Below, in pieces: positions 1 through 43,118 of a stretch of 43,118 bases of DNA. The notes under the pieces are model-generated. The model was not told the DNA's origin and ran no database searches. It saw only the letters and a list, made by a program, of their open reading frames with translations. The position numbers were made by a program, and so were the translations under genes. The stretch is from a virus. How positions within the stretch are numbered: the first letter of the stretch is position 1; each line of letters opens with the position of its first letter. The stretch lies in the IMG/VR virus record IMGVR_UViG_3300005158_000001, positions 1 through 43,118 of that record. One strand, given 5' to 3'.

Positions 1-40
1 TCGGGTAGACCAGTCGTAGCCACGATTAGTCAAGGGACAC
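1..40. repeat. Terminal direct repeat, left copy
   Basis: Bases 1-40 are identical to bases 43079-43118. The repeat falls inside leftward coding sequence: the end of one gene (stop at 26-28) and the start of the next (TTG at 33-31, equivalent to 43111-43109). A 40-base exact overlap of this kind is what a circularised or circularly permuted genome leaves at an arbitrary opening point, so it is more likely an assembly overlap than a physical terminal repeat. That choice is inference. Confidence 0.85.
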
Positions 41-232
41 CTTCACATCATAGTAGAGGGAGTGGGCGAGAGTGACAATGGATTCGATATTCTCTTCACT
101 CTCGTCAAGGAGTGACAAGTCCGAGTATACCATGTCGCGGACGAGCTGCTCACTAACGCCCTCACCGAGCACCTCATATACCGTGGCGAGAGCATTGCGT
201 CGAGCGTGCTTGATCTTGTTTTCGAGGTTCAC
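26..232 (-). CDS. Small acidic hypothetical early protein
   Basis: A 68-residue leftward gene with a GTG start that overlaps the stop of the upstream gene (GTGA). It is predicted to be mostly helical and acidic in its second half (LLDESEENIES). I recognise no family. Its TAA stop at 26-28 lies just downstream of the TTG start of the next gene, which continues from base 43111, so the operon crosses the window join. Short overlaps on both sides suggest translational coupling. Confidence 0.7.
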   Translation of the reverse strand: MNLENKIKHARRNALATVYEVLGEGVSEQLVRDMVYSDLSLLDESEENIESIVTLAHSLYYDVKVSLD

Positions 233-615
233 CAGTCGTCTCCATTGTCAGTAGTGGTGGTCTTTGCCTGCGCCGTCCAGGGCGCAGGCTTTACGGTTGC
301 GGGCTTCTGATTCCATGCTCGCGGAGATGCGTCGTCAGGTTCAGGCTCGAGCTTGCGGTCGATCACCTCAAGCTCGGTCGCACCCAGTGCGGACTTGAGA
401 AGCTCGGCTGCCGCATCAGTGTCGTGACGTGCAAGCTTCTCATACATGCCTCGGGCCCAGCTCTCAAGCTCAGCCTGAAACTCCCCGAGACTGACCTGCA
501 TGGCGTTGCTGAATTCCGAAAGGTTCAGCTGAAACTCGGAATGCGTGGATCCCTTGATTGTCAGCTTGACATTCTGGTAGTCACCGAGTGCAACGGTGAA
601 CTTCGCTTCAATCAT
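229..615 (-). CDS. Hypothetical early protein, 128 aa
   Basis: I chose the ATG at 615 (MIEAKFTVALGDYQN) because GAGGTG sits six bases upstream and the codons further upstream look non-coding. The first half looks beta-rich with repeated hydrophobic and amide residues. The middle is helical, and the C-terminal 40 residues are Pro/Thr/Lys-rich and probably disordered, ending in an acidic DNGDDW tail. Such acidic tails occur in single-strand DNA-binding and replication-associated proteins, but nothing else supports that role here. It lies just downstream of the Cas4-like nuclease and a 103-residue unknown. Function unknown. Confidence 0.75.
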   Translation of the reverse strand: MIEAKFTVALGDYQNVKLTIKGSTHSEFQLNLSEFSNAMQVSLGEFQAELESWARGMYEKLARHDTDAAAELLKSALGATELEVIDRKLEPEPDDASPRAWNQKPATVKPAPWTAQAKTTTTDNGDDW

Positions 616-623
616 TCTACACC

Positions 624-935
624 TCAGACAGACTTGTTGAACTTCTCGAACTTCTTGAGAGCGTCTTCGCGCTCGCGACTCTGTTCGGCGGTGAGACCCT
701 TCACTCCGGACAAGAGGCCGAGCGCGGACCATGCGCCAGCATAGAAGTCCGCCTGACTCTGGTCGGACCTGGTGTTGTACTCGTTCATGATGTAGCGAGC
801 GTGATCAGCAATGGCGGCCTGAAGAGAGAGAGTGAAGGTGCCATTGCTTGCCGACCCTCGGGAATCATCGAGAATTCCAGAGAGCATTTCAGACAGGCCG
901 GTAGGATTTTCCATGGATTCGCAGATGTAGCACAT
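624..935 (-). CDS. Hypothetical early protein, 103 aa
   Basis: The ATG at 935 overlaps the TAA stop of the exonuclease gene (TAATG), which makes it the favoured start; an in-frame ATG eight codons later (MENPTGLSEM) is an alternative. The protein is mainly helical, with a basic, charged C-terminus (REREDALKKFEKFNKSV). Two Cys residues near the N-terminus (MCYICES) could bind a metal if the longer form is made. No family recognised. Coupling to the exonuclease gene suggests a DNA-metabolism operon. Confidence 0.7.
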   Translation of the reverse strand: MCYICESMENPTGLSEMLSGILDDSRGSASNGTFTLSLQAAIADHARYIMNEYNTRSDQSQADFYAGAWSALGLLSGVKGLTAEQSREREDALKKFEKFNKSV

Positions 936-1732
936 TAGAAGGGGAACCATCCATCCTGTTCTGGAGTGTCATAGTAGACAGCTCGTTGCGTCTTGCCTGA
1001 TTGTGTTGTGCAGTTTGGCTTCATGGTACAGAACTTGCACATGTAGTTGGGGTTCGGCTTGGCTACCTTCGATTGAATCTTCTTTTCGAGATCGGCGTAT
1101 ACAGCGCCGATCTCTTCAGGAGTCCTGGTGAACTCAACAAGCTTATGGTTTGGCCCGTAAGGGTTGAGCATCACATACATACCCTTGAACCCCGGCTTGC
1201 CATACAGAGCATTGTATGTTTCCAGCTGAACGCTGTCCTTCTGCCTAGACTTTCCAGTCTTCCAGTCAACGATCAGCAGTCCATGCTTACTGTGTTCCCC
1301 GATCAAATCGGGGAACGCCTTGATTTCCATACTACAGCCAGGAAGATATCCCGTCACATCATGTTCAACGTGATGAACATCCACGTCCTCAAGAAAGACA
1401 ATGGCTTCAGCATAGCAGTCCTGAGCAAGCTTGAGTGCCCTCTCCTCAATCACAGGTGATTCCTTACTACCGCCCGCCAGCCACTTCGAGGTGGCTGGCT
1501 CTACTTCCATGGACTGTTTGACGAGATCCATGAAGTACTCTTCGAGTAGAGCGGGGGAGGGATCTGGGGACTTCGGATCAAGCAACTGCTCTATCATAGC
1601 ATGGACCGTGGTCCCCACGATGAAGTACCACGCAGGAACTGACCACGCCTTCTTCACACGTGACAAGTAGTAGGATCGAGGACAGGAATCATAACTGGTA
1701 AGTGAGCTGTAGGAGATGTGGTCGGGCGTCAT
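935..1732 (-). CDS. Cas4/RecB-family PD-(D/E)XK exonuclease
   Basis: A 265-residue protein with the signature of the Cas4-like RecB exonuclease family. A first Cys is at residue 17 (SCPRSY), a motif-I His at 44 (VGTTVHAMIE), an acidic residue at 142 (FPDLIG), the catalytic DWK at 156-158 (IVDWKTGK), and a QLETY motif at 169. A C-terminal cysteine trio at 232, 235 and 241 (CKFCTMKPNC) should, with Cys17, hold a 4Fe-4S cluster. Family members cut single-stranded or resected DNA ends and act in recombination; phage copies are common and independent of CRISPR. The ATG overlaps the upstream WhiB stop (ATGA). Exact polarity cannot be read from sequence. Confidence 0.88.
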   Translation of the reverse strand: MTPDHISYSSLTSYDSCPRSYYLSRVKKAWSVPAWYFIVGTTVHAMIEQLLDPKSPDPSPALLEEYFMDLVKQSMEVEPATSKWLAGGSKESPVIEERALKLAQDCYAEAIVFLEDVDVHHVEHDVTGYLPGCSMEIKAFPDLIGEHSKHGLLIVDWKTGKSRQKDSVQLETYNALYGKPGFKGMYVMLNPYGPNHKLVEFTRTPEEIGAVYADLEKKIQSKVAKPNPNYMCKFCTMKPNCTTQSGKTQRAVYYDTPEQDGWFPF

Positions 1733-2211
1733 GCAGCAATTCTAGCATGCGACATCGCATCTTTCTGATACTTGCACTCTCGGCACACGAACGCGGCTGA
1801 CCTTGCCATGGTCTTGCGAGCCTTGTACGTGACGGACATGTCTTCAAAGTTCGCGATGCTGTGCAAACCTTTGGAGCATACACCCTTCTCAAGGAGGAGA
1901 TTGTATCGAGCGATCTCCTTCTCGGTGAAGAAGTAGTCTTCAAACAACTTCTTCCTATTAGCACGTGCCCTGGTGGCTATCTCTCCTCGATCTCCACCAG
2001 TCCAGAGGTTGGGAAACTTACCACCGACGATCGTCCAACGGCGATCGTCTTTGCTGGAGTCATTCCAGCACTGCGTCTTTACAGGGCATCGAGAGCAGAA
2101 CCTGTCAACCACGTCAACATGAGCAGCCCTACCTCTTGCGTGGTCAACGTAGAACTCAGATGGATCCTCTCCCACGCATACAGCTTCTTCACTCCAATGA
2201 TCATAGCTCAA
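1729..2211 (-). CDS. WhiB-family transcription regulator
   Basis: The start is a TTG at 2211, chosen because a strong GGAGGAGAAAGC ribosome site lies just upstream. The first 80 residues carry the WhiB pattern: a lone Cys at 12 (AVCVGED), then Cys 39, 42 and 48 in FCSRCPVKTQC, which together ligate a 4Fe-4S cluster, followed by a Gly/Trp turn (GGKFPNLWTGG). WhiB proteins occur in actinobacteria and their phages and bind the primary sigma factor to redirect transcription. At 160 residues this is longer than most. The C-terminal half adds a second cluster of cysteines (CSKG and CRECKYQ), perhaps a zinc site. It lies near a sigma-like gene on the other strand, suggesting a joint regulatory role. 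Confidence 0.85.
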   Translation of the reverse strand: MSYDHWSEEAVCVGEDPSEFYVDHARGRAAHVDVVDRFCSRCPVKTQCWNDSSKDDRRWTIVGGKFPNLWTGGDRGEIATRARANRKKLFEDYFFTEKEIARYNLLLEKGVCSKGLHSIANFEDMSVTYKARKTMARSAAFVCRECKYQKDAMSHARIAA

Positions 2212-2246
2212 AGCTTTCTCCTCCCCAACTCTCTCCCCGCTCCATG

Positions 2247-2270
2247 AGCGGCCCCTTAAGGGGGGCCGCT
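2247..2270. terminator. GC hairpin upstream of the whiB-like gene
   Basis: Nine-base arms AGCGGCCCC/GGGGCCGCT with a six-base loop. There is no long U-run on either side, so it may terminate weakly or stabilise the 5' end of the whiB mRNA. A copy of the dispersed TCCCCGCTCC motif sits immediately beside it (2235-2242). Confidence 0.6.
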
Positions 2271-2489
2271 ATCCAAACATCCAAGCATTCTGAGTCACGG
2301 CACAGCTGTCCTGTTTATGTCGTGAAGGCCGGGGCTTTTGGGCCCCGGCTTCTCTGAGCTGCTGGGATGGCTTTCTTTTCTAGAGCTTGATGGATGGCTT
2401 TTTTCTTGCTCTCCTGCACTTCGTCACGGCCTGGCCTGAGTCTATCACACCGAAAAAGCACCCGGCCAGCACCCGCAGGGTACCCCGCC
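2271..2489. other. Intergenic stretch with a second hairpin
   Basis: About 220 bases without a convincing gene. It holds a perfect 8-bp GC hairpin at 2328-2349 (GCCGGGGC/GCCCCGGC) and a short near-repeat (GGATGGCTTTCTTTTC near 2365 and GGATGGCTTTTTTCTT near 2391). A 35-codon leftward reading frame with a GTG start and a Lys/Ala-rich product can be drawn through it, but it has little support. A leftward promoter for the whiB operon is likely here or just upstream, without a clear consensus. Confidence 0.5.
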
Positions 2490-2663
2490 TCAGCCTACGA
2501 TTCGAAGGTTTGTGCCCAGGAGGGCCTTCAGATCAGAGGCGAACGCGTCGCGGTGCTCCGACCCTTCTTCGAGCTGAAGATCGAGGATTTCGACCAGCGT
2601 AGTCGCCTCATAATTGTTGAGACGGATAACGTAGGTTGTTTCATGCTTCGTTTCGACATTCAT
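2490..2663 (-). CDS. Small hypothetical protein, divergent from phosphoesterase
   Basis: A 57-residue protein starting at MNVETKHETTYV. It has a short beta-like N-terminus followed by an acidic helix (LVEILDLQLEEGSEH) and a hydrophobic end. It is transcribed away from the metallophosphoesterase gene, with only 32 bases between the two starts, so both promoters must overlap in this gap or lie within the genes. No family recognised. Confidence 0.6.
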   Translation of the reverse strand: MNVETKHETTYVIRLNNYEATTLVEILDLQLEEGSEHRDAFASDLKALLGTNLRIVG

Positions 2664-2695
2664 GGGGTACGCCTTTCTGTGGTATGATCTTCCGT
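2664..2695 (+). promoter_or_regulatory. Extended -10 promoter, probable leaderless start
   Basis: The gap contains TGGTATGAT (-10 TATGAT at 2683-2688, with an upstream TG one base away), a classic extended -10. No good -35 is visible. Transcription starting six to eight bases downstream would begin at or next to the ATG at 2696, and no Shine-Dalgarno sequence precedes that ATG. Leaderless mRNAs are common in actinobacteria, so I read this as a leaderless promoter. Confidence 0.6.
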
Positions 2696-3466
2696 ATGAA
2701 GAACACGAGCGAAACATGGATGATTGTGCCTGATGTTCAGGCCCCACTCCACGATCAGGTGTTCGTGGAGAAGCTTATTGATGTCGCCAAGGAGATCCAA
2801 CCACACGGGCTTCTCTTCACTGGCGACCTTACCGACCAGACGGAGGTGGGTCGGTGGGTCAAGGGCAAGGCTGGAGAGTATGTCGGAGACCTTCAGGCGG
2901 CCTTCGATGAGACGGCTCTCATCATCTCCGACTTTCGTGATGCCGTCGGAGATGAGTGCGCCATGGTGCTCATCGACTCCAACCACGACAAGAGGATTCG
3001 TGAATACATCTCGTCCAATGCCCCAGCACTTTCGAAGCTTCGCAGCCTTTCGCTGTCCTCGCTCATTGGCCTTGGGCGTAATAACGTGTCCTACGTCTCC
3101 GGCCCTTACGAGTTCATTCCCGGCACTGTCGCCGTCCACGGGCACGAGCGTGCTTACAGCACTGTCCCCGGCAAGTACGGACTCAACCGATCCGTTGAGT
3201 ACAACGCCAACGTTGTCTACGGACACACTCACACCCCTCTGCTAGTCACTACGGCAGTCGGGCGCGATGCTCAGCGACGCAACCTGTGGGCAATGAACGT
3301 CGGGCACGCAATGGACATGAGCAAGGCCGGATACCTTGAGGACGGATACGCCACCTGGTGTCAGGCATTCGGGATCGTCACTTACGATCCCGAACTCAAC
3401 GCATCTCAGCCCGAGTTGATCATGGCTGAGAACGGTAACTTCTACTTCGAGGGACAGTGGTGGTGA
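2696..3466 (+). CDS. Calcineurin-like metallophosphoesterase
   Basis: A 256-residue protein with the ordered motifs of the calcineurin-like phosphoesterase superfamily: PDVQAPLHD (Asp13, His19), GD at 43-44, SNHD at 95-98 (the usual GNHD with Ser replacing Gly), HGH at 148-150 and GHTH at 176-179. These bind two metal ions and hydrolyse phosphomono- or diesters; the natural substrate is not predictable. Phage members are often annotated as DNA-processing or nucleotide-signal-degrading enzymes. It is the first gene of a rightward two-gene island inside leftward DNA and shares that island with the sigma-like gene. The start is chosen from the promoter position, since no ribosome site is visible. 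Confidence 0.85.
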   Translation: MKNTSETWMIVPDVQAPLHDQVFVEKLIDVAKEIQPHGLLFTGDLTDQTEVGRWVKGKAGEYVGDLQAAFDETALIISDFRDAVGDECAMVLIDSNHDKRIREYISSNAPALSKLRSLSLSSLIGLGRNNVSYVSGPYEFIPGTVAVHGHERAYSTVPGKYGLNRSVEYNANVVYGHTHTPLLVTTAVGRDAQRRNLWAMNVGHAMDMSKAGYLEDGYATWCQAFGIVTYDPELNASQPELIMAENGNFYFEGQWW

Positions 3467-3556
3467 CTGCTTCCATTCCATGCATGGCTGGAATGCATGA
3501 CGCTTGCCATGGTTCAAAGTTTTCATACTGCACATGCGTCTGCCACGGGAGGGTTG

Positions 3557-4261
3557 ATGATTCCCGATAAGTGGGTGGACCAGAGTGCTGCTGTAATCGC
3601 CAGATCGTACAGTGCATGGGTCTCTCGTGACGATGTACAGCAGCACATCTGGAACTGGGTTTACGCACACAAGGAGAAAGTCTCCGAGTATCTCGCTCAC
3701 CAGGACGGTGAGCGGATCATCCGATCCATCCTCAACCAGGAAGGACGTGAATACGCCAACAGGGAGCGTGCCGTGGGCACTGGATACGAATACGAAGATG
3801 TCGCCTGGTACACGATCACCGCAATCAAGCGCATCCTGCCTGACGTATTTGAGTACGCGGACTGGCAGAGCTTTGAGATGCGAAGTGATGGGCCCAGTAA
3901 CAAGCCAGCCGCTTGGAGCGGGGACAAGCTTGCCACACTGATTGACATAAAGTCCGCACTTGAGTCACTTCCGGCGGATCGTCAGGAACTCCTGAGGATT
4001 CACTACTTCGCCGGGATGACGCTCAAGGACACCGCAATCCTTATGGGATTGAAGGAGGACACCGCCAAGAAGCAAATCCAGCGAGCCTTGGCGAAGATGA
4101 GCAAGTATCTCAATGATCCACGGGTGAAGGACCCTATGGAGGGTGCGACATACGAGGAGTGGAAGAAGAACCAGAGGTTCTATGACACTCGAACTCGTGG
4201 TCGCAAGTCCATGAGCAATGCCGCAGCACGCAAGGCTACGGATGGCAACTGGGGGGACTGA
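3557..4261 (+). CDS. Sigma-70-like factor with region 4 helix-turn-helix
   Basis: The ATG at 3557 is preceded by GGGAGGG at 3547-3553. The 234-residue protein has a helical N-terminal half (about residues 10-95, with DDVQQHIWNWV) resembling sigma region 2, and a sigma region 4-like stretch around residues 130-185: ALESLPADRQELLRIHY followed by a helix-turn-helix with MTLKDTAILMGLKEDT. The C-terminal 45 residues are basic and extended. Similar proteins in actinophages are called sigma-like or DNA-binding. It could direct RNA polymerase to phage promoters. The 90-base gap after the phosphoesterase contains ATTCCA/TGGAAT inverted repeats and may carry its own promoter. A start at 3512 is possible but less supported. 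Confidence 0.75.
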   Translation: MIPDKWVDQSAAVIARSYSAWVSRDDVQQHIWNWVYAHKEKVSEYLAHQDGERIIRSILNQEGREYANRERAVGTGYEYEDVAWYTITAIKRILPDVFEYADWQSFEMRSDGPSNKPAAWSGDKLATLIDIKSALESLPADRQELLRIHYFAGMTLKDTAILMGLKEDTAKKQIQRALAKMSKYLNDPRVKDPMEGATYEEWKKNQRFYDTRTRGRKSMSNAAARKATDGNWGD

Positions 4262-4272
4262 GTATATGGAAA

Positions 4273-4298
4273 GGTGGCCGGGCCGAAACCCGGCCACC
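4273..4298. terminator. Bidirectional terminator between convergent genes
   Basis: Ten-base GC arms GGTGGCCGGG/CCCGGCCACC around a six-base loop. The hairpin lies exactly between the rightward sigma-like gene (ends 4261) and the leftward membrane protein gene (ends 4306), where termination of both transcripts is expected. T-runs are short. Confidence 0.7.
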
Positions 4299-4305
4299 AA
4301 TCTTG

Positions 4306-4530
4306 CTACTCAGGATCAGTGGTGTCGATAAGACTGCCGACAGTGCTAGTGATGACCATGGCAGCGATCGCTACTCCGCTGAATCCCACGAAGGCCCAGC
4401 CAAGTTCGTCATGCTCCATGAGCGGGCGAACGATGAGAGTCCACCCTGCATACAGGCTCACGATGAATATCGACCATTCGGCGAACGCCTCAAGAAGAAA
4501 CCTCAGGGTCTTCTGTGTTCCGGAGTTCAA
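4306..4530 (-). CDS. Small membrane protein, two predicted TM helices
   Basis: A 74-residue protein with hydrophobic segments at about residues 19-36 (WSIFIVSLYAGWTLIV) and 44-62 (WAFVGFSGVAIAAMVIT), a short charged link between them and an acidic tail. The TTG start at 4530 overlaps the upstream gene by about 40 bases, so a shorter start cannot be excluded. It is the last gene of a small leftward set that also encodes a lipoprotein, a context suited to envelope modification or exclusion of other phages. No family recognised. Confidence 0.65.
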   Translation of the reverse strand: MNSGTQKTLRFLLEAFAEWSIFIVSLYAGWTLIVRPLMEHDELGWAFVGFSGVAIAAMVITSTVGSLIDTTDPE

Positions 4531-4654
4531 TTGATGCCATCCATTCGAAGTTGGCCACGTCCTGTTCGAGGACGTGGCGCTGGTTCCACAGCATGGAGAT
4601 GTAGCATGCCATGACGATCTCTATACCGAACTGAATCCAGTTGAGCGCGTTCAC
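4490..4654 (-). CDS. Short single-TM hypothetical protein, 54 aa
   Basis: Read directly from the sequence: the GTG start at 4654 overlaps the stop of the upstream gene (GTGA), with a TGA stop at 4490-4492. The product begins MNALNWIQFGIEIVMACYIS, a single hydrophobic segment, followed by a charged acidic tail ending PEVSS. It probably lies in the membrane with a cytoplasmic tail, or the tail outside; orientation is unknown. It sits between a soluble 65-residue protein and a two-TM protein in a coupled chain. Confidence 0.6.
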   Translation of the reverse strand: MNALNWIQFGIEIVMACYISMLWNQRHVLEQDVANFEWMASIELRNTEDPEVSS

Positions 4655-4848
4655 TGAGACGCTTCTCGTACGATCTCCACAGAGATCATCACCTTTATTA
4701 CACCGAAGCTCTCAAGGCCCTCAATGGTAGCCTCGGTGATCGTCTTGGGGCTCTTGTCCAACTTACAGGACTTTACAAAATCATCGAGAGTCTCCTGTTC
4801 GCTGCCATAGGGGAAATTGACAAAGAACGCGTTGTACTTAACCGCCAT
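4651..4848 (-). CDS. Hypothetical early protein, 65 aa
   Basis: The start at 4848 (MAVKYNAFFVNFPYG) is chosen because GAAGGG lies nine bases upstream, inside the end of the lipoprotein gene it overlaps. The sequence suggests an alternating beta-alpha-beta fold: a strand (YNAFFVNF), a helix (ETLDDFVKSCKL) and a strand (GVIKVMISVEIV). No family recognised. Both flanking genes overlap it, so co-translation is likely. Confidence 0.7.
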   Translation of the reverse strand: MAVKYNAFFVNFPYGSEQETLDDFVKSCKLDKSPKTITEATIEGLESFGVIKVMISVEIVREASQ

Positions 4849-5152
4849 AGTGGTCACCCTTCTTGATGTTCGGCCATTCGTCACGGCCGATACACACGTA
4901 TCCGATTCGCTTATGCTCGTCCAGAAGCGTGAGCTGCCAGCAGTCCGGCTTCATCTCCCACTCCTTGCGGTACGTGTCACCGTCTCCAGGGACGTACACG
5001 GTGTGGCTCTCGCCGGGAATCCAGCGCTTGCCGATCACCTCACCGGACTTGACCGCACCCCACACATCCTTCTGGGCGGGGGAAGAGCAGGCGGCGAGAC
5101 CGAGGAGCAGGGCCGCCCCCGAAAGGGCGGCCCACTTGAACTCAATCCTCAT
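4838..5152 (-). CDS. Phage-encoded lipoprotein, possible exclusion factor
   Basis: The start at 5152 gives a textbook lipoprotein signal peptide: a basic MRIEFKW start, a hydrophobic core AALSGAALLLG, then the lipobox LAAC with the lipidated Cys around residue 22. The mature part, about 83 residues, contains DKRW-like charged patches and two further cysteines (PDCWQLTLL and GYVCIGRDEWP). It should be anchored to the outer face of the cell membrane. Several temperate and virulent phages encode lipoproteins that block adsorption or DNA entry of related phages; that role here is inference. A strong GC hairpin (5110-5133) lies within the signal-peptide codons. Confidence 0.8.
   Translation of the reverse strand: MRIEFKWAALSGAALLLGLAACSSPAQKDVWGAVKSGEVIGKRWIPGESHTVYVPGDGDTYRKEWEMKPDCWQLTLLDEHKRIGYVCIGRDEWPNIKKGDHYGG
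5110..5133. other. GC hairpin inside the lipoprotein signal sequence
   Basis: Nine-base arms GGGCCGCCC/GGGCGGCCC with a six-base loop. It begins about 20 bases after the lipoprotein start codon. It resembles the intergenic hairpins but lies in coding sequence, so it could act as an attenuator or slow translation of the signal peptide. Confidence 0.5.
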
Positions 5153-5321
5153 GGAATTCGAAAGAGACGATGTGTTCGATCCTGATGTAGCAGTCTCGGG
5201 GGCCGTCGAATTTGATGAACTTCCCAATGCCCGACGCGATGTTCACGGAGGGATCAGGGAAAGTCTTCACCACATCGAATACATGCCCATCGACGGTTCG
5301 GATTATTCCACTCCAGGTCAT
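5142..5321 (-). CDS. Small hypothetical protein, 59 aa
   Basis: Read directly: ATG at 5321 overlapping the preceding stop (TGATG) and TGA at 5142. The product starts MTWSGIIRTVDGHVFD and ends with an acidic FEFHED. It is probably a small beta-rich fold (hydrophobic and charged residues alternate through RDCYIRIEHIVSFEF). The lipoprotein start lies within its last codons. No family recognised. Confidence 0.65.
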   Translation of the reverse strand: MTWSGIIRTVDGHVFDVVKTFPDPSVNIASGIGKFIKFDGPRDCYIRIEHIVSFEFHED

Positions 5322-5500
5322 CAGCTCAACTTCCTTACGGTGACGGTGATTTCGAACAGCTGTCCCCAGTGGTCGTGTACCGGCTCATCCTCGTAGTGGG
5401 ACAGGTATGTACCGACATCAGCGAGGATGTTGTATACGTCCTCGCTGGTGTCCCTGCAATACACCCTGCCGATGGCATCGTCCGGTCTCTTGATGATCAC
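5321..5500 (-). CDS. Small hypothetical protein, 59 aa
   Basis: Two adjacent GTG codons can start it (5503 or 5500); the second overlaps the upstream stop as GTGA and is preferred. The product runs VIIKRPDDAIGRVYCRD through a helix (SEDVYNILADVGTYL) to a final strand (FEITVTVRKLS). No family recognised. It continues the coupled leftward chain. Confidence 0.65.
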   Translation of the reverse strand: MIIKRPDDAIGRVYCRDTSEDVYNILADVGTYLSHYEDEPVHDHWGQLFEITVTVRKLS

Positions 5501-6021
5501 CACTTGTCCCTTCCCTCGAAGTAACTGTCCTTGTAAATCCCGCTGGTATTGATGGGGCCGACGATCCCGAGCCGTTGAAGGTGGATGGACTCACTGATCC
5601 ATGCCTTCGGGTCCTTCTCCTCAGGACGGATCATGTCCCATGCCTCCCTGGGATTGCCAGCAATAGGGATCACCATGAACCTGCCATTGCCTGTCTTGGT
5701 GACGGGGTCGTGCTGCAACCCTTCCCCCGCTCTCCGAGCTTGCAGCTCGGTCGAGAATGGGGCCACGACAACGTGCTTGAGGGCCCCGCCAGGGAGCTGA
5801 ATCTGTCCTACCGCTGCGAACCTTGCCGACTTCTCCCGAGCCGCTTCAGCGGCCTTCAGGGCCATCTCTGCCACGGTTCTGGCAGTCGGCTCGGCTGGCG
5901 GATTCCAGATCATTGGAGTGTGCCACTCCTCAAGGTACAGCGAGTGGGCCTGAACCCACTCGCTGTAATGATCCTTGGCTATGACCTTGGCGGCTGCCGT
6001 TATCTCGGGACTACTTGGCAT
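5497..6021 (-). CDS. Hypothetical early protein, 174 aa
   Basis: A soluble protein. The N-terminal 70 residues are helical and Ala-rich (VAEMALKAAEAAREKSARF); the middle is beta-like (QLPGGALKHVVVAPF); the end is Trp/Pro-containing with a charged tail (YFEGRDKW). The ATG at 6021 lies within the last codons of the upstream paralogue gene, a pattern seen throughout this operon. No catalytic motif or family recognised. Confidence 0.75.
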   Translation of the reverse strand: MPSSPEITAAAKVIAKDHYSEWVQAHSLYLEEWHTPMIWNPPAEPTARTVAEMALKAAEAAREKSARFAAVGQIQLPGGALKHVVVAPFSTELQARRAGEGLQHDPVTKTGNGRFMVIPIAGNPREAWDMIRPEEKDPKAWISESIHLQRLGIVGPINTSGIYKDSYFEGRDKW

Positions 6022-6394
6022 GAGTGGCCGTGCTCAGGGCGTACCCCCACGTACTCCCCATGTCCTGACGCGACTGAGCCATGGAGAAAACGTCCGTGGC
6101 CCCTGGGGTGTAGCTAAGGAGTCCCTGGCCACTGAGATACTCCAGGAGGCGGAAGGCGGGGGAGCTGTCGGCAGCGGATCCACTCATGACGCTCAGAGGA
6201 ATTCCGTACAGGTGGAGCGCCGTCCCGACGATACATCCCGGCTCGGGATTGTCGCTGCGCTGATGGTGCACGTAGACGCAGCCAGTGCCGGAGGTCAGAG
6301 ATTCTTCCGGATTGTTGTAGACGTAATCCCCGCCCTTCAGTTCGACTGCCTTGGCGAGCATCTCAAGTGCCTTGTTCCGGTCAATGTGGAGCAT
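6011..6394 (-). CDS. Tandem paralogue family member A
   Basis: A 127-residue protein starting at 6394 with a TAATG overlap and a GGAGGG ribosome site. It shares a layout with neighbouring genes: a short strand and helix start (MLHIDRNKALEMLAKAVEL), a YVYNN segment, the core GCIVGTALHLYGIPL, a variable middle, and a final QDMGSTWGYA. It is closest to the next upstream gene (6394-6774). The invariant Cys-X-X-Gly and the Trp near the end mark the family. Function unknown; such expansions often reflect binding to varied host targets, which is inference. Confidence 0.75.
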   Translation of the reverse strand: MLHIDRNKALEMLAKAVELKGGDYVYNNPEESLTSGTGCVYVHHQRSDNPEPGCIVGTALHLYGIPLSVMSGSAADSSPAFRLLEYLSGQGLLSYTPGATDVFSMAQSRQDMGSTWGYALSTATHAK

Positions 6395-6774
6395 TACTTT
6401 CCCTCCGGTTCGAAATCGTCCAGACCTGCTGCGTACCCCCAAGGAGTACCCCGATCCTGGCAAATCAGAGTCTCCTGTAGATACTCCGCAGCACTATAGT
6501 CGTAGCGAAGGAGTCCACGATTGCTGAGACTGTCAAGAAGCTCCCAAGCGCTACAGCATGAGAAATCATACATGATGTCCAGCGGGATTCCGCCCAAGTG
6601 CAAGGCGGTTCCTACAATGCATCCGGGAGTGAGAGTTTCTCCGTCGTCCGATGAGTGAACGTTGTAGCAGATCGAGCGGTTGCCATTGGGGTTGACGTAG
6701 ACATAGTCCTTCCCCTTCAAGGCGATAGCCTCCGCGATCAGGCGCTTGGCTGTGTCGAGATCAATGTAAAGCAT
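6394..6774 (-). CDS. Tandem paralogue family member B
   Basis: A 126-residue paralogue of the gene at 6011-6394. Shared blocks are MLYIDLDTAKRLIAEAI, KDYVYVNPN, PGCIVGTALHLGGIPLDIM and CQDRGTPWGYA. Two ATGs lie side by side (6777 and 6774) after GGAGGAGAA; I chose 6774 because it matches the paralogue's start. Extra cysteines (FSCCSAW) are specific to this copy. A strong hairpin follows upstream at 6813-6839. Confidence 0.75.
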   Translation of the reverse strand: MLYIDLDTAKRLIAEAIALKGKDYVYVNPNGNRSICYNVHSSDDGETLTPGCIVGTALHLGGIPLDIMYDFSCCSAWELLDSLSNRGLLRYDYSAAEYLQETLICQDRGTPWGYAAGLDDFEPEGK

Positions 6775-6812
6775 CATTTCTCCTCCCACTCGCCCCGGGC
6801 AGGGCGGGAATA

Positions 6813-6839
6813 CCGGCGTGCCCTTAGGGGGCACGCCGG
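6813..6839. terminator. Strong GC hairpin between early gene groups
   Basis: Eleven-base perfect arms CCGGCGTGCCC/GGGCACGCCGG with a five-base loop, lying between the helix-turn-helix gene (ends 6848) and paralogue B (starts 6774). Neither side has a U-run, so partial termination or mRNA end-protection is as likely as full termination. Confidence 0.6.
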
Positions 6840-6847
6840 CAAACCTG

Positions 6848-7192
6848 TCAGCCCGAGATGATGCTCTCAGCGCAAGCCTCGGCCTTTTCGGCACGCTCGG
6901 AAAGGCGGGAGATCGTCAGGCTGGCTTCCTCAAGGAGAGCCTGAAGGTGGTCGTACTCCAGCTCGGAGTAGGTCTTCGCCTTCGCCTTCTTCTCTCGCTG
7001 GAAGGCGGCACGCACGGCCTCAAGGTCGGAGCACAGGAAGAACTTCATGTTGCCTTCCTGGTGGGCGGGAGTGATCTCTCCGCCCTTCTCGATGTACTTC
7101 TTCAGCCAGCTGGCCACGGTCTGGGGCGTAGCTCCGATGCGGTGGGCGAAGCCGGAAGCGGTTTCGGCATTGGCGCCGTTGATGGTGATCAC
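6848..7192 (-). CDS. Helix-turn-helix DNA-binding protein with coiled coil
   Basis: A 114-residue protein from a GTG start at 7192, with GAGGAG nine bases upstream. Residues 12-35 (ASGFAHRIGATPQTVASWL) form a convincing helix-turn-helix, followed by a wing-like segment and a charged helix. The C-terminal third (YDHLQALLEEASLTISRLSERA) is a coiled coil suggesting dimerisation. It could be the phage's early regulator or an excisionase-like architectural protein. No repressor or integrase is otherwise evident, so it is a candidate for the control of the early genes. Confidence 0.7.
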   Translation of the reverse strand: MITINGANAETASGFAHRIGATPQTVASWLKKYIEKGGEITPAHQEGNMKFFLCSDLEAVRAAFQREKKAKAKTYSELEYDHLQALLEEASLTISRLSERAEKAEACAESIISG

Positions 7193-7194
7193 GA

Positions 7195-7590
7195 TCAGAT
7201 CTCCTCATTGTTGTCGCCAGCAAAGAAGTCATATCCGAGCCCGGCGAGCCTGTCGTGCGCACAGGATGCCGCTTCGGCAGCGCTGTGCGCTTCACTCCAC
7301 GTACTGCCTGCGTCCTGAAGTATCTGGGCTGTCTTCATGGCGATAAAGGCGGACCGGGTGAACTGGGCATGTCCTTCACTGCGAAGAATTACCGCAGTGT
7401 ATTCGACAGTTCCAGTAGGGGGGATGTGTTCGATTCCCCCAAGAAGATCAGCCAGAAGAGTTCCCACGAGACAGATCGGCTTCACTTCATCGTGGTTCAC
7501 GCAGTGTCCTTCTTGGACGTATCCAGCAGGCTTGCCCTCAACTGCTCGGCGCATGGCGCCGAGCACGTCGAAAGAATTGATGATGCGCAT
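7195..7590 (-). CDS. Tandem paralogue family member C
   Basis: A 131-residue protein starting at 7590 (MRIINSFDVLGAMRRAVEG) after AGGAGATCTGAC. It is very similar to the next upstream gene over its first 110 residues: KPAGYVQEG, ICLVGTLLADLLGGI, FIAMKTAQILQDAGSTW. It shares the Cys-X-X-Gly core and Gly-Ser-Thr-Trp motif with members A and B. The divergent acidic tail ends DNNEEI. Function unknown. Confidence 0.78.
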   Translation of the reverse strand: MRIINSFDVLGAMRRAVEGKPAGYVQEGHCVNHDEVKPICLVGTLLADLLGGIEHIPPTGTVEYTAVILRSEGHAQFTRSAFIAMKTAQILQDAGSTWSEAHSAAEAASCAHDRLAGLGYDFFAGDNNEEI

Positions 7591-7591
7591 G

Positions 7592-7966
7592 TCAGATCTC
7601 CTGATCAAAAGCGATCGACCTGGAAAGGAGGTATGAAGCGACCGCCAAATCGGCAGCCTTGTATGCTTCGGCCCATGTGCTACCCGTGTCTTGAAAGTTC
7701 TGGGCAGTGTTCATCGCGATGAAAGCGGCCTGAGTGAAATCCGCCACGCTGTTGGTGCGGAGTTCCAATACGGCGGCGCGGGCGGGTCCCCTGGGGGGAA
7801 TGTCAGCGATTCCCCCGAGAAGATCAGCCAGAAGAGTCCCCACGATGCAAATCGGCTGTTCGCCATCGTGGTTAATGCAGGGCCCTTCTTGGACGTATCC
7901 AGCGGGCTTGTTTTCGACTGCGCGCGCCATTGCCATGAGCACCTGACTGTAGTTGATGATGCGCAT
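7592..7966 (-). CDS. Tandem paralogue family member D
   Basis: A 124-residue close relative of member C, starting at 7966 (MRIINYSQVLMAMARAVEN) with GGAGATCTGAC upstream; the 5' regions of C and D are also nearly identical in DNA, which indicates recent tandem duplication. Shared motifs include CIVGTLLADLLGGI and FQDTGSTWAEA, and both end with an acidic EI. Function unknown. Confidence 0.78.
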   Translation of the reverse strand: MRIINYSQVLMAMARAVENKPAGYVQEGPCINHDGEQPICIVGTLLADLLGGIADIPPRGPARAAVLELRTNSVADFTQAAFIAMNTAQNFQDTGSTWAEAYKAADLAVASYLLSRSIAFDQEI

Positions 7967-7967
7967 G

Positions 7968-8198
7968 TCAGATCTCCATTTTCTTGAGCTCTCGGCATTC
8001 GCCGATTGCGAGTATTGCCGACTTCTGTGTCCTGAGCGGGAGGGAAGACCAGTCCGAGTTGGGGATGCGCCAGAACCAACCAGCGCCCTTTCCCCACATC
8101 TCGCACATCCATCCGACCACAGCACCGCCGTCCTTCAGGTAGACGGCGGTGATTCCCTTGCTTCCACGTTTGCCGACCGTGAACATGCAGCGGTTCAT
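7968..8198 (-). CDS. Hypothetical early protein, 76 aa
   Basis: An aromatic-rich small protein (GWMCEMWGKGAGWFWRIP) with a basic beginning (MNRCMFTVGKRGSKG). The ATG at 8198 overlaps the upstream stop (ATGA). The second half (SAILAIGECRELKKMEI) looks helical. The Trp/Gly-rich centre suggests a compact beta fold, possibly binding nucleic acid. No family recognised. Confidence 0.65.
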   Translation of the reverse strand: MNRCMFTVGKRGSKGITAVYLKDGGAVVGWMCEMWGKGAGWFWRIPNSDWSSLPLRTQKSAILAIGECRELKKMEI

Positions 8199-8422
8199 GC
8201 CCGCCAGCCGCTCACAAGCGTGCAGGGCGGGACAGGGATGGTGAAGAACCGCTGTCCGCTCAGCATCTCGACTCCGTAGAACATGACTCCGAACTCACAG
8301 TTAACGATGAGCTCGACCTGCATCCAGTCGGGCGTGTCACCCGAAGAACAGTCCCGCGTTTCGATGATGAAACCCTCGGAAATATCCGAAGCCATCACGA
8401 AACCGTCGATGACGCTTGCCAT
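8195..8422 (-). CDS. Hypothetical early protein, 75 aa
   Basis: The start at 8422 (MASVIDGFVMASDIS) is supported by AAGGGG six bases upstream. The sequence is beta-rich (MQVELIVNCEFGVMFYGVEM), ending in a Pro/Cys-containing tail. It is the first gene after the hairpin at 8485-8509 and is coupled to the next gene by ATGA. No family recognised. Confidence 0.65.
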   Translation of the reverse strand: MASVIDGFVMASDISEGFIIETRDCSSGDTPDWMQVELIVNCEFGVMFYGVEMLSGQRFFTIPVPPCTLVSGWRA

Positions 8423-8484
8423 GGTCCCCTTCTTTCTATCGAGTGGACGCCCGCATTGATGCGGTAGGCAGTGATGCCCGGACA

Positions 8485-8509
8485 CAGCGCGCGTTCAAGA
8501 CGCGCGCTG
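8485..8509. terminator. GC hairpin between early gene groups
   Basis: Ten-base arms CAGCGCGCGT/ACGCGCGCTG around a five-base loop, in the 110-base gap between genes ending at 8532 and starting at 8422. No U-run, so termination strength is uncertain. Confidence 0.55.
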
Positions 8510-8531
8510 CCCATTTGGTCACTGACTTGCG

Positions 8532-8882
8532 CTAAGCGGCAGCTCCGTGCCGAACCTGGTGTTCCCACTCGGCCTGAAGATGATCCCAGCCGGTGGACTG
8601 CGTGGTGAATTCCCCCTGGAATACGATGGTGAATCCCAGATCAGCGGCCTTCTGGGTGGACTCCTCGACCGAGTCCAATTCGCTGGCGATTTCGAGATCA
8701 ACAATGGCATCCATCCAGGGCATAAGGTACGCGTCGTACAGCTGCCCGAGAATGCAACTGCCCGAGGACGCGATATCGAATCGATCCCAGTCGATCAGTT
8801 CACGCCAGGGACGGTCTTCATCCCAGCGCTCATCAAGCCACTGGATGCCGTTCCTTACGCATTCGGCGTGGGTGAGTTCCAT
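8532..8882 (-). CDS. Distant paralogue family member E, 116 aa
   Basis: The start at 8882 (MELTHAECVRNGIQWLDE) has GGGAGG six bases upstream. An in-frame extension upstream to 8984 would add 34 residues but would place a 12-bp hairpin in coding sequence. The core SCILGQLYDAYL and the following A/D-rich helix resemble the CIVGTALHL region of the four genes downstream, so it is probably a divergent member. Acidic and Trp-rich overall. Function unknown. Confidence 0.68.
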   Translation of the reverse strand: MELTHAECVRNGIQWLDERWDEDRPWRELIDWDRFDIASSGSCILGQLYDAYLMPWMDAIVDLEIASELDSVEESTQKAADLGFTIVFQGEFTTQSTGWDHLQAEWEHQVRHGAAA

Positions 8883-8900
8883 GACTACCTCCCATTGGTA

Positions 8901-8929
8901 ACCACACGGGCCGTAAGGGCCCGTGTGGT
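8901..8929. terminator. Twelve-base-pair hairpin upstream of member E
   Basis: Perfect arms ACCACACGGGCC/GGCCCGTGTGGT with a five-base loop, 18 bases from the start of the 116-residue protein on the leftward side. Its place ahead of a gene rather than after one suggests attenuation or 5' stabilisation. Confidence 0.55.
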
Positions 8930-8984
8930 CTGCACCACCAACGTATCCGAAGAGACGCTGATGATGCTTGCAAAGGAGAGTCAT

Positions 8985-9328
8985 GCGGATTGAGTTTTCA
9001 AGGACCTGTGCGACCTTCAGGAGTTCAACCCCCCGGTGCCTTGCTGTGGTGCGACCCTCTCATTCGAGGGGTTCTACTGTCAAGAAACTCATTCGGCTGG
9101 ACTGGAGAGGCTCTGTGATCAGTTCCCGGTATCCACTGTGTGGCGTACTGCGGGAGCCGAACCACTGTCTCCTGCCTGCTTCGTGCTGTCCTGACGAGAA
9201 GAACATTACTCAGGCCGAACCATGGGGGGAATCACCACAGAGTAGTTTTTGAACTACTTTGAGTTATTGGTTTGACTCCACCGTTGAATATTGAACAATA
9301 TGCTCAGGATCAGCTCAATGGAGCGGGG
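8985..9328. promoter_or_regulatory. Intergenic region with promoter and palindrome
   Basis: About 345 bases without a convincing gene. It contains a hairpin AGTAGTT/AACTACT (9241-9258), and a rightward-facing promoter candidate TTGACT (9272-9277) with CAATAT (9296-9301) 18 bases on. The -10 overlaps a palindrome ATATTGAACAATAT (9288-9301) that could be an operator. Leftward transcription toward 8882 probably starts here. A rightward 89-codon frame from 8983 has an AAGGAG site, but its codon content looks random. Confidence 0.5.
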
Positions 9329-9356
9329 AAAGAAAAGCGGAGCCCGAAGGCTCCGC
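9329..9356 (-). terminator. Rho-independent terminator, leftward
   Basis: Read leftward: GCGGAGCC, loop TTCG, GGCTCCGC, then TTTTCTTTC. The stable UUCG tetraloop and T-rich tail make this the most classical terminator in the leftward half. It follows the 56-residue gene ending at 9362, and a copy of the dispersed GAGCGGGG motif (9321-9328) lies directly at its tail. Confidence 0.85.
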
Positions 9357-9361
9357 TCGTC

Positions 9362-9532
9362 TCACAGGTGCTTGTAATGCGTCTCGAACTTGATGCCGTC
9401 CGGGCACTCCCAGTCCTTGATGATGTCCCGAAGTCCATCCCTGTTGGCAAGCTTCATGGCCTCGGGCCACGATCCGGCCGAGAACTTCACCTTGCGCCCA
9501 TCAATGAGGGTGGCTACGTACTCTTCGTTCAT
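9362..9532 (-). CDS. Small hypothetical protein, 56 aa
   Basis: Read directly: ATG at 9532, TGA at 9362, with GGAG ten bases upstream. The product begins MNEEYVATLIDGRKVKFSAG; a beta hairpin followed by a helix (WPEAMKLANRDGLRDIIKDW) is likely. It stands alone between a hairpin upstream (9563-9587) and a strong terminator downstream. No family recognised. Confidence 0.65.
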   Translation of the reverse strand: MNEEYVATLIDGRKVKFSAGSWPEAMKLANRDGLRDIIKDWECPDGIKFETHYKHL

Positions 9533-9562
9533 GAGCTGCCTACTCCAATCGTTGGTCCATAA

Positions 9563-9587
9563 CCGGTGGCGTACGAGACGCCACCGG
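9563..9587. terminator. GC hairpin between early genes
   Basis: Ten-base arms CCGGTGGCGT/ACGCCACCGG with a five-base loop in the 60-base gap between genes. Short T-richness only, so termination is partial at best. Confidence 0.55.
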
Positions 9588-9594
9588 CCAAAGA

Positions 9595-9870
9595 TCAGCG
9601 CCAGGAAGGCCTACCACGGTACTCCGTGGGCCCTCGATACTGGGCCATGCGGGACTTGTGACTCCTCTTGCCGTTCCGGTTGACCGGGTCAGCGAGAGGC
9701 TCACTGAAGGATGGGGTATCCGGAAGGATGATCCGGTTCCCGTAGTCCTCGGGGCTCAGGGTGATTCCACCCCAGAGCGGGAGGTGGGAGTCCACCAGCA
9801 CACTACCGTTGGGCAGCTTCGTGCCGGTGAGCACATCGCCTTCGTACTCAACGGTGACACGAATCATCAT
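9595..9870 (-). CDS. Hypothetical early protein, 91 aa
   Basis: ATG at 9870 overlaps the upstream stop (TGATG), with a second ATG one codon later. The N-terminal half is beta-rich (MIRVTVEYEGDVLTGTKL, then GSVLVDSHLPLWGG). The C-terminal 40 residues are basic and Arg/Ser/Gly-rich (NRNGKRSHKSRMAQYRGP), a tail typical of nucleic-acid-binding proteins. No family recognised. Confidence 0.68.
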   Translation of the reverse strand: MMIRVTVEYEGDVLTGTKLPNGSVLVDSHLPLWGGITLSPEDYGNRIILPDTPSFSEPLADPVNRNGKRSHKSRMAQYRGPTEYRGRPSWR

Positions 9871-10532
9871 CAGTACCCCAGAGCCTCGATGACTCGGTCC
9901 ATGGACTTGACGAGTGCAGCGTCCACGCTGTCGGAGATGATGTCCGAGACAGGGAACGGCTTCCCGATGCAGCAGTAGGGGGAGTCGCGAACAACCCAGC
10001 GACCGTTGCGCTTGAAGCGGTAGAAGTGCCACGTCGGGTACCCGTCCACCATCAGCCGGAAGCCAGTGTCACAGCCCTCGCACGGAGCGGAGGTGATGAC
10101 AATCTCCTCGCTCTCCGTTTCCTCGCTCTCCGTCTCCTCGGAGAACGGCACCTCCACCCCGAGGAAGTAGTCATTTTCGGACGCCTCCGGGTATTCGACC
10201 TTCGAGTCCACCTTGGGGGCACAGGCGGAGCAGTTGCACTCGGGGATCGTGACCTCCTCCTTCATCTCGGAGTTTTCGGCCGACTTGAGCGCCTTGAAGT
10301 GCTCGATGACGTCCTTCTCCCAGTCCGTCAGCTCCGCCTTCTCGTCCACCTTGGGGGCGCGGCAGTTGCGGTCGAGGCACTCGGCGTCGTCGCACGGAAA
10401 GAACGTCTTGCAGTAGGTACAGGTGAACACCTGACCCGAGAAGATCAGCCCGCCGTGATCGAGGAAGTCGATGCAGTCGTAGCAGCGCTTGTCGTTCGGG
10501 TTGTTCGGGTGGATGAGACCGATGATCGCCAT
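9870..10532 (-). CDS. Cysteine-rich multi-zinc-site protein, 220 aa
   Basis: It carries at least four Cys pairs: CYDCIDF at 17-20, CTYCKTFFPC near 38-47, CNCSAC near 99-104 and CEGCDTGF near 149-152, plus PYCC near 185. These suggest two or more zinc-ribbon units. Between them are two copies of a short linker (RAPKVDEKAE and CAPKVDSKVE) and an acidic repeat (EETESEETESEE), implying internal duplication and flexible spacing. Family unknown; a scaffold that binds nucleic acid or a host protein through zinc fingers is plausible. Confidence 0.7.
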   Translation of the reverse strand: MAIIGLIHPNNPNDKRCYDCIDFLDHGGLIFSGQVFTCTYCKTFFPCDDAECLDRNCRAPKVDEKAELTDWEKDVIEHFKALKSAENSEMKEEVTIPECNCSACAPKVDSKVEYPEASENDYFLGVEVPFSEETESEETESEEIVITSAPCEGCDTGFRLMVDGYPTWHFYRFKRNGRWVVRDSPYCCIGKPFPVSDIISDSVDAALVKSMDRVIEALGY

Positions 10533-10534
10533 GA

Positions 10535-10765
10535 TCAGCCCTTCAGCTTGGAGAGAACGCGGCGGAAGAAGCCGCCGCGCTTACGAGTGTTCCCGTGGTC
10601 CTCGGGGGTGTAGTGAGCGGTGATGGAGGGGTACTCCATCTGCTGCTTGATGTCCAGCAGCATGGAGACCAGGCTGTCGCGGTCCTTGTTGAAGATGCGG
10701 GTGAAGTCCATCCACATCAAGTCCGCGCTCAGACGGTCAGCAGCCTCCAGCTCGTGACGCTCCAT
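10535..10765 (-). CDS. Small hypothetical protein, 76 aa
   Basis: The start at 10765 (MERHELEAADRL) is ten bases after GGGGAG; a GTG three codons earlier is an alternative. The body is helical (FTRIFNKDRDSLVSMLLDIK) and the tail strongly basic (TRKRGGFFRRVLSKLKG), which could be amphipathic and bind membrane or nucleic acid. No family recognised. Confidence 0.65.
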   Translation of the reverse strand: MERHELEAADRLSADLMWMDFTRIFNKDRDSLVSMLLDIKQQMEYPSITAHYTPEDHGNTRKRGGFFRRVLSKLKG

Positions 10766-10832
10766 TGCTATCACACTCCCCTCGGATTCGTGAAACCTGA
10801 CGGACTCGTCAGCATGGGCAACTTACCCATGG

Positions 10833-10856
10833 ACACGGGCGCTCAAACGCCCGTGT
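10833..10856. terminator. GC hairpin between early genes
   Basis: Nine-base arms ACACGGGCG/CGCCCGTGT with a six-base loop in the 100-base gap between the genes ending at 10867 and starting at 10765. On the rightward side it is followed by TTTCG only. Confidence 0.5.
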
Positions 10857-10866
10857 TTCGTCCTGG

Positions 10867-11025
10867 TCAGCCGTTCCAGCCCAGACTCTTGGCCAGAGCA
10901 GTCACATGCTCGCGCCTCATGTCCCACCAGCCGACGGGGAGAGCAATCCCTTCTTCCTCCTTGGCCAGGCAGTACTCGAACGCCGCCCCGTCCCTGATGC
11001 TGTCCCGGTAGGTCAAGTGCCTCAT
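10867..11025 (-). CDS. First gene of the leftward block, 52 aa
   Basis: Read directly: ATG at 11025 with GGGGAG six bases upstream, TGA at 10867. The product starts MRHLTYRDSIRDGAAFEYCL and continues with a Trp pair (PVGWWDMRREH). It is helical and charged. As the first leftward gene after the control region it would be among the earliest expressed; such proteins often act on host functions, which is inference. Confidence 0.65.
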   Translation of the reverse strand: MRHLTYRDSIRDGAAFEYCLAKEEEGIALPVGWWDMRREHVTALAKSLGWNG

Positions 11026-11079
11026 GATCGCTCCCCAGTTCGTTCCGTCGTGCTGTTGATGTGCTCAACACTCCACCCC

Positions 11080-11108
11080 TGGCCCCTGGCCGGTCAAGCC
11101 AGGGGCCA
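11080..11108. terminator. GC hairpin at edge of control region
   Basis: Eleven-base arms TGGCCCCTGGC/GCCAGGGGCCA with a seven-base loop, between the control region and the first leftward gene. On a leftward transcript it would sit in the 5' leader, so it may act as an attenuator or leader structure. Confidence 0.55.
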
Positions 11109-11174
11109 TCCCTGTTACAAAAGTCAATACAAATCCTGCTACAAACCCATTCTTCCAGTACAAGGAATACGCCT

Positions 11175-11198
11175 GTACGCGCGCATTAACGCGCGTAC
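11175..11198. repeat. Nine-base-pair palindrome
   Basis: Perfect arms GTACGCGCG/CGCGCGTAC around CATTAA. It lies beside the TACAA repeats and could form a cruciform or bind a dimeric protein. Its position fits an origin or a leftward promoter operator; neither is shown. Confidence 0.6.
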
Positions 11199-11339
11199 AT
11201 AGAGAGCGGCTTTTGTACCAGGCTTTGTGCGAGAAAAGGTCGGCCATTCGGCTCAATGGGGGGTCGGGGTGGGCTGGTGCAGGTCTGAGACAGGGCTGAG
11301 AGTGGTCTGAGGGCAGGCAGGCATGGCCCTGAGGGTGGT

Positions 11340-11700
11340 CTCTCCGCCCCATTTCTCCTCATGTCAAGTCCGTCTCGCATCATGGACTCTCATGTGTCCG
11401 CATGCTGAGACATGACTATGCATGAGTCCGTATATATGCAGTCCGCTATGTCCGACTTGGTATGACTTCTCCCAAGTTCCACGAGTGAGTGTACAAGCCG
11501 CCACATTCGCGGACATCGTGGGAGCAGCCTGGCAATGGGGACATGACTACTACTATCACCACGCTTCATGACATGAGTGACACATGAGACACGAGCGGGC
11601 AGAAGGGTGCGAATCGGACAGGGCGAATCCACTCGCACCCTGACAGACATGGGCAAAGTGGACACATCGTGCCGTACCCCCTCAAGCCATGACATAGGAC
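11340..11700. repeat. Cluster of CATGAC/GACATG short repeats
   Basis: Roughly a dozen copies of related hexamers occur: GACATGAC at about 11409 and 11540, CATGAGT at 11420 and 11572, CATGACATGAGTGACACATGAG around 11567-11587 in pieces, TATGTCCGAC at about 11448, GACATG at 11647 and CATGACAT at 11689. Spacing is irregular. The arrangement resembles multiple binding sites for one protein. Confidence 0.5.
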
Positions 11701-11757
11701 CCGGGGGTTATTAAATCGGGCGATGGGTGGATGGGTGAGTCCCCTCACAAATATGCC

Positions 11758-11764
11758 ATATAGT
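11758..11764 (+). promoter_or_regulatory. Candidate promoter upstream of the small terminated transcript
   Basis: TATAGT at about 11759-11764 is a good -10 element, without a clear -35. It lies 24 bases before a strong rightward terminator, so a transcript from it would be only about 50 bases long. Supported only by motif and arrangement. Confidence 0.35.
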
Positions 11765-11787
11765 AAGTAGTACGAACGATCTGTTCA

Positions 11788-11820
11788 GGACAAGGGCTGT
11801 AGATGCCCTTGTCCCTTTTT
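11788..11820 (+). terminator. Strong rho-independent terminator, rightward
   Basis: Ten-base perfect arms GGACAAGGGC/GCCCTTGTCC, a seven-base loop and then CTTTTT. This is a textbook terminator with no gene before it on the same strand, so it either ends a short non-coding RNA or shields the downstream promoters from leftover rightward transcription. Confidence 0.85.
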
Positions 11821-11948
11821 GGCCTTGGGGACAGGGTATATATAGTGAGAGGTGTTTTTCTCAGCGGCAGTTGCCCCAGCAGGACCCGGTGTAGGGTACC
11901 AGAGGCGTGGAGGGTAGTCGCTTGTGAAGGCATGGTCCAAGGGGACAC

Positions 11949-11977
11949 TTGACGAAACCACACTCTTGTGGTAAACT
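11949..11977 (+). promoter_or_regulatory. Sigma-70-type promoter with operator-like palindrome
   Basis: TTGACG (11949-11954), a 17-base spacer and TAAACT (11972-11977) form the best consensus promoter in the window. The spacer contains CCACACTCTTGTGG, a perfect five-base inverted repeat that could be an operator. Transcription would start near 11984 and run into two hairpins (ACAACTC/GAGTTGT near 11996-12024, and 12027-12055) before the late genes. Confidence 0.7.
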
Positions 11978-12026
11978 TCCATGCTCTTATTACACTACAA
12001 CTCTATCAACTTCTAGGAGTTGTTAG

Positions 12027-12055
12027 AGAGCTAAGCCCCTAAAGGGCTTAGCTCT
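12027..12055. terminator. Twelve-base-pair leader hairpin
   Basis: Arms AGAGCTAAGCCC/GGGCTTAGCTCT with a five-base loop, about 45 bases downstream of the predicted start of the 11949 promoter. It may terminate or attenuate that transcript; the U-run is poor. A weaker hairpin immediately before it could compete with it. Confidence 0.6.
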
Positions 12056-12097
12056 AATGTACTTGAAGTGTAGTAAAGTGCAGTGATCTGTAAGTAT

Positions 12098-12106
12098 TGC
12101 TATGAT
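12098..12106 (+). promoter_or_regulatory. Extended -10 promoter, TGCTATGAT
   Basis: TGCTATGAT places TG one base before TATGAT, the same extended -10 form as the 2683 promoter (TGGTATGAT). No -35 is visible. It would give a late transcript starting near 12113, at the foot of the hairpin at 12108-12131. Confidence 0.55.
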
Positions 12107-12107
12107 T

Positions 12108-12131
12108 GGCGAACCCTTTTAGGGGTTCGCC
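12108..12131. terminator. Leader hairpin after the 12100 promoter
   Basis: Nine-base arms GGCGAACCC/GGGTTCGCC with a short T-rich loop. It overlaps the expected transcription start, so it is more likely a leader or 5'-end structure than a terminator of that RNA. Confidence 0.5.
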
Positions 12132-12182
12132 TTCCTGATGCTATTGATGCTCTGTCCCTTGGGGAATCTTCTCCCCGCTCCA

Positions 12183-12212
12183 AAGAGTCTGGCCCATAAA
12201 GGCCAGACTCTT
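12183..12212. terminator. Twelve-base-pair hairpin ahead of terminase
   Basis: Perfect arms AAGAGTCTGGCC/GGCCAGACTCTT with a six-base loop, directly after a copy of the dispersed TTCTCCCCGCTCC motif (12173-12180). It lies 90 bases upstream of the terminase start, in the late mRNA leader. Attenuation is possible. Confidence 0.55.
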
Positions 12213-12301
12213 GTACTCAATGAAGCTTTCAAATTGACGCGTCTATACCGTCAAGCGGCTTCGCCGATATACGGTCACTACGCGATATTAGGGAGTTCGA
12301 A

Positions 12302-14212
12302 TTGGGAAAGTATGTCAAGAAGGAATTGAACACTCCGCAGAAGAAGCGAGCGTTCCATCGACTTGTTCAGGAAGGCGTCGGCCGCACTCAGGCGGCCGAC
12401 GAAGTGGGTGTCACTCTTCAGGCGGTGAACTACTGGCGTCAGTCGGACATGGACTTCCGTCAGGCTGATGACAGGCTGCGTGAGGTGAGGCGTGAAGTAC
12501 AGCCCGAGGCTCGCAAGGACATGCCGAGCTTCGAAGAGTTCTGTGACACATACCTCGATACGAAGCTGTTCAATCACCACCTTCAGTGGATCGACATGCT
12601 GGAGGGGAAGGAACCCAGGAACCTTCATCCAACGGCTCAGCGGTACATCAAGGGTGAACCTGAATTCATTCTGATCAACACTCCTCCCGAGCATGCGAAG
12701 TCAACGACGATCACGACCAACTATGTGACGTACCGCATCTGCGAAGATCCGAACATCCGTATCATCATCGTGTCGCAGACTCAGGAGATGGCCAAGAAGT
12801 TCCTTCGTGGCATCAAGGATCGCCTCTCCAGTCCCAACCCGAACTATCGTAAGCTTCAGATCCAGTTCGCGCCTGACGGTGGCTTCGCTGCCAACAGTGC
12901 CTCATGGACTGCGGACTCGATCTATATTTCATCTGACCTCCGAGACTCCGGTGAGAAGGACCCTACGGTTCAGGCTCTGTCGATCGGCGGTCACATCTAT
13001 GGTTCCCGTGCTGACCTGATCATCCTCGATGACTGCGTGACAGGAAAGAACGCACATGAGTATCAGAAGCAGATGGACTGGCTTCAGCGTGAGGTGTACA
13101 ACCGTCTGTCGTATCCTGGCGGTGTTGTTCTGCTTGTGGGTACTCGGTTGGCTCCTGTTGATCTTTACGGTGAGATCGTAAAGGACGAGTACTACGGCGA
13201 GGAGTCCAGTCCCTGGACCTACTTGAGTCAGCCGGCAGTACTTGAGTTCGATGAGGATGTCAGCAAGTGGAAGACATTGTGGCCGTACACCAACCGACCT
13301 CCTGTCACAAAGATCGGTCGCTCTCTGGTTGCGAAGACCGAGGATGGCCTGTATCCCATGTGGACGGGCGAGGCGCTCAGAAAGCGCCGCGCCTCTATGA
13401 GTCCAAGGAACTGGGCTCTCGTCTATCAGCAGGAACAAGTGGTGGAAGATGCCATCTTCAATCAGAAGGCTGTACTGGGCTCTGTTGATGGAGGGCGCAG
13501 TCCTGGCCCTATGCCTGCTGGAACTTCAGGTGGACGGGAGCGGGGAACAGAGGGTTGCTACATCGTCGGAGGTTTCGACCCTGCGGTGACCGGCCACTCT
13601 GCGGCTGTTGTCATCGCCATGGACAGGCGGACGGGCATCCGATGGGTTCTGGATGTCTGGACTTCGCCGACCAAGCCCGACGAGATCTTCGACAAGATCA
13701 AGGAATGGACCATCAAGTACAAGATCAATGAGTGGCGTATCGAGAAGAACGCCATGAACCTGATGGTCACCCAGAACCGTGAGATCCGAGAGTTCCTCGC
13801 CACTCGCGGATGCCTGCTTCGTGAGCACTTCACCGGATCGAACAAGTGGGATTCCGATTTCGGTGTCGCTTCCATGTCCGTTCTGTTCGACGGGTGGGAG
13901 CAGAAGCGACAGCTCATCCGTCTACCCAACAAGACCAATGAGGGCATACGGGCGCTGATCGAGCAGCTGACCACATGGGAACCCGATCCTCCCGGCGTCA
14001 AGTCGAAGCGCAAGACGGACTGCGTGATGGCTCTGTGGTTCGCTGAGATCCGGTGCCGTGAACTTGTGGATGAGATCAGCAGGGCCGAGGAGACACACTT
14101 CTTCAATCCGTATCTGAGTGAGCGTGACAACAGTCGCAGGGTGAGTATCGATCTGGACTACATGAGTCAGGCGGCTATCAGTGATGATCCGAACAGCTGG
14201 TGGGCAGCATGA
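12302..14212 (+). CDS. terL: Terminase large subunit with N-terminal HTH
   Basis: A 636-residue packaging motor. A TTG start is used, with GGGAG six bases upstream. Residues 10-50 (GVGRTQAADEVGVTLQAVNYW) form a helix-turn-helix like that of small terminases. The ATPase follows, with a Walker A variant TPPEHAKSTT (127-136) and Walker B LIILDD (239-244). The RNase H-like nuclease begins with GGFDPAVTGHSA (Asp426). The enzyme cuts concatemers and drives DNA into the prohead through the portal. I see no separate small-terminase gene nearby, so the N-terminal HTH may provide DNA recognition; this is inference. It is the first late gene, followed by the lysis genes. Confidence 0.93.
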   Translation: MGKYVKKELNTPQKKRAFHRLVQEGVGRTQAADEVGVTLQAVNYWRQSDMDFRQADDRLREVRREVQPEARKDMPSFEEFCDTYLDTKLFNHHLQWIDMLEGKEPRNLHPTAQRYIKGEPEFILINTPPEHAKSTTITTNYVTYRICEDPNIRIIIVSQTQEMAKKFLRGIKDRLSSPNPNYRKLQIQFAPDGGFAANSASWTADSIYISSDLRDSGEKDPTVQALSIGGHIYGSRADLIILDDCVTGKNAHEYQKQMDWLQREVYNRLSYPGGVVLLVGTRLAPVDLYGEIVKDEYYGEESSPWTYLSQPAVLEFDEDVSKWKTLWPYTNRPPVTKIGRSLVAKTEDGLYPMWTGEALRKRRASMSPRNWALVYQQEQVVEDAIFNQKAVLGSVDGGRSPGPMPAGTSGGRERGTEGCYIVGGFDPAVTGHSAAVVIAMDRRTGIRWVLDVWTSPTKPDEIFDKIKEWTIKYKINEWRIEKNAMNLMVTQNREIREFLATRGCLLREHFTGSNKWDSDFGVASMSVLFDGWEQKRQLIRLPNKTNEGIRALIEQLTTWEPDPPGVKSKRKTDCVMALWFAEIRCRELVDEISRAEETHFFNPYLSERDNSRRVSIDLDYMSQAAISDDPNSWWAA

Positions 14213-14547
14213 GCAGGCATGGCGACATGTGGGCCGACAGGCTCACGAGTGCGATGGGCTCATGGCGGTTCATCATCGTTCAGGCTTTCATCATGATCTG
14301 TTGGGCTGTGTTCAACTGCCTGTATCTGTTCAGGCCGCTGTGGTTCGACCCATATCCGTTCATCTTCATGAATCTGGCTATGAGTGCTCAGGCGGCCTTC
14401 ACTGCTCCGATCATTATGATGAGCAGCAATCGCGCTGCGGCTTCGGACCGCAGCGCCCTTATACATGACGTGAAGCTCGATGAGGAATCCTTGGAGATCC
14501 TCAAGCGAATAGAAGACAGGATCAATGAAGCTCATCAGTCGAAGTGA
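14209..14547 (+). CDS. DUF1003-like membrane protein, possible holin
   Basis: A 112-residue protein starting at 14209 by an ATGA overlap with terminase. It has the DUF1003 pattern: an ADRLTSAMGSWRFI start, a first hydrophobic segment (VQAFIMICWAVFNCLYL), FDPYPFIFMNLAMS, a second segment (AQAAFTAPIIMMSSNR), then a charged helix (LDEESLEILKRIEDRI). Two transmembrane helices with a cytoplasmic C-terminal coil are expected. Its position directly before the amidase suggests a holin-like or membrane role in lysis, although DUF1003 proteins are not proven holins. Confidence 0.8.
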   Translation: MSRHGDMWADRLTSAMGSWRFIIVQAFIMICWAVFNCLYLFRPLWFDPYPFIFMNLAMSAQAAFTAPIIMMSSNRAAASDRSALIHDVKLDEESLEILKRIEDRINEAHQSK

Positions 14548-15196
14548 ACTCGGGTGGCCTCCCACCGCATCCGCCTACTGGCCTACGGCCAAGGGCGTGA
14601 AGATCCACTATGAAGGCACTCCGGTCCACATCACGGACCACTCGCAGTGTGCAAGTCACTGGACCAACATTCGAAATTCCCATCTGGCGAACACCGCAGA
14701 AGGATATGTCGATGTCGCCTACAACTTCGCTGTCTGCCTGCACGGATACGTGCTTGAAGGTCGAGGACTCCGACACAAGACCGGAGCCAATGGAAACCAG
14801 ACTTTGAATGGCGATCACTACGCTGTGGTCGCCTTCCTTGGTGATGACGGTGACACTCAGCCAACGCAGGACATGCTTAACGGTCTTCGTGACGCCATTG
14901 AGTACTTCCAGGCCAACGGAGCGGGGGGGGAGATCAAGGGTCACCGGGATGGCTACGCCACTTCGTGTCCTGGAGACAATCTGTATTCGTGGATCACGTC
15001 CGGTGCTCCACGCCCAATTACTAACGAAGGATTTACTATGGATCAGGAAGCTCGTGAGTGGTTCGGTCAGCTGAACTCCATGGCATGGGGAACTAAGAAC
15101 GACCTTGCCGATGTCAAGATTCTGCTTGGCGACATCAAGACTGTCCTCTCCTTGATCGAGGCCAAGCTCCCTTCCCCCGCTCCAAAGGTTAGCTAA
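14525..15196 (+). CDS. N-acetylmuramoyl-L-alanine amidase (endolysin)
   Basis: A 223-residue protein of the amidase_2/PGRP fold, which cleaves the bond between muramic acid and the peptide stem. Zinc ligands are expected at His28 (VKIHYEG), His140 and Cys148 (GHRDGYATSCPGD), matching T7 lysozyme His17, His122 and Cys130. The conserved AYNFAV motif is at 65-70. After residue 163 a helical tail follows (ARPITNEGF... WFGQLNSMAWG), which may target the cell wall or self-associate. No signal peptide, so release depends on a holin. It overlaps the upstream membrane-protein gene and the portal gene. Confidence 0.9.
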   Translation: MKLISRSELGWPPTASAYWPTAKGVKIHYEGTPVHITDHSQCASHWTNIRNSHLANTAEGYVDVAYNFAVCLHGYVLEGRGLRHKTGANGNQTLNGDHYAVVAFLGDDGDTQPTQDMLNGLRDAIEYFQANGAGGEIKGHRDGYATSCPGDNLYSWITSGAPRPITNEGFTMDQEAREWFGQLNSMAWGTKNDLADVKILLGDIKTVLSLIEAKLPSPAPKVS

Positions 15197-16989
15197 TGAG
15201 CCGATCCCTTGCAGAGGTGGCCCGCAAGGTCAGGGCCCTTAAGGATGCCGCCCGTGACAGGGATCAGCGCATGCGTGACCTACGGGACATTCGGTCCGGC
15301 GACATTGATACGGTCATGCCTGGCACGATGCCCGAGCCATGGCCGTATCCTGTCGTGGCCAACATGATCGATACTGTTGCCCGTGACACATCCGAAGTCA
15401 TGGGGCAGATGCCAGCCATCAACTGCACCAACTCCATGCAGACGAGCGAGCGGAGCCGCAAGTTCTCGTCTCGTCGCACCCGCATCGCCAATCATTACCT
15501 GATCGCAAGCAGGATGGCATCCGGTGAGCAGATCAAGTTCTGCGATCACTACATGTCATACGGCATGGCGATCTACATGGTGGAACCCGACGTCTGCAAC
15601 AAGACTCCAGTCATCCGTGTCGAGAATCCGATCGGAGCGTATCCAGAGTTCGACATCTTTGGAAACCTCCGTTCGTATTCGAGGATGTGGCGGGAAGAAG
15701 CGATCAGTCTCGTATCCAAATATCCGTTCCTCATGAGTGTTCTGAATCGGACCGACACCTATGGTCGGTCCGTCGATGGAGGATGGGAGGAGAGGGAGAT
15801 CGAGATCTGCAAGTACATGGACAAGGAACAGATCGTCCTCTACCTCCCCGCTCACAGCAACACTCTTGTTGACTACATGGAGAACGTTCTTGGTGAGCTG
15901 ATGATCTCCATCGCGATCAGGCCCTCCTATGATGAGCAGATCCGTGGAGCGTATGACGATGCCAAGTGGGTCTACTTGGCGAAGTCGCGCATGGCCATGC
16001 TGGGGCTTGAAGCTACTGAGAAGTCTGTCCGTGCTCCAATCGCGGTTCCTCGCGATCTACAGAAGTATCAGGCTGGTGCTGACTCGATTCTCCGGACCGA
16101 CAGTCCGGAGAAGATTCGTCGTGTAGGTGTTGACACGCCACAGTTCGCGGCTCAGGAGGAACAGCTTCTTGAGCGTGAGCTTCGCATCAGCACTCGCTCT
16201 CCAGAGGCAAGAAGCGGAAACGTCAATGCCAGTATCATCACCGGCAAGGGTGTCGAAGCGCTCATGGGCGGCTTCGACACTGTCATTACCACTGGACAAC
16301 AGGTGGTCGGTCAGGCGTTGATGCGCGCGCTTGAGTTCTGCTTCGGCATGGACGAGATTCTCTGGGGTGAAGAGAAGAAGACCATTCGAGGAGTGGTGCA
16401 GGGCACGCCGTTCGAGGATACGTACATTCCGAGTAAGGACATTGACGGTAACCACAAGGTTGATGTCACGTATGGATTCGCGGCCGGTCAGGATCCGGCC
16501 CGCGCCATTGTCGGCATGCTTCAGCTTCGGGGCGACGACCTGATCTCCAGGGACTTCGTTATGCGTCAGCTCCCGATGGAGATCGATGTTGTTCAGATGC
16601 AGACTCAGATCGATCAGGAACACTTCGAGGATGCGCTCAAGGCGGGCATTCAGGGAGCGATGCAGGCCATCCCCCAGATGGCCTTGCAGGGCATGGACCC
16701 TCTCGATCCGCTCATGAAGATGGCAAAGGTTGTCCAGCTTCGCGAGAAGGGTAAGCCGGTGCATGAGGCAGTCCTTGAAGCATTCACCCCACCAAAGCAG
16801 CCAGAGGCCCCTCAGGGGCCCGAACAGGCAATGCCAGGACCCGAAGGCCAGGCTGCGCCTCAGGGCGCGCCTGGCATGCCTTCACAGGCTTCTGCTGGCG
16901 GACGTGACGTCATGCAGATGCTAGCCTCTCTCAGGTCTTCTGGTCAGGCTACGATGAATACCCGAACTCGCAGGGAGCAGAGCATTTAA
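15196..16989 (+). CDS. Portal protein
   Basis: A 597-residue protein placed straight after the packaging and lysis genes, with the length and composition of actinophage portals. The N-terminus is charged and helical (ARKVRALKDAARDRDQRMRDL), followed by a conserved-looking PEPWPYPVVANMIDTVARDTSE block, beta-rich wing and crown regions, and a Gln/Pro/Gly-rich C-terminus (residues about 530-590). Twelve copies form the ring at the capsid vertex that admits DNA. It starts with a TAATG overlap. Call based on position, size and layout. Confidence 0.8.
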   Translation: MSRSLAEVARKVRALKDAARDRDQRMRDLRDIRSGDIDTVMPGTMPEPWPYPVVANMIDTVARDTSEVMGQMPAINCTNSMQTSERSRKFSSRRTRIANHYLIASRMASGEQIKFCDHYMSYGMAIYMVEPDVCNKTPVIRVENPIGAYPEFDIFGNLRSYSRMWREEAISLVSKYPFLMSVLNRTDTYGRSVDGGWEEREIEICKYMDKEQIVLYLPAHSNTLVDYMENVLGELMISIAIRPSYDEQIRGAYDDAKWVYLAKSRMAMLGLEATEKSVRAPIAVPRDLQKYQAGADSILRTDSPEKIRRVGVDTPQFAAQEEQLLERELRISTRSPEARSGNVNASIITGKGVEALMGGFDTVITTGQQVVGQALMRALEFCFGMDEILWGEEKKTIRGVVQGTPFEDTYIPSKDIDGNHKVDVTYGFAAGQDPARAIVGMLQLRGDDLISRDFVMRQLPMEIDVVQMQTQIDQEHFEDALKAGIQGAMQAIPQMALQGMDPLDPLMKMAKVVQLREKGKPVHEAVLEAFTPPKQPEAPQGPEQAMPGPEGQAAPQGAPGMPSQASAGGRDVMQMLASLRSSGQATMNTRTRREQSI

Positions 16990-17132
16990 TGCATGACAGT
17001 CAGGACTGTCCGTACGCCAAGTACATTGGCGTACCAACTTACAAGATCACCGATGAATCCAAGAACGATCTGTGTGGCTTCTGCCATGCTCCTTGGACTT
17101 CCATCACCAAGCCAACCCGAGGGAGTAAGTAA
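16989..17132 (+). CDS. Short putative zinc-binding protein, 47 aa
   Basis: Read directly: ATG at 16989 overlapping the portal stop (TAATG), TAA at 17130-17132. The product starts MHDSQDCPYAKYIGV and has a C-terminal LCGFCHAPW. Three cysteines and nearby histidines could form a zinc site. It is basic at its end (TKPTRGSK). Phages of actinobacteria often carry such mini-proteins next to the portal; function unknown. Confidence 0.65.
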   Translation: MHDSQDCPYAKYIGVPTYKITDESKNDLCGFCHAPWTSITKPTRGSK

Positions 17133-17133
17133 T

Positions 17134-17409
17134 ATGCCCGGTCCCAACAGCCAGGCCATGTATGAGGCGAATCTTCAGGAAGGTATGATCTTCGCCGATC
17201 ATCCTGCCGCTGGTGTGTGGGAGTCGCTTCAGGGCACTCACTGCGCCACGTGGGAGATCGAGACCATGGAGTCTCGATCTGAGGGTACCAGCCGTCACCA
17301 GGCGCCCACCAAGTCTCCCGAGTGGGATTCCACCATCATCGTCCACACTCTGACCACCGGACCTGACGGGTCCGGTGCTCAGTATCGATCGCACATCCCG
17401 AACCACTAA
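17134..17409 (+). CDS. Hypothetical head-region protein, 91 aa
   Basis: The ATG at 17134 follows GGGAG at about nine bases. The protein has a short helical beginning (NSQAMYEANLQEGMIF) then a mixed beta and polar section, and two Trp residues. No family recognised. Its place between portal and the internal-protein genes suggests a virion or assembly role. Confidence 0.65.
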   Translation: MPGPNSQAMYEANLQEGMIFADHPAAGVWESLQGTHCATWEIETMESRSEGTSRHQAPTKSPEWDSTIIVHTLTTGPDGSGAQYRSHIPNH

Positions 17410-17418
17410 GGAGTAGAT

Positions 17419-17844
17419 ATGGCTGGCATTCCGGTTTCAGGCCCTGGCCAATTCAGTCAGCGAACGGATCGTCAGCCTGTCGCGCAGATCCCGAACGCTG
17501 ACTACGGGGAGCAGAAGGCATTCAAGCAGCTTCAGCAGGATGCGCCAGTGGCGCAGTCCTCTGGCATGCCGCAGGGGATGGACTTCGCGTCTCTCTTTGG
17601 GAATCCGGCGGACCGAGTGGTCCCAATGGGGGCAGAGTCCTCCCAGCCGGGCACCCCTGTAACTGACGGTGCGGCCCTGGGAATGGGCCAGGACATGAGC
17701 GCTCTTGGGCTTGGCGTTCCCCGTAGTCAGCAGGATTTGCAGAACCTTGCTTCACAGCTTCCGGTTCTTGAGTACATGGCCAACCAGCCGAACGCAAGCT
17801 GGGGGCTTCGCCAGTTGATACGCAATATCAAGGGATCGCTATGA
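17419..17844 (+). CDS. Gln/Pro/Gly-rich virion-associated protein, 141 aa
   Basis: The start follows AAGGAG. The N-terminal 90 residues are low-complexity, rich in Gln, Pro, Gly and Ala, and probably disordered. The last 45 (SQQDLQNLASQLPVLEYMANQ) are helical. This composition resembles the portal C-terminus and N-termini of neighbouring virion proteins, suggesting shared ancestry or assembly partners. Function unknown. Confidence 0.65.
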   Translation: MAGIPVSGPGQFSQRTDRQPVAQIPNADYGEQKAFKQLQQDAPVAQSSGMPQGMDFASLFGNPADRVVPMGAESSQPGTPVTDGAALGMGQDMSALGLGVPRSQQDLQNLASQLPVLEYMANQPNASWGLRQLIRNIKGSL

Positions 17845-18029
17845 CGACTGTCGTTCCTGACTATCTGTACCCGGGTCAGGCGTTCAATGAACTCGGGTCT
17901 CTCGTGTACAACATGCCGAACTTCCCGGCAATCGCCTTTGACATCGCGAGCCTTCCCGGCTCGCGTGATGCCATCAACGTGGCAGCATCAACGATCATGC
18001 AGTCGAACATCAATCCGTACGGAGAATAA
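17841..18029 (+). CDS. Small hypothetical virion protein, 62 aa
   Basis: ATGA overlap with the upstream gene and TAATG overlap with the next. The product begins MTTVVPDYLYPGQAFNELGS and ends with an Asn/Ile-rich segment. It is too short for a clear fold. Being coupled to the giant ejection-protein gene, it may be a cofactor or chaperone. Confidence 0.6.
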   Translation: MTTVVPDYLYPGQAFNELGSLVYNMPNFPAIAFDIASLPGSRDAINVAASTIMQSNINPYGE

Positions 18030-21000
18030 TGACTACGCCAAGTCCGCAGCCGGGGTTCGCTCCCGCGCCAGTCAACTCAACCCAGTGGAATGCTCAGGTT
18101 GTTCAGGCCGCTGCGGAACAGCGTATCAATAGCACGAAGCAGGCTGCCAACGTATCGGGAGGCGGGGGCTTCTTCTCCTGGCTGCTGAAGCCTGTGGAGT
18201 CGGTAGGATCTTTTGTTCACTCTGTCTACTCGAATGTAATCTCGCGGCCACTGTCGGCCGCGATGCTTCACATGTATATCGGATCGGCCGAGGCGAACAG
18301 TAGTGCCGAGTCGTGGGGAAATCTCTTCGACGGTGATATCTGGGATCGTGCTTGGCGTGATGCCAAGCACGTGTCTCCAGGTCAGGCTTTCGAGTTCGGT
18401 ATTGAGAACTTCTTCGGTGACATGCGCACCGAGATGATGAAGCCGGTCAATTACACCCCGAAGGACATGGCTGGAAGGCCGGTACTCGACAAGAGCGGGA
18501 AGCCGGTAAACATCAATCTGAACCAGACCGGCTACATATGGGACAATCCCGATGCAGTCAAGGTTCACTTTGACAGTGGTGTGCAGAAGTATCTGTCCGG
18601 TGGACTTGACTTCTACACCAGCTGGTACGCCGATCCTTTCGTTCTGGCCGGCAAGGGTGCCGGAATCGCACGGAACGTTGCCTACGTCCGGCCCGCCCTT
18701 GATGCGGTTTCCAAGCCGAATCTAGCTCAGGAGATCTCCCGCAAGGTTGGTCTGACGACCATTCCCGAGCGGTCGAACGTCGAGAAGAACATATTCAAGA
18801 ATCGCCTGGCTGAGGCCCCTGAGGAAAGGTACAGTCGTTCGTTCATCGGAATGGGCGACATGATCATGAAGCAGAAGGGAAAGCTTGGAGAGGCTTTCCC
18901 AGAGTGGATCACTCGCCAGAACTGGGCGAAGAACTCCGCCGATTCGGGAGCGCTGGCTTCAGCTCTTGGAAAGGCTGCCGATCGCAGCGACGTCGATCAG
19001 ATCCTCGCCGTATCGCTCGGTGACACTGAAGCGCTTCAGAAGCTGACCGCCAAGAATGCGGAACTCGGTGCGCAAATGGACATGCTCGCCAAGCGCAAGG
19101 AGGGCTTGATTGCGGGCACGCCGGCGAATGTCGCTGCCGGAGATGCGGCGAAGCTCAAGCTTCAGATGGACGACATCGCTCAGAAGTCCAGCCAGATCCT
19201 GGCTCAGCGGTCTGACATTTCCGGTCGTATCGCGGTGCAGGGAACGATGAAGAACGGTATGTACTTCAACCCGCTCATCTCCCCCATCGCGAGCAACTTC
19301 GGCCAGTACGCTCGTGGTCTTGAAACCACGAGCGCTTCCAAGCTGGGTAAGGGCATCGCTTCGGCTCCGGTTCGCTATGCTGCCAGTCTCGTCTACAACA
19401 ACGCATATGTGCGTCCGATTCGGCTTTTCAGCGGTACCACCTGGAACGGTGTTCGCGCACCAGGACATATCAATCTTGACGCAGAGGACAGTCACCGCGC
19501 TCTGAGTGCTAGTCTCCAGCAGTCAAACGCCTTCACCAATGATGAAGTAGCGAACATGGTCGGCAAGTACATTACCGCAGATCGAGGGATTAAGGACTTC
19601 CTTGTTCAGCAGTACGACAGCCTTACCGTCCAGCGCCTGGCCAAGAAGTACGATCTCAATGACGCGGAAGCGGACGCCATCTATAAGCAGGTCGGAGGAC
19701 TTCGCGGGCAGGCCCGTGACGGGCGCGTCTACTCGACCGGATACATCGAGACTGCCGATGGCGGTCGGCTTCGTGCCGACCACGTTGCCGAGGATGGGTC
19801 CCTTGTGGCCGTCTCCCCTGTCCTCAACAGTCAGCTTCAGAACACTCATATCCTTACCGACTATGAGCACATGGATCGCATCCTCAAGTACAGTGCCGGT
19901 CCGTTCAAGAAGCTTCTGAAGGAAAACAAGATTCAGATGGAGGCGGCCAAGGGCGAGCCGCTCAATCTTGCTGAGCAGGCAGAGGCTGCGCGTACGGCCA
20001 TGTCCGAGCTGAAACCTTCAAAGATCCTGTCCACTCTTAACTTCGGAACCGAAGCTGCCGACACGTTCAGCAAGCTTTGGAAGTTCAATGTCCTGCTCCG
20101 TCTCGGCTATGGCCCTCGCGCAATCGCCGATGACTTCATGGGTCAGGTTGCCCAGCTCGGTGCCGCGAACTTCTTCTTTGAGCGCACCCTTCAGGGTGGG
20201 CGAAACTTCGCCACTCGCAAGATGAACCATATAATGGGTGACCCTACAGGCGTTGAACAGATGATGGCATCCATCGACAGTGGAATCGCCGAACTGTCGA
20301 ATCAGGCAGCCAGGCATCAGAACAAGATCGAGCGAATCAATGCCTACCTGCCTGCCGGTCCGGAAGGTGGAGCGTCCTACATCGGTCGCGGAGCAAAGGG
20401 GCGCAGGCTTTTCAACCAGCGCACGAATGAACTCCGCAAGACGCAGACCCAGCTTGATGATGTCACCGACCAGATCAATGCTCTGCGTGCGCAAAAGAAC
20501 AAGATCGGTACGGCTCAGAAGGCGCTCGGTGATCGCTACACGATCATGCCCGACGGTACTGCCTTCCCCCTCCCGTTCGAGGGCCCTTCAGGCGCCCTCT
20601 ATAAGGATCTCCTTGGCGGCCGTCGAACCATTGACAACCTCATGGGTGGAACCGCATCCAGCATGTGGAACCAGTTCCGCAACTCCGACTGGCGTGTTCG
20701 CACTGCCAGTGAGGGCAATGAGTATGTCTCTGCCTACATGCGTGTGATCAACCAGCAGTTCAAGAACGATGAAGCCGCAATGGCTGTTCTCCGTGGCGAG
20801 AATCTCATCAAGTGGTTCGGAACCCAGGAAGGCAGGGCTTATCGTTCCGCCTCCGCCATGAAGAACATGAGCATGGCGGAGCACGCAGATCGCATCGAAC
20901 AGACGGTGGAACATATGCTTCCGCGCAACACCCCCGAAGGTGTTGCGCTACGTGAGGCCGTTATCGGTAATGCCAAGGATGCTGATCTGGCTCAGGCCAT

Positions 21001-22900
21001 CAAGGATGTGCAGCTCAAGACTCCACAGCATGCGCCGGACGTTCAGTCCGAAGGAATCAACTATGCCATGGGCAAGGGCGATTTCATGCAGTCTGTCGAT
21101 TCAGTAATCGACAAGTTCTACAACGTGATGAACAAGATGCCATCGGAGGTCCTGTCCAGGAATCCACTGTTCTTCCAGCTGTACCGTCAGCATGTCAGTG
21201 ACCTGTGGCAGATGAGCAAGGATGGTGGAGCCGTGAAGATCTCCGCCAAGGAACAGGAACGCATTGCCGAGAGGGCTCGACAGTTCGCACTGAAGGATGT
21301 CAAGAAGCTTACATTCAACATGGACTATGAGACAAAGATCGCTCACTCCATGCGCTTCATCGCTCCATTCTTCGGCCCAATGCAGGAGTCTTTCACCCGC
21401 TGGGGTCACATCATCGCCAACAAGCCCGATGTGCTTGCGCACGCTGTCAACATTTACACGTCTCCAATCCGTGCCGGTCACACTGTTGACCAGAACGGAA
21501 ACCCTGTGGATGAAGATGGCTATGTTCACAATGAGGATGGAAGCAAGACTCTTGTTTCCAAGAGTGACATGCATATTCAGTTTCAGGCTCCGCAGTGGCT
21601 TGCGAAGTCAATCGGGATGGATCAGGGATCAACTGTTGACATGCCGATCAACACTCTGAACCTTGTGCTTGCGAATGACCCATGGTACAACCCAGGAACT
21701 GGCCCATGGGTTCAGTTGCCCGCTAACTGGGTGGCACTTCACGAAGACCCAACAGTTGGTGACACGATGAAGAAGCTCGGAATTCTTCAGAATGTCACTC
21801 CCGACATGATGAGCCAGCTCAAGGGAGCTGGCCCTACCCTGATCTCCACCATTCTCGGCGACCAGGACTATGAGACTCAGCAGCGAGACATGGCCTACCT
21901 CATGCAGTCCGAGGATTACAAGTGGAAAACCGGAATGCGATCCACTCAGCCTACATGGCAGGAAGTAAAGGACCGTGTAGAATCCAACGCCCAACTTCGA
22001 GCATGGATGAAGTTTGACCTTCCGGTTTCTATGAGTTTCAAGGACCCGTATCAGTACTTCCGTGATCGCTACAGGGATCTGGTGAAGGCGGACCCGAAGA
22101 CCGCCGATCAGGTATTCATGGCAAAGTATGGCGATGCCGCATTCTCCTTCACGGGGGCGATGACCTACGACAGGAAGGGTCTGCCATCAACCGCAGAGGC
22201 GGTGATGGCAGATAAGAAGTATTCCCTCCTCACTGATGCCGATCCGGACCTTGCTCCGCTAATTGTCGGCCCTTACTCCAGCGGTGATTTCAGCCAGACC
22301 GCATATGCCCAGCAGATGCGGAGCGGGGAAAGGAAGCAGCTCAGTGCTGTAGAGGTGATGCAGCGAGCACAGGCCAATGAAGGATGGGCACAGTACGACA
22401 AGTACATGAACATCCTGAATGCCAGGCTCAAGCAGGCGGGCTTCATGTCGTTCAGCGCTAATGGCGCTGAACGTCTGGACAACATGCGCAAGGGTATAAT
22501 CGTCCTGCTCACCGAACCCAAGATCAATGGCAAGATGAACCCCAAGTACAATGAGCAGTTCGCCAAGCAGTTCCTGACGATCGACAAATCGAAGGATGAC
22601 CGAATCGCCAAGGCCATGGACGGGATCGTCAGAGAACAGTCTCTCATCGGTGACCCGATGCGAAGCGATATTCGATCGCTTGCCATCTACATGGACTACC
22701 GGAATGCAGCTCAGCAGGTACTGGCCAACAGGAAGAAGGCCGGAGGTTCCGCTGACATCACTTCAAAGAAAAACATTGATCTTCGGTTCTCGTTCTCCAA
22801 TGCGGTGTCCGCTCTTGTTGAGCAGGATACCAAGTTCGAATCACTGTACAATCGCTGGCTGAGTCGTGACATGTACGACCAGCACAATCCGATGGGATAA
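18029..22900 (+). CDS. Giant internal virion/ejection protein, 1623 aa
   Basis: The largest gene in the window. The N-terminus has a hydrophobic patch (GGGFFSWLLKPVESVGSF) that may interact with membrane. Residues 310-400 and 740-830 have extended charged helices likely to form coiled coils. The rest is a mixture of helical and beta segments without an enzyme signature I recognise. In short-tailed phages, very large proteins encoded next to portal and capsid are packed inside the head and ejected to form a channel across the cell envelope; the location after portal and before the NlpC/P60 gene fits this. It could alternatively be an unrecognised polyvalent protein. Confidence 0.65.
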   Translation: MTTPSPQPGFAPAPVNSTQWNAQVVQAAAEQRINSTKQAANVSGGGGFFSWLLKPVESVGSFVHSVYSNVISRPLSAAMLHMYIGSAEANSSAESWGNLFDGDIWDRAWRDAKHVSPGQAFEFGIENFFGDMRTEMMKPVNYTPKDMAGRPVLDKSGKPVNINLNQTGYIWDNPDAVKVHFDSGVQKYLSGGLDFYTSWYADPFVLAGKGAGIARNVAYVRPALDAVSKPNLAQEISRKVGLTTIPERSNVEKNIFKNRLAEAPEERYSRSFIGMGDMIMKQKGKLGEAFPEWITRQNWAKNSADSGALASALGKAADRSDVDQILAVSLGDTEALQKLTAKNAELGAQMDMLAKRKEGLIAGTPANVAAGDAAKLKLQMDDIAQKSSQILAQRSDISGRIAVQGTMKNGMYFNPLISPIASNFGQYARGLETTSASKLGKGIASAPVRYAASLVYNNAYVRPIRLFSGTTWNGVRAPGHINLDAEDSHRALSASLQQSNAFTNDEVANMVGKYITADRGIKDFLVQQYDSLTVQRLAKKYDLNDAEADAIYKQVGGLRGQARDGRVYSTGYIETADGGRLRADHVAEDGSLVAVSPVLNSQLQNTHILTDYEHMDRILKYSAGPFKKLLKENKIQMEAAKGEPLNLAEQAEAARTAMSELKPSKILSTLNFGTEAADTFSKLWKFNVLLRLGYGPRAIADDFMGQVAQLGAANFFFERTLQGGRNFATRKMNHIMGDPTGVEQMMASIDSGIAELSNQAARHQNKIERINAYLPAGPEGGASYIGRGAKGRRLFNQRTNELRKTQTQLDDVTDQINALRAQKNKIGTAQKALGDRYTIMPDGTAFPLPFEGPSGALYKDLLGGRRTIDNLMGGTASSMWNQFRNSDWRVRTASEGNEYVSAYMRVINQQFKNDEAAMAVLRGENLIKWFGTQEGRAYRSASAMKNMSMAEHADRIEQTVEHMLPRNTPEGVALREAVIGNAKDADLAQAIKDVQLKTPQHAPDVQSEGINYAMGKGDFMQSVDSVIDKFYNVMNKMPSEVLSRNPLFFQLYRQHVSDLWQMSKDGGAVKISAKEQERIAERARQFALKDVKKLTFNMDYETKIAHSMRFIAPFFGPMQESFTRWGHIIANKPDVLAHAVNIYTSPIRAGHTVDQNGNPVDEDGYVHNEDGSKTLVSKSDMHIQFQAPQWLAKSIGMDQGSTVDMPINTLNLVLANDPWYNPGTGPWVQLPANWVALHEDPTVGDTMKKLGILQNVTPDMMSQLKGAGPTLISTILGDQDYETQQRDMAYLMQSEDYKWKTGMRSTQPTWQEVKDRVESNAQLRAWMKFDLPVSMSFKDPYQYFRDRYRDLVKADPKTADQVFMAKYGDAAFSFTGAMTYDRKGLPSTAEAVMADKKYSLLTDADPDLAPLIVGPYSSGDFSQTAYAQQMRSGERKQLSAVEVMQRAQANEGWAQYDKYMNILNARLKQAGFMSFSANGAERLDNMRKGIIVLLTEPKINGKMNPKYNEQFAKQFLTIDKSKDDRIAKAMDGIVREQSLIGDPMRSDIRSLAIYMDYRNAAQQVLANRKKAGGSADITSKKNIDLRFSFSNAVSALVEQDTKFESLYNRWLSRDMYDQHNPMG

Positions 22901-22903
22901 CGA

Positions 22904-23752
22904 ATGCCTCAGCCAACCCCTGGACTTACCCCGTCCCCGCCGTCCGGGCCTCCACCGCAAGGGTTCGACCCGATGGACTTTGCCGGAGCTTTCGCTGACC
23001 AGCAAGCCACTGGCCCTGGCGGCAAGCCCACTACTGCTGTAACCGGCATGTACGGCCCCCTGTCGGGCTCTGACAGGTGGCGGTATGCTACCGACCAGCC
23101 TGGCTCCGAGGATATGAGGAACAGGCAGGGGGCGCCGATCACAAAGTCTGTCCAGGACCTCTCTCGCGACTTCTACACATGGGATCAGAAGCAGAAGGAT
23201 CAGTTCCGTGCCCGTCTTGGTCTGATCAACAAGAATGCCCTGGTCGCATCCGATTCCGATCTTGCCAATACATGGGCCGACTACGTGCAGCAGTCGGCCA
23301 ATTACTTCTCGGCCGGTATCGCCATGTCTCCGGACGACATCCTCAATAAGGATGTCGCGACCAAGGGTGTCGGCGCCCCTTCACTTGCCGGAACTCGTAC
23401 ATCCACTACAACCGACCTCAACCTTACGAGTAAGCCTGATTCAGATGCCATCTTCAACAGTGCGGCAAAGGCACTCCTTGGCAGGGCGCCGACCGAAGCC
23501 GAGTATGCCCAGTTCCAATCCTCGCTCAATAGTGCAGAGCGAGCCAATCCTGTTCAGGCCACCACGACCACCACGACGGATGCCGAAGGAAATGTGATTG
23601 ACCAGTCCCGTCAGAGCACTGGTGGTCTTGGTGCCGGCGGTGCGTCTCTCATGGCTCAGCAGGCAGCACAGCAGAATCCGGAGGCCGGAGCGTATCAGGC
23701 TTCCACTACTTACTGGAACGCTGCCATGCAGATGATTCAGCGAGGCTACTAA
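22904..23752 (+). CDS. Internal virion protein, 282 aa
   Basis: A Pro/Gly-rich N-terminus (PSPPSGPPPQGFDPMDFAGAF) is followed by a helical region with Trp (WDQKQKDQFRARLGL) and a Thr-rich linker, then a compact LLGRAPTEAEYAQFQSSLN domain and a final Ala/Gln helix. The segment EFAR-like APTEAEY repeats patterns found in internal proteins of the next genes. No enzyme motif. Probably part of the ejected complex. Confidence 0.6.
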   Translation: MPQPTPGLTPSPPSGPPPQGFDPMDFAGAFADQQATGPGGKPTTAVTGMYGPLSGSDRWRYATDQPGSEDMRNRQGAPITKSVQDLSRDFYTWDQKQKDQFRARLGLINKNALVASDSDLANTWADYVQQSANYFSAGIAMSPDDILNKDVATKGVGAPSLAGTRTSTTTDLNLTSKPDSDAIFNSAAKALLGRAPTEAEYAQFQSSLNSAERANPVQATTTTTTDAEGNVIDQSRQSTGGLGAGGASLMAQQAAQQNPEAGAYQASTTYWNAAMQMIQRGY

Positions 23753-25045
23753 ATGGCGGTGAACGGTAAGCAGGTGGTTGATTACCTGATGCAGTTCCTT
23801 GGGACTCCGTATGTGTGGGGTGGAACCAGCCCGAGCGGCTTCGACTGCTCGGGCCTACTCCAGTACGGATTCGGTCACTTCGGCGTGAACATCGCACGAG
23901 TCACCAATGACCAGATCGGCCAAGGAAAGGCCGTTGACTGGGATGAGATGCAGGTTGGTGACGCGATCTTCTTCGACACCGATTCCGGCCGTTCCGGTCC
24001 TGATCACGTCGGTATCTATATCGGTGGAGGCAAGATGCTTCAGGCACCGAAGACAGGTGATGTGGTGAAGATCACTGACATTACCAGTGGATACTATGCG
24101 CAGAGGTTCATGGGTGCCAGGCGCTTCAATGGCATCGAAGGTGGAGGCGACAGCAACGGGGACTGGAAAACCCAGTCCCCGGCAGAGAAGAAGCTTTCAC
24201 CAGAAGAGATGGCAGCCAACTATGGCTTGAGCTGGGCATTCCTCAACTCTGATCCCAGCCTGAAAAAGTTGTTCGAGGATGCTGTTGGTGGAAGCTGGAC
24301 TGCTGAGAAGTTTCAGTCCGAGATGAAGAACACCGACTTCTGGAAGAACAATAGTCAGTCCGCCAGGAAGGCGATGCAGACTAAGGCTTCCGATCCGGCA
24401 ACATGGGCCGCCATGATGGAAGCCAACAAGGCTAAGATTCAATCCAAGGCCTCCGAACTGGGCGCCAGCCTTCCCGCTGGCGCCCTCGACTCCATGGCGA
24501 ATGACATGGAAATGTCGGGCATGACGGATGAGCGACTCACTCAGGTACTTGGCGGATACGTCGATTACGTCAATGGCAGTCTTACCGGCATGGCTGGCAT
24601 GCATGCGAACGTCATGCGCAAGTACGCTTCGGACATGGGTGTTGACATCAATCAGCAGTCCATCAAGAACTATGCACAGCTCATGATCAAGGGTGTGAGT
24701 TCGCAGCAGGACTTCAAGAACTTCATCGACAATCAGGCAGTCTCTTCCTTCCCCGCTTACGAAGATCAGATCAGGGCAGGATCAACTGTCAAGCAGATCG
24801 CGAACCCGTACATTCAGATGATGTCGCAGACTCTTGGAATGAATCCCAGCGCTGTCACCATGAAGGATCCTACTATCATGAGCGCGATGAACAGCATTAG
24901 TCAGGATGGAAAGCCTGTCGGCAAGACACTTGCCGAATTCGGAGACATGCTTCGTGGTGATCCTCGCTGGCGTCAGACCAGCGAGGCGATTACCAAAACC
25001 ATGAGCACCGGCATGCGGATTCTCCAGAACTGGGGGCTTGCCTGA
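23753..25045 (+). CDS. NlpC/P60 peptidoglycan hydrolase, virion-associated
   Basis: A 430-residue protein. Residues 1-125 form an NlpC/P60 cysteine peptidase: the catalytic Cys32 in SGFDCSGLLQYG, the catalytic His85 in DHVGIYIGGG, and a conserved GTPYVWGG start. It cleaves peptide stems of peptidoglycan. After a short linker, residues 145-430 hold a helical domain (SPEEMAANYGLSWAFLN, then TDFWKNNSQSARKAM) that recurs in the next gene. Being encoded among virion proteins rather than next to the endolysin, it is likely carried in the virion to open the wall during DNA entry. Confidence 0.85.
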   Translation: MAVNGKQVVDYLMQFLGTPYVWGGTSPSGFDCSGLLQYGFGHFGVNIARVTNDQIGQGKAVDWDEMQVGDAIFFDTDSGRSGPDHVGIYIGGGKMLQAPKTGDVVKITDITSGYYAQRFMGARRFNGIEGGGDSNGDWKTQSPAEKKLSPEEMAANYGLSWAFLNSDPSLKKLFEDAVGGSWTAEKFQSEMKNTDFWKNNSQSARKAMQTKASDPATWAAMMEANKAKIQSKASELGASLPAGALDSMANDMEMSGMTDERLTQVLGGYVDYVNGSLTGMAGMHANVMRKYASDMGVDINQQSIKNYAQLMIKGVSSQQDFKNFIDNQAVSSFPAYEDQIRAGSTVKQIANPYIQMMSQTLGMNPSAVTMKDPTIMSAMNSISQDGKPVGKTLAEFGDMLRGDPRWRQTSEAITKTMSTGMRILQNWGLA

Positions 25046-25914
25046 TGGCTAACCTCAGTCGGCAGGAGATGGCGTCCAAGTATGGCTACACCGTCGCCTT
25101 CATGGATGCTTATCCAGAGATCGGTCAGCTCATCGAGAAGGCCGTCAAGGAGGATTGGACGGCCGACAAGTTCCAAGCTCAGTTCCGCAACACCAACTTC
25201 TGGAAGAACACCAGCGATCAGCAGCGCAAGATGGCGATGCTGTGGACTTCCGACCCTGCGGAGTGGGGTGCGCTGTGGGGCCGAACGCAGAACCACATAC
25301 GTGGACTCCTTGGTGAACTCGGCGGAAGTCAGGATGACTGGAATGTCATCAATGGACTGTCCGGCAAGATCATCATGGAAGGGTGGGACGATGAACGAAT
25401 CCGCCATGAGATCGGCAGTTACATCACCTTCGGTTCAGGAGGATTCGCCGGAGGCAAGGCGGGAGAGGTGCAGCAGGATCTGAACTCCTACGCGTATGCA
25501 ATGGGTATCAAGAACGCGGATTCATGGATTCAATCGGCTGTTCGTGGAATTGTCTCAGGTGCCAGTTCGGTTCAGGATTACAAGAATCAGATCAGGGATC
25601 AGTCCATAGCATCTTTCCCTGGATGGAAGGATCAGCTGGATGCAGGTCAGACGATGATGGACATCGCCCAGCCGTACATGCAGTCCATGTCGCAGATCCT
25701 TGAGATACCTCCGGGGTCTGTCAACCTGTTCGACCCTACAATCAACAAGGCTCTCCAGTTCAAGGACAGCAACGGAAAGGCCACATCCCAGCCGCTGTGG
25801 CAATTTCAGAACGATCTCCGATCGGATGATCGCTGGAAGAAGACGCAGAATGCTCAAGACTCTGTCATGGGCACAGCCCATACAATCCTTCAGCAGTTTG
25901 GAATCTACTCATAA
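25045..25914 (+). CDS. Paralogue of the NlpC/P60 protein's C-terminal domain
   Basis: A 289-residue protein aligned along its length with the second half of the upstream hydrolase: QEMASKYGYTVAFMD against EEMAANYGLSWAFLN, TADKFQAQFRNTNFWKN against TAEKFQSEMKNTDFWKN, then AYEDQ/GWKDQ, IANPYIQ/IAQPYMQ, SMSQILE/MMSQTLG, and RSDDRWKKT. It lacks the catalytic domain. Tandem duplication of the helical domain is evident; it is probably an internal virion protein. TGATG overlap at the start. Confidence 0.8.
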   Translation: MANLSRQEMASKYGYTVAFMDAYPEIGQLIEKAVKEDWTADKFQAQFRNTNFWKNTSDQQRKMAMLWTSDPAEWGALWGRTQNHIRGLLGELGGSQDDWNVINGLSGKIIMEGWDDERIRHEIGSYITFGSGGFAGGKAGEVQQDLNSYAYAMGIKNADSWIQSAVRGIVSGASSVQDYKNQIRDQSIASFPGWKDQLDAGQTMMDIAQPYMQSMSQILEIPPGSVNLFDPTINKALQFKDSNGKATSQPLWQFQNDLRSDDRWKKTQNAQDSVMGTAHTILQQFGIYS

Positions 25915-26819
25915 TGGCAACTTGGGACAAGCCACCTAAGGATGTAGGCGATGTAGTCGGAGGCATCAAGCCTCCGACCCTTGAGGAACAGCTCACCGGA
26001 TCGCAGCGAGATGCATTCGCCGCTATCAGCAGTCGGTTCGCTCAGTATGGACTCGGAACTCTAGCACCCAAGATCATCGGCTACCTCAAGGACGGATTCA
26101 GTGCCGACACGATCAGTATCCTTCTTCAGGACACTTCGGAATACAAGCAGCGTTTCGCCGGCAATGAAGTAAGGAAGCAGAAGGGCCTTCCTGTTCTCTC
26201 CCCCGCTGAGTACTTGAGTACTGAGTCGAGCTACCGTCAGCTCATGCGGCAGGCTGGATTGCCTGCCGGATTCTATGACCAGAATTCCGACTTCACTCAG
26301 TTCATCGGCAAGGATGTGAGTCCTACAGAACTCAAGCAGAGGGTTGATCTGGCGGCGAGCGCTACGACGCTCGCCTCTCCACAGCTGAAGCAGGCCCTGA
26401 GCGGCATGTATGGACTCGATGATTCGAGTATCACAGCGTATTTGCTTGATCCTGAACGCGCCATTCCTCACATTCAGAAGCAGGTGGCAGCCGCTCAGAT
26501 CGGAGCGGAAGCACTCAAGCGTGGACTTCAGGTGAGCGGGAAGGCAGAGGATTACGCCACTTCCGGAGTCACCGCACAGCAGGCCGCGCAGGCATATGGG
26601 CAGATTGCCCAGCAGCTTCCCGGATTCCAAGCTGCCGCAAGTTCGTTCGGAACCGGCATCAATCAGGATATTCTCGAACAGGCATACCTTGGCCCAGTGA
26701 GCAACCCAGAGGCAGAGGGGACAGTTACTCGGCTCGCATCGTGGAACCGTGCGCGTGCGCAGGGGCAGGCATCCGGTGCAAGGGCCGGTCTTGTGCGATC
26801 CACTTCGGGACGCGTATAG
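25914..26819 (+). CDS. Related internal virion protein, 301 aa
   Basis: A helical protein with a TAATG start. Residues 35-75 (ISSRFAQYGLGTLAPKIIGYLKDGFS) and 75-90 (TISILLQDTSEYKQRFAG) match the plan of the previous two proteins (helix, Leu-rich turn, aromatic 'YKQRF' end), suggesting the same broad family. The tail is basic (NRARAQGQASGARAGLVRS). It ends the first virion block; the tRNA cluster follows. Confidence 0.65.
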   Translation: MATWDKPPKDVGDVVGGIKPPTLEEQLTGSQRDAFAAISSRFAQYGLGTLAPKIIGYLKDGFSADTISILLQDTSEYKQRFAGNEVRKQKGLPVLSPAEYLSTESSYRQLMRQAGLPAGFYDQNSDFTQFIGKDVSPTELKQRVDLAASATTLASPQLKQALSGMYGLDDSSITAYLLDPERAIPHIQKQVAAAQIGAEALKRGLQVSGKAEDYATSGVTAQQAAQAYGQIAQQLPGFQAAASSFGTGINQDILEQAYLGPVSNPEAEGTVTRLASWNRARAQGQASGARAGLVRSTSGRV

Positions 26820-26881
26820 TTCAAACGGAGGGGTGATTCCACTTATGGGTCACTTAAACGACATGTGATGTGCCCTCACTT

Positions 26882-26953
26882 CTAGCAATAGCTCAATGGT
26901 AGAGCGCTGCGTTTGGGACGCAGAGGTTCGGGGTTCGAGTCCCTGTTGTTAGA
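26882..26953 (+). tRNA. tRNA-Pro (anticodon UGG)
   Basis: A complete cloverleaf: acceptor CTAGCAA pairs with TTGTTAG (one G-U), D arm GCTC/GAGC, anticodon stem CTGCG/CGCAG with loop TTTGGGA giving anticodon TGG, five-base variable loop, T stem CGGGG/CCCTG (one G-U) with loop TTCGAGT, discriminator A; CCA is not encoded. It would read CCA and possibly CCG proline codons, which are frequent in this genome. Confidence 0.9.
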
Positions 26954-27019
26954 CGTTGATCGGGTAGCACCTGATCCCTCACGTTCGTGAGGTATGAACG
27001 ATGGATCGCGACCATTCAT

Positions 27020-27090
27020 GGTGTACAGCGTAGGCTGTGCTGGCGGGTCTGTAAAACCCTCCCATCGAGGTTCGAATCCTCGGTACACCA
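27020..27090 (+). tRNA. tRNA-Tyr-like (anticodon GUA), atypical
   Basis: Acceptor GGTGTAC/GTACACC, T stem CGAGG/CCTCG with loop TTCGAAT, and an anticodon loop CTGTAAA identical to that of bacterial tRNA-Tyr, giving anticodon GTA. Three oddities: only one base separates the acceptor and D stem, the anticodon stem has a C-T mismatch at its top, and the variable loop is short, whereas bacterial tRNA-Tyr has a long variable arm. It may be a degenerate or remodelled tRNA. A CC follows the discriminator A. Confidence 0.6.
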
Positions 27091-27148
27091 CCCCCCCTCA
27101 TACGGGTTCCGGTATGGCGACAGGACCGGGTAATTTGAAGAGTCGCGG

Positions 27149-27224
27149 TTGCATCTAAGTCTCAACTGGCAGAGCTGGGGATGAATACATCCTTGACGTA
27201 TGGGTTCGAATCCCATGATGCATA
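27149..27224 (+). tRNA. tRNA-like element with abnormal anticodon arm
   Basis: The T arm is canonical (ATGGG/CCCAT, loop TTCGAAT). The acceptor TTGCATC/GATGCAT pairs except for its first base. The D arm (CTC/GAG, possibly GCTC/GAGC with a bulged T) carries extra bases. The anticodon stem GGGGA/TCCTT encloses eight bases, TGAATACA, or six if one more pair forms; no normal anticodon with U33 is present. It could be a decaying tRNA, an unusual tRNA-like RNA or a processing signal. Confidence 0.45.
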
Positions 27225-27282
27225 CTCCTGATCCCACCGACCGGCCGGGTATCAGAGTACGTAAGACCGGTAGAGCAAGTCT

Positions 27283-27307
27283 GACGATCGATCCCCCGTC
27301 GATCGTC
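27283..27307. other. Perfect hairpin downstream of the tRNA cluster
   Basis: Arms GACGATCGA/TCGATCGTC with a seven-base loop, 40 bases before the scaffold gene. Smaller hairpins (CCTCAC/GTGAGG near 26977-26992, and GATCGGGT/ACCTGATC at 26959-26977) separate the tRNAs. These may guide processing of the tRNA transcript. Confidence 0.5.
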
Positions 27308-27347
27308 CTAGTGTTCGCATTCAATCACTATTCAGGGAGTATGTCAG

Positions 27348-27821
27348 ATGACTGACGCTTGGGATTACGACGAGACCGACAGCCAGCAGAACGGGCCAAA
27401 GGCACTGCGAGAAGCATACAAGGCCCAGAAGGATGCAAACGATAAGTTGATGAGCCGCCTTGAAGCACTTGAGGCGGAAGCAAATCGCAATCGTGTTGCG
27501 GATCTTTTCGAAACCCAGGGTGTGCCGCGTAGCGCATCCAAGTTCTACAACGGCGACCCCGACCCCGACAAGGTCAATGCGTTCGTCTCTGAAATGCGAA
27601 GCACCTTCAGTGGCGCTTCGCCCGTTGACACCAGCTCTACAGCTCCGACTTACAGCACTGACGATCAGGTGAAGCTTCAGAGCATCATGCAGGCCGGTGC
27701 CAACGGCGATCCGGGTTCCAACTACGACGTTGCCATGTCGAAGATGAACGACCCGACCCTTACTACTCAGCAGCGACTCCAAGCTTACGCGGAGTTCGCA
27801 CGAATCTCCGCTACTCAGTAA
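27348..27821 (+). CDS. Probable capsid scaffolding protein
   Basis: A 157-residue acidic, helical protein directly upstream of the capsid gene, the usual scaffold position. Residues 20-50 (EAYKAQKDANDKLMSRLEAL) are a strong coiled coil, a linker rich in Asp/Pro/Ser/Thr follows (FSGASPVDTSSTAPTYST), and the tail is helical and Gln-rich. Scaffolds share this design rather than sequence. GGGAG precedes the ATG at a 9-base spacing. Confidence 0.7.
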   Translation: MTDAWDYDETDSQQNGPKALREAYKAQKDANDKLMSRLEALEAEANRNRVADLFETQGVPRSASKFYNGDPDPDKVNAFVSEMRSTFSGASPVDTSSTAPTYSTDDQVKLQSIMQAGANGDPGSNYDVAMSKMNDPTLTTQQRLQAYAEFARISATQ

Positions 27822-27865
27822 AGCTCTGGGGTCGCATCCTCCCCAATGATTGGATGTGATCCGGA

Positions 27866-28861
27866 ATGGCCAACGCCTTTACCGGTACTTCGGCGATGCT
27901 GAACCTTGTTCAGACCGCCTTCGATCGCGAACTTGAGTTCGCGCTCCGTGCTCAGCCTATTTTCCGCAAGGTTGCCGACAAGAAGCCTGCTCAGCAGGCG
28001 ATGCCCGGTTCCAGCGTTGTCTTCTCGCTGTACCAGGATCTCGCTCAGGCCATCACTCCGCTCAATGAGCTGGTTGACCCTGATGCCATTGCGGCCGGTA
28101 ACCCGACAACCGTTACTGTCACTCTGAATGAGTACGGTAACGCGATCCTCGTTTCCAACAAGCTCGACCTGTTCTCGTTCACCGACGTTACCGCTGGTCT
28201 TGTCAACCAGGTGGCGTGGAACCTGATCGACTCCGTTGACCTGATCGTTCAGAACGTTCTTGCCGCTGGTACTCAGACCGTTCGCAATGACCCGGCCACC
28301 GGTAGTCCGCAGTACGGTTTCGGCACCAGCCCGACTCAGCCTATCGCCCTTACTGCGATCGACCAGACGCTGAACAGCCGGTTCGATTCGGGCAACGCCC
28401 GCTTCTCGGTCACCAAGCTTCGGTCGAACAAGGTTCACCCGACCCTCAACGCGTACTACACCGCCTATATTCACCCGGATGTCTCGCACGACCTTCGCTC
28501 CGAGACCGGTTCCGCCGCATGGCGTGATCCGCACAACTTCTCGGCCGCTGAGAACATCTGGGGCGGCAACATCGGCGAGTACGAGGGTGCCGTCTACCTT
28601 GAGAACCCTCGCTGTCAGAACCTTCAGGCCGGTTCCGGCACTGGTACTTCTCAGACCCGCGTGTACAACACGTACTTCGTTGGCCAGCAGGCTCTTGCCG
28701 AGGCCGTTGCTGAGGAGTTCCACACCATTCGTGGTCCGGTTGTTGACAAGCTCACTCGATTCCAGCCTCTCGGCTGGTACGGTGTTGCCGGTTGGTCCCT
28801 GTATCGTCCAGAGGCACTCATCGTCAACCAGACTTCCAGCTCTGTTCGTCCTACCATCTAA
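27866..28861 (+). CDS. Major capsid protein, N4-gp56-like
   Basis: A 331-residue protein resembling the N4-gp56 family of HK97-fold capsids. Matching features are the helical start (MLNLVQTAFDRELEFALRAQP), AMPGSSVVFSLYQDLAQA, LNEYGNAILVSNKL, the block YIHPDVSHDLRSETGSAAWRDPH, and GEYEGAVYLENPRC. Hundreds of copies form the head. The ribosome site is weak for such an abundant product. A strong terminator follows. Confidence 0.85.
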   Translation: MANAFTGTSAMLNLVQTAFDRELEFALRAQPIFRKVADKKPAQQAMPGSSVVFSLYQDLAQAITPLNELVDPDAIAAGNPTTVTVTLNEYGNAILVSNKLDLFSFTDVTAGLVNQVAWNLIDSVDLIVQNVLAAGTQTVRNDPATGSPQYGFGTSPTQPIALTAIDQTLNSRFDSGNARFSVTKLRSNKVHPTLNAYYTAYIHPDVSHDLRSETGSAAWRDPHNFSAAENIWGGNIGEYEGAVYLENPRCQNLQAGSGTGTSQTRVYNTYFVGQQALAEAVAEEFHTIRGPVVDKLTRFQPLGWYGVAGWSLYRPEALIVNQTSSSVRPTI

Positions 28862-28866
28862 CAGAT

Positions 28867-28900
28867 AAGAGGGAAGCCTTTACGGGCTTCCCTCTTTCTT
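28867..28900 (+). terminator. Terminator after the capsid gene
   Basis: Twelve-base arms AAGAGGGAAGCC/GGCTTCCCTCTT with a six-base loop, then TCTT. It begins six bases after the capsid stop. It would reduce transcription of downstream genes relative to capsid; readthrough must occur because no promoter is obvious before the next gene. Confidence 0.8.
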
Positions 28901-28911
28901 GTGGAGTAAAC

Positions 28912-29088
28912 ATGGCTACCCTTGCAGTCGGTGTTCCCGTCAACATCTACTATACTGGTTCGTCCGGCTCTCCAAGCCAGATCGCCGGAACTGTCGCTGA
29001 CATTGGCAGCGACTACATCACCATCCAGAACTCCAACGGTGACGACATCACCATTGGATGGGCAAACGTAAACGTAGTAGTGTCGTAA
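28912..29088 (+). CDS. Small beta-rich protein after capsid, 58 aa
   Basis: GTGGAG precedes the ATG. The sequence (VNIYYTGSSGSPSQIAGTV, then YITIQNSNGDDITIGWANV) alternates strands and Gly/Ser turns, like a small barrel or SH3-like fold. It may decorate or stabilise the head. No family named. Confidence 0.65.
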   Translation: MATLAVGVPVNIYYTGSSGSPSQIAGTVADIGSDYITIQNSNGDDITIGWANVNVVVS

Positions 29089-29423
29089 TGGCAAACTGGC
29101 ATTTCCAGACACCGACTGTTGATGAAGGTCCGTTCATGTGGAACTTCATGATGGAGCGGTTTCGTATCACTCGCGGTATCACTGTCAAGCAGACAGCACC
29201 CGGACCAAACTACATTCTCGTTCGATTCGACAGTTACACCAATGAACTCGGCGCCAGCAACTTGCCGCAGAATCCGAATAATGATACGGACTTCTGGCCA
29301 GAACCGTCCGCAGGACTCAATACATTCCGTGGCGGATACGACTGGATAGTCAATGACGCCACGAAGTCTGATCTCATCAACTCCGGCATTGGTATCACCA
29401 GTGCCAACTTCACTCCGGCATAG
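29088..29423 (+). CDS. Hypothetical head-tail region protein, 111 aa
   Basis: Begins at 29088 with TAATG overlap. A beta-rich protein (FRITRGITVKQTAPGPNYILV) with many aromatic residues and a long polar loop. Similar small proteins sit in this position in other actinophages with short or non-contractile tails. No motif recognised. Confidence 0.65.
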   Translation: MANWHFQTPTVDEGPFMWNFMMERFRITRGITVKQTAPGPNYILVRFDSYTNELGASNLPQNPNNDTDFWPEPSAGLNTFRGGYDWIVNDATKSDLINSGIGITSANFTPA

Positions 29424-29429
29424 GTGGAA

Positions 29430-29600
29430 ATGCCTTACCGTAGCTCCAAACAGCGCGCCTTCATGCACGCTGTTCATCCAGATATAGCAGCCCGATGGGA
29501 CAAGGAAACGGGCGGGAAGGTAGTACCGAATGGCAAAGCCAAATCCAAAGGCCAAGCTGGGAAGCGGCGGGCGGTTCGCCGCAGTCGAGGCAGCCGCTAA
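29430..29600 (+). CDS. Small basic phage protein, 56 aa
   Basis: Read directly: ATG at 29430, TAA at 29598-29600. It begins MPYRSSKQRAFMHAVHPDIA, followed by ARWDKETGG and a strongly basic tail (KRRAVRRSRGSR). The pattern 'KQRAFMHAVHPDIAARWDKE' is a recurrent small-protein motif in actinophages as I recall it. It overlaps the next gene by 71 bases in another frame. Function unknown; the basic tail suggests nucleic-acid or virion-DNA binding. Confidence 0.7.
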   Translation: MPYRSSKQRAFMHAVHPDIAARWDKETGGKVVPNGKAKSKGQAGKRRAVRRSRGSR

Positions 29601-29706
29601 GAAGTCCGGCGCAAGCAACCCTGCTGCTGTGGCAGCTTCTGTAGGCCGTAAGAAGTACGGCGAGAAGAAGATGGCCAAGATGGCTGCGAAGGGTCGCAAG
29701 AAGTGA
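29530..29706 (+). CDS. Small basic phage protein, 58 aa
   Basis: Read directly: ATG at 29530, TGA at 29704-29706, overlapping the preceding gene in another frame. The product starts MAKPNPKAKLGSGGRFAAVE and ends SVGRKKYGEKKMAKMAAKGR plus two lysines. This Lys/Arg/Gly-rich design is common in actinophage small proteins and suggests DNA binding. The next gene starts with a GTGA overlap. Confidence 0.7.
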   Translation: MAKPNPKAKLGSGGRFAAVEAAAKKSGASNPAAVAASVGRKKYGEKKMAKMAAKGRKK

Positions 29707-29915
29707 GCGATTACCTTCGCATCAAGAACAGGTTCACCTATCATCCACCGAAGGGTGATCAGGTCGAACGGTACGAGTCCATTCGAGAGAATGGCAAGGT
29801 TACTGCCATGACCTTCGAGGATCTCTGTCCCGCCTCACCTGAACTCACTATGGCCATCAATCACATCGATCAGGCCGTTATGTGGGCAAACGCGGCGATT
29901 GCCAGGAACGAGTAA
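29703..29915 (+). CDS. Acb2/Tad1-type hairpin domain protein, putative anti-defence sponge
   Basis: A 70-residue protein with a GTG start overlapping the previous stop. Its plan is IKNRFTYHPPKGDQVERYESI, a central LCPASPELTMAINHIDQ, and an end AVMWANAAIARNE. This matches my recollection of small actinophage proteins assigned to the Acb2/Tad1 hairpin domain family. Acb2 binds cyclic di- and trinucleotides and blocks CBASS; Tad1 sequesters gcADPR signals and blocks Thoeris. Family members form multimeric sponges of two helices. I infer anti-CBASS or anti-Thoeris activity. It is encoded with late head genes rather than early, which is unusual for an anti-defence gene. Confidence 0.65.
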   Translation: MSDYLRIKNRFTYHPPKGDQVERYESIRENGKVTAMTFEDLCPASPELTMAINHIDQAVMWANAAIARNE

Positions 29916-30166
29916 TGGGCGACTACAACCACATCCCGGCCGAATACAATCCAACGCACAACCCAGTGCCTGAGGACTTCATCCCAGACTATGGCATGAA
30001 GACTCCTGGCGGTACCGACAACCGCCGCATGTGGAACGAGAAGGGCGTGTTGGATCGAGAAGTCCACGAGCATGCTCAGGCTCCGGAAGGCCAGTCCCTA
30101 CCATCCAACCACGATCCGTTTCGGACTGGCATCTATGTCACGAATTCGGTCGGCGACTTCGACTAG
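29915..30166 (+). CDS. Hypothetical protein, 83 aa
   Basis: Start at 29915 by TAATG overlap. A Pro/Asn/His-rich, low-hydrophobicity protein (YNHIPAEYNPTHNPVPEDF), likely extended or poorly folded alone. It may be a virion peptide or a connector. No family recognised. Confidence 0.6.
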   Translation: MGDYNHIPAEYNPTHNPVPEDFIPDYGMKTPGGTDNRRMWNEKGVLDREVHEHAQAPEGQSLPSNHDPFRTGIYVTNSVGDFD

Positions 30167-30407
30167 GCGCAGCCGGTGTAGGACCGGCTGCGCTACCAAG
30201 GACCACAAGTCGTACTCTGACTGCTGCAAGGGAATCCAGCTGAACTCAGGAGCACTCCTGACAGGTGAACAGAAGGCATGGGATACGGAACTCTCCACAT
30301 ACAAGCAGGCGCGGGAGGAAGGTATCCAGCCAATGGGAACCAAGCAGCATCAGATCGACCAGGCCAAGCGATTCAGTGACGCAACTGGCGTCGCCTTTGG
30401 AGGATAA
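30135..30407 (+). CDS. Small Cys-containing phage protein, 90 aa
   Basis: Start at 30135 (MSRIRSATSTRRSRC), overlapping the previous gene by 32 bases. It has an Arg/Ser-rich beginning, then CRTGCATKDHKSYSDCC, a pattern seen in many actinophage small proteins (a TGC..TxDH..SY..C signature), then a helical, Lys/Gln-rich rest. Possible zinc binding. Function unknown. Confidence 0.65.
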   Translation: MSRIRSATSTRRSRCRTGCATKDHKSYSDCCKGIQLNSGALLTGEQKAWDTELSTYKQAREEGIQPMGTKQHQIDQAKRFSDATGVAFGG

Positions 30408-30409
30408 GC

Positions 30410-30886
30410 GTGGCAGAGATGCGCGTATCAATCGAAGGTACAGTAACAACGGCTTCCACTACAGGTGGAACTCCTGCTACTTCGACCTTCACTCAGATAA
30501 CCGATGGAACCGGCACGGCAGGTGTATCCAGTCCGCCGTCCGGCTTCTCCCCCGCTCTATTCGTTTGCGATGGGGCTAAGACGGCAGTCACTACACTCAA
30601 TGCGGTTACTGCCAATACTACTGGCACCGCCGTTGACGGCGGCGGTGCCTACAGCAACTGGTCAGCGATAGGAGTGATGACCGGTTCTCCTACTGCCGGG
30701 ACTCTTACTCTTGAGCTGTCTCTCGACAATGTGACTTTCGTCAGCTCGACCGCAACTCAGGCGATTACCGCAGCCGGTAATGTTGCGATCTTCTCAACCG
30801 GTCGGCCGGCAAGGTATGCAAGGGTTTCACTCAGTGGGCTTGCCGGAACCATAAGCTGCACCGTCAAGATGATGGCTGGTGGATGA
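30410..30886 (+). CDS. Beta-rich virion surface protein, 158 aa
   Basis: GTG start after GGAGG. Very rich in Thr, Ser, Gly and Ala with alternating strands (VSIEGTVTTASTTGG, TLTLELSLDNVTFVSS) and no charged core, typical of phage decoration or tail beta-sandwich domains. Adjacent to two similar genes, suggesting a family of capsid or tail decoration proteins. Confidence 0.65.
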   Translation: MAEMRVSIEGTVTTASTTGGTPATSTFTQITDGTGTAGVSSPPSGFSPALFVCDGAKTAVTTLNAVTANTTGTAVDGGGAYSNWSAIGVMTGSPTAGTLTLELSLDNVTFVSSTATQAITAAGNVAIFSTGRPARYARVSLSGLAGTISCTVKMMAGG

Positions 30887-31425
30887 TGGCTCAGATCAAC
30901 ATAGGAGCTGAGCAGGCCCTTGCCACGTACCCGTCGGCAGATCCGTCCTTCCTCGGAGTATATCTGGCTGGCATTCATGACGTTCCGGCAACTGTAGCCG
31001 CCAATAATTTCATGTCTCTCATGAATCCGACTGGCAGCGGTAAGAAGATTGTCGTTCTTGGCGTGACGGTGGCGGACTATTCAGTCTCCACCGTCACTGG
31101 CTCAACCTCCATGGAGGTGTGGAGGGTCGGCGCTTCCTCCGGTGGAACGCTTACGACTGCGGCCAATGTCAACAGGTTCGTATCTACATTCTCCAATCCC
31201 GTGGCCGAAGTTCGAACAGGCAATCCAACTGTCACACTGACGGGTGCGACCGCACTCATTGGGTTTCCTCCTACGCTCGGAGGTGGAGCTCAGTCGCCGA
31301 ATTCTGCGGCGACCACTCCCGGCGCATCGTTCATCCTGTCCCCTGGAGAAGGGGTTGTCTTCGTTCAGAACGTTGGCGACGTTGATGAGCGATGGAATAT
31401 TCAGATCATTTGGGCAGAAAAGTAG
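30883..31425 (+). CDS. Beta-sandwich virion protein, 180 aa
   Basis: A double Met start overlapping the upstream gene. Strands and turns dominate (KKIVVLGVTVADYSVSTVTG), with Asn/Gly-rich loops and a FILSPGEGVVFVQN motif, consistent with a jelly-roll or Ig-like decoration or tail protein. No enzyme motif. Confidence 0.65.
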   Translation: MMAQINIGAEQALATYPSADPSFLGVYLAGIHDVPATVAANNFMSLMNPTGSGKKIVVLGVTVADYSVSTVTGSTSMEVWRVGASSGGTLTTAANVNRFVSTFSNPVAEVRTGNPTVTLTGATALIGFPPTLGGGAQSPNSAATTPGASFILSPGEGVVFVQNVGDVDERWNIQIIWAEK

Positions 31426-31433
31426 AGGATACA

Positions 31434-31790
31434 ATGATCATAGCAACCCCACCGTCCGGCGACATTGTCAATGCGTCCGCTTCGACCACCACTTCCGGAA
31501 TTGTCACTGTTCCGGCAGGCCGATGGTTCACCGGAAGTGTGCAGCTTTCCGCCGTTCAGAGCGGAGCGGGTACAGCCGCTCCGTCCGTTACATGGACTGC
31601 GACCGGTGCTGACTTCGGCCCCGCTTCCGGCAGCACTGTAGCCAGGATTGAGGTTGGTGGAATCCTCGGCATCATCTCCAGTGCGAGCAACACGAACGAA
31701 GTCTTTGCTTATGGTGGAGATTCTGGCGGGCAGCTCAACTTCTCCGCATCCGCCACATCTTCCTGTGTAGTGAATGGAATCCTTATCTAA
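31434..31790 (+). CDS. Beta-rich virion protein, 118 aa
   Basis: Start at 31434 (MIIATPPSGDIVNAS) after AGAGGA. Gly/Ser/Thr/Ala-rich strands (ARIEVGGILGIISSASN) resembling the two genes upstream. It is short for a stand-alone fibre, so it probably forms multimers. TAATG overlap with the adaptor gene. Confidence 0.65.
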   Translation: MIIATPPSGDIVNASASTTTSGIVTVPAGRWFTGSVQLSAVQSGAGTAAPSVTWTATGADFGPASGSTVARIEVGGILGIISSASNTNEVFAYGGDSGGQLNFSASATSSCVVNGILI

Positions 31791-32707
31791 TGTCCATCAC
31801 GCTGGCGGACATGAAGGGCCGTATCAAGCAGCTTCTTCAGGGCTACACCAGGAACCAGGAACAGATCAGCTGGCTGACTGCCCCAATGTCCCCCAGCGAC
31901 ACAACGTTTCAGGTTGACACGTCAACCTCGAAGCTTGTCTCTCGTGGTCTTGTTCAGATCAATAATGAGCTTCTTCTTGTCACCAGTTTCAATGCGCAAA
32001 CCGGACTTGTGACAGTTGCGGCAGGAACCAATGGCCGTGGTGTGGAAAACACCACGGCCAATTCCCATAGCATCAATGACCTTGTTGTCATGGACCCTGA
32101 CTACCCGCGTCAGCGCATGACAGAAGCAATCAACGACACGATTCAGGCCACGTATCCCGACCTGTATATCATGGAGGAGTTCGACTTCTCGAAGGTTGCG
32201 GCACGGTACGAGTATCAGATGCCTGCCGATTCCGAAGATGTACTGCGTGTCACGTGCGACACTATCGGCCCTTCCCGAATCAAGTTCCCGGCACAGAGCT
32301 GGCGGTACAACCCGCAGGCACAGAATGATCCGACGGCTGGTCTCACTACCGGCAAGTCTATTCAGATCATGGATCAGATCGTTCCCGGTCGAGATGTTCA
32401 TGTTGTCTACACGAAGAAGCCGGGAACGTTCGTCAATGATACTGATGACTATCTGACCACTGTTGGATATCCTGAGCGGACGGTGGACATGATTCAGTAC
32501 GGCGCGGTAGCCAGGCTTCTGTCAGGTGTGGAGTCTGCTCGACTTCAGCAGAAGGCTGTAGAAGCTACAGAGCGTGCTGCTCTTGTTCCTACCGGTGCCG
32601 CATCAAATGCCTCACAGTACTTCTGGAACATGTATCAGAAGCGAATGAATGAGGAAGTGGACCGACTTCACCAGCTTTTCCCGTCCTATCAGACGTTCCT
32701 TTCCTAA
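31790..32707 (+). CDS. Probable head-tail adaptor protein, 305 aa
   Basis: Its plan is helical at the start (ADMKGRIKQLLQGYTRNQ), a beta-rich middle (LVQINNELLLVTSFNAQTGL), DPDYPRQRMTEAINDTIQATYPDLY, and a helical, charged end (RMNEEVDRLHQLFPSYQ). This layout resembles adaptor proteins of short-tailed phages that join the portal to the tail nozzle. Position just before the fibre and the 707-residue tail protein supports it; the name is inference. Confidence 0.6.
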   Translation: MSITLADMKGRIKQLLQGYTRNQEQISWLTAPMSPSDTTFQVDTSTSKLVSRGLVQINNELLLVTSFNAQTGLVTVAAGTNGRGVENTTANSHSINDLVVMDPDYPRQRMTEAINDTIQATYPDLYIMEEFDFSKVAARYEYQMPADSEDVLRVTCDTIGPSRIKFPAQSWRYNPQAQNDPTAGLTTGKSIQIMDQIVPGRDVHVVYTKKPGTFVNDTDDYLTTVGYPERTVDMIQYGAVARLLSGVESARLQQKAVEATERAALVPTGAASNASQYFWNMYQKRMNEEVDRLHQLFPSYQTFLS

Positions 32708-32715
32708 GGAGAACC

Positions 32716-33972
32716 ATGGCTCAAAGCCGCTTCTACAGTGCGACCGCGCAGCCTACGGTTCTCACTGCTAACGTAACCCCGACGACTACAATCATTCAGG
32801 CTCAACAGACTGTAGGATTCCCACCCAATACCCCGTACATCCTGGCACTTGACTACGGAACTCCATCGGAAGAGGTAGTGCTTGTCACTGCTGCGGCAGG
32901 GACCAACCTTACTGTGACTCGTGGGTATGACGGAACTTCCGCCACGAGTCACAATGCCGGTGCCGCTGTGCGGCACACGTGGACCGCCCTGGACGGAAAC
33001 GACAGTCGATTCCATGAGGGCTCCACCTCCGGGGTTCATGGAGTTGCCGGAGATGTGGTTGGTACTACAGACACTCAGACTCTCACCAACAAGACTCTTA
33101 CCGCCCCGTCGATCAATGGCGGTACCGCTACTGGCACTACACTTGTCAGTCCAGTCTTCAGTGGAACCGTCAACCTTGTAAGCCCGAACATAACTGGCAC
33201 CGTTACCGGCGGTGCCAGTTATACGTCACCAACACTTACCGCCCCAGTCATCAACGGAACCGTGACGGGGACAGGAAACTACGCATCACCGACGATCAGT
33301 GGAACTGTCCTGGGGAATGCCAGCTATTCGGCTATCACATGCACGACTCCTGTCATCTCCACCACTCCTCTCACCGTCAAGGCCCTCCCCGGCCAGACCA
33401 ATCCCATACAGATATGGGCCAATGCGGCTTCTCTGACTTTGTCACGAGTTCGCCCGACAGGCGAACTGTCGAGTGATGTAGGGCTTCAGTGCGGAACGAG
33501 CAACCAATTCGCTGTGAGCTCCACCGGCGCAACTGTAGCCCCAACATATCGTGCCACCAGCATGGTATCGGCTTCGGCAGAAAACACTACTTCATTCTTT
33601 ACTTCATCGACTTCGTACTCCGCTATGGCTGGCACGATCACGGTGATCGTGCCTCCTTCCGGCAAGGTTGCCGTGAGTGCTTCATGCAGGATGTTCGGAA
33701 ACCTGAACAACGGTGAAATGTGGGCTTCGGTAACTGTCAGTGGATCTGTCAGCGGAACAATTCGTAGCACGAACGATTCAACAGCGATGTACTTCGCTCA
33801 GTCCAACGGTGGAAACAACTCCACTGTCACGTGCGCCCAGAGTTTCAATATCACTTCTGCCAATGTCGGTGAAACCCTCACGATAGGCATGTCCGGCAGG
33901 GCCGGTACGACATCCGGTCTGTCCGTATCGTCGGACTACCGAAGCCTCCAAGCAATTCCACTTCTGGGGTAG
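32716..33972 (+). CDS. Tail fibre/spike-like protein, 418 aa
   Basis: Good ribosome site (AAGGAG). The N-terminal 90 residues form an attachment-like domain (YILALDYGTPSEEVVLV), followed by TLTNKTLTAPSI-type repeats from about residues 125 to 215 (SPTLTAPVINGTVTG, SPTISGTVLG), typical of trimeric beta-helical fibres. The C-terminal half is Ser/Thr-rich beta (TITVIVPPSGKVAVSAS, then GETLTIGMSG). It likely recognises the host surface. Confidence 0.75.
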   Translation: MAQSRFYSATAQPTVLTANVTPTTTIIQAQQTVGFPPNTPYILALDYGTPSEEVVLVTAAAGTNLTVTRGYDGTSATSHNAGAAVRHTWTALDGNDSRFHEGSTSGVHGVAGDVVGTTDTQTLTNKTLTAPSINGGTATGTTLVSPVFSGTVNLVSPNITGTVTGGASYTSPTLTAPVINGTVTGTGNYASPTISGTVLGNASYSAITCTTPVISTTPLTVKALPGQTNPIQIWANAASLTLSRVRPTGELSSDVGLQCGTSNQFAVSSTGATVAPTYRATSMVSASAENTTSFFTSSTSYSAMAGTITVIVPPSGKVAVSASCRMFGNLNNGEMWASVTVSGSVSGTIRSTNDSTAMYFAQSNGGNNSTVTCAQSFNITSANVGETLTIGMSGRAGTTSGLSVSSDYRSLQAIPLLG

Positions 33973-33974
33973 GC

Positions 33975-36098
33975 ATGGGATTCACGACACTTGTACAGGA
34001 TATCGTCTACAAAATCAGTGGACGGTCGGCGGCATCGAGTGGCCTGTACACTCCGTCCGACAATACATATGACTATGCACTCGGTGGTATTCCGCTGCTG
34101 AGTGCGACAAACGATACAAGGCCTGACACAGAGAAGCCTGTTCAGCAACGCAAGCAGCAGTTCGACAACTACAAAGACCCTGGCGAGTACTCGCTCAATC
34201 AGTGGTGGCTTCGCTCTCAGACTCAGTTCAATGGTGGAGCCGGGATCATTTACCAGGATCCCGATACTCAGGGGACAAGCAAGAACATACGCTTCGCACA
34301 CTCGATCGGTATCGATCCGTTCAGCGATCCGGACAACATTGGACTCTTGAAGGAGTCTAATGCCGGAACTCTCACCCCGGCCAATACGCAGACCAGTGGC
34401 GACATGCAGTGCGCGGCATTCGTTCAGACTGCCGGAGTCGAGAGCTGCTGGTTCGCTGCCGGCAATAGGATGTGGGTGACCAACCTCAACGCCAGCACGT
34501 TCACTGTTGTCGGAAGCATGACGATTCCGACAAGCACCACAACCGACCATGTGACCGGCGGAATAGCAACGTTCTCCCAGAACCCACCGAATCAGATCGG
34601 AACCAGCACTGAGTACGCTCTCGTCTATCTGGCGGACGAGAGCGTTGCCGGAACCAACAGCGGAATCTACAGAGCGTCGAACGCGCTTACGGTGACCAAG
34701 GCGTATACGGTTGTCGCCTCCAAGCCGGGCCAGCGTGCGACAGTTGCCAATGCTCGTGGTCAACTGGCGTTCTCGCTGGCGAACAACTTCTACATGCTGG
34801 ATTACACGGCAACCGGAAGTTCCCTTCCCGCATCTCCGAACGCCAAGGCTCCATTGGATCAGGCGATTGTGGCCATCACCGATGGTGCCGACGCCATCTA
34901 TGTAGCAGCCAACAACAGGACCAACGGATACATATACAAGACCACATTTGACAGCGCTGGCGTTGTGAATGGTCTTGAGCTTGTCGCGGTTCTGCCTTCA
35001 GGTGAAATGGTGTGCGACATGAAGTCGTACCTCAATACATTCCTGGTTGTCACTACAACCAGTGGGGTTCGTGTTGGTAGCTACACAACGATCGGAACCA
35101 GCTCAAGCGTTTCGTACGGTTCGAACATCATTCCCGTGAAGCGCACCGGAACCGATGAAGGGCCGACTTCGCGATCCGGTTTCGGCCGGATCGCGTTCTA
35201 TGGAACCCTTGCATTCATCACGACGCAGGGTCTTCCCCAACATGACGGCCTCACTGGCCTCATGGCCATTGACCTGTCTGTCGAGAATCAGGATCAGAAC
35301 ACTGGTGCTGTACAGAATGCGTGGTCCACATGGGATTATCTGCCTGGCACCACTACTCCCATCGACAGCGTGACGGCCACCACAAGTGGCCGTCTCATCT
35401 ATACGACTGGCGCGGGCGCATCGGGCTTCCCTATCGTTGAGCACAGTGTCAATCTCATCTCGCAGGGATACCTTGATACGGGTCGATGTAGGTTCAACAC
35501 TGTAGAGCCCAAGCTGTTCAAGTACTTTTCGATCAGAACTCCCACTCCGCTCGGTGGGAACCTCACTGTTTCGCTGCTTGACGACAGTGGTGGTATCACT
35601 ACGTACATTACGTACGGACCAACGCTTGATCCATCAACGAACGACATCGCCACTCCAACGCCGGGCGGGCCGAGAAACTGGGAAGTGCTCAGGTTCACTC
35701 TCAACAGGGGGCAGACAGACAGCACTATAGGCGCTGTCCTTGACTCATGGCAGATCAAGGCTCTGCCCGGTGTGCTGAAGCAGCGTGTACTCACAAGGAA
35801 CTTCCTGTGCTTCAACAGTGAGCGGGACAAGACTGGCAATCTCATCGCTGGGGATACGATGTCGCTCGATGTTCTTACCGCTATCAGGCAAATGTGTCAG
35901 CGTGGCGATACTGTGACATTCCAGGATCTGGTCAATAACATCTCAGATCAGGTAATAATCGATGACTATCAGTTCACCATGTTGGCCCCTCCTGGCCCCA
36001 ACGGCGAGAACTATGGAGGGTATCTCACTGTGGAAATGCGAACAGTCGCAGACAGCGTCCCCCCCATTTCTCTGGCTGGTGGGAACGAGTCCAACTGA
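33975..36098 (+). CDS. Large tail (nozzle/knob) protein, 707 aa
   Basis: Begins three bases after the fibre gene. It is beta-rich with repeated NGY/VYVAANNRTNGYIY-like blades, GLYTPSDNTYDYALGGI at the start and a late QDLVNNISDQVIIDDYQF. Size and position after the adaptor fit a nozzle or tubular tail protein of podoviruses, or a hydrolytic tail tip. No catalytic motif was clear. Confidence 0.6.
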   Translation: MGFTTLVQDIVYKISGRSAASSGLYTPSDNTYDYALGGIPLLSATNDTRPDTEKPVQQRKQQFDNYKDPGEYSLNQWWLRSQTQFNGGAGIIYQDPDTQGTSKNIRFAHSIGIDPFSDPDNIGLLKESNAGTLTPANTQTSGDMQCAAFVQTAGVESCWFAAGNRMWVTNLNASTFTVVGSMTIPTSTTTDHVTGGIATFSQNPPNQIGTSTEYALVYLADESVAGTNSGIYRASNALTVTKAYTVVASKPGQRATVANARGQLAFSLANNFYMLDYTATGSSLPASPNAKAPLDQAIVAITDGADAIYVAANNRTNGYIYKTTFDSAGVVNGLELVAVLPSGEMVCDMKSYLNTFLVVTTTSGVRVGSYTTIGTSSSVSYGSNIIPVKRTGTDEGPTSRSGFGRIAFYGTLAFITTQGLPQHDGLTGLMAIDLSVENQDQNTGAVQNAWSTWDYLPGTTTPIDSVTATTSGRLIYTTGAGASGFPIVEHSVNLISQGYLDTGRCRFNTVEPKLFKYFSIRTPTPLGGNLTVSLLDDSGGITTYITYGPTLDPSTNDIATPTPGGPRNWEVLRFTLNRGQTDSTIGAVLDSWQIKALPGVLKQRVLTRNFLCFNSERDKTGNLIAGDTMSLDVLTAIRQMCQRGDTVTFQDLVNNISDQVIIDDYQFTMLAPPGPNGENYGGYLTVEMRTVADSVPPISLAGGNESN

Positions 36099-36394
36099 TG
36101 GATCTGTCAATGATCGTAGCGGCACTGGCCACCATGGCTGGTGCCGCTGGTGGATACTTCGGCGGCAGACAGACCGTCAACACTCAGTCGGCGACGATAA
36201 GCGCACTGGCGATGAGGGTGGAGGATCAGCAGAGAACCATAGACACCATCCCTGAAATGCAGACCGAGATAAACGTTTTACGGGGTCTTGTCACACAGCG
36301 AGCGAACGTGGAGAAGGTGATCGAAATTGTCGAGCGAAGCGAAGCAGTCCTCAATGAACTGGTTCAAAGGGCCAGTCATGGTGGTGGTCAATGA
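36098..36394 (+). CDS. N-terminally anchored coiled-coil membrane protein, 98 aa
   Basis: One N-terminal transmembrane helix (MIVAALATMAGAAGGYFGG) followed by a long coiled coil (ISALAMRVEDQQRTIDTIPEM and ERSEAVLNELVQRAS). This architecture occurs in holin-associated and spanin-like lysis proteins and in phage anti-lysis membrane proteins. It starts a second envelope-directed set at the end of the late operon. It overlaps the next gene. Confidence 0.65.
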   Translation: MDLSMIVAALATMAGAAGGYFGGRQTVNTQSATISALAMRVEDQQRTIDTIPEMQTEINVLRGLVTQRANVEKVIEIVERSEAVLNELVQRASHGGGQ

Positions 36395-36578
36395 GTCGGA
36401 CCGTGTGGCGGTCCGACACGCTCAGAGGGTTCTCAGGCTCGATGAGACTGGAGAGCTGGACTCCGAGACAAAGACGCACCTACGTGGGTTCCAGTTGATA
36501 TTCGGAATCCCAGTGACAGGCATACTTGATGTGAAGACAGCATGGAAATTGGAGCAAGTGAGGAACGCTTACGCATGA
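36378..36578 (+). CDS. Peptidoglycan-binding domain protein, 66 aa
   Basis: Start at 36378 after AAAGGG. The sequence VRHAQRVLRLDETGELD with LRGFQLIFGIPVTGILD is the PG_binding_1 signature (a three-helix domain binding stem peptides). It is a stand-alone domain with no catalytic part, so it could recruit an amidase or act with the holin-like protein downstream. Confidence 0.75.
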   Translation: MVVVNESDRVAVRHAQRVLRLDETGELDSETKTHLRGFQLIFGIPVTGILDVKTAWKLEQVRNAYA

Positions 36579-36769
36579 TGACTCTTAACAAGCATGGCCG
36601 CGAGGCCATGTGTCGAATAGGGTGGACCACCCTACAGGTGGGCATACCTGCCATTGCCTACTACGTCGATCTTCTTCCCGCTACGATGATTCCAGTCGGA
36701 ACCGTCGCACTCGCTGTCATCAAGAATCTTGTGGCAGCACACTTCAACTCCAAGGAGAACACTGAATGA
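36575..36769 (+). CDS. Holin-like membrane protein, 64 aa
   Basis: A short protein with hydrophobic segments at about residues 16-33 (IGWTTLQVGIPAIAYYV) and 35-55 (LLPATMIPVGTVALAVI) and a charged end (KENTE). Size and topology fit a class II holin that would let the amidase reach the wall. It is separated from the amidase gene by about 21 kb, which is unusual, but follows the peptidoglycan-binding gene directly. Confidence 0.65.
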   Translation: MMTLNKHGREAMCRIGWTTLQVGIPAIAYYVDLLPATMIPVGTVALAVIKNLVAAHFNSKENTE

Positions 36770-37080
36770 GCGGCTTTGACAACGCCTCCGAGACTGTTCG
36801 AGTGGTCGCCGCAACGACCACTCTCACTAACAACGACTTCGTTCTGTATGTGAAGGGTGCTACCGGCGCAGCCGTGGTCAACCTTCCGTCGGTCGCATCC
36901 GTGCAGCCCGGTCGTCCCTACTCTGTCATCAAGGATGCTGCGGCCTTCGCTGCTACCCTCACTCCGTTCGGTAGTGAGACTATCAACGGTGCCAGCACTT
37001 CGGTTCTGGCAGCGAGTGCATTCCATGGCGTCACTGTGATCAACACCGGTACCGAGTGGATCGTTCGCAGCAGCTACTGA
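36766..37080 (+). CDS. Beta-rich hypothetical virion protein, 104 aa
   Basis: Last rightward gene; ATG overlaps the holin-like stop, with AAGGAG upstream. Strand-turn repeats (VVAATTTLTNNDFVLYVKG, GRPYSVIKDAAAF) resemble C-terminal domains of phage fibres. It may be a fibre tip or a decoration protein. A very strong terminator follows it. Confidence 0.6.
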   Translation: MSGFDNASETVRVVAATTTLTNNDFVLYVKGATGAAVVNLPSVASVQPGRPYSVIKDAAAFAATLTPFGSETINGASTSVLAASAFHGVTVINTGTEWIVRSSY

Positions 37081-37084
37081 TAAA

Positions 37085-37121
37085 CAAAAAAGAGGGGCCC
37101 CGATAAGGGGCCCCTCTTTCT
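37085..37121. terminator. Strong bidirectional terminator
   Basis: Thirteen-base perfect arms AAAGAGGGGCCCC/GGGGCCCCTCTTT with a five-base loop, an A-run on the left and a T-run on the right. It sits exactly between the end of the rightward late genes (37080) and the end of the leftward genes (37127), stopping both transcripts. Confidence 0.9.
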
Positions 37122-37126
37122 GCGTT

Positions 37127-37312
37127 CTACCAGATACTTATACGCTCACCGGCTTCGCAGCCTCCTTCATACTTCTGGAGAACGAAATCAGGAGAGTGAG
37201 ATCCGGCGATGACCAACCAGTACTCACCTCCGGAAGGCGTTGACCGGTCGAGATCATGCTCCGCCTCATTGATGAGATCACGGATCTTCTTGGCCCATTC
37301 CTCAGGACTCAC
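37127..37312 (-). CDS. Small hypothetical protein, 61 aa
   Basis: GTG start at 37312 overlapping the upstream stop. It is acidic and helical at first (PEEWAKKIRDLINEAEHDL) then beta-like (EYWLVIAGSHSPDFVLQ). It is the last gene of the leftward chain before the terminator. No family recognised. Confidence 0.65.
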   Translation of the reverse strand: MSPEEWAKKIRDLINEAEHDLDRSTPSGGEYWLVIAGSHSPDFVLQKYEGGCEAGERISIW

Positions 37313-37413
37313 TTGTTCACCCTCCAGTACTTGTCGTGGCACGCGTAAGAACAGTACGGAAAGTCGATTCTCTCTTGGATGCTATTAAAGCACCAGAGGC
37401 AGTAGTGCGTCAT
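37309..37413 (-). CDS. Mini zinc-ribbon-like protein, 34 aa
   Basis: Read directly: ATG at 37413 (ATGA overlap), TGA at 37309. The 34-residue product has CLWC near its start and CSYACH later (MTHYCLWCFNSIQER, FPYCSYACHDKYWR), a pattern able to bind one zinc ion. It is one of several such mini-proteins in this leftward region. Confidence 0.65.
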   Translation of the reverse strand: MTHYCLWCFNSIQERIDFPYCSYACHDKYWRVNK

Positions 37414-37607
37414 TCCTCGACAATCTCGATGTAGTGCTCGCTGTTCGGCTTCTGCCAATAGTTACTCTTCTTTACGCGCTTCCATGGGCCATCCTGGCGC
37501 CTTGAGATGATCCATTCAACCTGAGTTACAGCTGACTCAACGGTCCTGTACGGGCCCGAGCATGACCACAGTCCGGCTTCATCATTGATGTGAATGTGGT
37601 AGCTCAC
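37410..37607 (-). CDS. Hypothetical early protein, 65 aa
   Basis: GTG start overlapping the upstream stop (GTGA). Starts MSYHIHINDEAGLWS, Trp-rich with a basic middle (SRRQDGPWKRVKKSNYW) and acidic end (YIEIVEE). A compact alpha-beta fold is likely. No family recognised. Confidence 0.65.
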   Translation of the reverse strand: MSYHIHINDEAGLWSCSGPYRTVESAVTQVEWIISRRQDGPWKRVKKSNYWQKPNSEHYIEIVEE

Positions 37608-37786
37608 TGAATCCTCCGATTGCGCGGAACGAACGTCACTGACTTGTCTTCGATTCCGATGAAGGACGCGTCCTCAACGCGTCCTTCAAGAGTGGCAACC
37701 TTCTCCTCAAGCTCGTCAACCCTTTCGGAGAGTCGGTTGACGAACGACTCAAGAGCGTTGATGTCGAACTGATACGACCAGCTCAC
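37604..37786 (-). CDS. Small coiled-coil protein, 60 aa
   Basis: GTG start overlapping the upstream stop. Residues 8-40 (ALESFVNRLSERVDELEEKV, then ATLEGRVE) form a clear heptad coiled coil; the tail is basic (FVPRNRRIQ). Likely oligomeric. Function unknown. Confidence 0.65.
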   Translation of the reverse strand: MSWSYQFDINALESFVNRLSERVDELEEKVATLEGRVEDASFIGIEDKSVTFVPRNRRIQ

Positions 37787-37938
37787 TTCTTGATCAGCTC
37801 CCTGACCTGCTTGTCGCACCACCGGCAGCGAGTCTGATGCCCAATGATCTTATTGCTCTTGTCGTATACGGCGCGGGAGGTGAAATCCGATTCCACATGG
37901 TCGCGACCCTCTGCCGCGCACCTGATCCACCTGTTCAT
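37783..37938 (-). CDS. Small zinc-binding-like protein, 51 aa
   Basis: Start at 37938 (MNRWIRCAAEGRDHVESDF) by an ATGA overlap. Cys7 and His14 with a later CRWC (TRCRWCDKQV) could form a zinc site. The rest is charged and helical. Part of the mini zinc-protein group. Confidence 0.6.
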   Translation of the reverse strand: MNRWIRCAAEGRDHVESDFTSRAVYDKSNKIIGHQTRCRWCDKQVRELIKK

Positions 37939-38087
37939 TTCTTTGCGTCCTTTCCGTAGACCTTGAGAAGGCAGTACTTGCATACCCAGTGACTCCGGCC
38001 GATCATCGGAGTAACCACATTCATGTCGGTTATGACATGATCCTTGCGCTTGTACTTGCAATAGCCAAGCTTTAGATCATCGGACAC
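37935..38087 (-). CDS. Small zinc-binding-like protein, 50 aa
   Basis: Read directly: GTG at 38087 overlapping the upstream stop (TAGTG), TGA at 37935. Cys10 and His17 (GYCKYKRKDH), then CKYCLLK form a probable zinc site. The body is basic. It resembles its neighbour at 37783-37938 in plan, suggesting duplication. Confidence 0.65.
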   Translation of the reverse strand: MSDDLKLGYCKYKRKDHVITDMNVVTPMIGRSHWVCKYCLLKVYGKDAKK

Positions 38088-38182
38088 TACCCCGCCTTAA
38101 CTGAGATAAAGAGCAGGCACAAGCCTGCGAGAATAAGACCTAAGAGAAGGGCCGTTGCTGCGCATCCGCCGGATCGATCCAT
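38087..38182 (-). CDS. 31-residue single-TM peptide
   Basis: Read directly: ATG at 38182 overlapping the upstream stop (TAATG), TAG at 38087. After MDRSGGCAA comes one hydrophobic helix (TALLLGLILAGLCLLFIS) ending VKAG. It is a minimal membrane peptide encoded among soluble early genes. Confidence 0.6.
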   Translation of the reverse strand: MDRSGGCAATALLLGLILAGLCLLFISVKAG

Positions 38183-38451
38183 TACTCACTCCAGTTTCGG
38201 TGCCAGTAGATGGCTTCACTGATTCGATCATCCTGGAATCCACCGTCCCTCGTCCGGATCACAAGATAGTTGCTGCCGCCGCACGTCTTACCGATCGACC
38301 TGACGTAGGCGCCTTTGCGGTACCGCTTGACTTCGGTGTGCACCATCGGAAGTCCGTTGGTGTCGAAGTCATACACGATACCGAACCTCATTGGAGAGAA
38401 TTGAGACTGAGCACTCCATACAATCAGGTCGCCAATCTGTGCCTGGGTCAC
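38182..38451 (-). CDS. Hypothetical early protein, 89 aa
   Basis: GTG start overlapping the upstream stop. Beta-rich with many Arg residues (KRYRKGAYVRSIGKTCGGSN) and GLPMVHTEV, possibly a small SH3-like or RNA-binding fold. No family recognised. Confidence 0.65.
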   Translation of the reverse strand: MTQAQIGDLIVWSAQSQFSPMRFGIVYDFDTNGLPMVHTEVKRYRKGAYVRSIGKTCGGSNYLVIRTRDGGFQDDRISEAIYWHRNWSE

Positions 38452-38555
38452 AGTTCATCCTCTTCGTCGTAGTCCATGAATTCGTCTTCATCATAGTCGC
38501 GCCAGTCTTGGGGGACTGGCGCTTCACCGGGCTGGACAGTCACTGGAGATCCCAT
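38448..38555 (-). CDS. Acidic mini-protein, 35 aa
   Basis: Read directly: ATG at 38555 (or an in-frame GTG at 38543), TGA at 38448. The second half is almost all Asp/Glu with Tyr and Phe (DYDEDEFMDYDEEDEL). Such acidic peptides can mimic DNA or bind basic host proteins, as anti-restriction DNA mimics do; this is speculative for a 35-residue product. Confidence 0.55.
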   Translation of the reverse strand: MGSPVTVQPGEAPVPQDWRDYDEDEFMDYDEEDEL

Positions 38556-38683
38556 TCCTGATAGTAAGAGTAAGAACCGTACTCCTTGGCGATATCACTA
38601 GCATCGAATTCATCAATGAATACAGCTCGAACCACGCCGGGATCATCTTCGAGATGAGACTCAAATACTAGATACACCTTCAC
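38540..38683 (-). CDS. Small hypothetical protein, 47 aa
   Basis: Read directly: GTG at 38683 overlapping the primase stop (GTGA), TGA at 38540. Starts VKVYLVFESHLEDDPG and has FDASDIAKEYGSYSYY, an alpha-beta design seen in many actinophage mini-proteins (KVYLVFES then a helix). Function unknown. Confidence 0.65.
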   Translation of the reverse strand: MKVYLVFESHLEDDPGVVRAVFIDEFDASDIAKEYGSYSYYQEWDLQ

Positions 38684-39339
38684 TTGATCATCTCCCTGAT
38701 TGCGTCCGAGCCATGCTTGAGGTACGTACTGTTGGAATCTTCGCCGGCAGGGAACGGGACCACTACAGCCTTGCTCCCCATCTCCTTCTGGACCTTGCGC
38801 CCCAGCTTCTCCCCGCTCTCGTCACCATCGGTGAGGCAGAACACCCTGCGGAAGTCCGAGAGAATGTGGGTCCACCAGGGATGCCAAACCCCGGAGCCTG
38901 GCACTCCAACTGAGGGTATCCCACACAGATCTGAGACAGTGATCTCATCGATCTGACCCTCGACCACGACAATGTCAAGGGCGTCCGAGAGGATCGACTG
39001 CACTCCATACAGAAGCTGAAGCTGTCCCGATGGGTTCATGTACTTGCTGTGCTTGGGAATCTCCCTGCACTTGTGGTCTTCGATGCACCGGAATGTGATG
39101 CCTACCGGCCCGAATTGCGTGATGTACGGGATGGCAAGCCTTCCACGCACGTTCCTGTGTTCAGGAATCGTCGGACTCGACACATAGCCAAGTCCTCTTG
39201 AAAGCGCTGTATCCTTCCCAATTCCCCGCTGAGCCAGATACGGAAGAACGTAGTCCACGTCCGTCGCGTACGACTTCACCGCCAGTTCCAGTGATTTCCT
39301 CTGCTCGTCTGACAGCACTCCGATAGTCCAACCCTTCAT
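38680..39339 (-). CDS. Primase, Toprim domain part
   Basis: A 219-residue frame with a DnaG-type Toprim domain: VVVEGQIDE (Glu127) and CLTDGDESGEK (Asp171, Asp173), plus YLAQRGIG at about 35. These are the catalytic residues of RNA primer synthesis. It lacks a zinc domain, which lies in the overlapping frame upstream (39161-39544). No ribosome site precedes the 39339 ATG, and its first 22 residues do not look like a natural start, so I think it is reached by a +1 frameshift from the zinc-domain frame. Confidence 0.8.
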   Translation of the reverse strand: MKGWTIGVLSDEQRKSLELAVKSYATDVDYVLPYLAQRGIGKDTALSRGLGYVSSPTIPEHRNVRGRLAIPYITQFGPVGITFRCIEDHKCREIPKHSKYMNPSGQLQLLYGVQSILSDALDIVVVEGQIDEITVSDLCGIPSVGVPGSGVWHPWWTHILSDFRRVFCLTDGDESGEKLGRKVQKEMGSKAVVVPFPAGEDSNSTYLKHGSDAIREMIK

Positions 39340-39544
39340 GCTTCATGAGTACCTGAACTGCATTGCCGCTGATCTCGCAGGCATGGCAGTGGAATACTTC
39401 TTCATCTTCGGTTCGGAGGGAGGCTGAGGCATCGCTGTCGTCATGGAAGGGACAGCGGACCGGGTGCCAACCCCGGTCCGCCTCAACAGGTTCTCCGCCG
39501 TAATGCTCGATGATTGGCCCGATCGGGAACCTTGGGAAGTTCAT
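39161..39544 (-). CDS. Primase, zinc-binding domain part
   Basis: A 127-residue frame with the CHC2 zinc-ribbon of DnaG primases: CPFHDD (Cys31, His34) and FHCHAC (Cys53, Cys56), then VLMKHEGLDYRSAVRRAEE, the usual linker helix. After about residue 88 the sequence turns Ser/Arg-rich and no longer primase-like, as if it had left the true frame. The Toprim part continues in the +1 frame over the same DNA, overlapping by 179 bases. Confidence 0.8.
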   Translation of the reverse strand: MNFPRFPIGPIIEHYGGEPVEADRGWHPVRCPFHDDSDASASLRTEDEEVFHCHACEISGNAVQVLMKHEGLDYRSAVRRAEEITGTGGEVVRDGRGLRSSVSGSAGNWEGYSAFKRTWLCVESDDS

Positions 39545-39545
39545 G

Positions 39546-39893
39546 CTAGCAATTGCACCGACCGTTGGCGTGACCGATCAAGCACAGCAACCCACGGAAC
39601 TCTTCGAGCGTCATGAAGACCAGCCACTGACCGATCTTCGCTTCACCGTATCCGTCCGGTCGCATGATGCAGGCATGGAAGTCATTGTCACCATACTTTC
39701 CTGCCTGCTTGGACCATTCGGTAGGCTTGAAGTCCCGACGACCCTTAATTTCAAAGGACCATCCCGGAGTGTTAAGGATATCCTTGCCGGGCAGAGACGC
39801 CGCTACCGAGACGGCGTCCGGGAATATGGACTTCAGGTAGTTCGCAGCGAATACCTGTGACTCACGACCACGGCTAACTCGATGCGTTGCCAA
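39546..39893 (-). CDS. PD-(D/E)XK nuclease, Holliday-resolvase-like
   Basis: A 115-residue protein with a TTG start after GAGAGG. The core LPGKDILNTPGWSFEIKGRRDF gives Asp38, Glu48 and Lys50 of a PD-(D/E)XK nuclease, followed by WSKQAGKYGDNDF. Size and motif spacing resemble archaeal-type Holliday junction resolvases and related phage endonucleases. It would resolve branched DNA before packaging. The product beyond the core is inference. Confidence 0.75.
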   Translation of the reverse strand: MATHRVSRGRESQVFAANYLKSIFPDAVSVAASLPGKDILNTPGWSFEIKGRRDFKPTEWSKQAGKYGDNDFHACIMRPDGYGEAKIGQWLVFMTLEEFRGLLCLIGHANGRCNC

Positions 39894-40011
39894 ATTCCCT
39901 CTCCAAGTATTCGCTTAGCGGAACAATCTCTTCATTCCACTGGCCATAGTTGGTGACGACACTGAAGGATCCATCATCATCCTTGGCGATCCTGATGCTT
40001 TGGTCAAGCAT
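39874..40011 (-). CDS. Small hypothetical protein, 45 aa
   Basis: Read directly: ATG at 40011, overlapping the preceding stop by a few bases, TAG at 39874. The product MLDQSIRIAKDDDGSFS continues with a VVTNYGQWNEE strand and an acidic-polar tail. No family recognised. Confidence 0.6.
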   Translation of the reverse strand: MLDQSIRIAKDDDGSFSVVTNYGQWNEEIVPLSEYLEREFGNASS

Positions 40012-40183
40012 TCGTGACCTTCTTCCCCTTCCCTTCAATCAGGTCGAGAAAACTGTCCCACACAAGCCAGTCGCCTTCTTGTTCCGGGAAGGTGATCACT
40101 CGATATATAGACAGAAGCTCATCCTCGGTCAGGTGAATACTGTAGTCATGCACTCGAGAGGGGGACGGAGTCTTGTTGAGCAT
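40004..40183 (-). CDS. Hypothetical early protein, 59 aa
   Basis: The start at 40183 overlaps the upstream stop (TGATG). A helical protein (TEDELLSIYRVITFP) with Trp residues (GDWLVWDSFLDLIEG) and a basic end (GKGKKVTNA). No family recognised. Confidence 0.65.
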   Translation of the reverse strand: MLNKTPSPSRVHDYSIHLTEDELLSIYRVITFPEQEGDWLVWDSFLDLIEGKGKKVTNA

Positions 40184-40401
40184 CAATTGCGATCATACCT
40201 CTCTATCGTCATGGACTTCATGCACCAGCATTCGGATGCTTCATATTCCGAAACATCATAGTCATACTTGGTGTCGTCGTAACGCATGACGATGATCATA
40301 CTGAACCCATGCTTCGGGCAGTTGAACTGTCTACGCTGCTCAACATGCTTCCAGTTGCTGTCCATCAGCGGTGATCCTTTGTGATCAGAAGTAGCATCCA
40401 T
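40183..40401 (-). CDS. Cys-containing early protein, 72 aa
   Basis: It has Cys at residues about 28 and 59-61 (FNCPKHGFS and SECWCMKSM), plausible zinc ligands, with a Tyr/Asp-rich middle (YDDTKYDYDVSEYE). An in-frame ATG at 40365, nine bases after AAGGA, is an alternative start. No family recognised. Confidence 0.6.
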   Translation of the reverse strand: MDATSDHKGSPLMDSNWKHVEQRRQFNCPKHGFSMIIVMRYDDTKYDYDVSEYEASECWCMKSMTIERYDRN

Positions 40402-40406
40402 GCCAC

Positions 40407-40523
40407 TTACTTGATCACCTTCATTTGGATGCCACAGTTAGCGCAGATGTAGCCACGAGAGCTGGACACCCAGAGGTGTCCAGACGGATCCTTGGGGCAT
40501 TCGTTCATCTTGGAGCGACTCAC
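40407..40523 (-). CDS. Mini zinc-ribbon-like protein, 38 aa
   Basis: GTG start overlapping the upstream stop. CPKDPSGHLW and YICANCGIQ give a CxxxxxxH...CxxC zinc-ribbon pattern. The C-terminal MKVIK is basic. One of a series of such mini-proteins. Confidence 0.65.
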   Translation of the reverse strand: MSRSKMNECPKDPSGHLWVSSSRGYICANCGIQMKVIK

Positions 40524-40708
40524 AGATGATTCGCCTTCTCGAAATCGAAGCTGGTCGGACACCGGCATCCTGGATACTCTGAGAGCTTTCGCATGATGAA
40601 CACATAGGGGGAGTTGTTGCGATGCTCCGTAATGCTCACCTCGAAGGTCAGTCCATGAAGTTCGCATTCACAGTGGTAGCTATTACCCTCTACCACCAGT
40701 GACCACAT
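40520..40708 (-). CDS. Cys-rich hypothetical early protein, 62 aa
   Basis: The first half is beta-like with CECELHGLTF; the second half has GCRCPTSFDF. Four cysteines in two close pairs could form a zinc site. It overlaps the upstream mini-protein, and the start codon used is not certain. Confidence 0.6.
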   Translation of the reverse strand: MWSLVVEGNSYHCECELHGLTFEVSITEHRNNSPYVFIMRKLSEYPGCRCPTSFDFEKANHL

Positions 40709-40806
40709 CCGTTGCAGATGTGCCCACCGGAATCACCCTCGCGAACATTGGGGCTGAGGCATCGCGGGCACTGGATGATCTTTCGGTTGCTGCTGATGTA
40801 CGACAT
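40690..40806 (-). CDS. Mini zinc-ribbon protein, 38 aa
   Basis: Read directly: ATG at 40806, TAG at 40690. The product MSYISSNRKIIQCPRCL has CPRC and later CNGCGHWW, a full CxxC...CxxC zinc ribbon in 38 residues. The CGHWW end resembles zinc-ribbon RNA polymerase or ribosome-associated proteins in form only. Confidence 0.7.
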   Translation of the reverse strand: MSYISSNRKIIQCPRCLSPNVREGDSGGHICNGCGHWW

Positions 40807-40809
40807 GGG

Positions 40810-40902
40810 TTACGCCTCCTTCTTGCAGTACTTGCACTGATACTTACCGGAGGTGCCTACGGGCTTGTAAACGTGGGGAGGGCACATGCCGTTGTCACTC
40901 AT
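40810..40902 (-). CDS. 30-residue zinc-ribbon-like peptide
   Basis: Read directly: ATG at 40902, TAA at 40810, with GGAGG just before the next gene. It carries CPPH and CKYC (MSDNGMCPPHVYK, YQCKYCKK). With 30 residues it is one of the smallest genes in the window. The strong ribosome site of the following gene lies in its last codons. Confidence 0.6.
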   Translation of the reverse strand: MSDNGMCPPHVYKPVGTSGKYQCKYCKKEA

Positions 40903-41122
40903 GGCGGAAGAAGTCCTCTGTCTCGATGGCGGCTCGCGCGAATACGCGCTGAACGAAGTAGTCCTCAGCTATCCAAGGATCAAGCGATTCGTCGTACGGA
41001 ATCTCGAACTTGGCAATCTCTCCAGCTCCGACGAGATATGCGGTAACCGTGAATGGGCTGCTCGGATCGTCCCAGTCCTTAGGCTCCCACGAAAAGTCGA
41101 AGATCTTGAACTTGCCCCTCAC
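40895..41122 (-). CDS. Hypothetical early protein, 75 aa
   Basis: GTG start at 41122 overlapping the upstream stop. Begins VRGKFKIFDFSWEPKDW, then beta strands (PFTVTAYLVGAGEIAKF) and a helical end (DYFVQRVFARAAIE). An acidic-aromatic alpha-beta fold. No family recognised. Confidence 0.65.
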   Translation of the reverse strand: MRGKFKIFDFSWEPKDWDDPSSPFTVTAYLVGAGEIAKFEIPYDESLDPWIAEDYFVQRVFARAAIETEDFFRHE

Positions 41123-41247
41123 TTGACCACCGTCCAATTCATTCCGGGGTTTTCGGTAAAGACCTGACGAGTGAAGCAGTGTATGCACATCATGAATCCA
41201 CCATCCCGACGGGCGTAGTGCCGCCCGTCGGGAGAGATTGCGCACAC
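41119..41247 (-). CDS. Putative zinc-ribbon protein, 42 aa
   Basis: The reading frame carries CAISPDGRHYARRDG and MMCIHCFTRQVF, a plausible zinc ribbon. The start is uncertain: a GTG at 41247 keeps the first Cys, whereas an ATG near 41194 would remove it. A strong GC hairpin (arms CCCGACGGGCG/CGCCCGTCGGG) is present at about 41207-41234 within this gene or just before it. Confidence 0.45.
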   Translation of the reverse strand: MCAISPDGRHYARRDGGFMMCIHCFTRQVFTENPGMNWTVVK

Positions 41248-41272
41248 CCTTATCGGTATGGACGTAACCTTC

Positions 41273-41476
41273 CTAGAAGACACGCCGGAAACCTCCGCTG
41301 CTGCTCGGGTCGTACGGCTGGCTACGCTGCTTGATGTCGGTTTGGCAATCCTTGCATGCAAGGTAGCTTTCGCGGTGGCAGCTGTAGTGCGGGTCGGAAG
41401 AGTTGGGAGGATACGTCGGCTTGGGAGGATACGCGGAATTCTCGGAGTCCTTCGGCTTCTTCTTGAACAGTCCCAT
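41273..41476 (-). CDS. Small hypothetical protein with possible zinc site, 67 aa
   Basis: The start at 41476 overlaps the helicase stop (TAATG); an ATG two codons earlier is closer to the AAGGG site. After a basic beginning (MGLFKKKPKDS), a Pro/Tyr-rich stretch leads to CHRESYLACKDCQTD with three cysteines and a histidine. The C-terminus is Ser/Gly-rich. No family recognised. Confidence 0.6.
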   Translation of the reverse strand: MGLFKKKPKDSENSAYPPKPTYPPNSSDPHYSCHRESYLACKDCQTDIKQRSQPYDPSSSGGFRRVF

Positions 41477-42303
41477 TACCATTCACCCTTCTCGGAGTTA
41501 TCGATCTTCATGTTTTCTGGAACACTCGGTCCGTCATGAAAGATGAGACCATCGTCCGGGTCTTCATCTTCGATTCGGCATACGGCCGCATCGACAGGTA
41601 GAGTGAAGTAGGTGTCGCCAGTCTCATCACTGCTACCGTTTCGATTCTTGACGATAGCATACTGCATCTTGCTGTTGCGCATTACCTGAGTGACGATCAG
41701 TTCTGGAAGCTGATTGGCCTTGCCCATGATCGAAGACTTGGGAGGGCAGTGGTCGAACTTGGCACTCTCGCTCGTGTGATGCACTACCATCATGGCCGTG
41801 TTCTGAGATGACGCAACCTCCTTAAGAGCGGGGAAGAGACGCCAATAGTTCTGCTCGGCCACACCGTCATGCTCCACGTTCATGGCAATGTCAACCACTG
41901 TGAGCGATGGATACTGGCCGTACACTTCCCGGAACGCCTCTCCGTACATCGCTATCTCCTCAAGGTCAGGGGACGAGGAGAAGTCCCATCGCACCATCCA
42001 CAGCTGGCTGAGCGCGTTGTACGCCTGATCAGGGCTGGACTCAAGGATGCCTGCCGCGATCTTTGGATCGACACCAGTAAGCATGGAGAACGCACGCTTG
42101 ACAATGGTGTATCGAGTCGAGTCGTTGGAGAAGTAGAGAGTGGGGACACGTAGCTGGTTGACGATGTTGAGACTGCTGATCGTCTTCCCGCTCCCTGGCG
42201 GTCCTGCAAGGACAGACACGGCACCACGGTACAGCTGTGCCCCCGCCCGCTCCCACTTCTTGAACGGGTACGGTAGCGGCATGGATGATTCCATGCCGTC
42301 CAT
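41476..42303 (-). CDS. RecA-fold ATPase, DnaB/RadA-like helicase
   Basis: I chose the ATG at 42303 (MDGMESSMPLPYPFKKW), just downstream of a 43-residue gene. Walker A is LAGPPGSGKT (residues 34-41), a Walker B-like LTVVDIA occurs in the middle, followed by MMVVHHTSESAKF. This is the RecA core of a hexameric replicative helicase or helicase loader; at about 275 residues it lacks a long N-terminal domain. The neighbouring primase supports a replication role. Confidence 0.8.
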   Translation of the reverse strand: MDGMESSMPLPYPFKKWERAGAQLYRGAVSVLAGPPGSGKTISSLNIVNQLRVPTLYFSNDSTRYTIVKRAFSMLTGVDPKIAAGILESSPDQAYNALSQLWMVRWDFSSSPDLEEIAMYGEAFREVYGQYPSLTVVDIAMNVEHDGVAEQNYWRLFPALKEVASSQNTAMMVVHHTSESAKFDHCPPKSSIMGKANQLPELIVTQVMRNSKMQYAIVKNRNGSSDETGDTYFTLPVDAAVCRIEDEDPDDGLIFHDGPSVPENMKIDNSEKGEW

Positions 42304-42313
42304 CAATGCACGG

Positions 42314-42445
42314 TTAAGACTCCTCACGCAACCACTCTTCCAGTTCCGGAATGCCTGCGTAGTAGGCCACAAGTTCCTCAGCATCATTCTCGTCAAGGAC
42401 TGCAATGATTCTGCCATCATCGCTCTTGATGAGTAGGTGTCTCAT
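42314..42445 (-). CDS. Small acidic protein, 43 aa
   Basis: Read directly: ATG at 42445, TAA at 42314, with a strong GGAGGAATA ribosome site. The product MRHLLIKSDDGRIIAVLDEN is followed by an acidic helix ending LEEWLREES. It lies directly upstream of the helicase and may be its cofactor. Confidence 0.7.
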   Translation of the reverse strand: MRHLLIKSDDGRIIAVLDENDAEELVAYYAGIPELEEWLREES

Positions 42446-42457
42446 TATTCCTCCATG

Positions 42458-42485
42458 AGAGGGGGCGCTCTCAAGCGCCCCCTCT
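42458..42485. terminator. Strong GC hairpin between replication genes
   Basis: Perfect arms AGAGGGGGCGCT/AGCGCCCCCTCT with a four-base loop in the gap between genes ending at 42492 and starting at 42445. It may limit the helicase transcript relative to the 140-residue gene upstream. Confidence 0.6.
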
Positions 42486-42491
42486 GTTCAG

Positions 42492-42914
42492 CTACTTGGA
42501 GTCGGGAGCGAACAGCTTGAAGCTCTGATCCTTCTGGGGCTTGCCTTCACCATCGACGTAGAAGCCCTGCCACTTATAGCCGAGATCCCAGCCGATAGCG
42601 GACTCACCGAAGTCGTTCATGTCGTGCTCGGCCATGGCCTCTCCGAGCTTCTTGAACAGTCTGCCACTGATGTAGATCGCATAGTCGGTTCCACCGGAAC
42701 TGATGACAATCTTCTGCGTCTTCTGGAACTTCTTGTATTCCGGGTCGGTGTCCTTGTAAAACTTCGGGTTCTTCGGCTTGTCCCAAGGCTTCCCGACGAA
42801 CGTGATGGTGCCACGGATCTTGTCGCCGTCAGCCTTCGGCCACCACGCTTCGGCCTTCGGCCCGAAGTCGCTGGAACCCTTGAAGCTGGGGTCGTACAGA
42901 GGGTTCATCGCCAT
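42492..42914 (-). CDS. Possible single-strand DNA-binding protein, 140 aa
   Basis: Start at 42914 after AGGAGATATC. A Lys/Trp/Pro-rich first half (AWWPKADGDKIRGTITFVG, then KFYKDTDPEYKKFQKTQKIV) with aromatic and basic surface, and DYAIYISGRLFKK, fits an OB-like DNA-binding fold. It sits upstream of the helicase gene. Annotation as SSB is tentative, as it lacks the classic acidic tail. Confidence 0.5.
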   Translation of the reverse strand: MAMNPLYDPSFKGSSDFGPKAEAWWPKADGDKIRGTITFVGKPWDKPKNPKFYKDTDPEYKKFQKTQKIVISSGGTDYAIYISGRLFKKLGEAMAEHDMNDFGESAIGWDLGYKWQGFYVDGEGKPQKDQSFKLFAPDSK

Positions 42915-42922
42915 GATATCTC

Positions 42923-43111
42923 CTAGTTTGTGAAATGGAACTTAATGTAATCGAGATCCTCGAAGATCTCTGACGCGATCTCAATGGCGTGAGCGCGAGT
43001 AGGGGTAGGGTCCATGCAGTTCTCGACCCAGTCTGCGATCCGATACAAGTCGGAGCACTCGATCATCATCTCGATGTATCGGGTAGACCAGTCGTAGCCA
43101 CGATTAGTCAA
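42923..43111 (-). CDS. Early protein crossing the window join, 62 aa
   Basis: A TTG start at 43111 (equal to base 33), preceded by AAGG about seven bases upstream. The product MTNRGYDWSTRYIEMMIECS continues with a charged helical body (ADWVENCMDPTP) and ends KFHFTN. Its 5' end overlaps the 3' end of the gene at 26-232 when the circle is closed. Complete as drawn. No family recognised. Confidence 0.7.
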   Translation of the reverse strand: MTNRGYDWSTRYIEMMIECSDLYRIADWVENCMDPTPTRAHAIEIASEIFEDLDYIKFHFTN

Positions 43112-43118
43112 GGGACAC
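43079..43118. repeat. Terminal direct repeat, right copy
   Basis: Exact copy of bases 1-40. Joining the two copies restores a continuous leftward operon: the gene ending at 26 is followed, with overlap, by the gene beginning at 43111. The true genome is therefore about 43078 bp if the overlap is counted once. Confidence 0.85.

Follow-up and report, generated by a model that had tools for sequence, protein, structure and literature searches.

The window, the whole 43,118 nt of viral IMG/VR record IMGVR_UViG_3300005158_000001 (positions 1 to 43,118), is kin to Streptomyces phages of the subfamily Beephvirinae. The 8-mer CCCCGCTC is enriched in it, occurs in related phages in lineage-specific spellings, is neutral toward strand and gene position, turns over within genes and recurs in an anchor element upstream of the terminase large subunit gene (terL). 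We give about an even chance to the reading that this word is a recognition site in duplex DNA whose density is under selection; we propose for it a phage-encoded reader that probably serves DNA processing and involves the terL anchor.

Over-representation and form of the word

A recount returned the 14 exact copies of CCCCGCTC that the first-pass annotation had reported on both strands (seven on each), about 0.3 per kb in the 43.1-kb window. Of the four copies which it had placed beside hairpins, a gene end or a terminator, those at 2235, 9321 and 12173 have hairpins beside them in the sequence and the one at 15175 lies at a gene end. The copies are:

1549..1556, minus strand: within exonuclease ORF 935-1732; G011 reads CCCCGTTC at the aligned codons
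2235..2242, plus strand: intergenic copy on the upstream side of the WhiB-like gene, with a hairpin at about 2247-2270
3916..3923, minus strand: antisense within the sigma-like gene
5725..5732, plus strand: antisense within ORF 5497-6021, function unassigned
9321..9328, minus strand: intergenic, directly after a hairpin plus T-run (about 9329-9356)
12173..12180, plus strand: within anchor element 12161..12181
13538..13545, minus strand: antisense within terL
14919..14926, minus strand: antisense within the endolysin gene; kept in G002
15175..15182, plus strand: last codons of the endolysin gene
15846..15853, plus strand: within the portal gene; kept in G006
22321..22328, minus strand: antisense within the gene for a 1623-aa product
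30550..30557, plus strand: within the gene for a 158-aa product
38811..38818, plus strand: antisense within the primase gene
41826..41833, minus strand: within the DnaB-like helicase gene

The chance level of about one to two copies proposed earlier agrees with Markov models of orders 1-4 (1.2-2.1 copies); order 5 gives 4.6. Dinucleotide shuffles of the window (n = 100) yielded a mean of 2.0 and a maximum of 7 copies, and among all window 8-mers the word ranks first under orders 2 and 3 and third under order 1. It also survives the codon-shuffle test that had been suggested: 14 copies were reached in 0 of 400 codon-synonymous shuffles (maximum 8; mean 4.3, including three intergenic copies kept fixed) and, with a second gene call, in 0 of 300 (mean 5.2, maximum 9). 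Further 8-mers of the window, for example AGTCCATG, are enriched as well.

The 5' flank is pyrimidine-rich, with YYYCCCCGCTC at 12 and YYYYCCCCGCTC at 11 of the 14 window copies. The exact 13-mer of the first-pass annotation, YTYYCCCCGCTCY, occurs at only 7 of 14. Among the 24 one-mismatch words in the window and G002, TCCCGCTC alone is clearly above expectation (11 vs 2.9). With its flank, the word is an asymmetric, multi-copy sequence of about 13-15 bp.

Lineage-specific spelling in related phages

The window and five related records (G002, G006, G011, G423 and G424) share one kind of word in lineage-specific spelling: CCCCGCTC in the window and G002 (14 and 9 copies, with CCCCGTTC at 0 in both), mainly CCCCG[AT][CT]C in the other four. 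The word endings in these four are:

G006: TTC 11, ATC 11, ACC 4, CTC 4
G011: TTC 11, ATC 6, ACC 6, CTC 3
G423: ACC 7, ATC 6, TTC 5, CTC 1
G424: ACC 7, TTC 4, ATC 2, CTC 1

Counts of the combined word CCCCG[ACT][CT]C, of the same word read backwards and of the permuted control CCGCC[ACT][CT]C are, in this order:

Window: 23, 3, 14
G002: 11, 10, 8
G006: 31, 3, 16
G011: 29, 9, 11
G423: 23, 5, 7
G424: 14, 3, 8

Measured against the permuted-letter control, which reaches 14 in the window and 8 in G002, these two genomes show a modest excess of the combined word. Codon-preserving shuffles never attained the observed count in five of these six genomes; in G006 they did so once in 300, which leaves its TTC word borderline. 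G445 showed no enrichment over codon shuffles (47 of 300 attained its count). Site flanks are nearly letter-identical among G001-G004 and G018, and consequently these five provide no independent support.

Words of the types TCCCCGC and CTCCGC[CT] in G425, G427, G433-G435, G437 and G441 are possible further dialects; as their form was picked after inspection, they stand outside the 109-site counts given below. Beephvirinae words of type CTCTCTCCC, first taken as alike, were set aside: by eye, many of their early-region copies adjoin a start codon. Ten candidate stretches examined as relatives turned out not to be relatives.

Strand, gene position and turnover

The 109 sites of the six genomes are split 54/55 between the strands. 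With 50 sense and 39 antisense sites (p = 0.29), orientation shows no link to transcription, and with 20 intergenic sites against 24.1 expected (p = 0.42) there is no intergenic preference. In the gene calls behind these counts the exonuclease is shortened, so that copy 1549 scores as intergenic although it lies within ORF 935-1732; placed there, it leaves three intergenic window copies, not four. Narrower words in eight genomes (n = 92), on the same gene calls with the shortened exonuclease, gave 36 sense, 33 antisense and 23 intergenic sites; outside this sum, G435 has 25/24/17 and G437 10/5/8.

Homologous positions in relatives, which had been named as a further test, gave a divided answer: relatives retain the site upstream of terL, and the intragenic sites turn over. 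An intragenic site was kept in 3 of 35 aligned comparisons; site 5725, whose gene has no match in the five clade relatives, is outside this set. At helicase copy 41826 the window encodes FPAL where G006, G011, G423 and G424 have MPEL.

The anchor element upstream of terL

Three features describe the conserved site:

12161..12181, plus strand: anchor element GGGGAATCTTCTCCCCGCTCC, which contains copy 12173-12180 and precedes terL by about 120-140 bp
12183..12212, no strand assigned: terminator-like hairpin directly after the anchor, seen on sequence inspection and unlisted by the terminator scan
12302..14212, plus strand: terminase large subunit (terL; PHROG 38), the gene behind the anchor

The anchor has the form of about GGGAATC-N4-CCCCG, of which the dispersed word is the 3' part, and it is followed by a hairpin in G002, G006 and G011 too. 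A pattern composed after viewing the aligned anchors found a match ahead of terL in 30 of 38 records, one of which (G426) is by eye not the element, compared with 8% of random windows; G434 and G443 carry a close form, GGAATACCTCCCCG, that the pattern missed. The anchor appears in the lineage's own spelling in the window, G006, G011 and G423, and in G002 with its 3' part only.

Each genome was also searched with its own anchor 14-mer, allowing up to 3 mismatches. Of the 24 genomes, 8 exceeded all 40 simulated genomes, among them the window, G002, G006, G011 and G423, and 16 stayed within the null; at up to 2 mismatches G006 only ties it (3 vs a maximum of 3). Six Beephvirinae possess the anchor but show no dispersed excess by this comparison with simulated genomes; in them it lies outside the 253-276-bp terminal repeats, at a distance of 523-574 bp to the left physical end. 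Whatever the anchor does would therefore not require dispersed sites.

Candidate readers

The window encodes two DNA-binding candidates and an exonuclease:

3497..4261, plus strand: sigma-70-region-4 (sigma-K-like) protein, PHROG 354, PF08281; family-wide DNA-binding candidate
1729..2211, minus strand: WhiB-like protein, PF02467 above cut-off; second DNA-binding candidate
935..1732, minus strand: PD-(D/E)XK (RecB/Cas4-like) exonuclease, PF12705, PHROG 69

The sigma-like protein has a tblastn match in 26 of 30 records, including five Beephvirinae. Phages that have the dispersed word and phages that lack it both encode this protein, and the variation among its copies tracks kinship, as far as seen. 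No binder for the word was identified. A PHROGs scan of 45 ORFs detected neither repressor nor integrase, in line with the earlier remark that no repressor gene is obvious. Rfam at gathering scores returned one tRNA.

Alternative explanations

A Chi-like role, in which GAGCGGGG and its dialects steer a host helicase-nuclease of RecBCD/AddAB/AdnAB type from degradation of phage DNA to recombination, appears unlikely to us. As a G-rich asymmetric 8-mer of about 0.3 copies per kb, on both strands, gene-neutral and turning over, the word does resemble the short, asymmetric, G-rich and intragenic Chi sites of coliphages, which lie on both strands at comparable density; according to Bobay et al. (2013, PMC3784561), coliphages without recombinases over-represent Chi, including virulent T5-like ones. 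In addition, a few genomes have two to three times as many copies of the longer GAGCGGGGRRAR as of its reversed control (G114 42/13, G053 26/12, G136 39/18). However, hosts carry Chi in their own genomes, while the word shows no clear enrichment in 396 Actinomycetota genomes, taken as possible hosts: by ratios read by eye, GAGCGGGG stays at or below about 1.7 times its reversed control where there are more than 100 copies. It falls below control in three genomes with distant terL relatives (1074/1526, 922/998 and 343/406; G025 belongs to both sets), and GAGCGGGGRRAR reaches at most 42 copies in 2.9 Mb (18 genomes) vs 7 in the 43-kb window. Unlike Chi, the spelling drifts between related phages. 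A comparison of window positions 12000-25000 with the 396 genomes, made to trace the host through shared DNA, gave matches in 82; the listed ones are gene-level, of 64-96% similarity and mostly short.

The anchor might instead be part of a terminase recognition region, with the dispersed words bound by the same packaging protein, which we regard as improbable. Its place upstream of terL and near the left end in six Beephvirinae would fit, but copies dispersed over both strands are ill-suited to a single initiation site, and the dispersed excess is absent from those same six phages. With 14 dispersed copies the word as a whole is not the single site expected of pac or cos; the anchor alone could qualify.

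Somewhat less probable still is that the sites are stoperators, used by a phage repressor to block transcription, a likeness the first-pass annotation had drawn. The part that stands is the asymmetric, genome-wide word with lineage spelling, which fits a sequence-specific binder: Cluster A stoperators (L5, TipsytheTRex) are likewise asymmetric, about 13 bp long and present in many copies, and their spelling differs between lineages (PMC5559632). Three intergenic copies also adjoin hairpins. The part that fell is position and orientation. Cluster A stoperators occupy intergenic gaps, point along transcription and bind an immunity repressor, and those of L5 function in a single orientation (PMC9283540), whereas the word is mostly intragenic and strand-neutral. 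Membership in the L5 type was thus rejected on the 109 sites (20 intergenic, 50 sense and 39 antisense), and no repressor or integrase is among the scanned ORFs.

It is very improbable that the word is a promoter element of a phage sigma-like factor: the group as a whole conserves a sigma-K-like gene and one copy of the word lies upstream of the late operon, but pooling 44 sites revealed isolated weak columns and no second box up to 60 bp away, and copies are intragenic on both strands. A by-product of codon or composition bias is hardly credible, for although other 8-mers are enriched too and the permuted control is fairly high in the window, codon-preserving shuffles fall short in five of six clade genomes (G006, 1 of 300) and the anchor bears the lineage's spelling.

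Proposed mechanism and meaning

In the reading we favor, the roughly 15 bp made up of CCCCGCTC and its pyrimidine-rich 5' flank would be a putative recognition site in double-stranded DNA, and selection would maintain its density over the whole phage genome rather than fixed places. The word also makes up the 3' portion of a longer element, present once per genome and fixed upstream of terL in most of the group. As spelling varies between phage lineages, the reader is most likely phage-encoded and changes along with the phage. Because neither strand nor transcription direction nor gene borders matter to where the sites lie, we infer that it acts on DNA as such, in replication or recombination, in protecting or packaging phage DNA or by coating the whole genome, and it may start from, or also act at, the terL anchor. 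Its role would thus probably be DNA processing rather than gene-by-gene control of transcription. One might speculate, tentatively, that the word is a genome-wide self-tag, kept on both strands at a set density even where this alters proteins, by which a lineage-drifting phage-encoded reader tells phage DNA from that of the host and of rival phages.

The DNA uptake sequences of Neisseriaceae are similarly kept by density, not by place, and form dialects, but they serve DNA uptake by cells; we know of no phage counterpart. The start-associated sequences of Cluster K mycobacteriophages are short words repeated over the phage genome at gene starts, in contrast to the mostly intragenic word described here. 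We met no account of this word in our partial survey of the phage literature. The dispersed phage sites known to us fall into two kinds: operator-like ones, which have set places and orientations, and ones that the host has too, such as Chi. If true, a site selected for density, with dialects that follow phage lineages, would be a third behavior beside these two, and the related phages offer natural pairs of near-identical sites, distinguished by a single base, for finding the reader and its specificity code.

Results

The phage and its relatives

The window is an entire virus record with a 40-base direct repeat at both ends of its 43,118 bases. Its terminase is 68–70% identical to those of the Streptomyces phages FlowerPower, Immanuel3 and WRightOn, which are classified in Beephvirinae, and its gene order resembles theirs:

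terL (12302) to ~37 kb, + strand: structural genes
window, mostly - strand: replication and early genes
among the replication and early genes, + strand: metallophosphoesterase and sigma-like gene

Four early ORFs (6011–8125) match PHROG 572 (function unknown). The primase (38680–39544) is split over two overlapping frames, one with the TOPRIM portion and the other with a further primase portion, an arrangement likewise annotated in WRightOn. By eye, three Beephvirinae genomes (L099, L103, L104) have TGTCCG..TTTGCCC-type repeats close to their right ends. Relatives were gathered via terL, capsid and metallophosphoesterase, giving 29 records including the window, plus six Beephvirinae. Genes were called with a simple home-made model that clips some starts, and consequently site 1549 was counted as intergenic.

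Enrichment and spelling of the word

The 8-mer CCCCGCTC occurs 14 times in the window, with 1.2–2.1 copies expected under Markov orders 1–4 and 4.6 under order 5, and ranks first among 8-mers under orders 2 and 3; the over-representation claimed by the first-pass annotation is thus confirmed. The claim also withstood synonymous-codon shuffling within genes (400 runs: mean 4.3, maximum 8; second gene call, 300 runs: mean 5.2, maximum 9). Since all shuffles stay below 14, the preference for CCCCGCTC goes beyond what amino-acid sequence and codon usage explain. AGTCCATG is likewise over-represented in the window (14 vs. 2.8 expected, both strands), and none of its 14 places lies at a predicted gene start.

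Five related records are enriched in a word of this form, with lineage-dependent letters 3' of CCCCG.

Table. Copies of CCCCG followed by the given letters in the six clade genomes
Window: CTC 14
G002: CTC 9
G006: TTC 11, ATC 11
G011: TTC 11, ATC 6, ACC 6
G423: ACC 7, ATC 6, TTC 5
G424: ACC 7, TTC 4

CCCCGTTC has zero copies in the window and in G002. In five of the six genomes no codon shuffle out of 300 reached the count of the lineage's own word; in G006 one did. For the combined word CCCCG[ACT][CT]C, counts are roughly 3 to 10 times those of the reversed control in all six genomes except G002, which shows no such excess (11/10); a letter-permuted control is more frequent than the reversed one (window: 14 vs. 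23 combined words). The six Beephvirinae carry 1–5 copies of CCCCGCTC (1.5–1.8 expected), and G445 was not counted as a dialect because its word fails the codon test. Possible further dialects, in forms chosen post hoc, are TCCCCGC (G427, G437) and CTCCGC[CT] (G435), each with 0/300 shuffles reaching the count; the latter occurs 66 times in the 47.5 kb of G435 (L224–L226).

Other words recur as well. The palindrome GTCTAGAC is strongly enriched in L010, L011 and L090 (G002, G003, G018): 12 counts over both strands in G003, i.e., six places in 13 kb (0.17 expected), and four places in G002, three of them intergenic. It is absent from the window and found in G011 and G423. In Beephvirinae (L099–L104), an extended ribosome-site-like word (~ACAAGGGAGAGA) adjoins many early gene starts by eye, and thereby resembles a start-associated sequence.

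An anchor upstream of terL

The dispersed word forms the 3' part of a longer element, the anchor (~GGGAATC-N4-CCCCG). A terL start was located in 40 records, 38 of which include sequence upstream of it; up to 230 bases of this were scanned. The pattern GGGAATC-N3/4-YCCCG with close forms, drawn up after inspecting these sequences, matched in 30 of 38 records vs. 582 of 7600 random windows from the same records (8%), although the G426 match is by eye not the anchor element. Of the eight records without a match, two (G434 and G443) show a similar form on visual inspection; four (G002, L009, L011 and L026) retain the 3' part, which contains CCCCGCTC; in G435 three CCTCCGC words are clustered directly upstream of terL, one making a hairpin; and in G439 no anchor-like element is visible upstream of terL. 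The 3' part uses one of the spellings that the dispersed word takes in that lineage (window, CTC; G006, G011 and G423, TTC), and a hairpin follows the anchor in the window, G002, G006 and G011. In Beephvirinae the anchor lies 523–574 bases from the left end, beyond the 253–276-base terminal repeat.

Near copies of each genome's own 14-base anchor (≤3 mismatches) exceeded all 40 simulated genomes in 8 of 24 genomes (window, G002, G006, G011, G423, G433, G437, G447) and not in the other 16, including all six Beephvirinae; G424, whose terL start was not seen, stood outside this test.

Turnover of sites

Ten of the window's 11 intragenic sites were compared with five clade relatives, nine being alignable in at least one, and a site was present in 3 of 35 aligned comparisons. 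In the helicase, for example, the window encodes FPAL with the word, and G006, G011, G423 and G424 have MPEL at the same place. Presence at homologous positions, a check proposed by the first-pass annotation, gave a mixed outcome: the terL-upstream site is retained, and intragenic ones are mostly lacking. Sites spread evenly along five of six genomes (KS p ≥ 0.56) and borderline unevenly in the window (KS p 0.05). Site positions change while density is maintained.

Discussion

The word could be a host Chi-like site, which it matches in form and density, and Chi over-representation is described for virulent T5-like phages (PMC3784561). However, no clear enrichment of GAGCGGGG is seen across 396 Actinomycetota genomes, nor in three genomes carrying distant terL relatives. 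When its longer form was counted in 18 genomes, a few had 2–3x control, yet its frequency per kb there is far below that of the phage. Furthermore, spelling differs between phages with terminases 74–82% identical to the window's, a change we infer to be faster than expected for the site of a host enzyme.

Stoperators, to which the first-pass annotation had likened the word (phage L5), are presented in PMC9283540, PMC5721134 and PMC5559632 as intergenic and oriented with transcription. The 109 sites of the six genomes show neither property (20 intergenic vs. 24.1 expected; 50 sense, 39 antisense; 54 on +, 55 on -), and membership among L5-type stoperators was rejected. Promoters require a second box, and none is visible in 44 pooled sites.

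The DNA-binding candidates in the phage are a sigma-K-like and a WhiB-like protein, for neither of which a link to the word was found. A 140-aa protein adjoining the helicase may be SSB-like, judged on location and sequence inspection alone; it has zero profile matches. Taken together, a putative phage-encoded reader, binding the word, would fit these sequence patterns best.

What the first reader, a model, noticed from the sequence alone, without database searches (positions are those of the whole stretch)
29703..29915. Candidate Acb2/Tad1-type cyclic-nucleotide sponge among late head genes
The 70-residue protein has a two-helix plan with the characteristic start (FTYHPPKGDQVERYE) and end (AVMWANAAIARNE) that I associate with the Acb2/Tad1 hairpin family. 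Such proteins sequester CBASS or Thoeris signals. Late-gene placement would be unusual and could mean the sponge is packaged or shields late assembly. The call is from memory of family patterns, not a search.
Basis: partly seen in the sequence, partly recalled or inferred. Interest (0 to 1): 0.7.

Follow-up and report, generated by a model that had tools for sequence, protein, structure and literature searches.

The report
Phage Acb2/Tad1-type nucleotide sponge gene

Summary
A 70-codon GTG-started gene lies at 29703-29915 and scores 66.7 bits (E 2e-18, cut-off 27) against Pfam PF24729, Acb2/Tad1 hairpin. The characterised sponges PaMx33 Acb2 and T4 Vs.4 score 66.1 and 71.4 bits against the same model. 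[quoted passage not shown] The family Tyr aligns with T4 Tyr8, a published binding residue. No ligand binding was shown, and two positions common in the family (Arg46, Thr53) are changed here.

The "unusual late placement" reading is not supported. The phage is a relative of Streptomyces podophages Immanuel3 and Manuel, which lack the gene. The gene sits in the late region 0.84 kb after the major capsid gene, overlapping both neighbours. Two related phages carry it in the same slot. In 11 of 25 unrelated contigs it also lies near portal, capsid or terminase genes; elsewhere it sits in replication modules, which argues against a structural role. Nothing supports packaging. A simpler idea is that late co-expression with capsid proteins, known triggers of CBASS and Thoeris, supplies the sponge when signalling starts.

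Verdict: a real, ordinary new member of a known family.

The parts
29703..29915 (+). Acb2/Tad1-hairpin protein, 70 aa, GTG start: the finding
   Evidence: PF24729 66.7 bits, E 2.1e-18; phrog_1454 E 3.5e-22; AF2 pLDDT 90
29739..29741 (+). codon of Tyr13, invariant in 29 relatives; aligned by the ends of the Pfam match with T4 Acb2 Tyr8 and PaMx33 Acb2 Tyr11
   Evidence: T4 Y8A is binding-deficient (PMC12657218, PMC12657230). MAFFT instead places His14 there, so the register is uncertain by one residue
29784..29786 (+). codon of Arg28 (27 of 29 relatives); 15 residues after Tyr13, the same spacing as Tyr11-Lys26 in PaMx33 Acb2 and Tyr8-Lys23 in T4 Acb2
   Evidence: sequence comparison
29763..29903 (+). 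the two long antiparallel helices of the predicted hairpin (residues 21-41 and 46-67)
   Evidence: DSSP on the predicted model
29530..29706 (+). small Lys-rich protein immediately upstream, its stop overlapping the sponge start; paired with the sponge in the clade
   Evidence: found only in the window, L002-L004 and L014 among all loci held, and in no phage record
29430..29600 (+). small ORF MPYRSSKQRAF..., overlapping the Lys-rich ORF; a similar overlapping pair exists in L014
29915..30166 (+). downstream gene, its ATG overlapping the sponge stop; homologue of Immanuel3 gp57 and Manuel gp59
   Evidence: phrog_11906
29058..29423 (+). upstream late gene, homologue of Immanuel3 gp59 (52%) and Manuel gp61 (54%)
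   Evidence: phrog_8987
27866..28861 (+). major capsid protein, 72.9% identical to that of Streptomyces phage Immanuel3
   Evidence: phrog_1357 E 2e-79

Best explanation
The gene encodes a short, hairpin-only member of the Acb2/Tad1 sponge family in the late region of an actinobacterial podophage (a Beephvirinae relative; host probably Streptomyces or a neighbour). It is probably translated with its neighbours by coupling at overlapping start and stop codons, shortly after the capsid protein. Its product most likely assembles through the helical hairpins and binds cyclic di- or trinucleotides (CBASS signals), or possibly gcADPR (Thoeris signals), without degrading them. Late, abundant expression would suit a stoichiometric sponge whose target signals are triggered by capsid or prohead proteins. 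Shown: the gene, the family, the predicted helix plan, conservation of the aligned Tyr, the position and its synteny. Inferred: oligomerisation, ligand binding, ligand identity, anti-defence activity, single transcript and timing.
For: Full-length PF24729 match at 66.7 bits; PaMx33 Acb2 (66.1) and T4 Vs.4 (71.4) match the same model. The family profile finds PDB 9ptq 'Acb2 homolog 43' at E 2e-4, with Tad1 structures next at 0.037. The intermediate BigBubba gp102, already published as an Acb2-like protein (PMC11953737), hits 9ptq at 1e-5. The predicted plan is a short N-helix plus two long antiparallel helices at pLDDT 90, as described for Acb2 (PMC10419184). The Tyr is invariant in 29 of 29 relatives. 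The family sits in head, replication or other modules in different phages, as an accessory counter-defence gene would. The gene is absent from Immanuel3 and Manuel although the head genes are orthologous. CBASS and Thoeris can be triggered by capsid or prohead proteins (PMC11312562, PMC12409349).
Against: No binding, multimer or rescue data. Foldseek against PDB returned no Acb2 or Tad1 structure and nothing significant, although short helical hairpins are poor fold-search queries. hhalign against the PaMx33-type Acb2 alignment was weak (E 0.009, probability 4.6%); against T4 Acb2 alone it gave E 1.5e-4, probability 51%. The protein lacks about 20 residues between Arg28 and the last helix compared with T4 Acb2. 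Arg46 (17 of 29 relatives) and Thr53 (17 of 29) are Pro and Asn here; the T4 position aligned with Thr53 is Thr68, where T68M lowers binding (PMC12657230).
Confidence: 0.72

Rival explanations
1. The protein is a head-associated or assembly factor that merely shares the helical-hairpin fold; its place among head genes reflects a structural role.
For: In 11 of 25 unrelated contigs a nearby gene is a head or packaging gene; the slot is conserved in the window's clade.
Against: Close family members sit in replication or other non-structural modules (Heath beside a ssDNA-binding protein, 20ES beside thymidylate synthase, Lily beside a recombinase); Immanuel3 and Manuel build orthologous heads without it. 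It matches the sponge family as well as PaMx33 Acb2 does.
Confidence: 0.1
2. It is a family member that no longer binds canonical CBASS signals, or binds a different nucleotide, because binding residues have changed.
For: Arg46 and Thr53 are replaced by Pro and Asn in the window and in L002; the T4 position aligned with Thr53 affects binding (PMC12657230). Losing or retuning Acb2 is thought to be selected by Panoptes (PMC12657218).
Against: Other members also vary at these positions (6 have Arg and 2 have Asn at 53), and the motifs around Tyr13 and Ala62-Asn63 stay intact.
Confidence: 0.15
3. The sponge is packaged in the virion and delivered at infection.
For: Only the position in the late region.
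Against: The same family occurs in replication or other non-head modules of other phages; a virion could carry few copies, probably too few to titrate a signal (inference).
Confidence: 0.03

Closest known systems
phrog_1454 / hairpin-only Acb2/Tad1 proteins (e.g. Paenibacillus phages Sitara, Lily and Heath; Gordonia phage ChisanaKitsune gp20)
   Same: Similar length, 48-53% identity for the best phage records, same FTYHPP...ANAAIAR pattern
   Different: Window protein has Pro46 and Asn53 (SPELTMAIN in place of SREKSLALT); the relatives are annotated hypothetical or 'phosphomannomutase'
Acb2 of Pseudomonas phage PaMx33 and T4 Vs.4
   Same: Same Pfam hairpin family at similar scores; Tyr and Lys/Arg 15 residues apart; same helix plan
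   Different: 18% (T4) and 15% (PaMx33) identity; about 20 residues more between the Lys/Arg and the C-terminal helix motif; PaMx acb2 lies on the opposite strand just after the structural cluster
Mycobacterium phage BigBubba gp102, called a cyclic nucleotide sequestering protein (PMC11953737)
   Same: Same family, ANAAIAR ending, PF24729 59.1 bits
   Different: 30% identical; lies beside a ClpP-like protease gene, not head genes
Tad1 (CbTad1, PDB 7uav)
   Same: SRENACALTHVEEALMWMN resembles the C-terminal helix
   Different: Tad1 has an additional N-terminal beta-sheet (about 125 aa in all); the window protein has only the hairpin part

Membership tests
Pfam PF24729 Acb2/Tad1 hairpin | Score above the curated cut-off (27 bits) over the whole profile | tested here: met
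   66.7 bits, profile 1-58 of 58; all 29 aligned members match
[quoted passage not shown]
   predicted helices 4-10, 21-41 and 46-67, pLDDT 90; a prediction, not a solved structure
Acb2 | Conserved binding Tyr (T4 Y8, PaMx33 Y11) | tested here: inconclusive
   Tyr13 invariant and aligned by the Pfam match ends, but MAFFT shifts the register by one
Acb2 | Fold match to solved Acb2 structures | tested here: inconclusive
   Foldseek PDB gave no significant match to anything; the sequence profile finds 9ptq Acb2 homolog 43 at E 2e-4
Acb2 | Homohexamer that binds cyclic di- and trinucleotides | not testable with these tools
   no multimer or ligand prediction, no assay
Tad1 | N-terminal antiparallel beta-sheet plus hairpin, gcADPR pocket | tested here: not met
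   70 aa, all-helical model without strands; so not Tad1 proper, only the shared hairpin domain
Anti-CBASS or anti-Thoeris function | Rescue of sensitive phage in a defended host | not testable with these tools
   experiment needed

The most novel reading that the evidence does not exclude
Hairpin-only sponges are preferentially placed in head operons so that the sponge is made together with the capsid or prohead proteins that trigger CBASS and Thoeris: trigger and antidote in one transcript.
Probability: 0.25. Interest if true: 0.55.

Novelty: new member of a known kind. Interest (0 to 1): 0.3.

Why it matters
It adds an Acb2/Tad1-type gene to a Beephvirinae-like podophage lineage whose cultured Streptomyces relatives Immanuel3 and Manuel lack it. 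It also suggests a testable rule for when phages deploy sponges: beside the capsid genes that can set off nucleotide-signalling defences. Otherwise it is an ordinary member of a known, widely distributed family that is mostly annotated 'hypothetical'.

Tried and rejected
Single-sequence phmmer against PDB found nothing relevant; only the family profile did. Foldseek against PDB was uninformative. NCBIfam has no model for it and PADLOC none. hhalign against PaMx33-type Acb2 was weak, so the family link rests on the curated Pfam model and on T4 and BigBubba-like intermediates. The idea that 29424-29600 and 29530-29706 are one frameshifted gene was dropped because L014 has a similar overlapping pair. 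No promoter or terminator beyond chance was found in 27800-31000. As a control for the head-gene link, neighbours of PaMx33-type Acb2 also include terminase, head protease, holin and endolysin families, so the link is not clearly specific to the short subfamily. The primary Acb2 and Tad1 papers looked up by DOI or PMC id were not held, so binding residues come from later open papers.

Full report
Observation. Its GTG overlaps the stop of the ORF at 29530-29706, and its TAA overlaps the ATG of the next gene at 29915-30166, the arrangement of translationally coupled genes. Against the 67%-identical relative L002, differences fall mainly at third codon positions (19/14/41).

Family. Pfam PF24729 (Acb2/Tad1 hairpin) matches over its full length with 66.7 bits, E 2.1e-18, cut-off 27. 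PaMx33 Acb2 and T4 Vs.4, run as positive controls, score 66.1 and 71.4 bits, and BigBubba gp102, already published as a sequestering protein (PMC11953737), scores 59.1. PHROGs places the window protein in phrog_1454, function unknown. A profile of 29 relatives finds the solved 'Acb2 homolog 43' (9ptq) at E 2e-4 and then Tad1 chains at 0.037. Comparison with the PaMx33-type alignment by hhalign was weak, and with T4 Acb2 moderate.

Fold and residues. AlphaFold2 from 28 sequences gives pLDDT 90 and helices 4-10, 21-41 and 46-67, the plan described for Acb2 (PMC10419184). Foldseek against PDB gave nothing significant, which for a short hairpin is not informative. Phe11, Tyr13, His14, Pro16, Gln20, Pro43, Ala62, Asn63 and Ala67 are invariant in 29 relatives, and Arg28 is kept in 27. 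The Pfam match ends align Tyr13 with T4 Tyr8 and PaMx33 Tyr11; T4 Y8A is binding-deficient (PMC12657218, PMC12657230). Tyr13 to Arg28 has the same 15-residue spacing as Tyr to Lys in both Acb2 proteins. MAFFT shifts the Tyr register by one, so this is a tentative equivalence. Arg46 and Thr53, each present in 17 of 29 relatives, are Pro and Asn in the window and in L002; the T4 residue aligned with 53 is Thr68, where T68M lowers binding (PMC12657230). Specificity may therefore differ.

The phage. The window is a 43118-base virus record. Its capsid protein is 72.9% identical to that of Streptomyces phage Immanuel3, its terminase 69% and its portal 59%, in the same gene order as Immanuel3 and Manuel (Beephvirinae). 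Those two phages have no PF24729 match. In them the slot between the homologues of 29058-29423 and 29915-30166 holds a minor tail protein; in the window and in L014 it holds a Lys-rich small gene and the sponge, and L002-L004 (three contigs that appear to carry one phage) have the same pair in the same place after the 29058 homologue. Among bacterial genomes the best matches are Streptomyces contigs, in keeping with an actinobacterial host.

Placement. For 25 contigs outside the clade, PHROGs scans of large nearby same-strand genes gave head or packaging genes in 11: L005, L006 (terminase, fourth gene downstream), L007, L008, L009, L011, L016, L019, L023, L025 and L027. Four had DNA-metabolism genes, one a tail fibre, one was ambiguous and eight were unassigned. 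Gene calls in these contigs were made by a simple longest-ORF script. A tally over up to four neighbours per locus was likewise led by portal, head-protease and head-morphogenesis families. Gordonia phages ChisanaKitsune and ScarletRaider carry it directly after the portal gene. Other relatives lie in replication, nucleotide-metabolism or recombinase regions. Late placement is therefore common, not unusual, and the spread of contexts argues against a structural role. A control with PaMx33-type Acb2 neighbours also showed terminase, head-protease and lysis genes, so I do not claim the link is special to the short form, and no matched random-gene control was run.

Mechanism. Acb2 and Tad1 act by stoichiometric sequestration (PMC12043709). 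Capsid or prohead proteins can trigger Thoeris and CBASS (PMC11312562, PMC12409349). Making the sponge together with the capsid would supply it in quantity when signalling begins. This is inference; no ligand, multimer, transcript or rescue was tested. Packaging has no support.

Verdict. A real gene and a new member of a known family.

Noticed in passing
window 29530-29706: A Lys-rich small protein (MAKPNPKAKLGSGGRFAAVEAAAKK...) is directly upstream of the sponge in all members of this clade and had no match in the phage collection.
   Followed up: partly
window 29430-29600 and 29530-29706: Two overlapping ORFs in different frames; a similar pair in L014 suggests two real overlapping genes and not a frameshift.
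   Followed up: partly
window 26882-27093: Only two tRNA genes (Pro, Tyr) lie upstream of the capsid region, where Immanuel3 and Manuel carry 22 and 19.
   Followed up: no
phage records such as KT361655, MH460826 and KT151955 (hits H5, H37, H34): Relatives of this 70-aa protein in Paenibacillus and Brevibacillus phages are annotated 'phosphomannomutase', which looks like a propagated misannotation.
   Followed up: partly
window 935-1732 (-): Cas4-like / PD-(D/E)XK nuclease match, probably the phage exonuclease and not CRISPR.
   Followed up: no
L133 and L134 (Streptomyces genomes): The sponge gene lies directly upstream of a gene related to the endolysin-like window gene 14525-15196.
   Followed up: no
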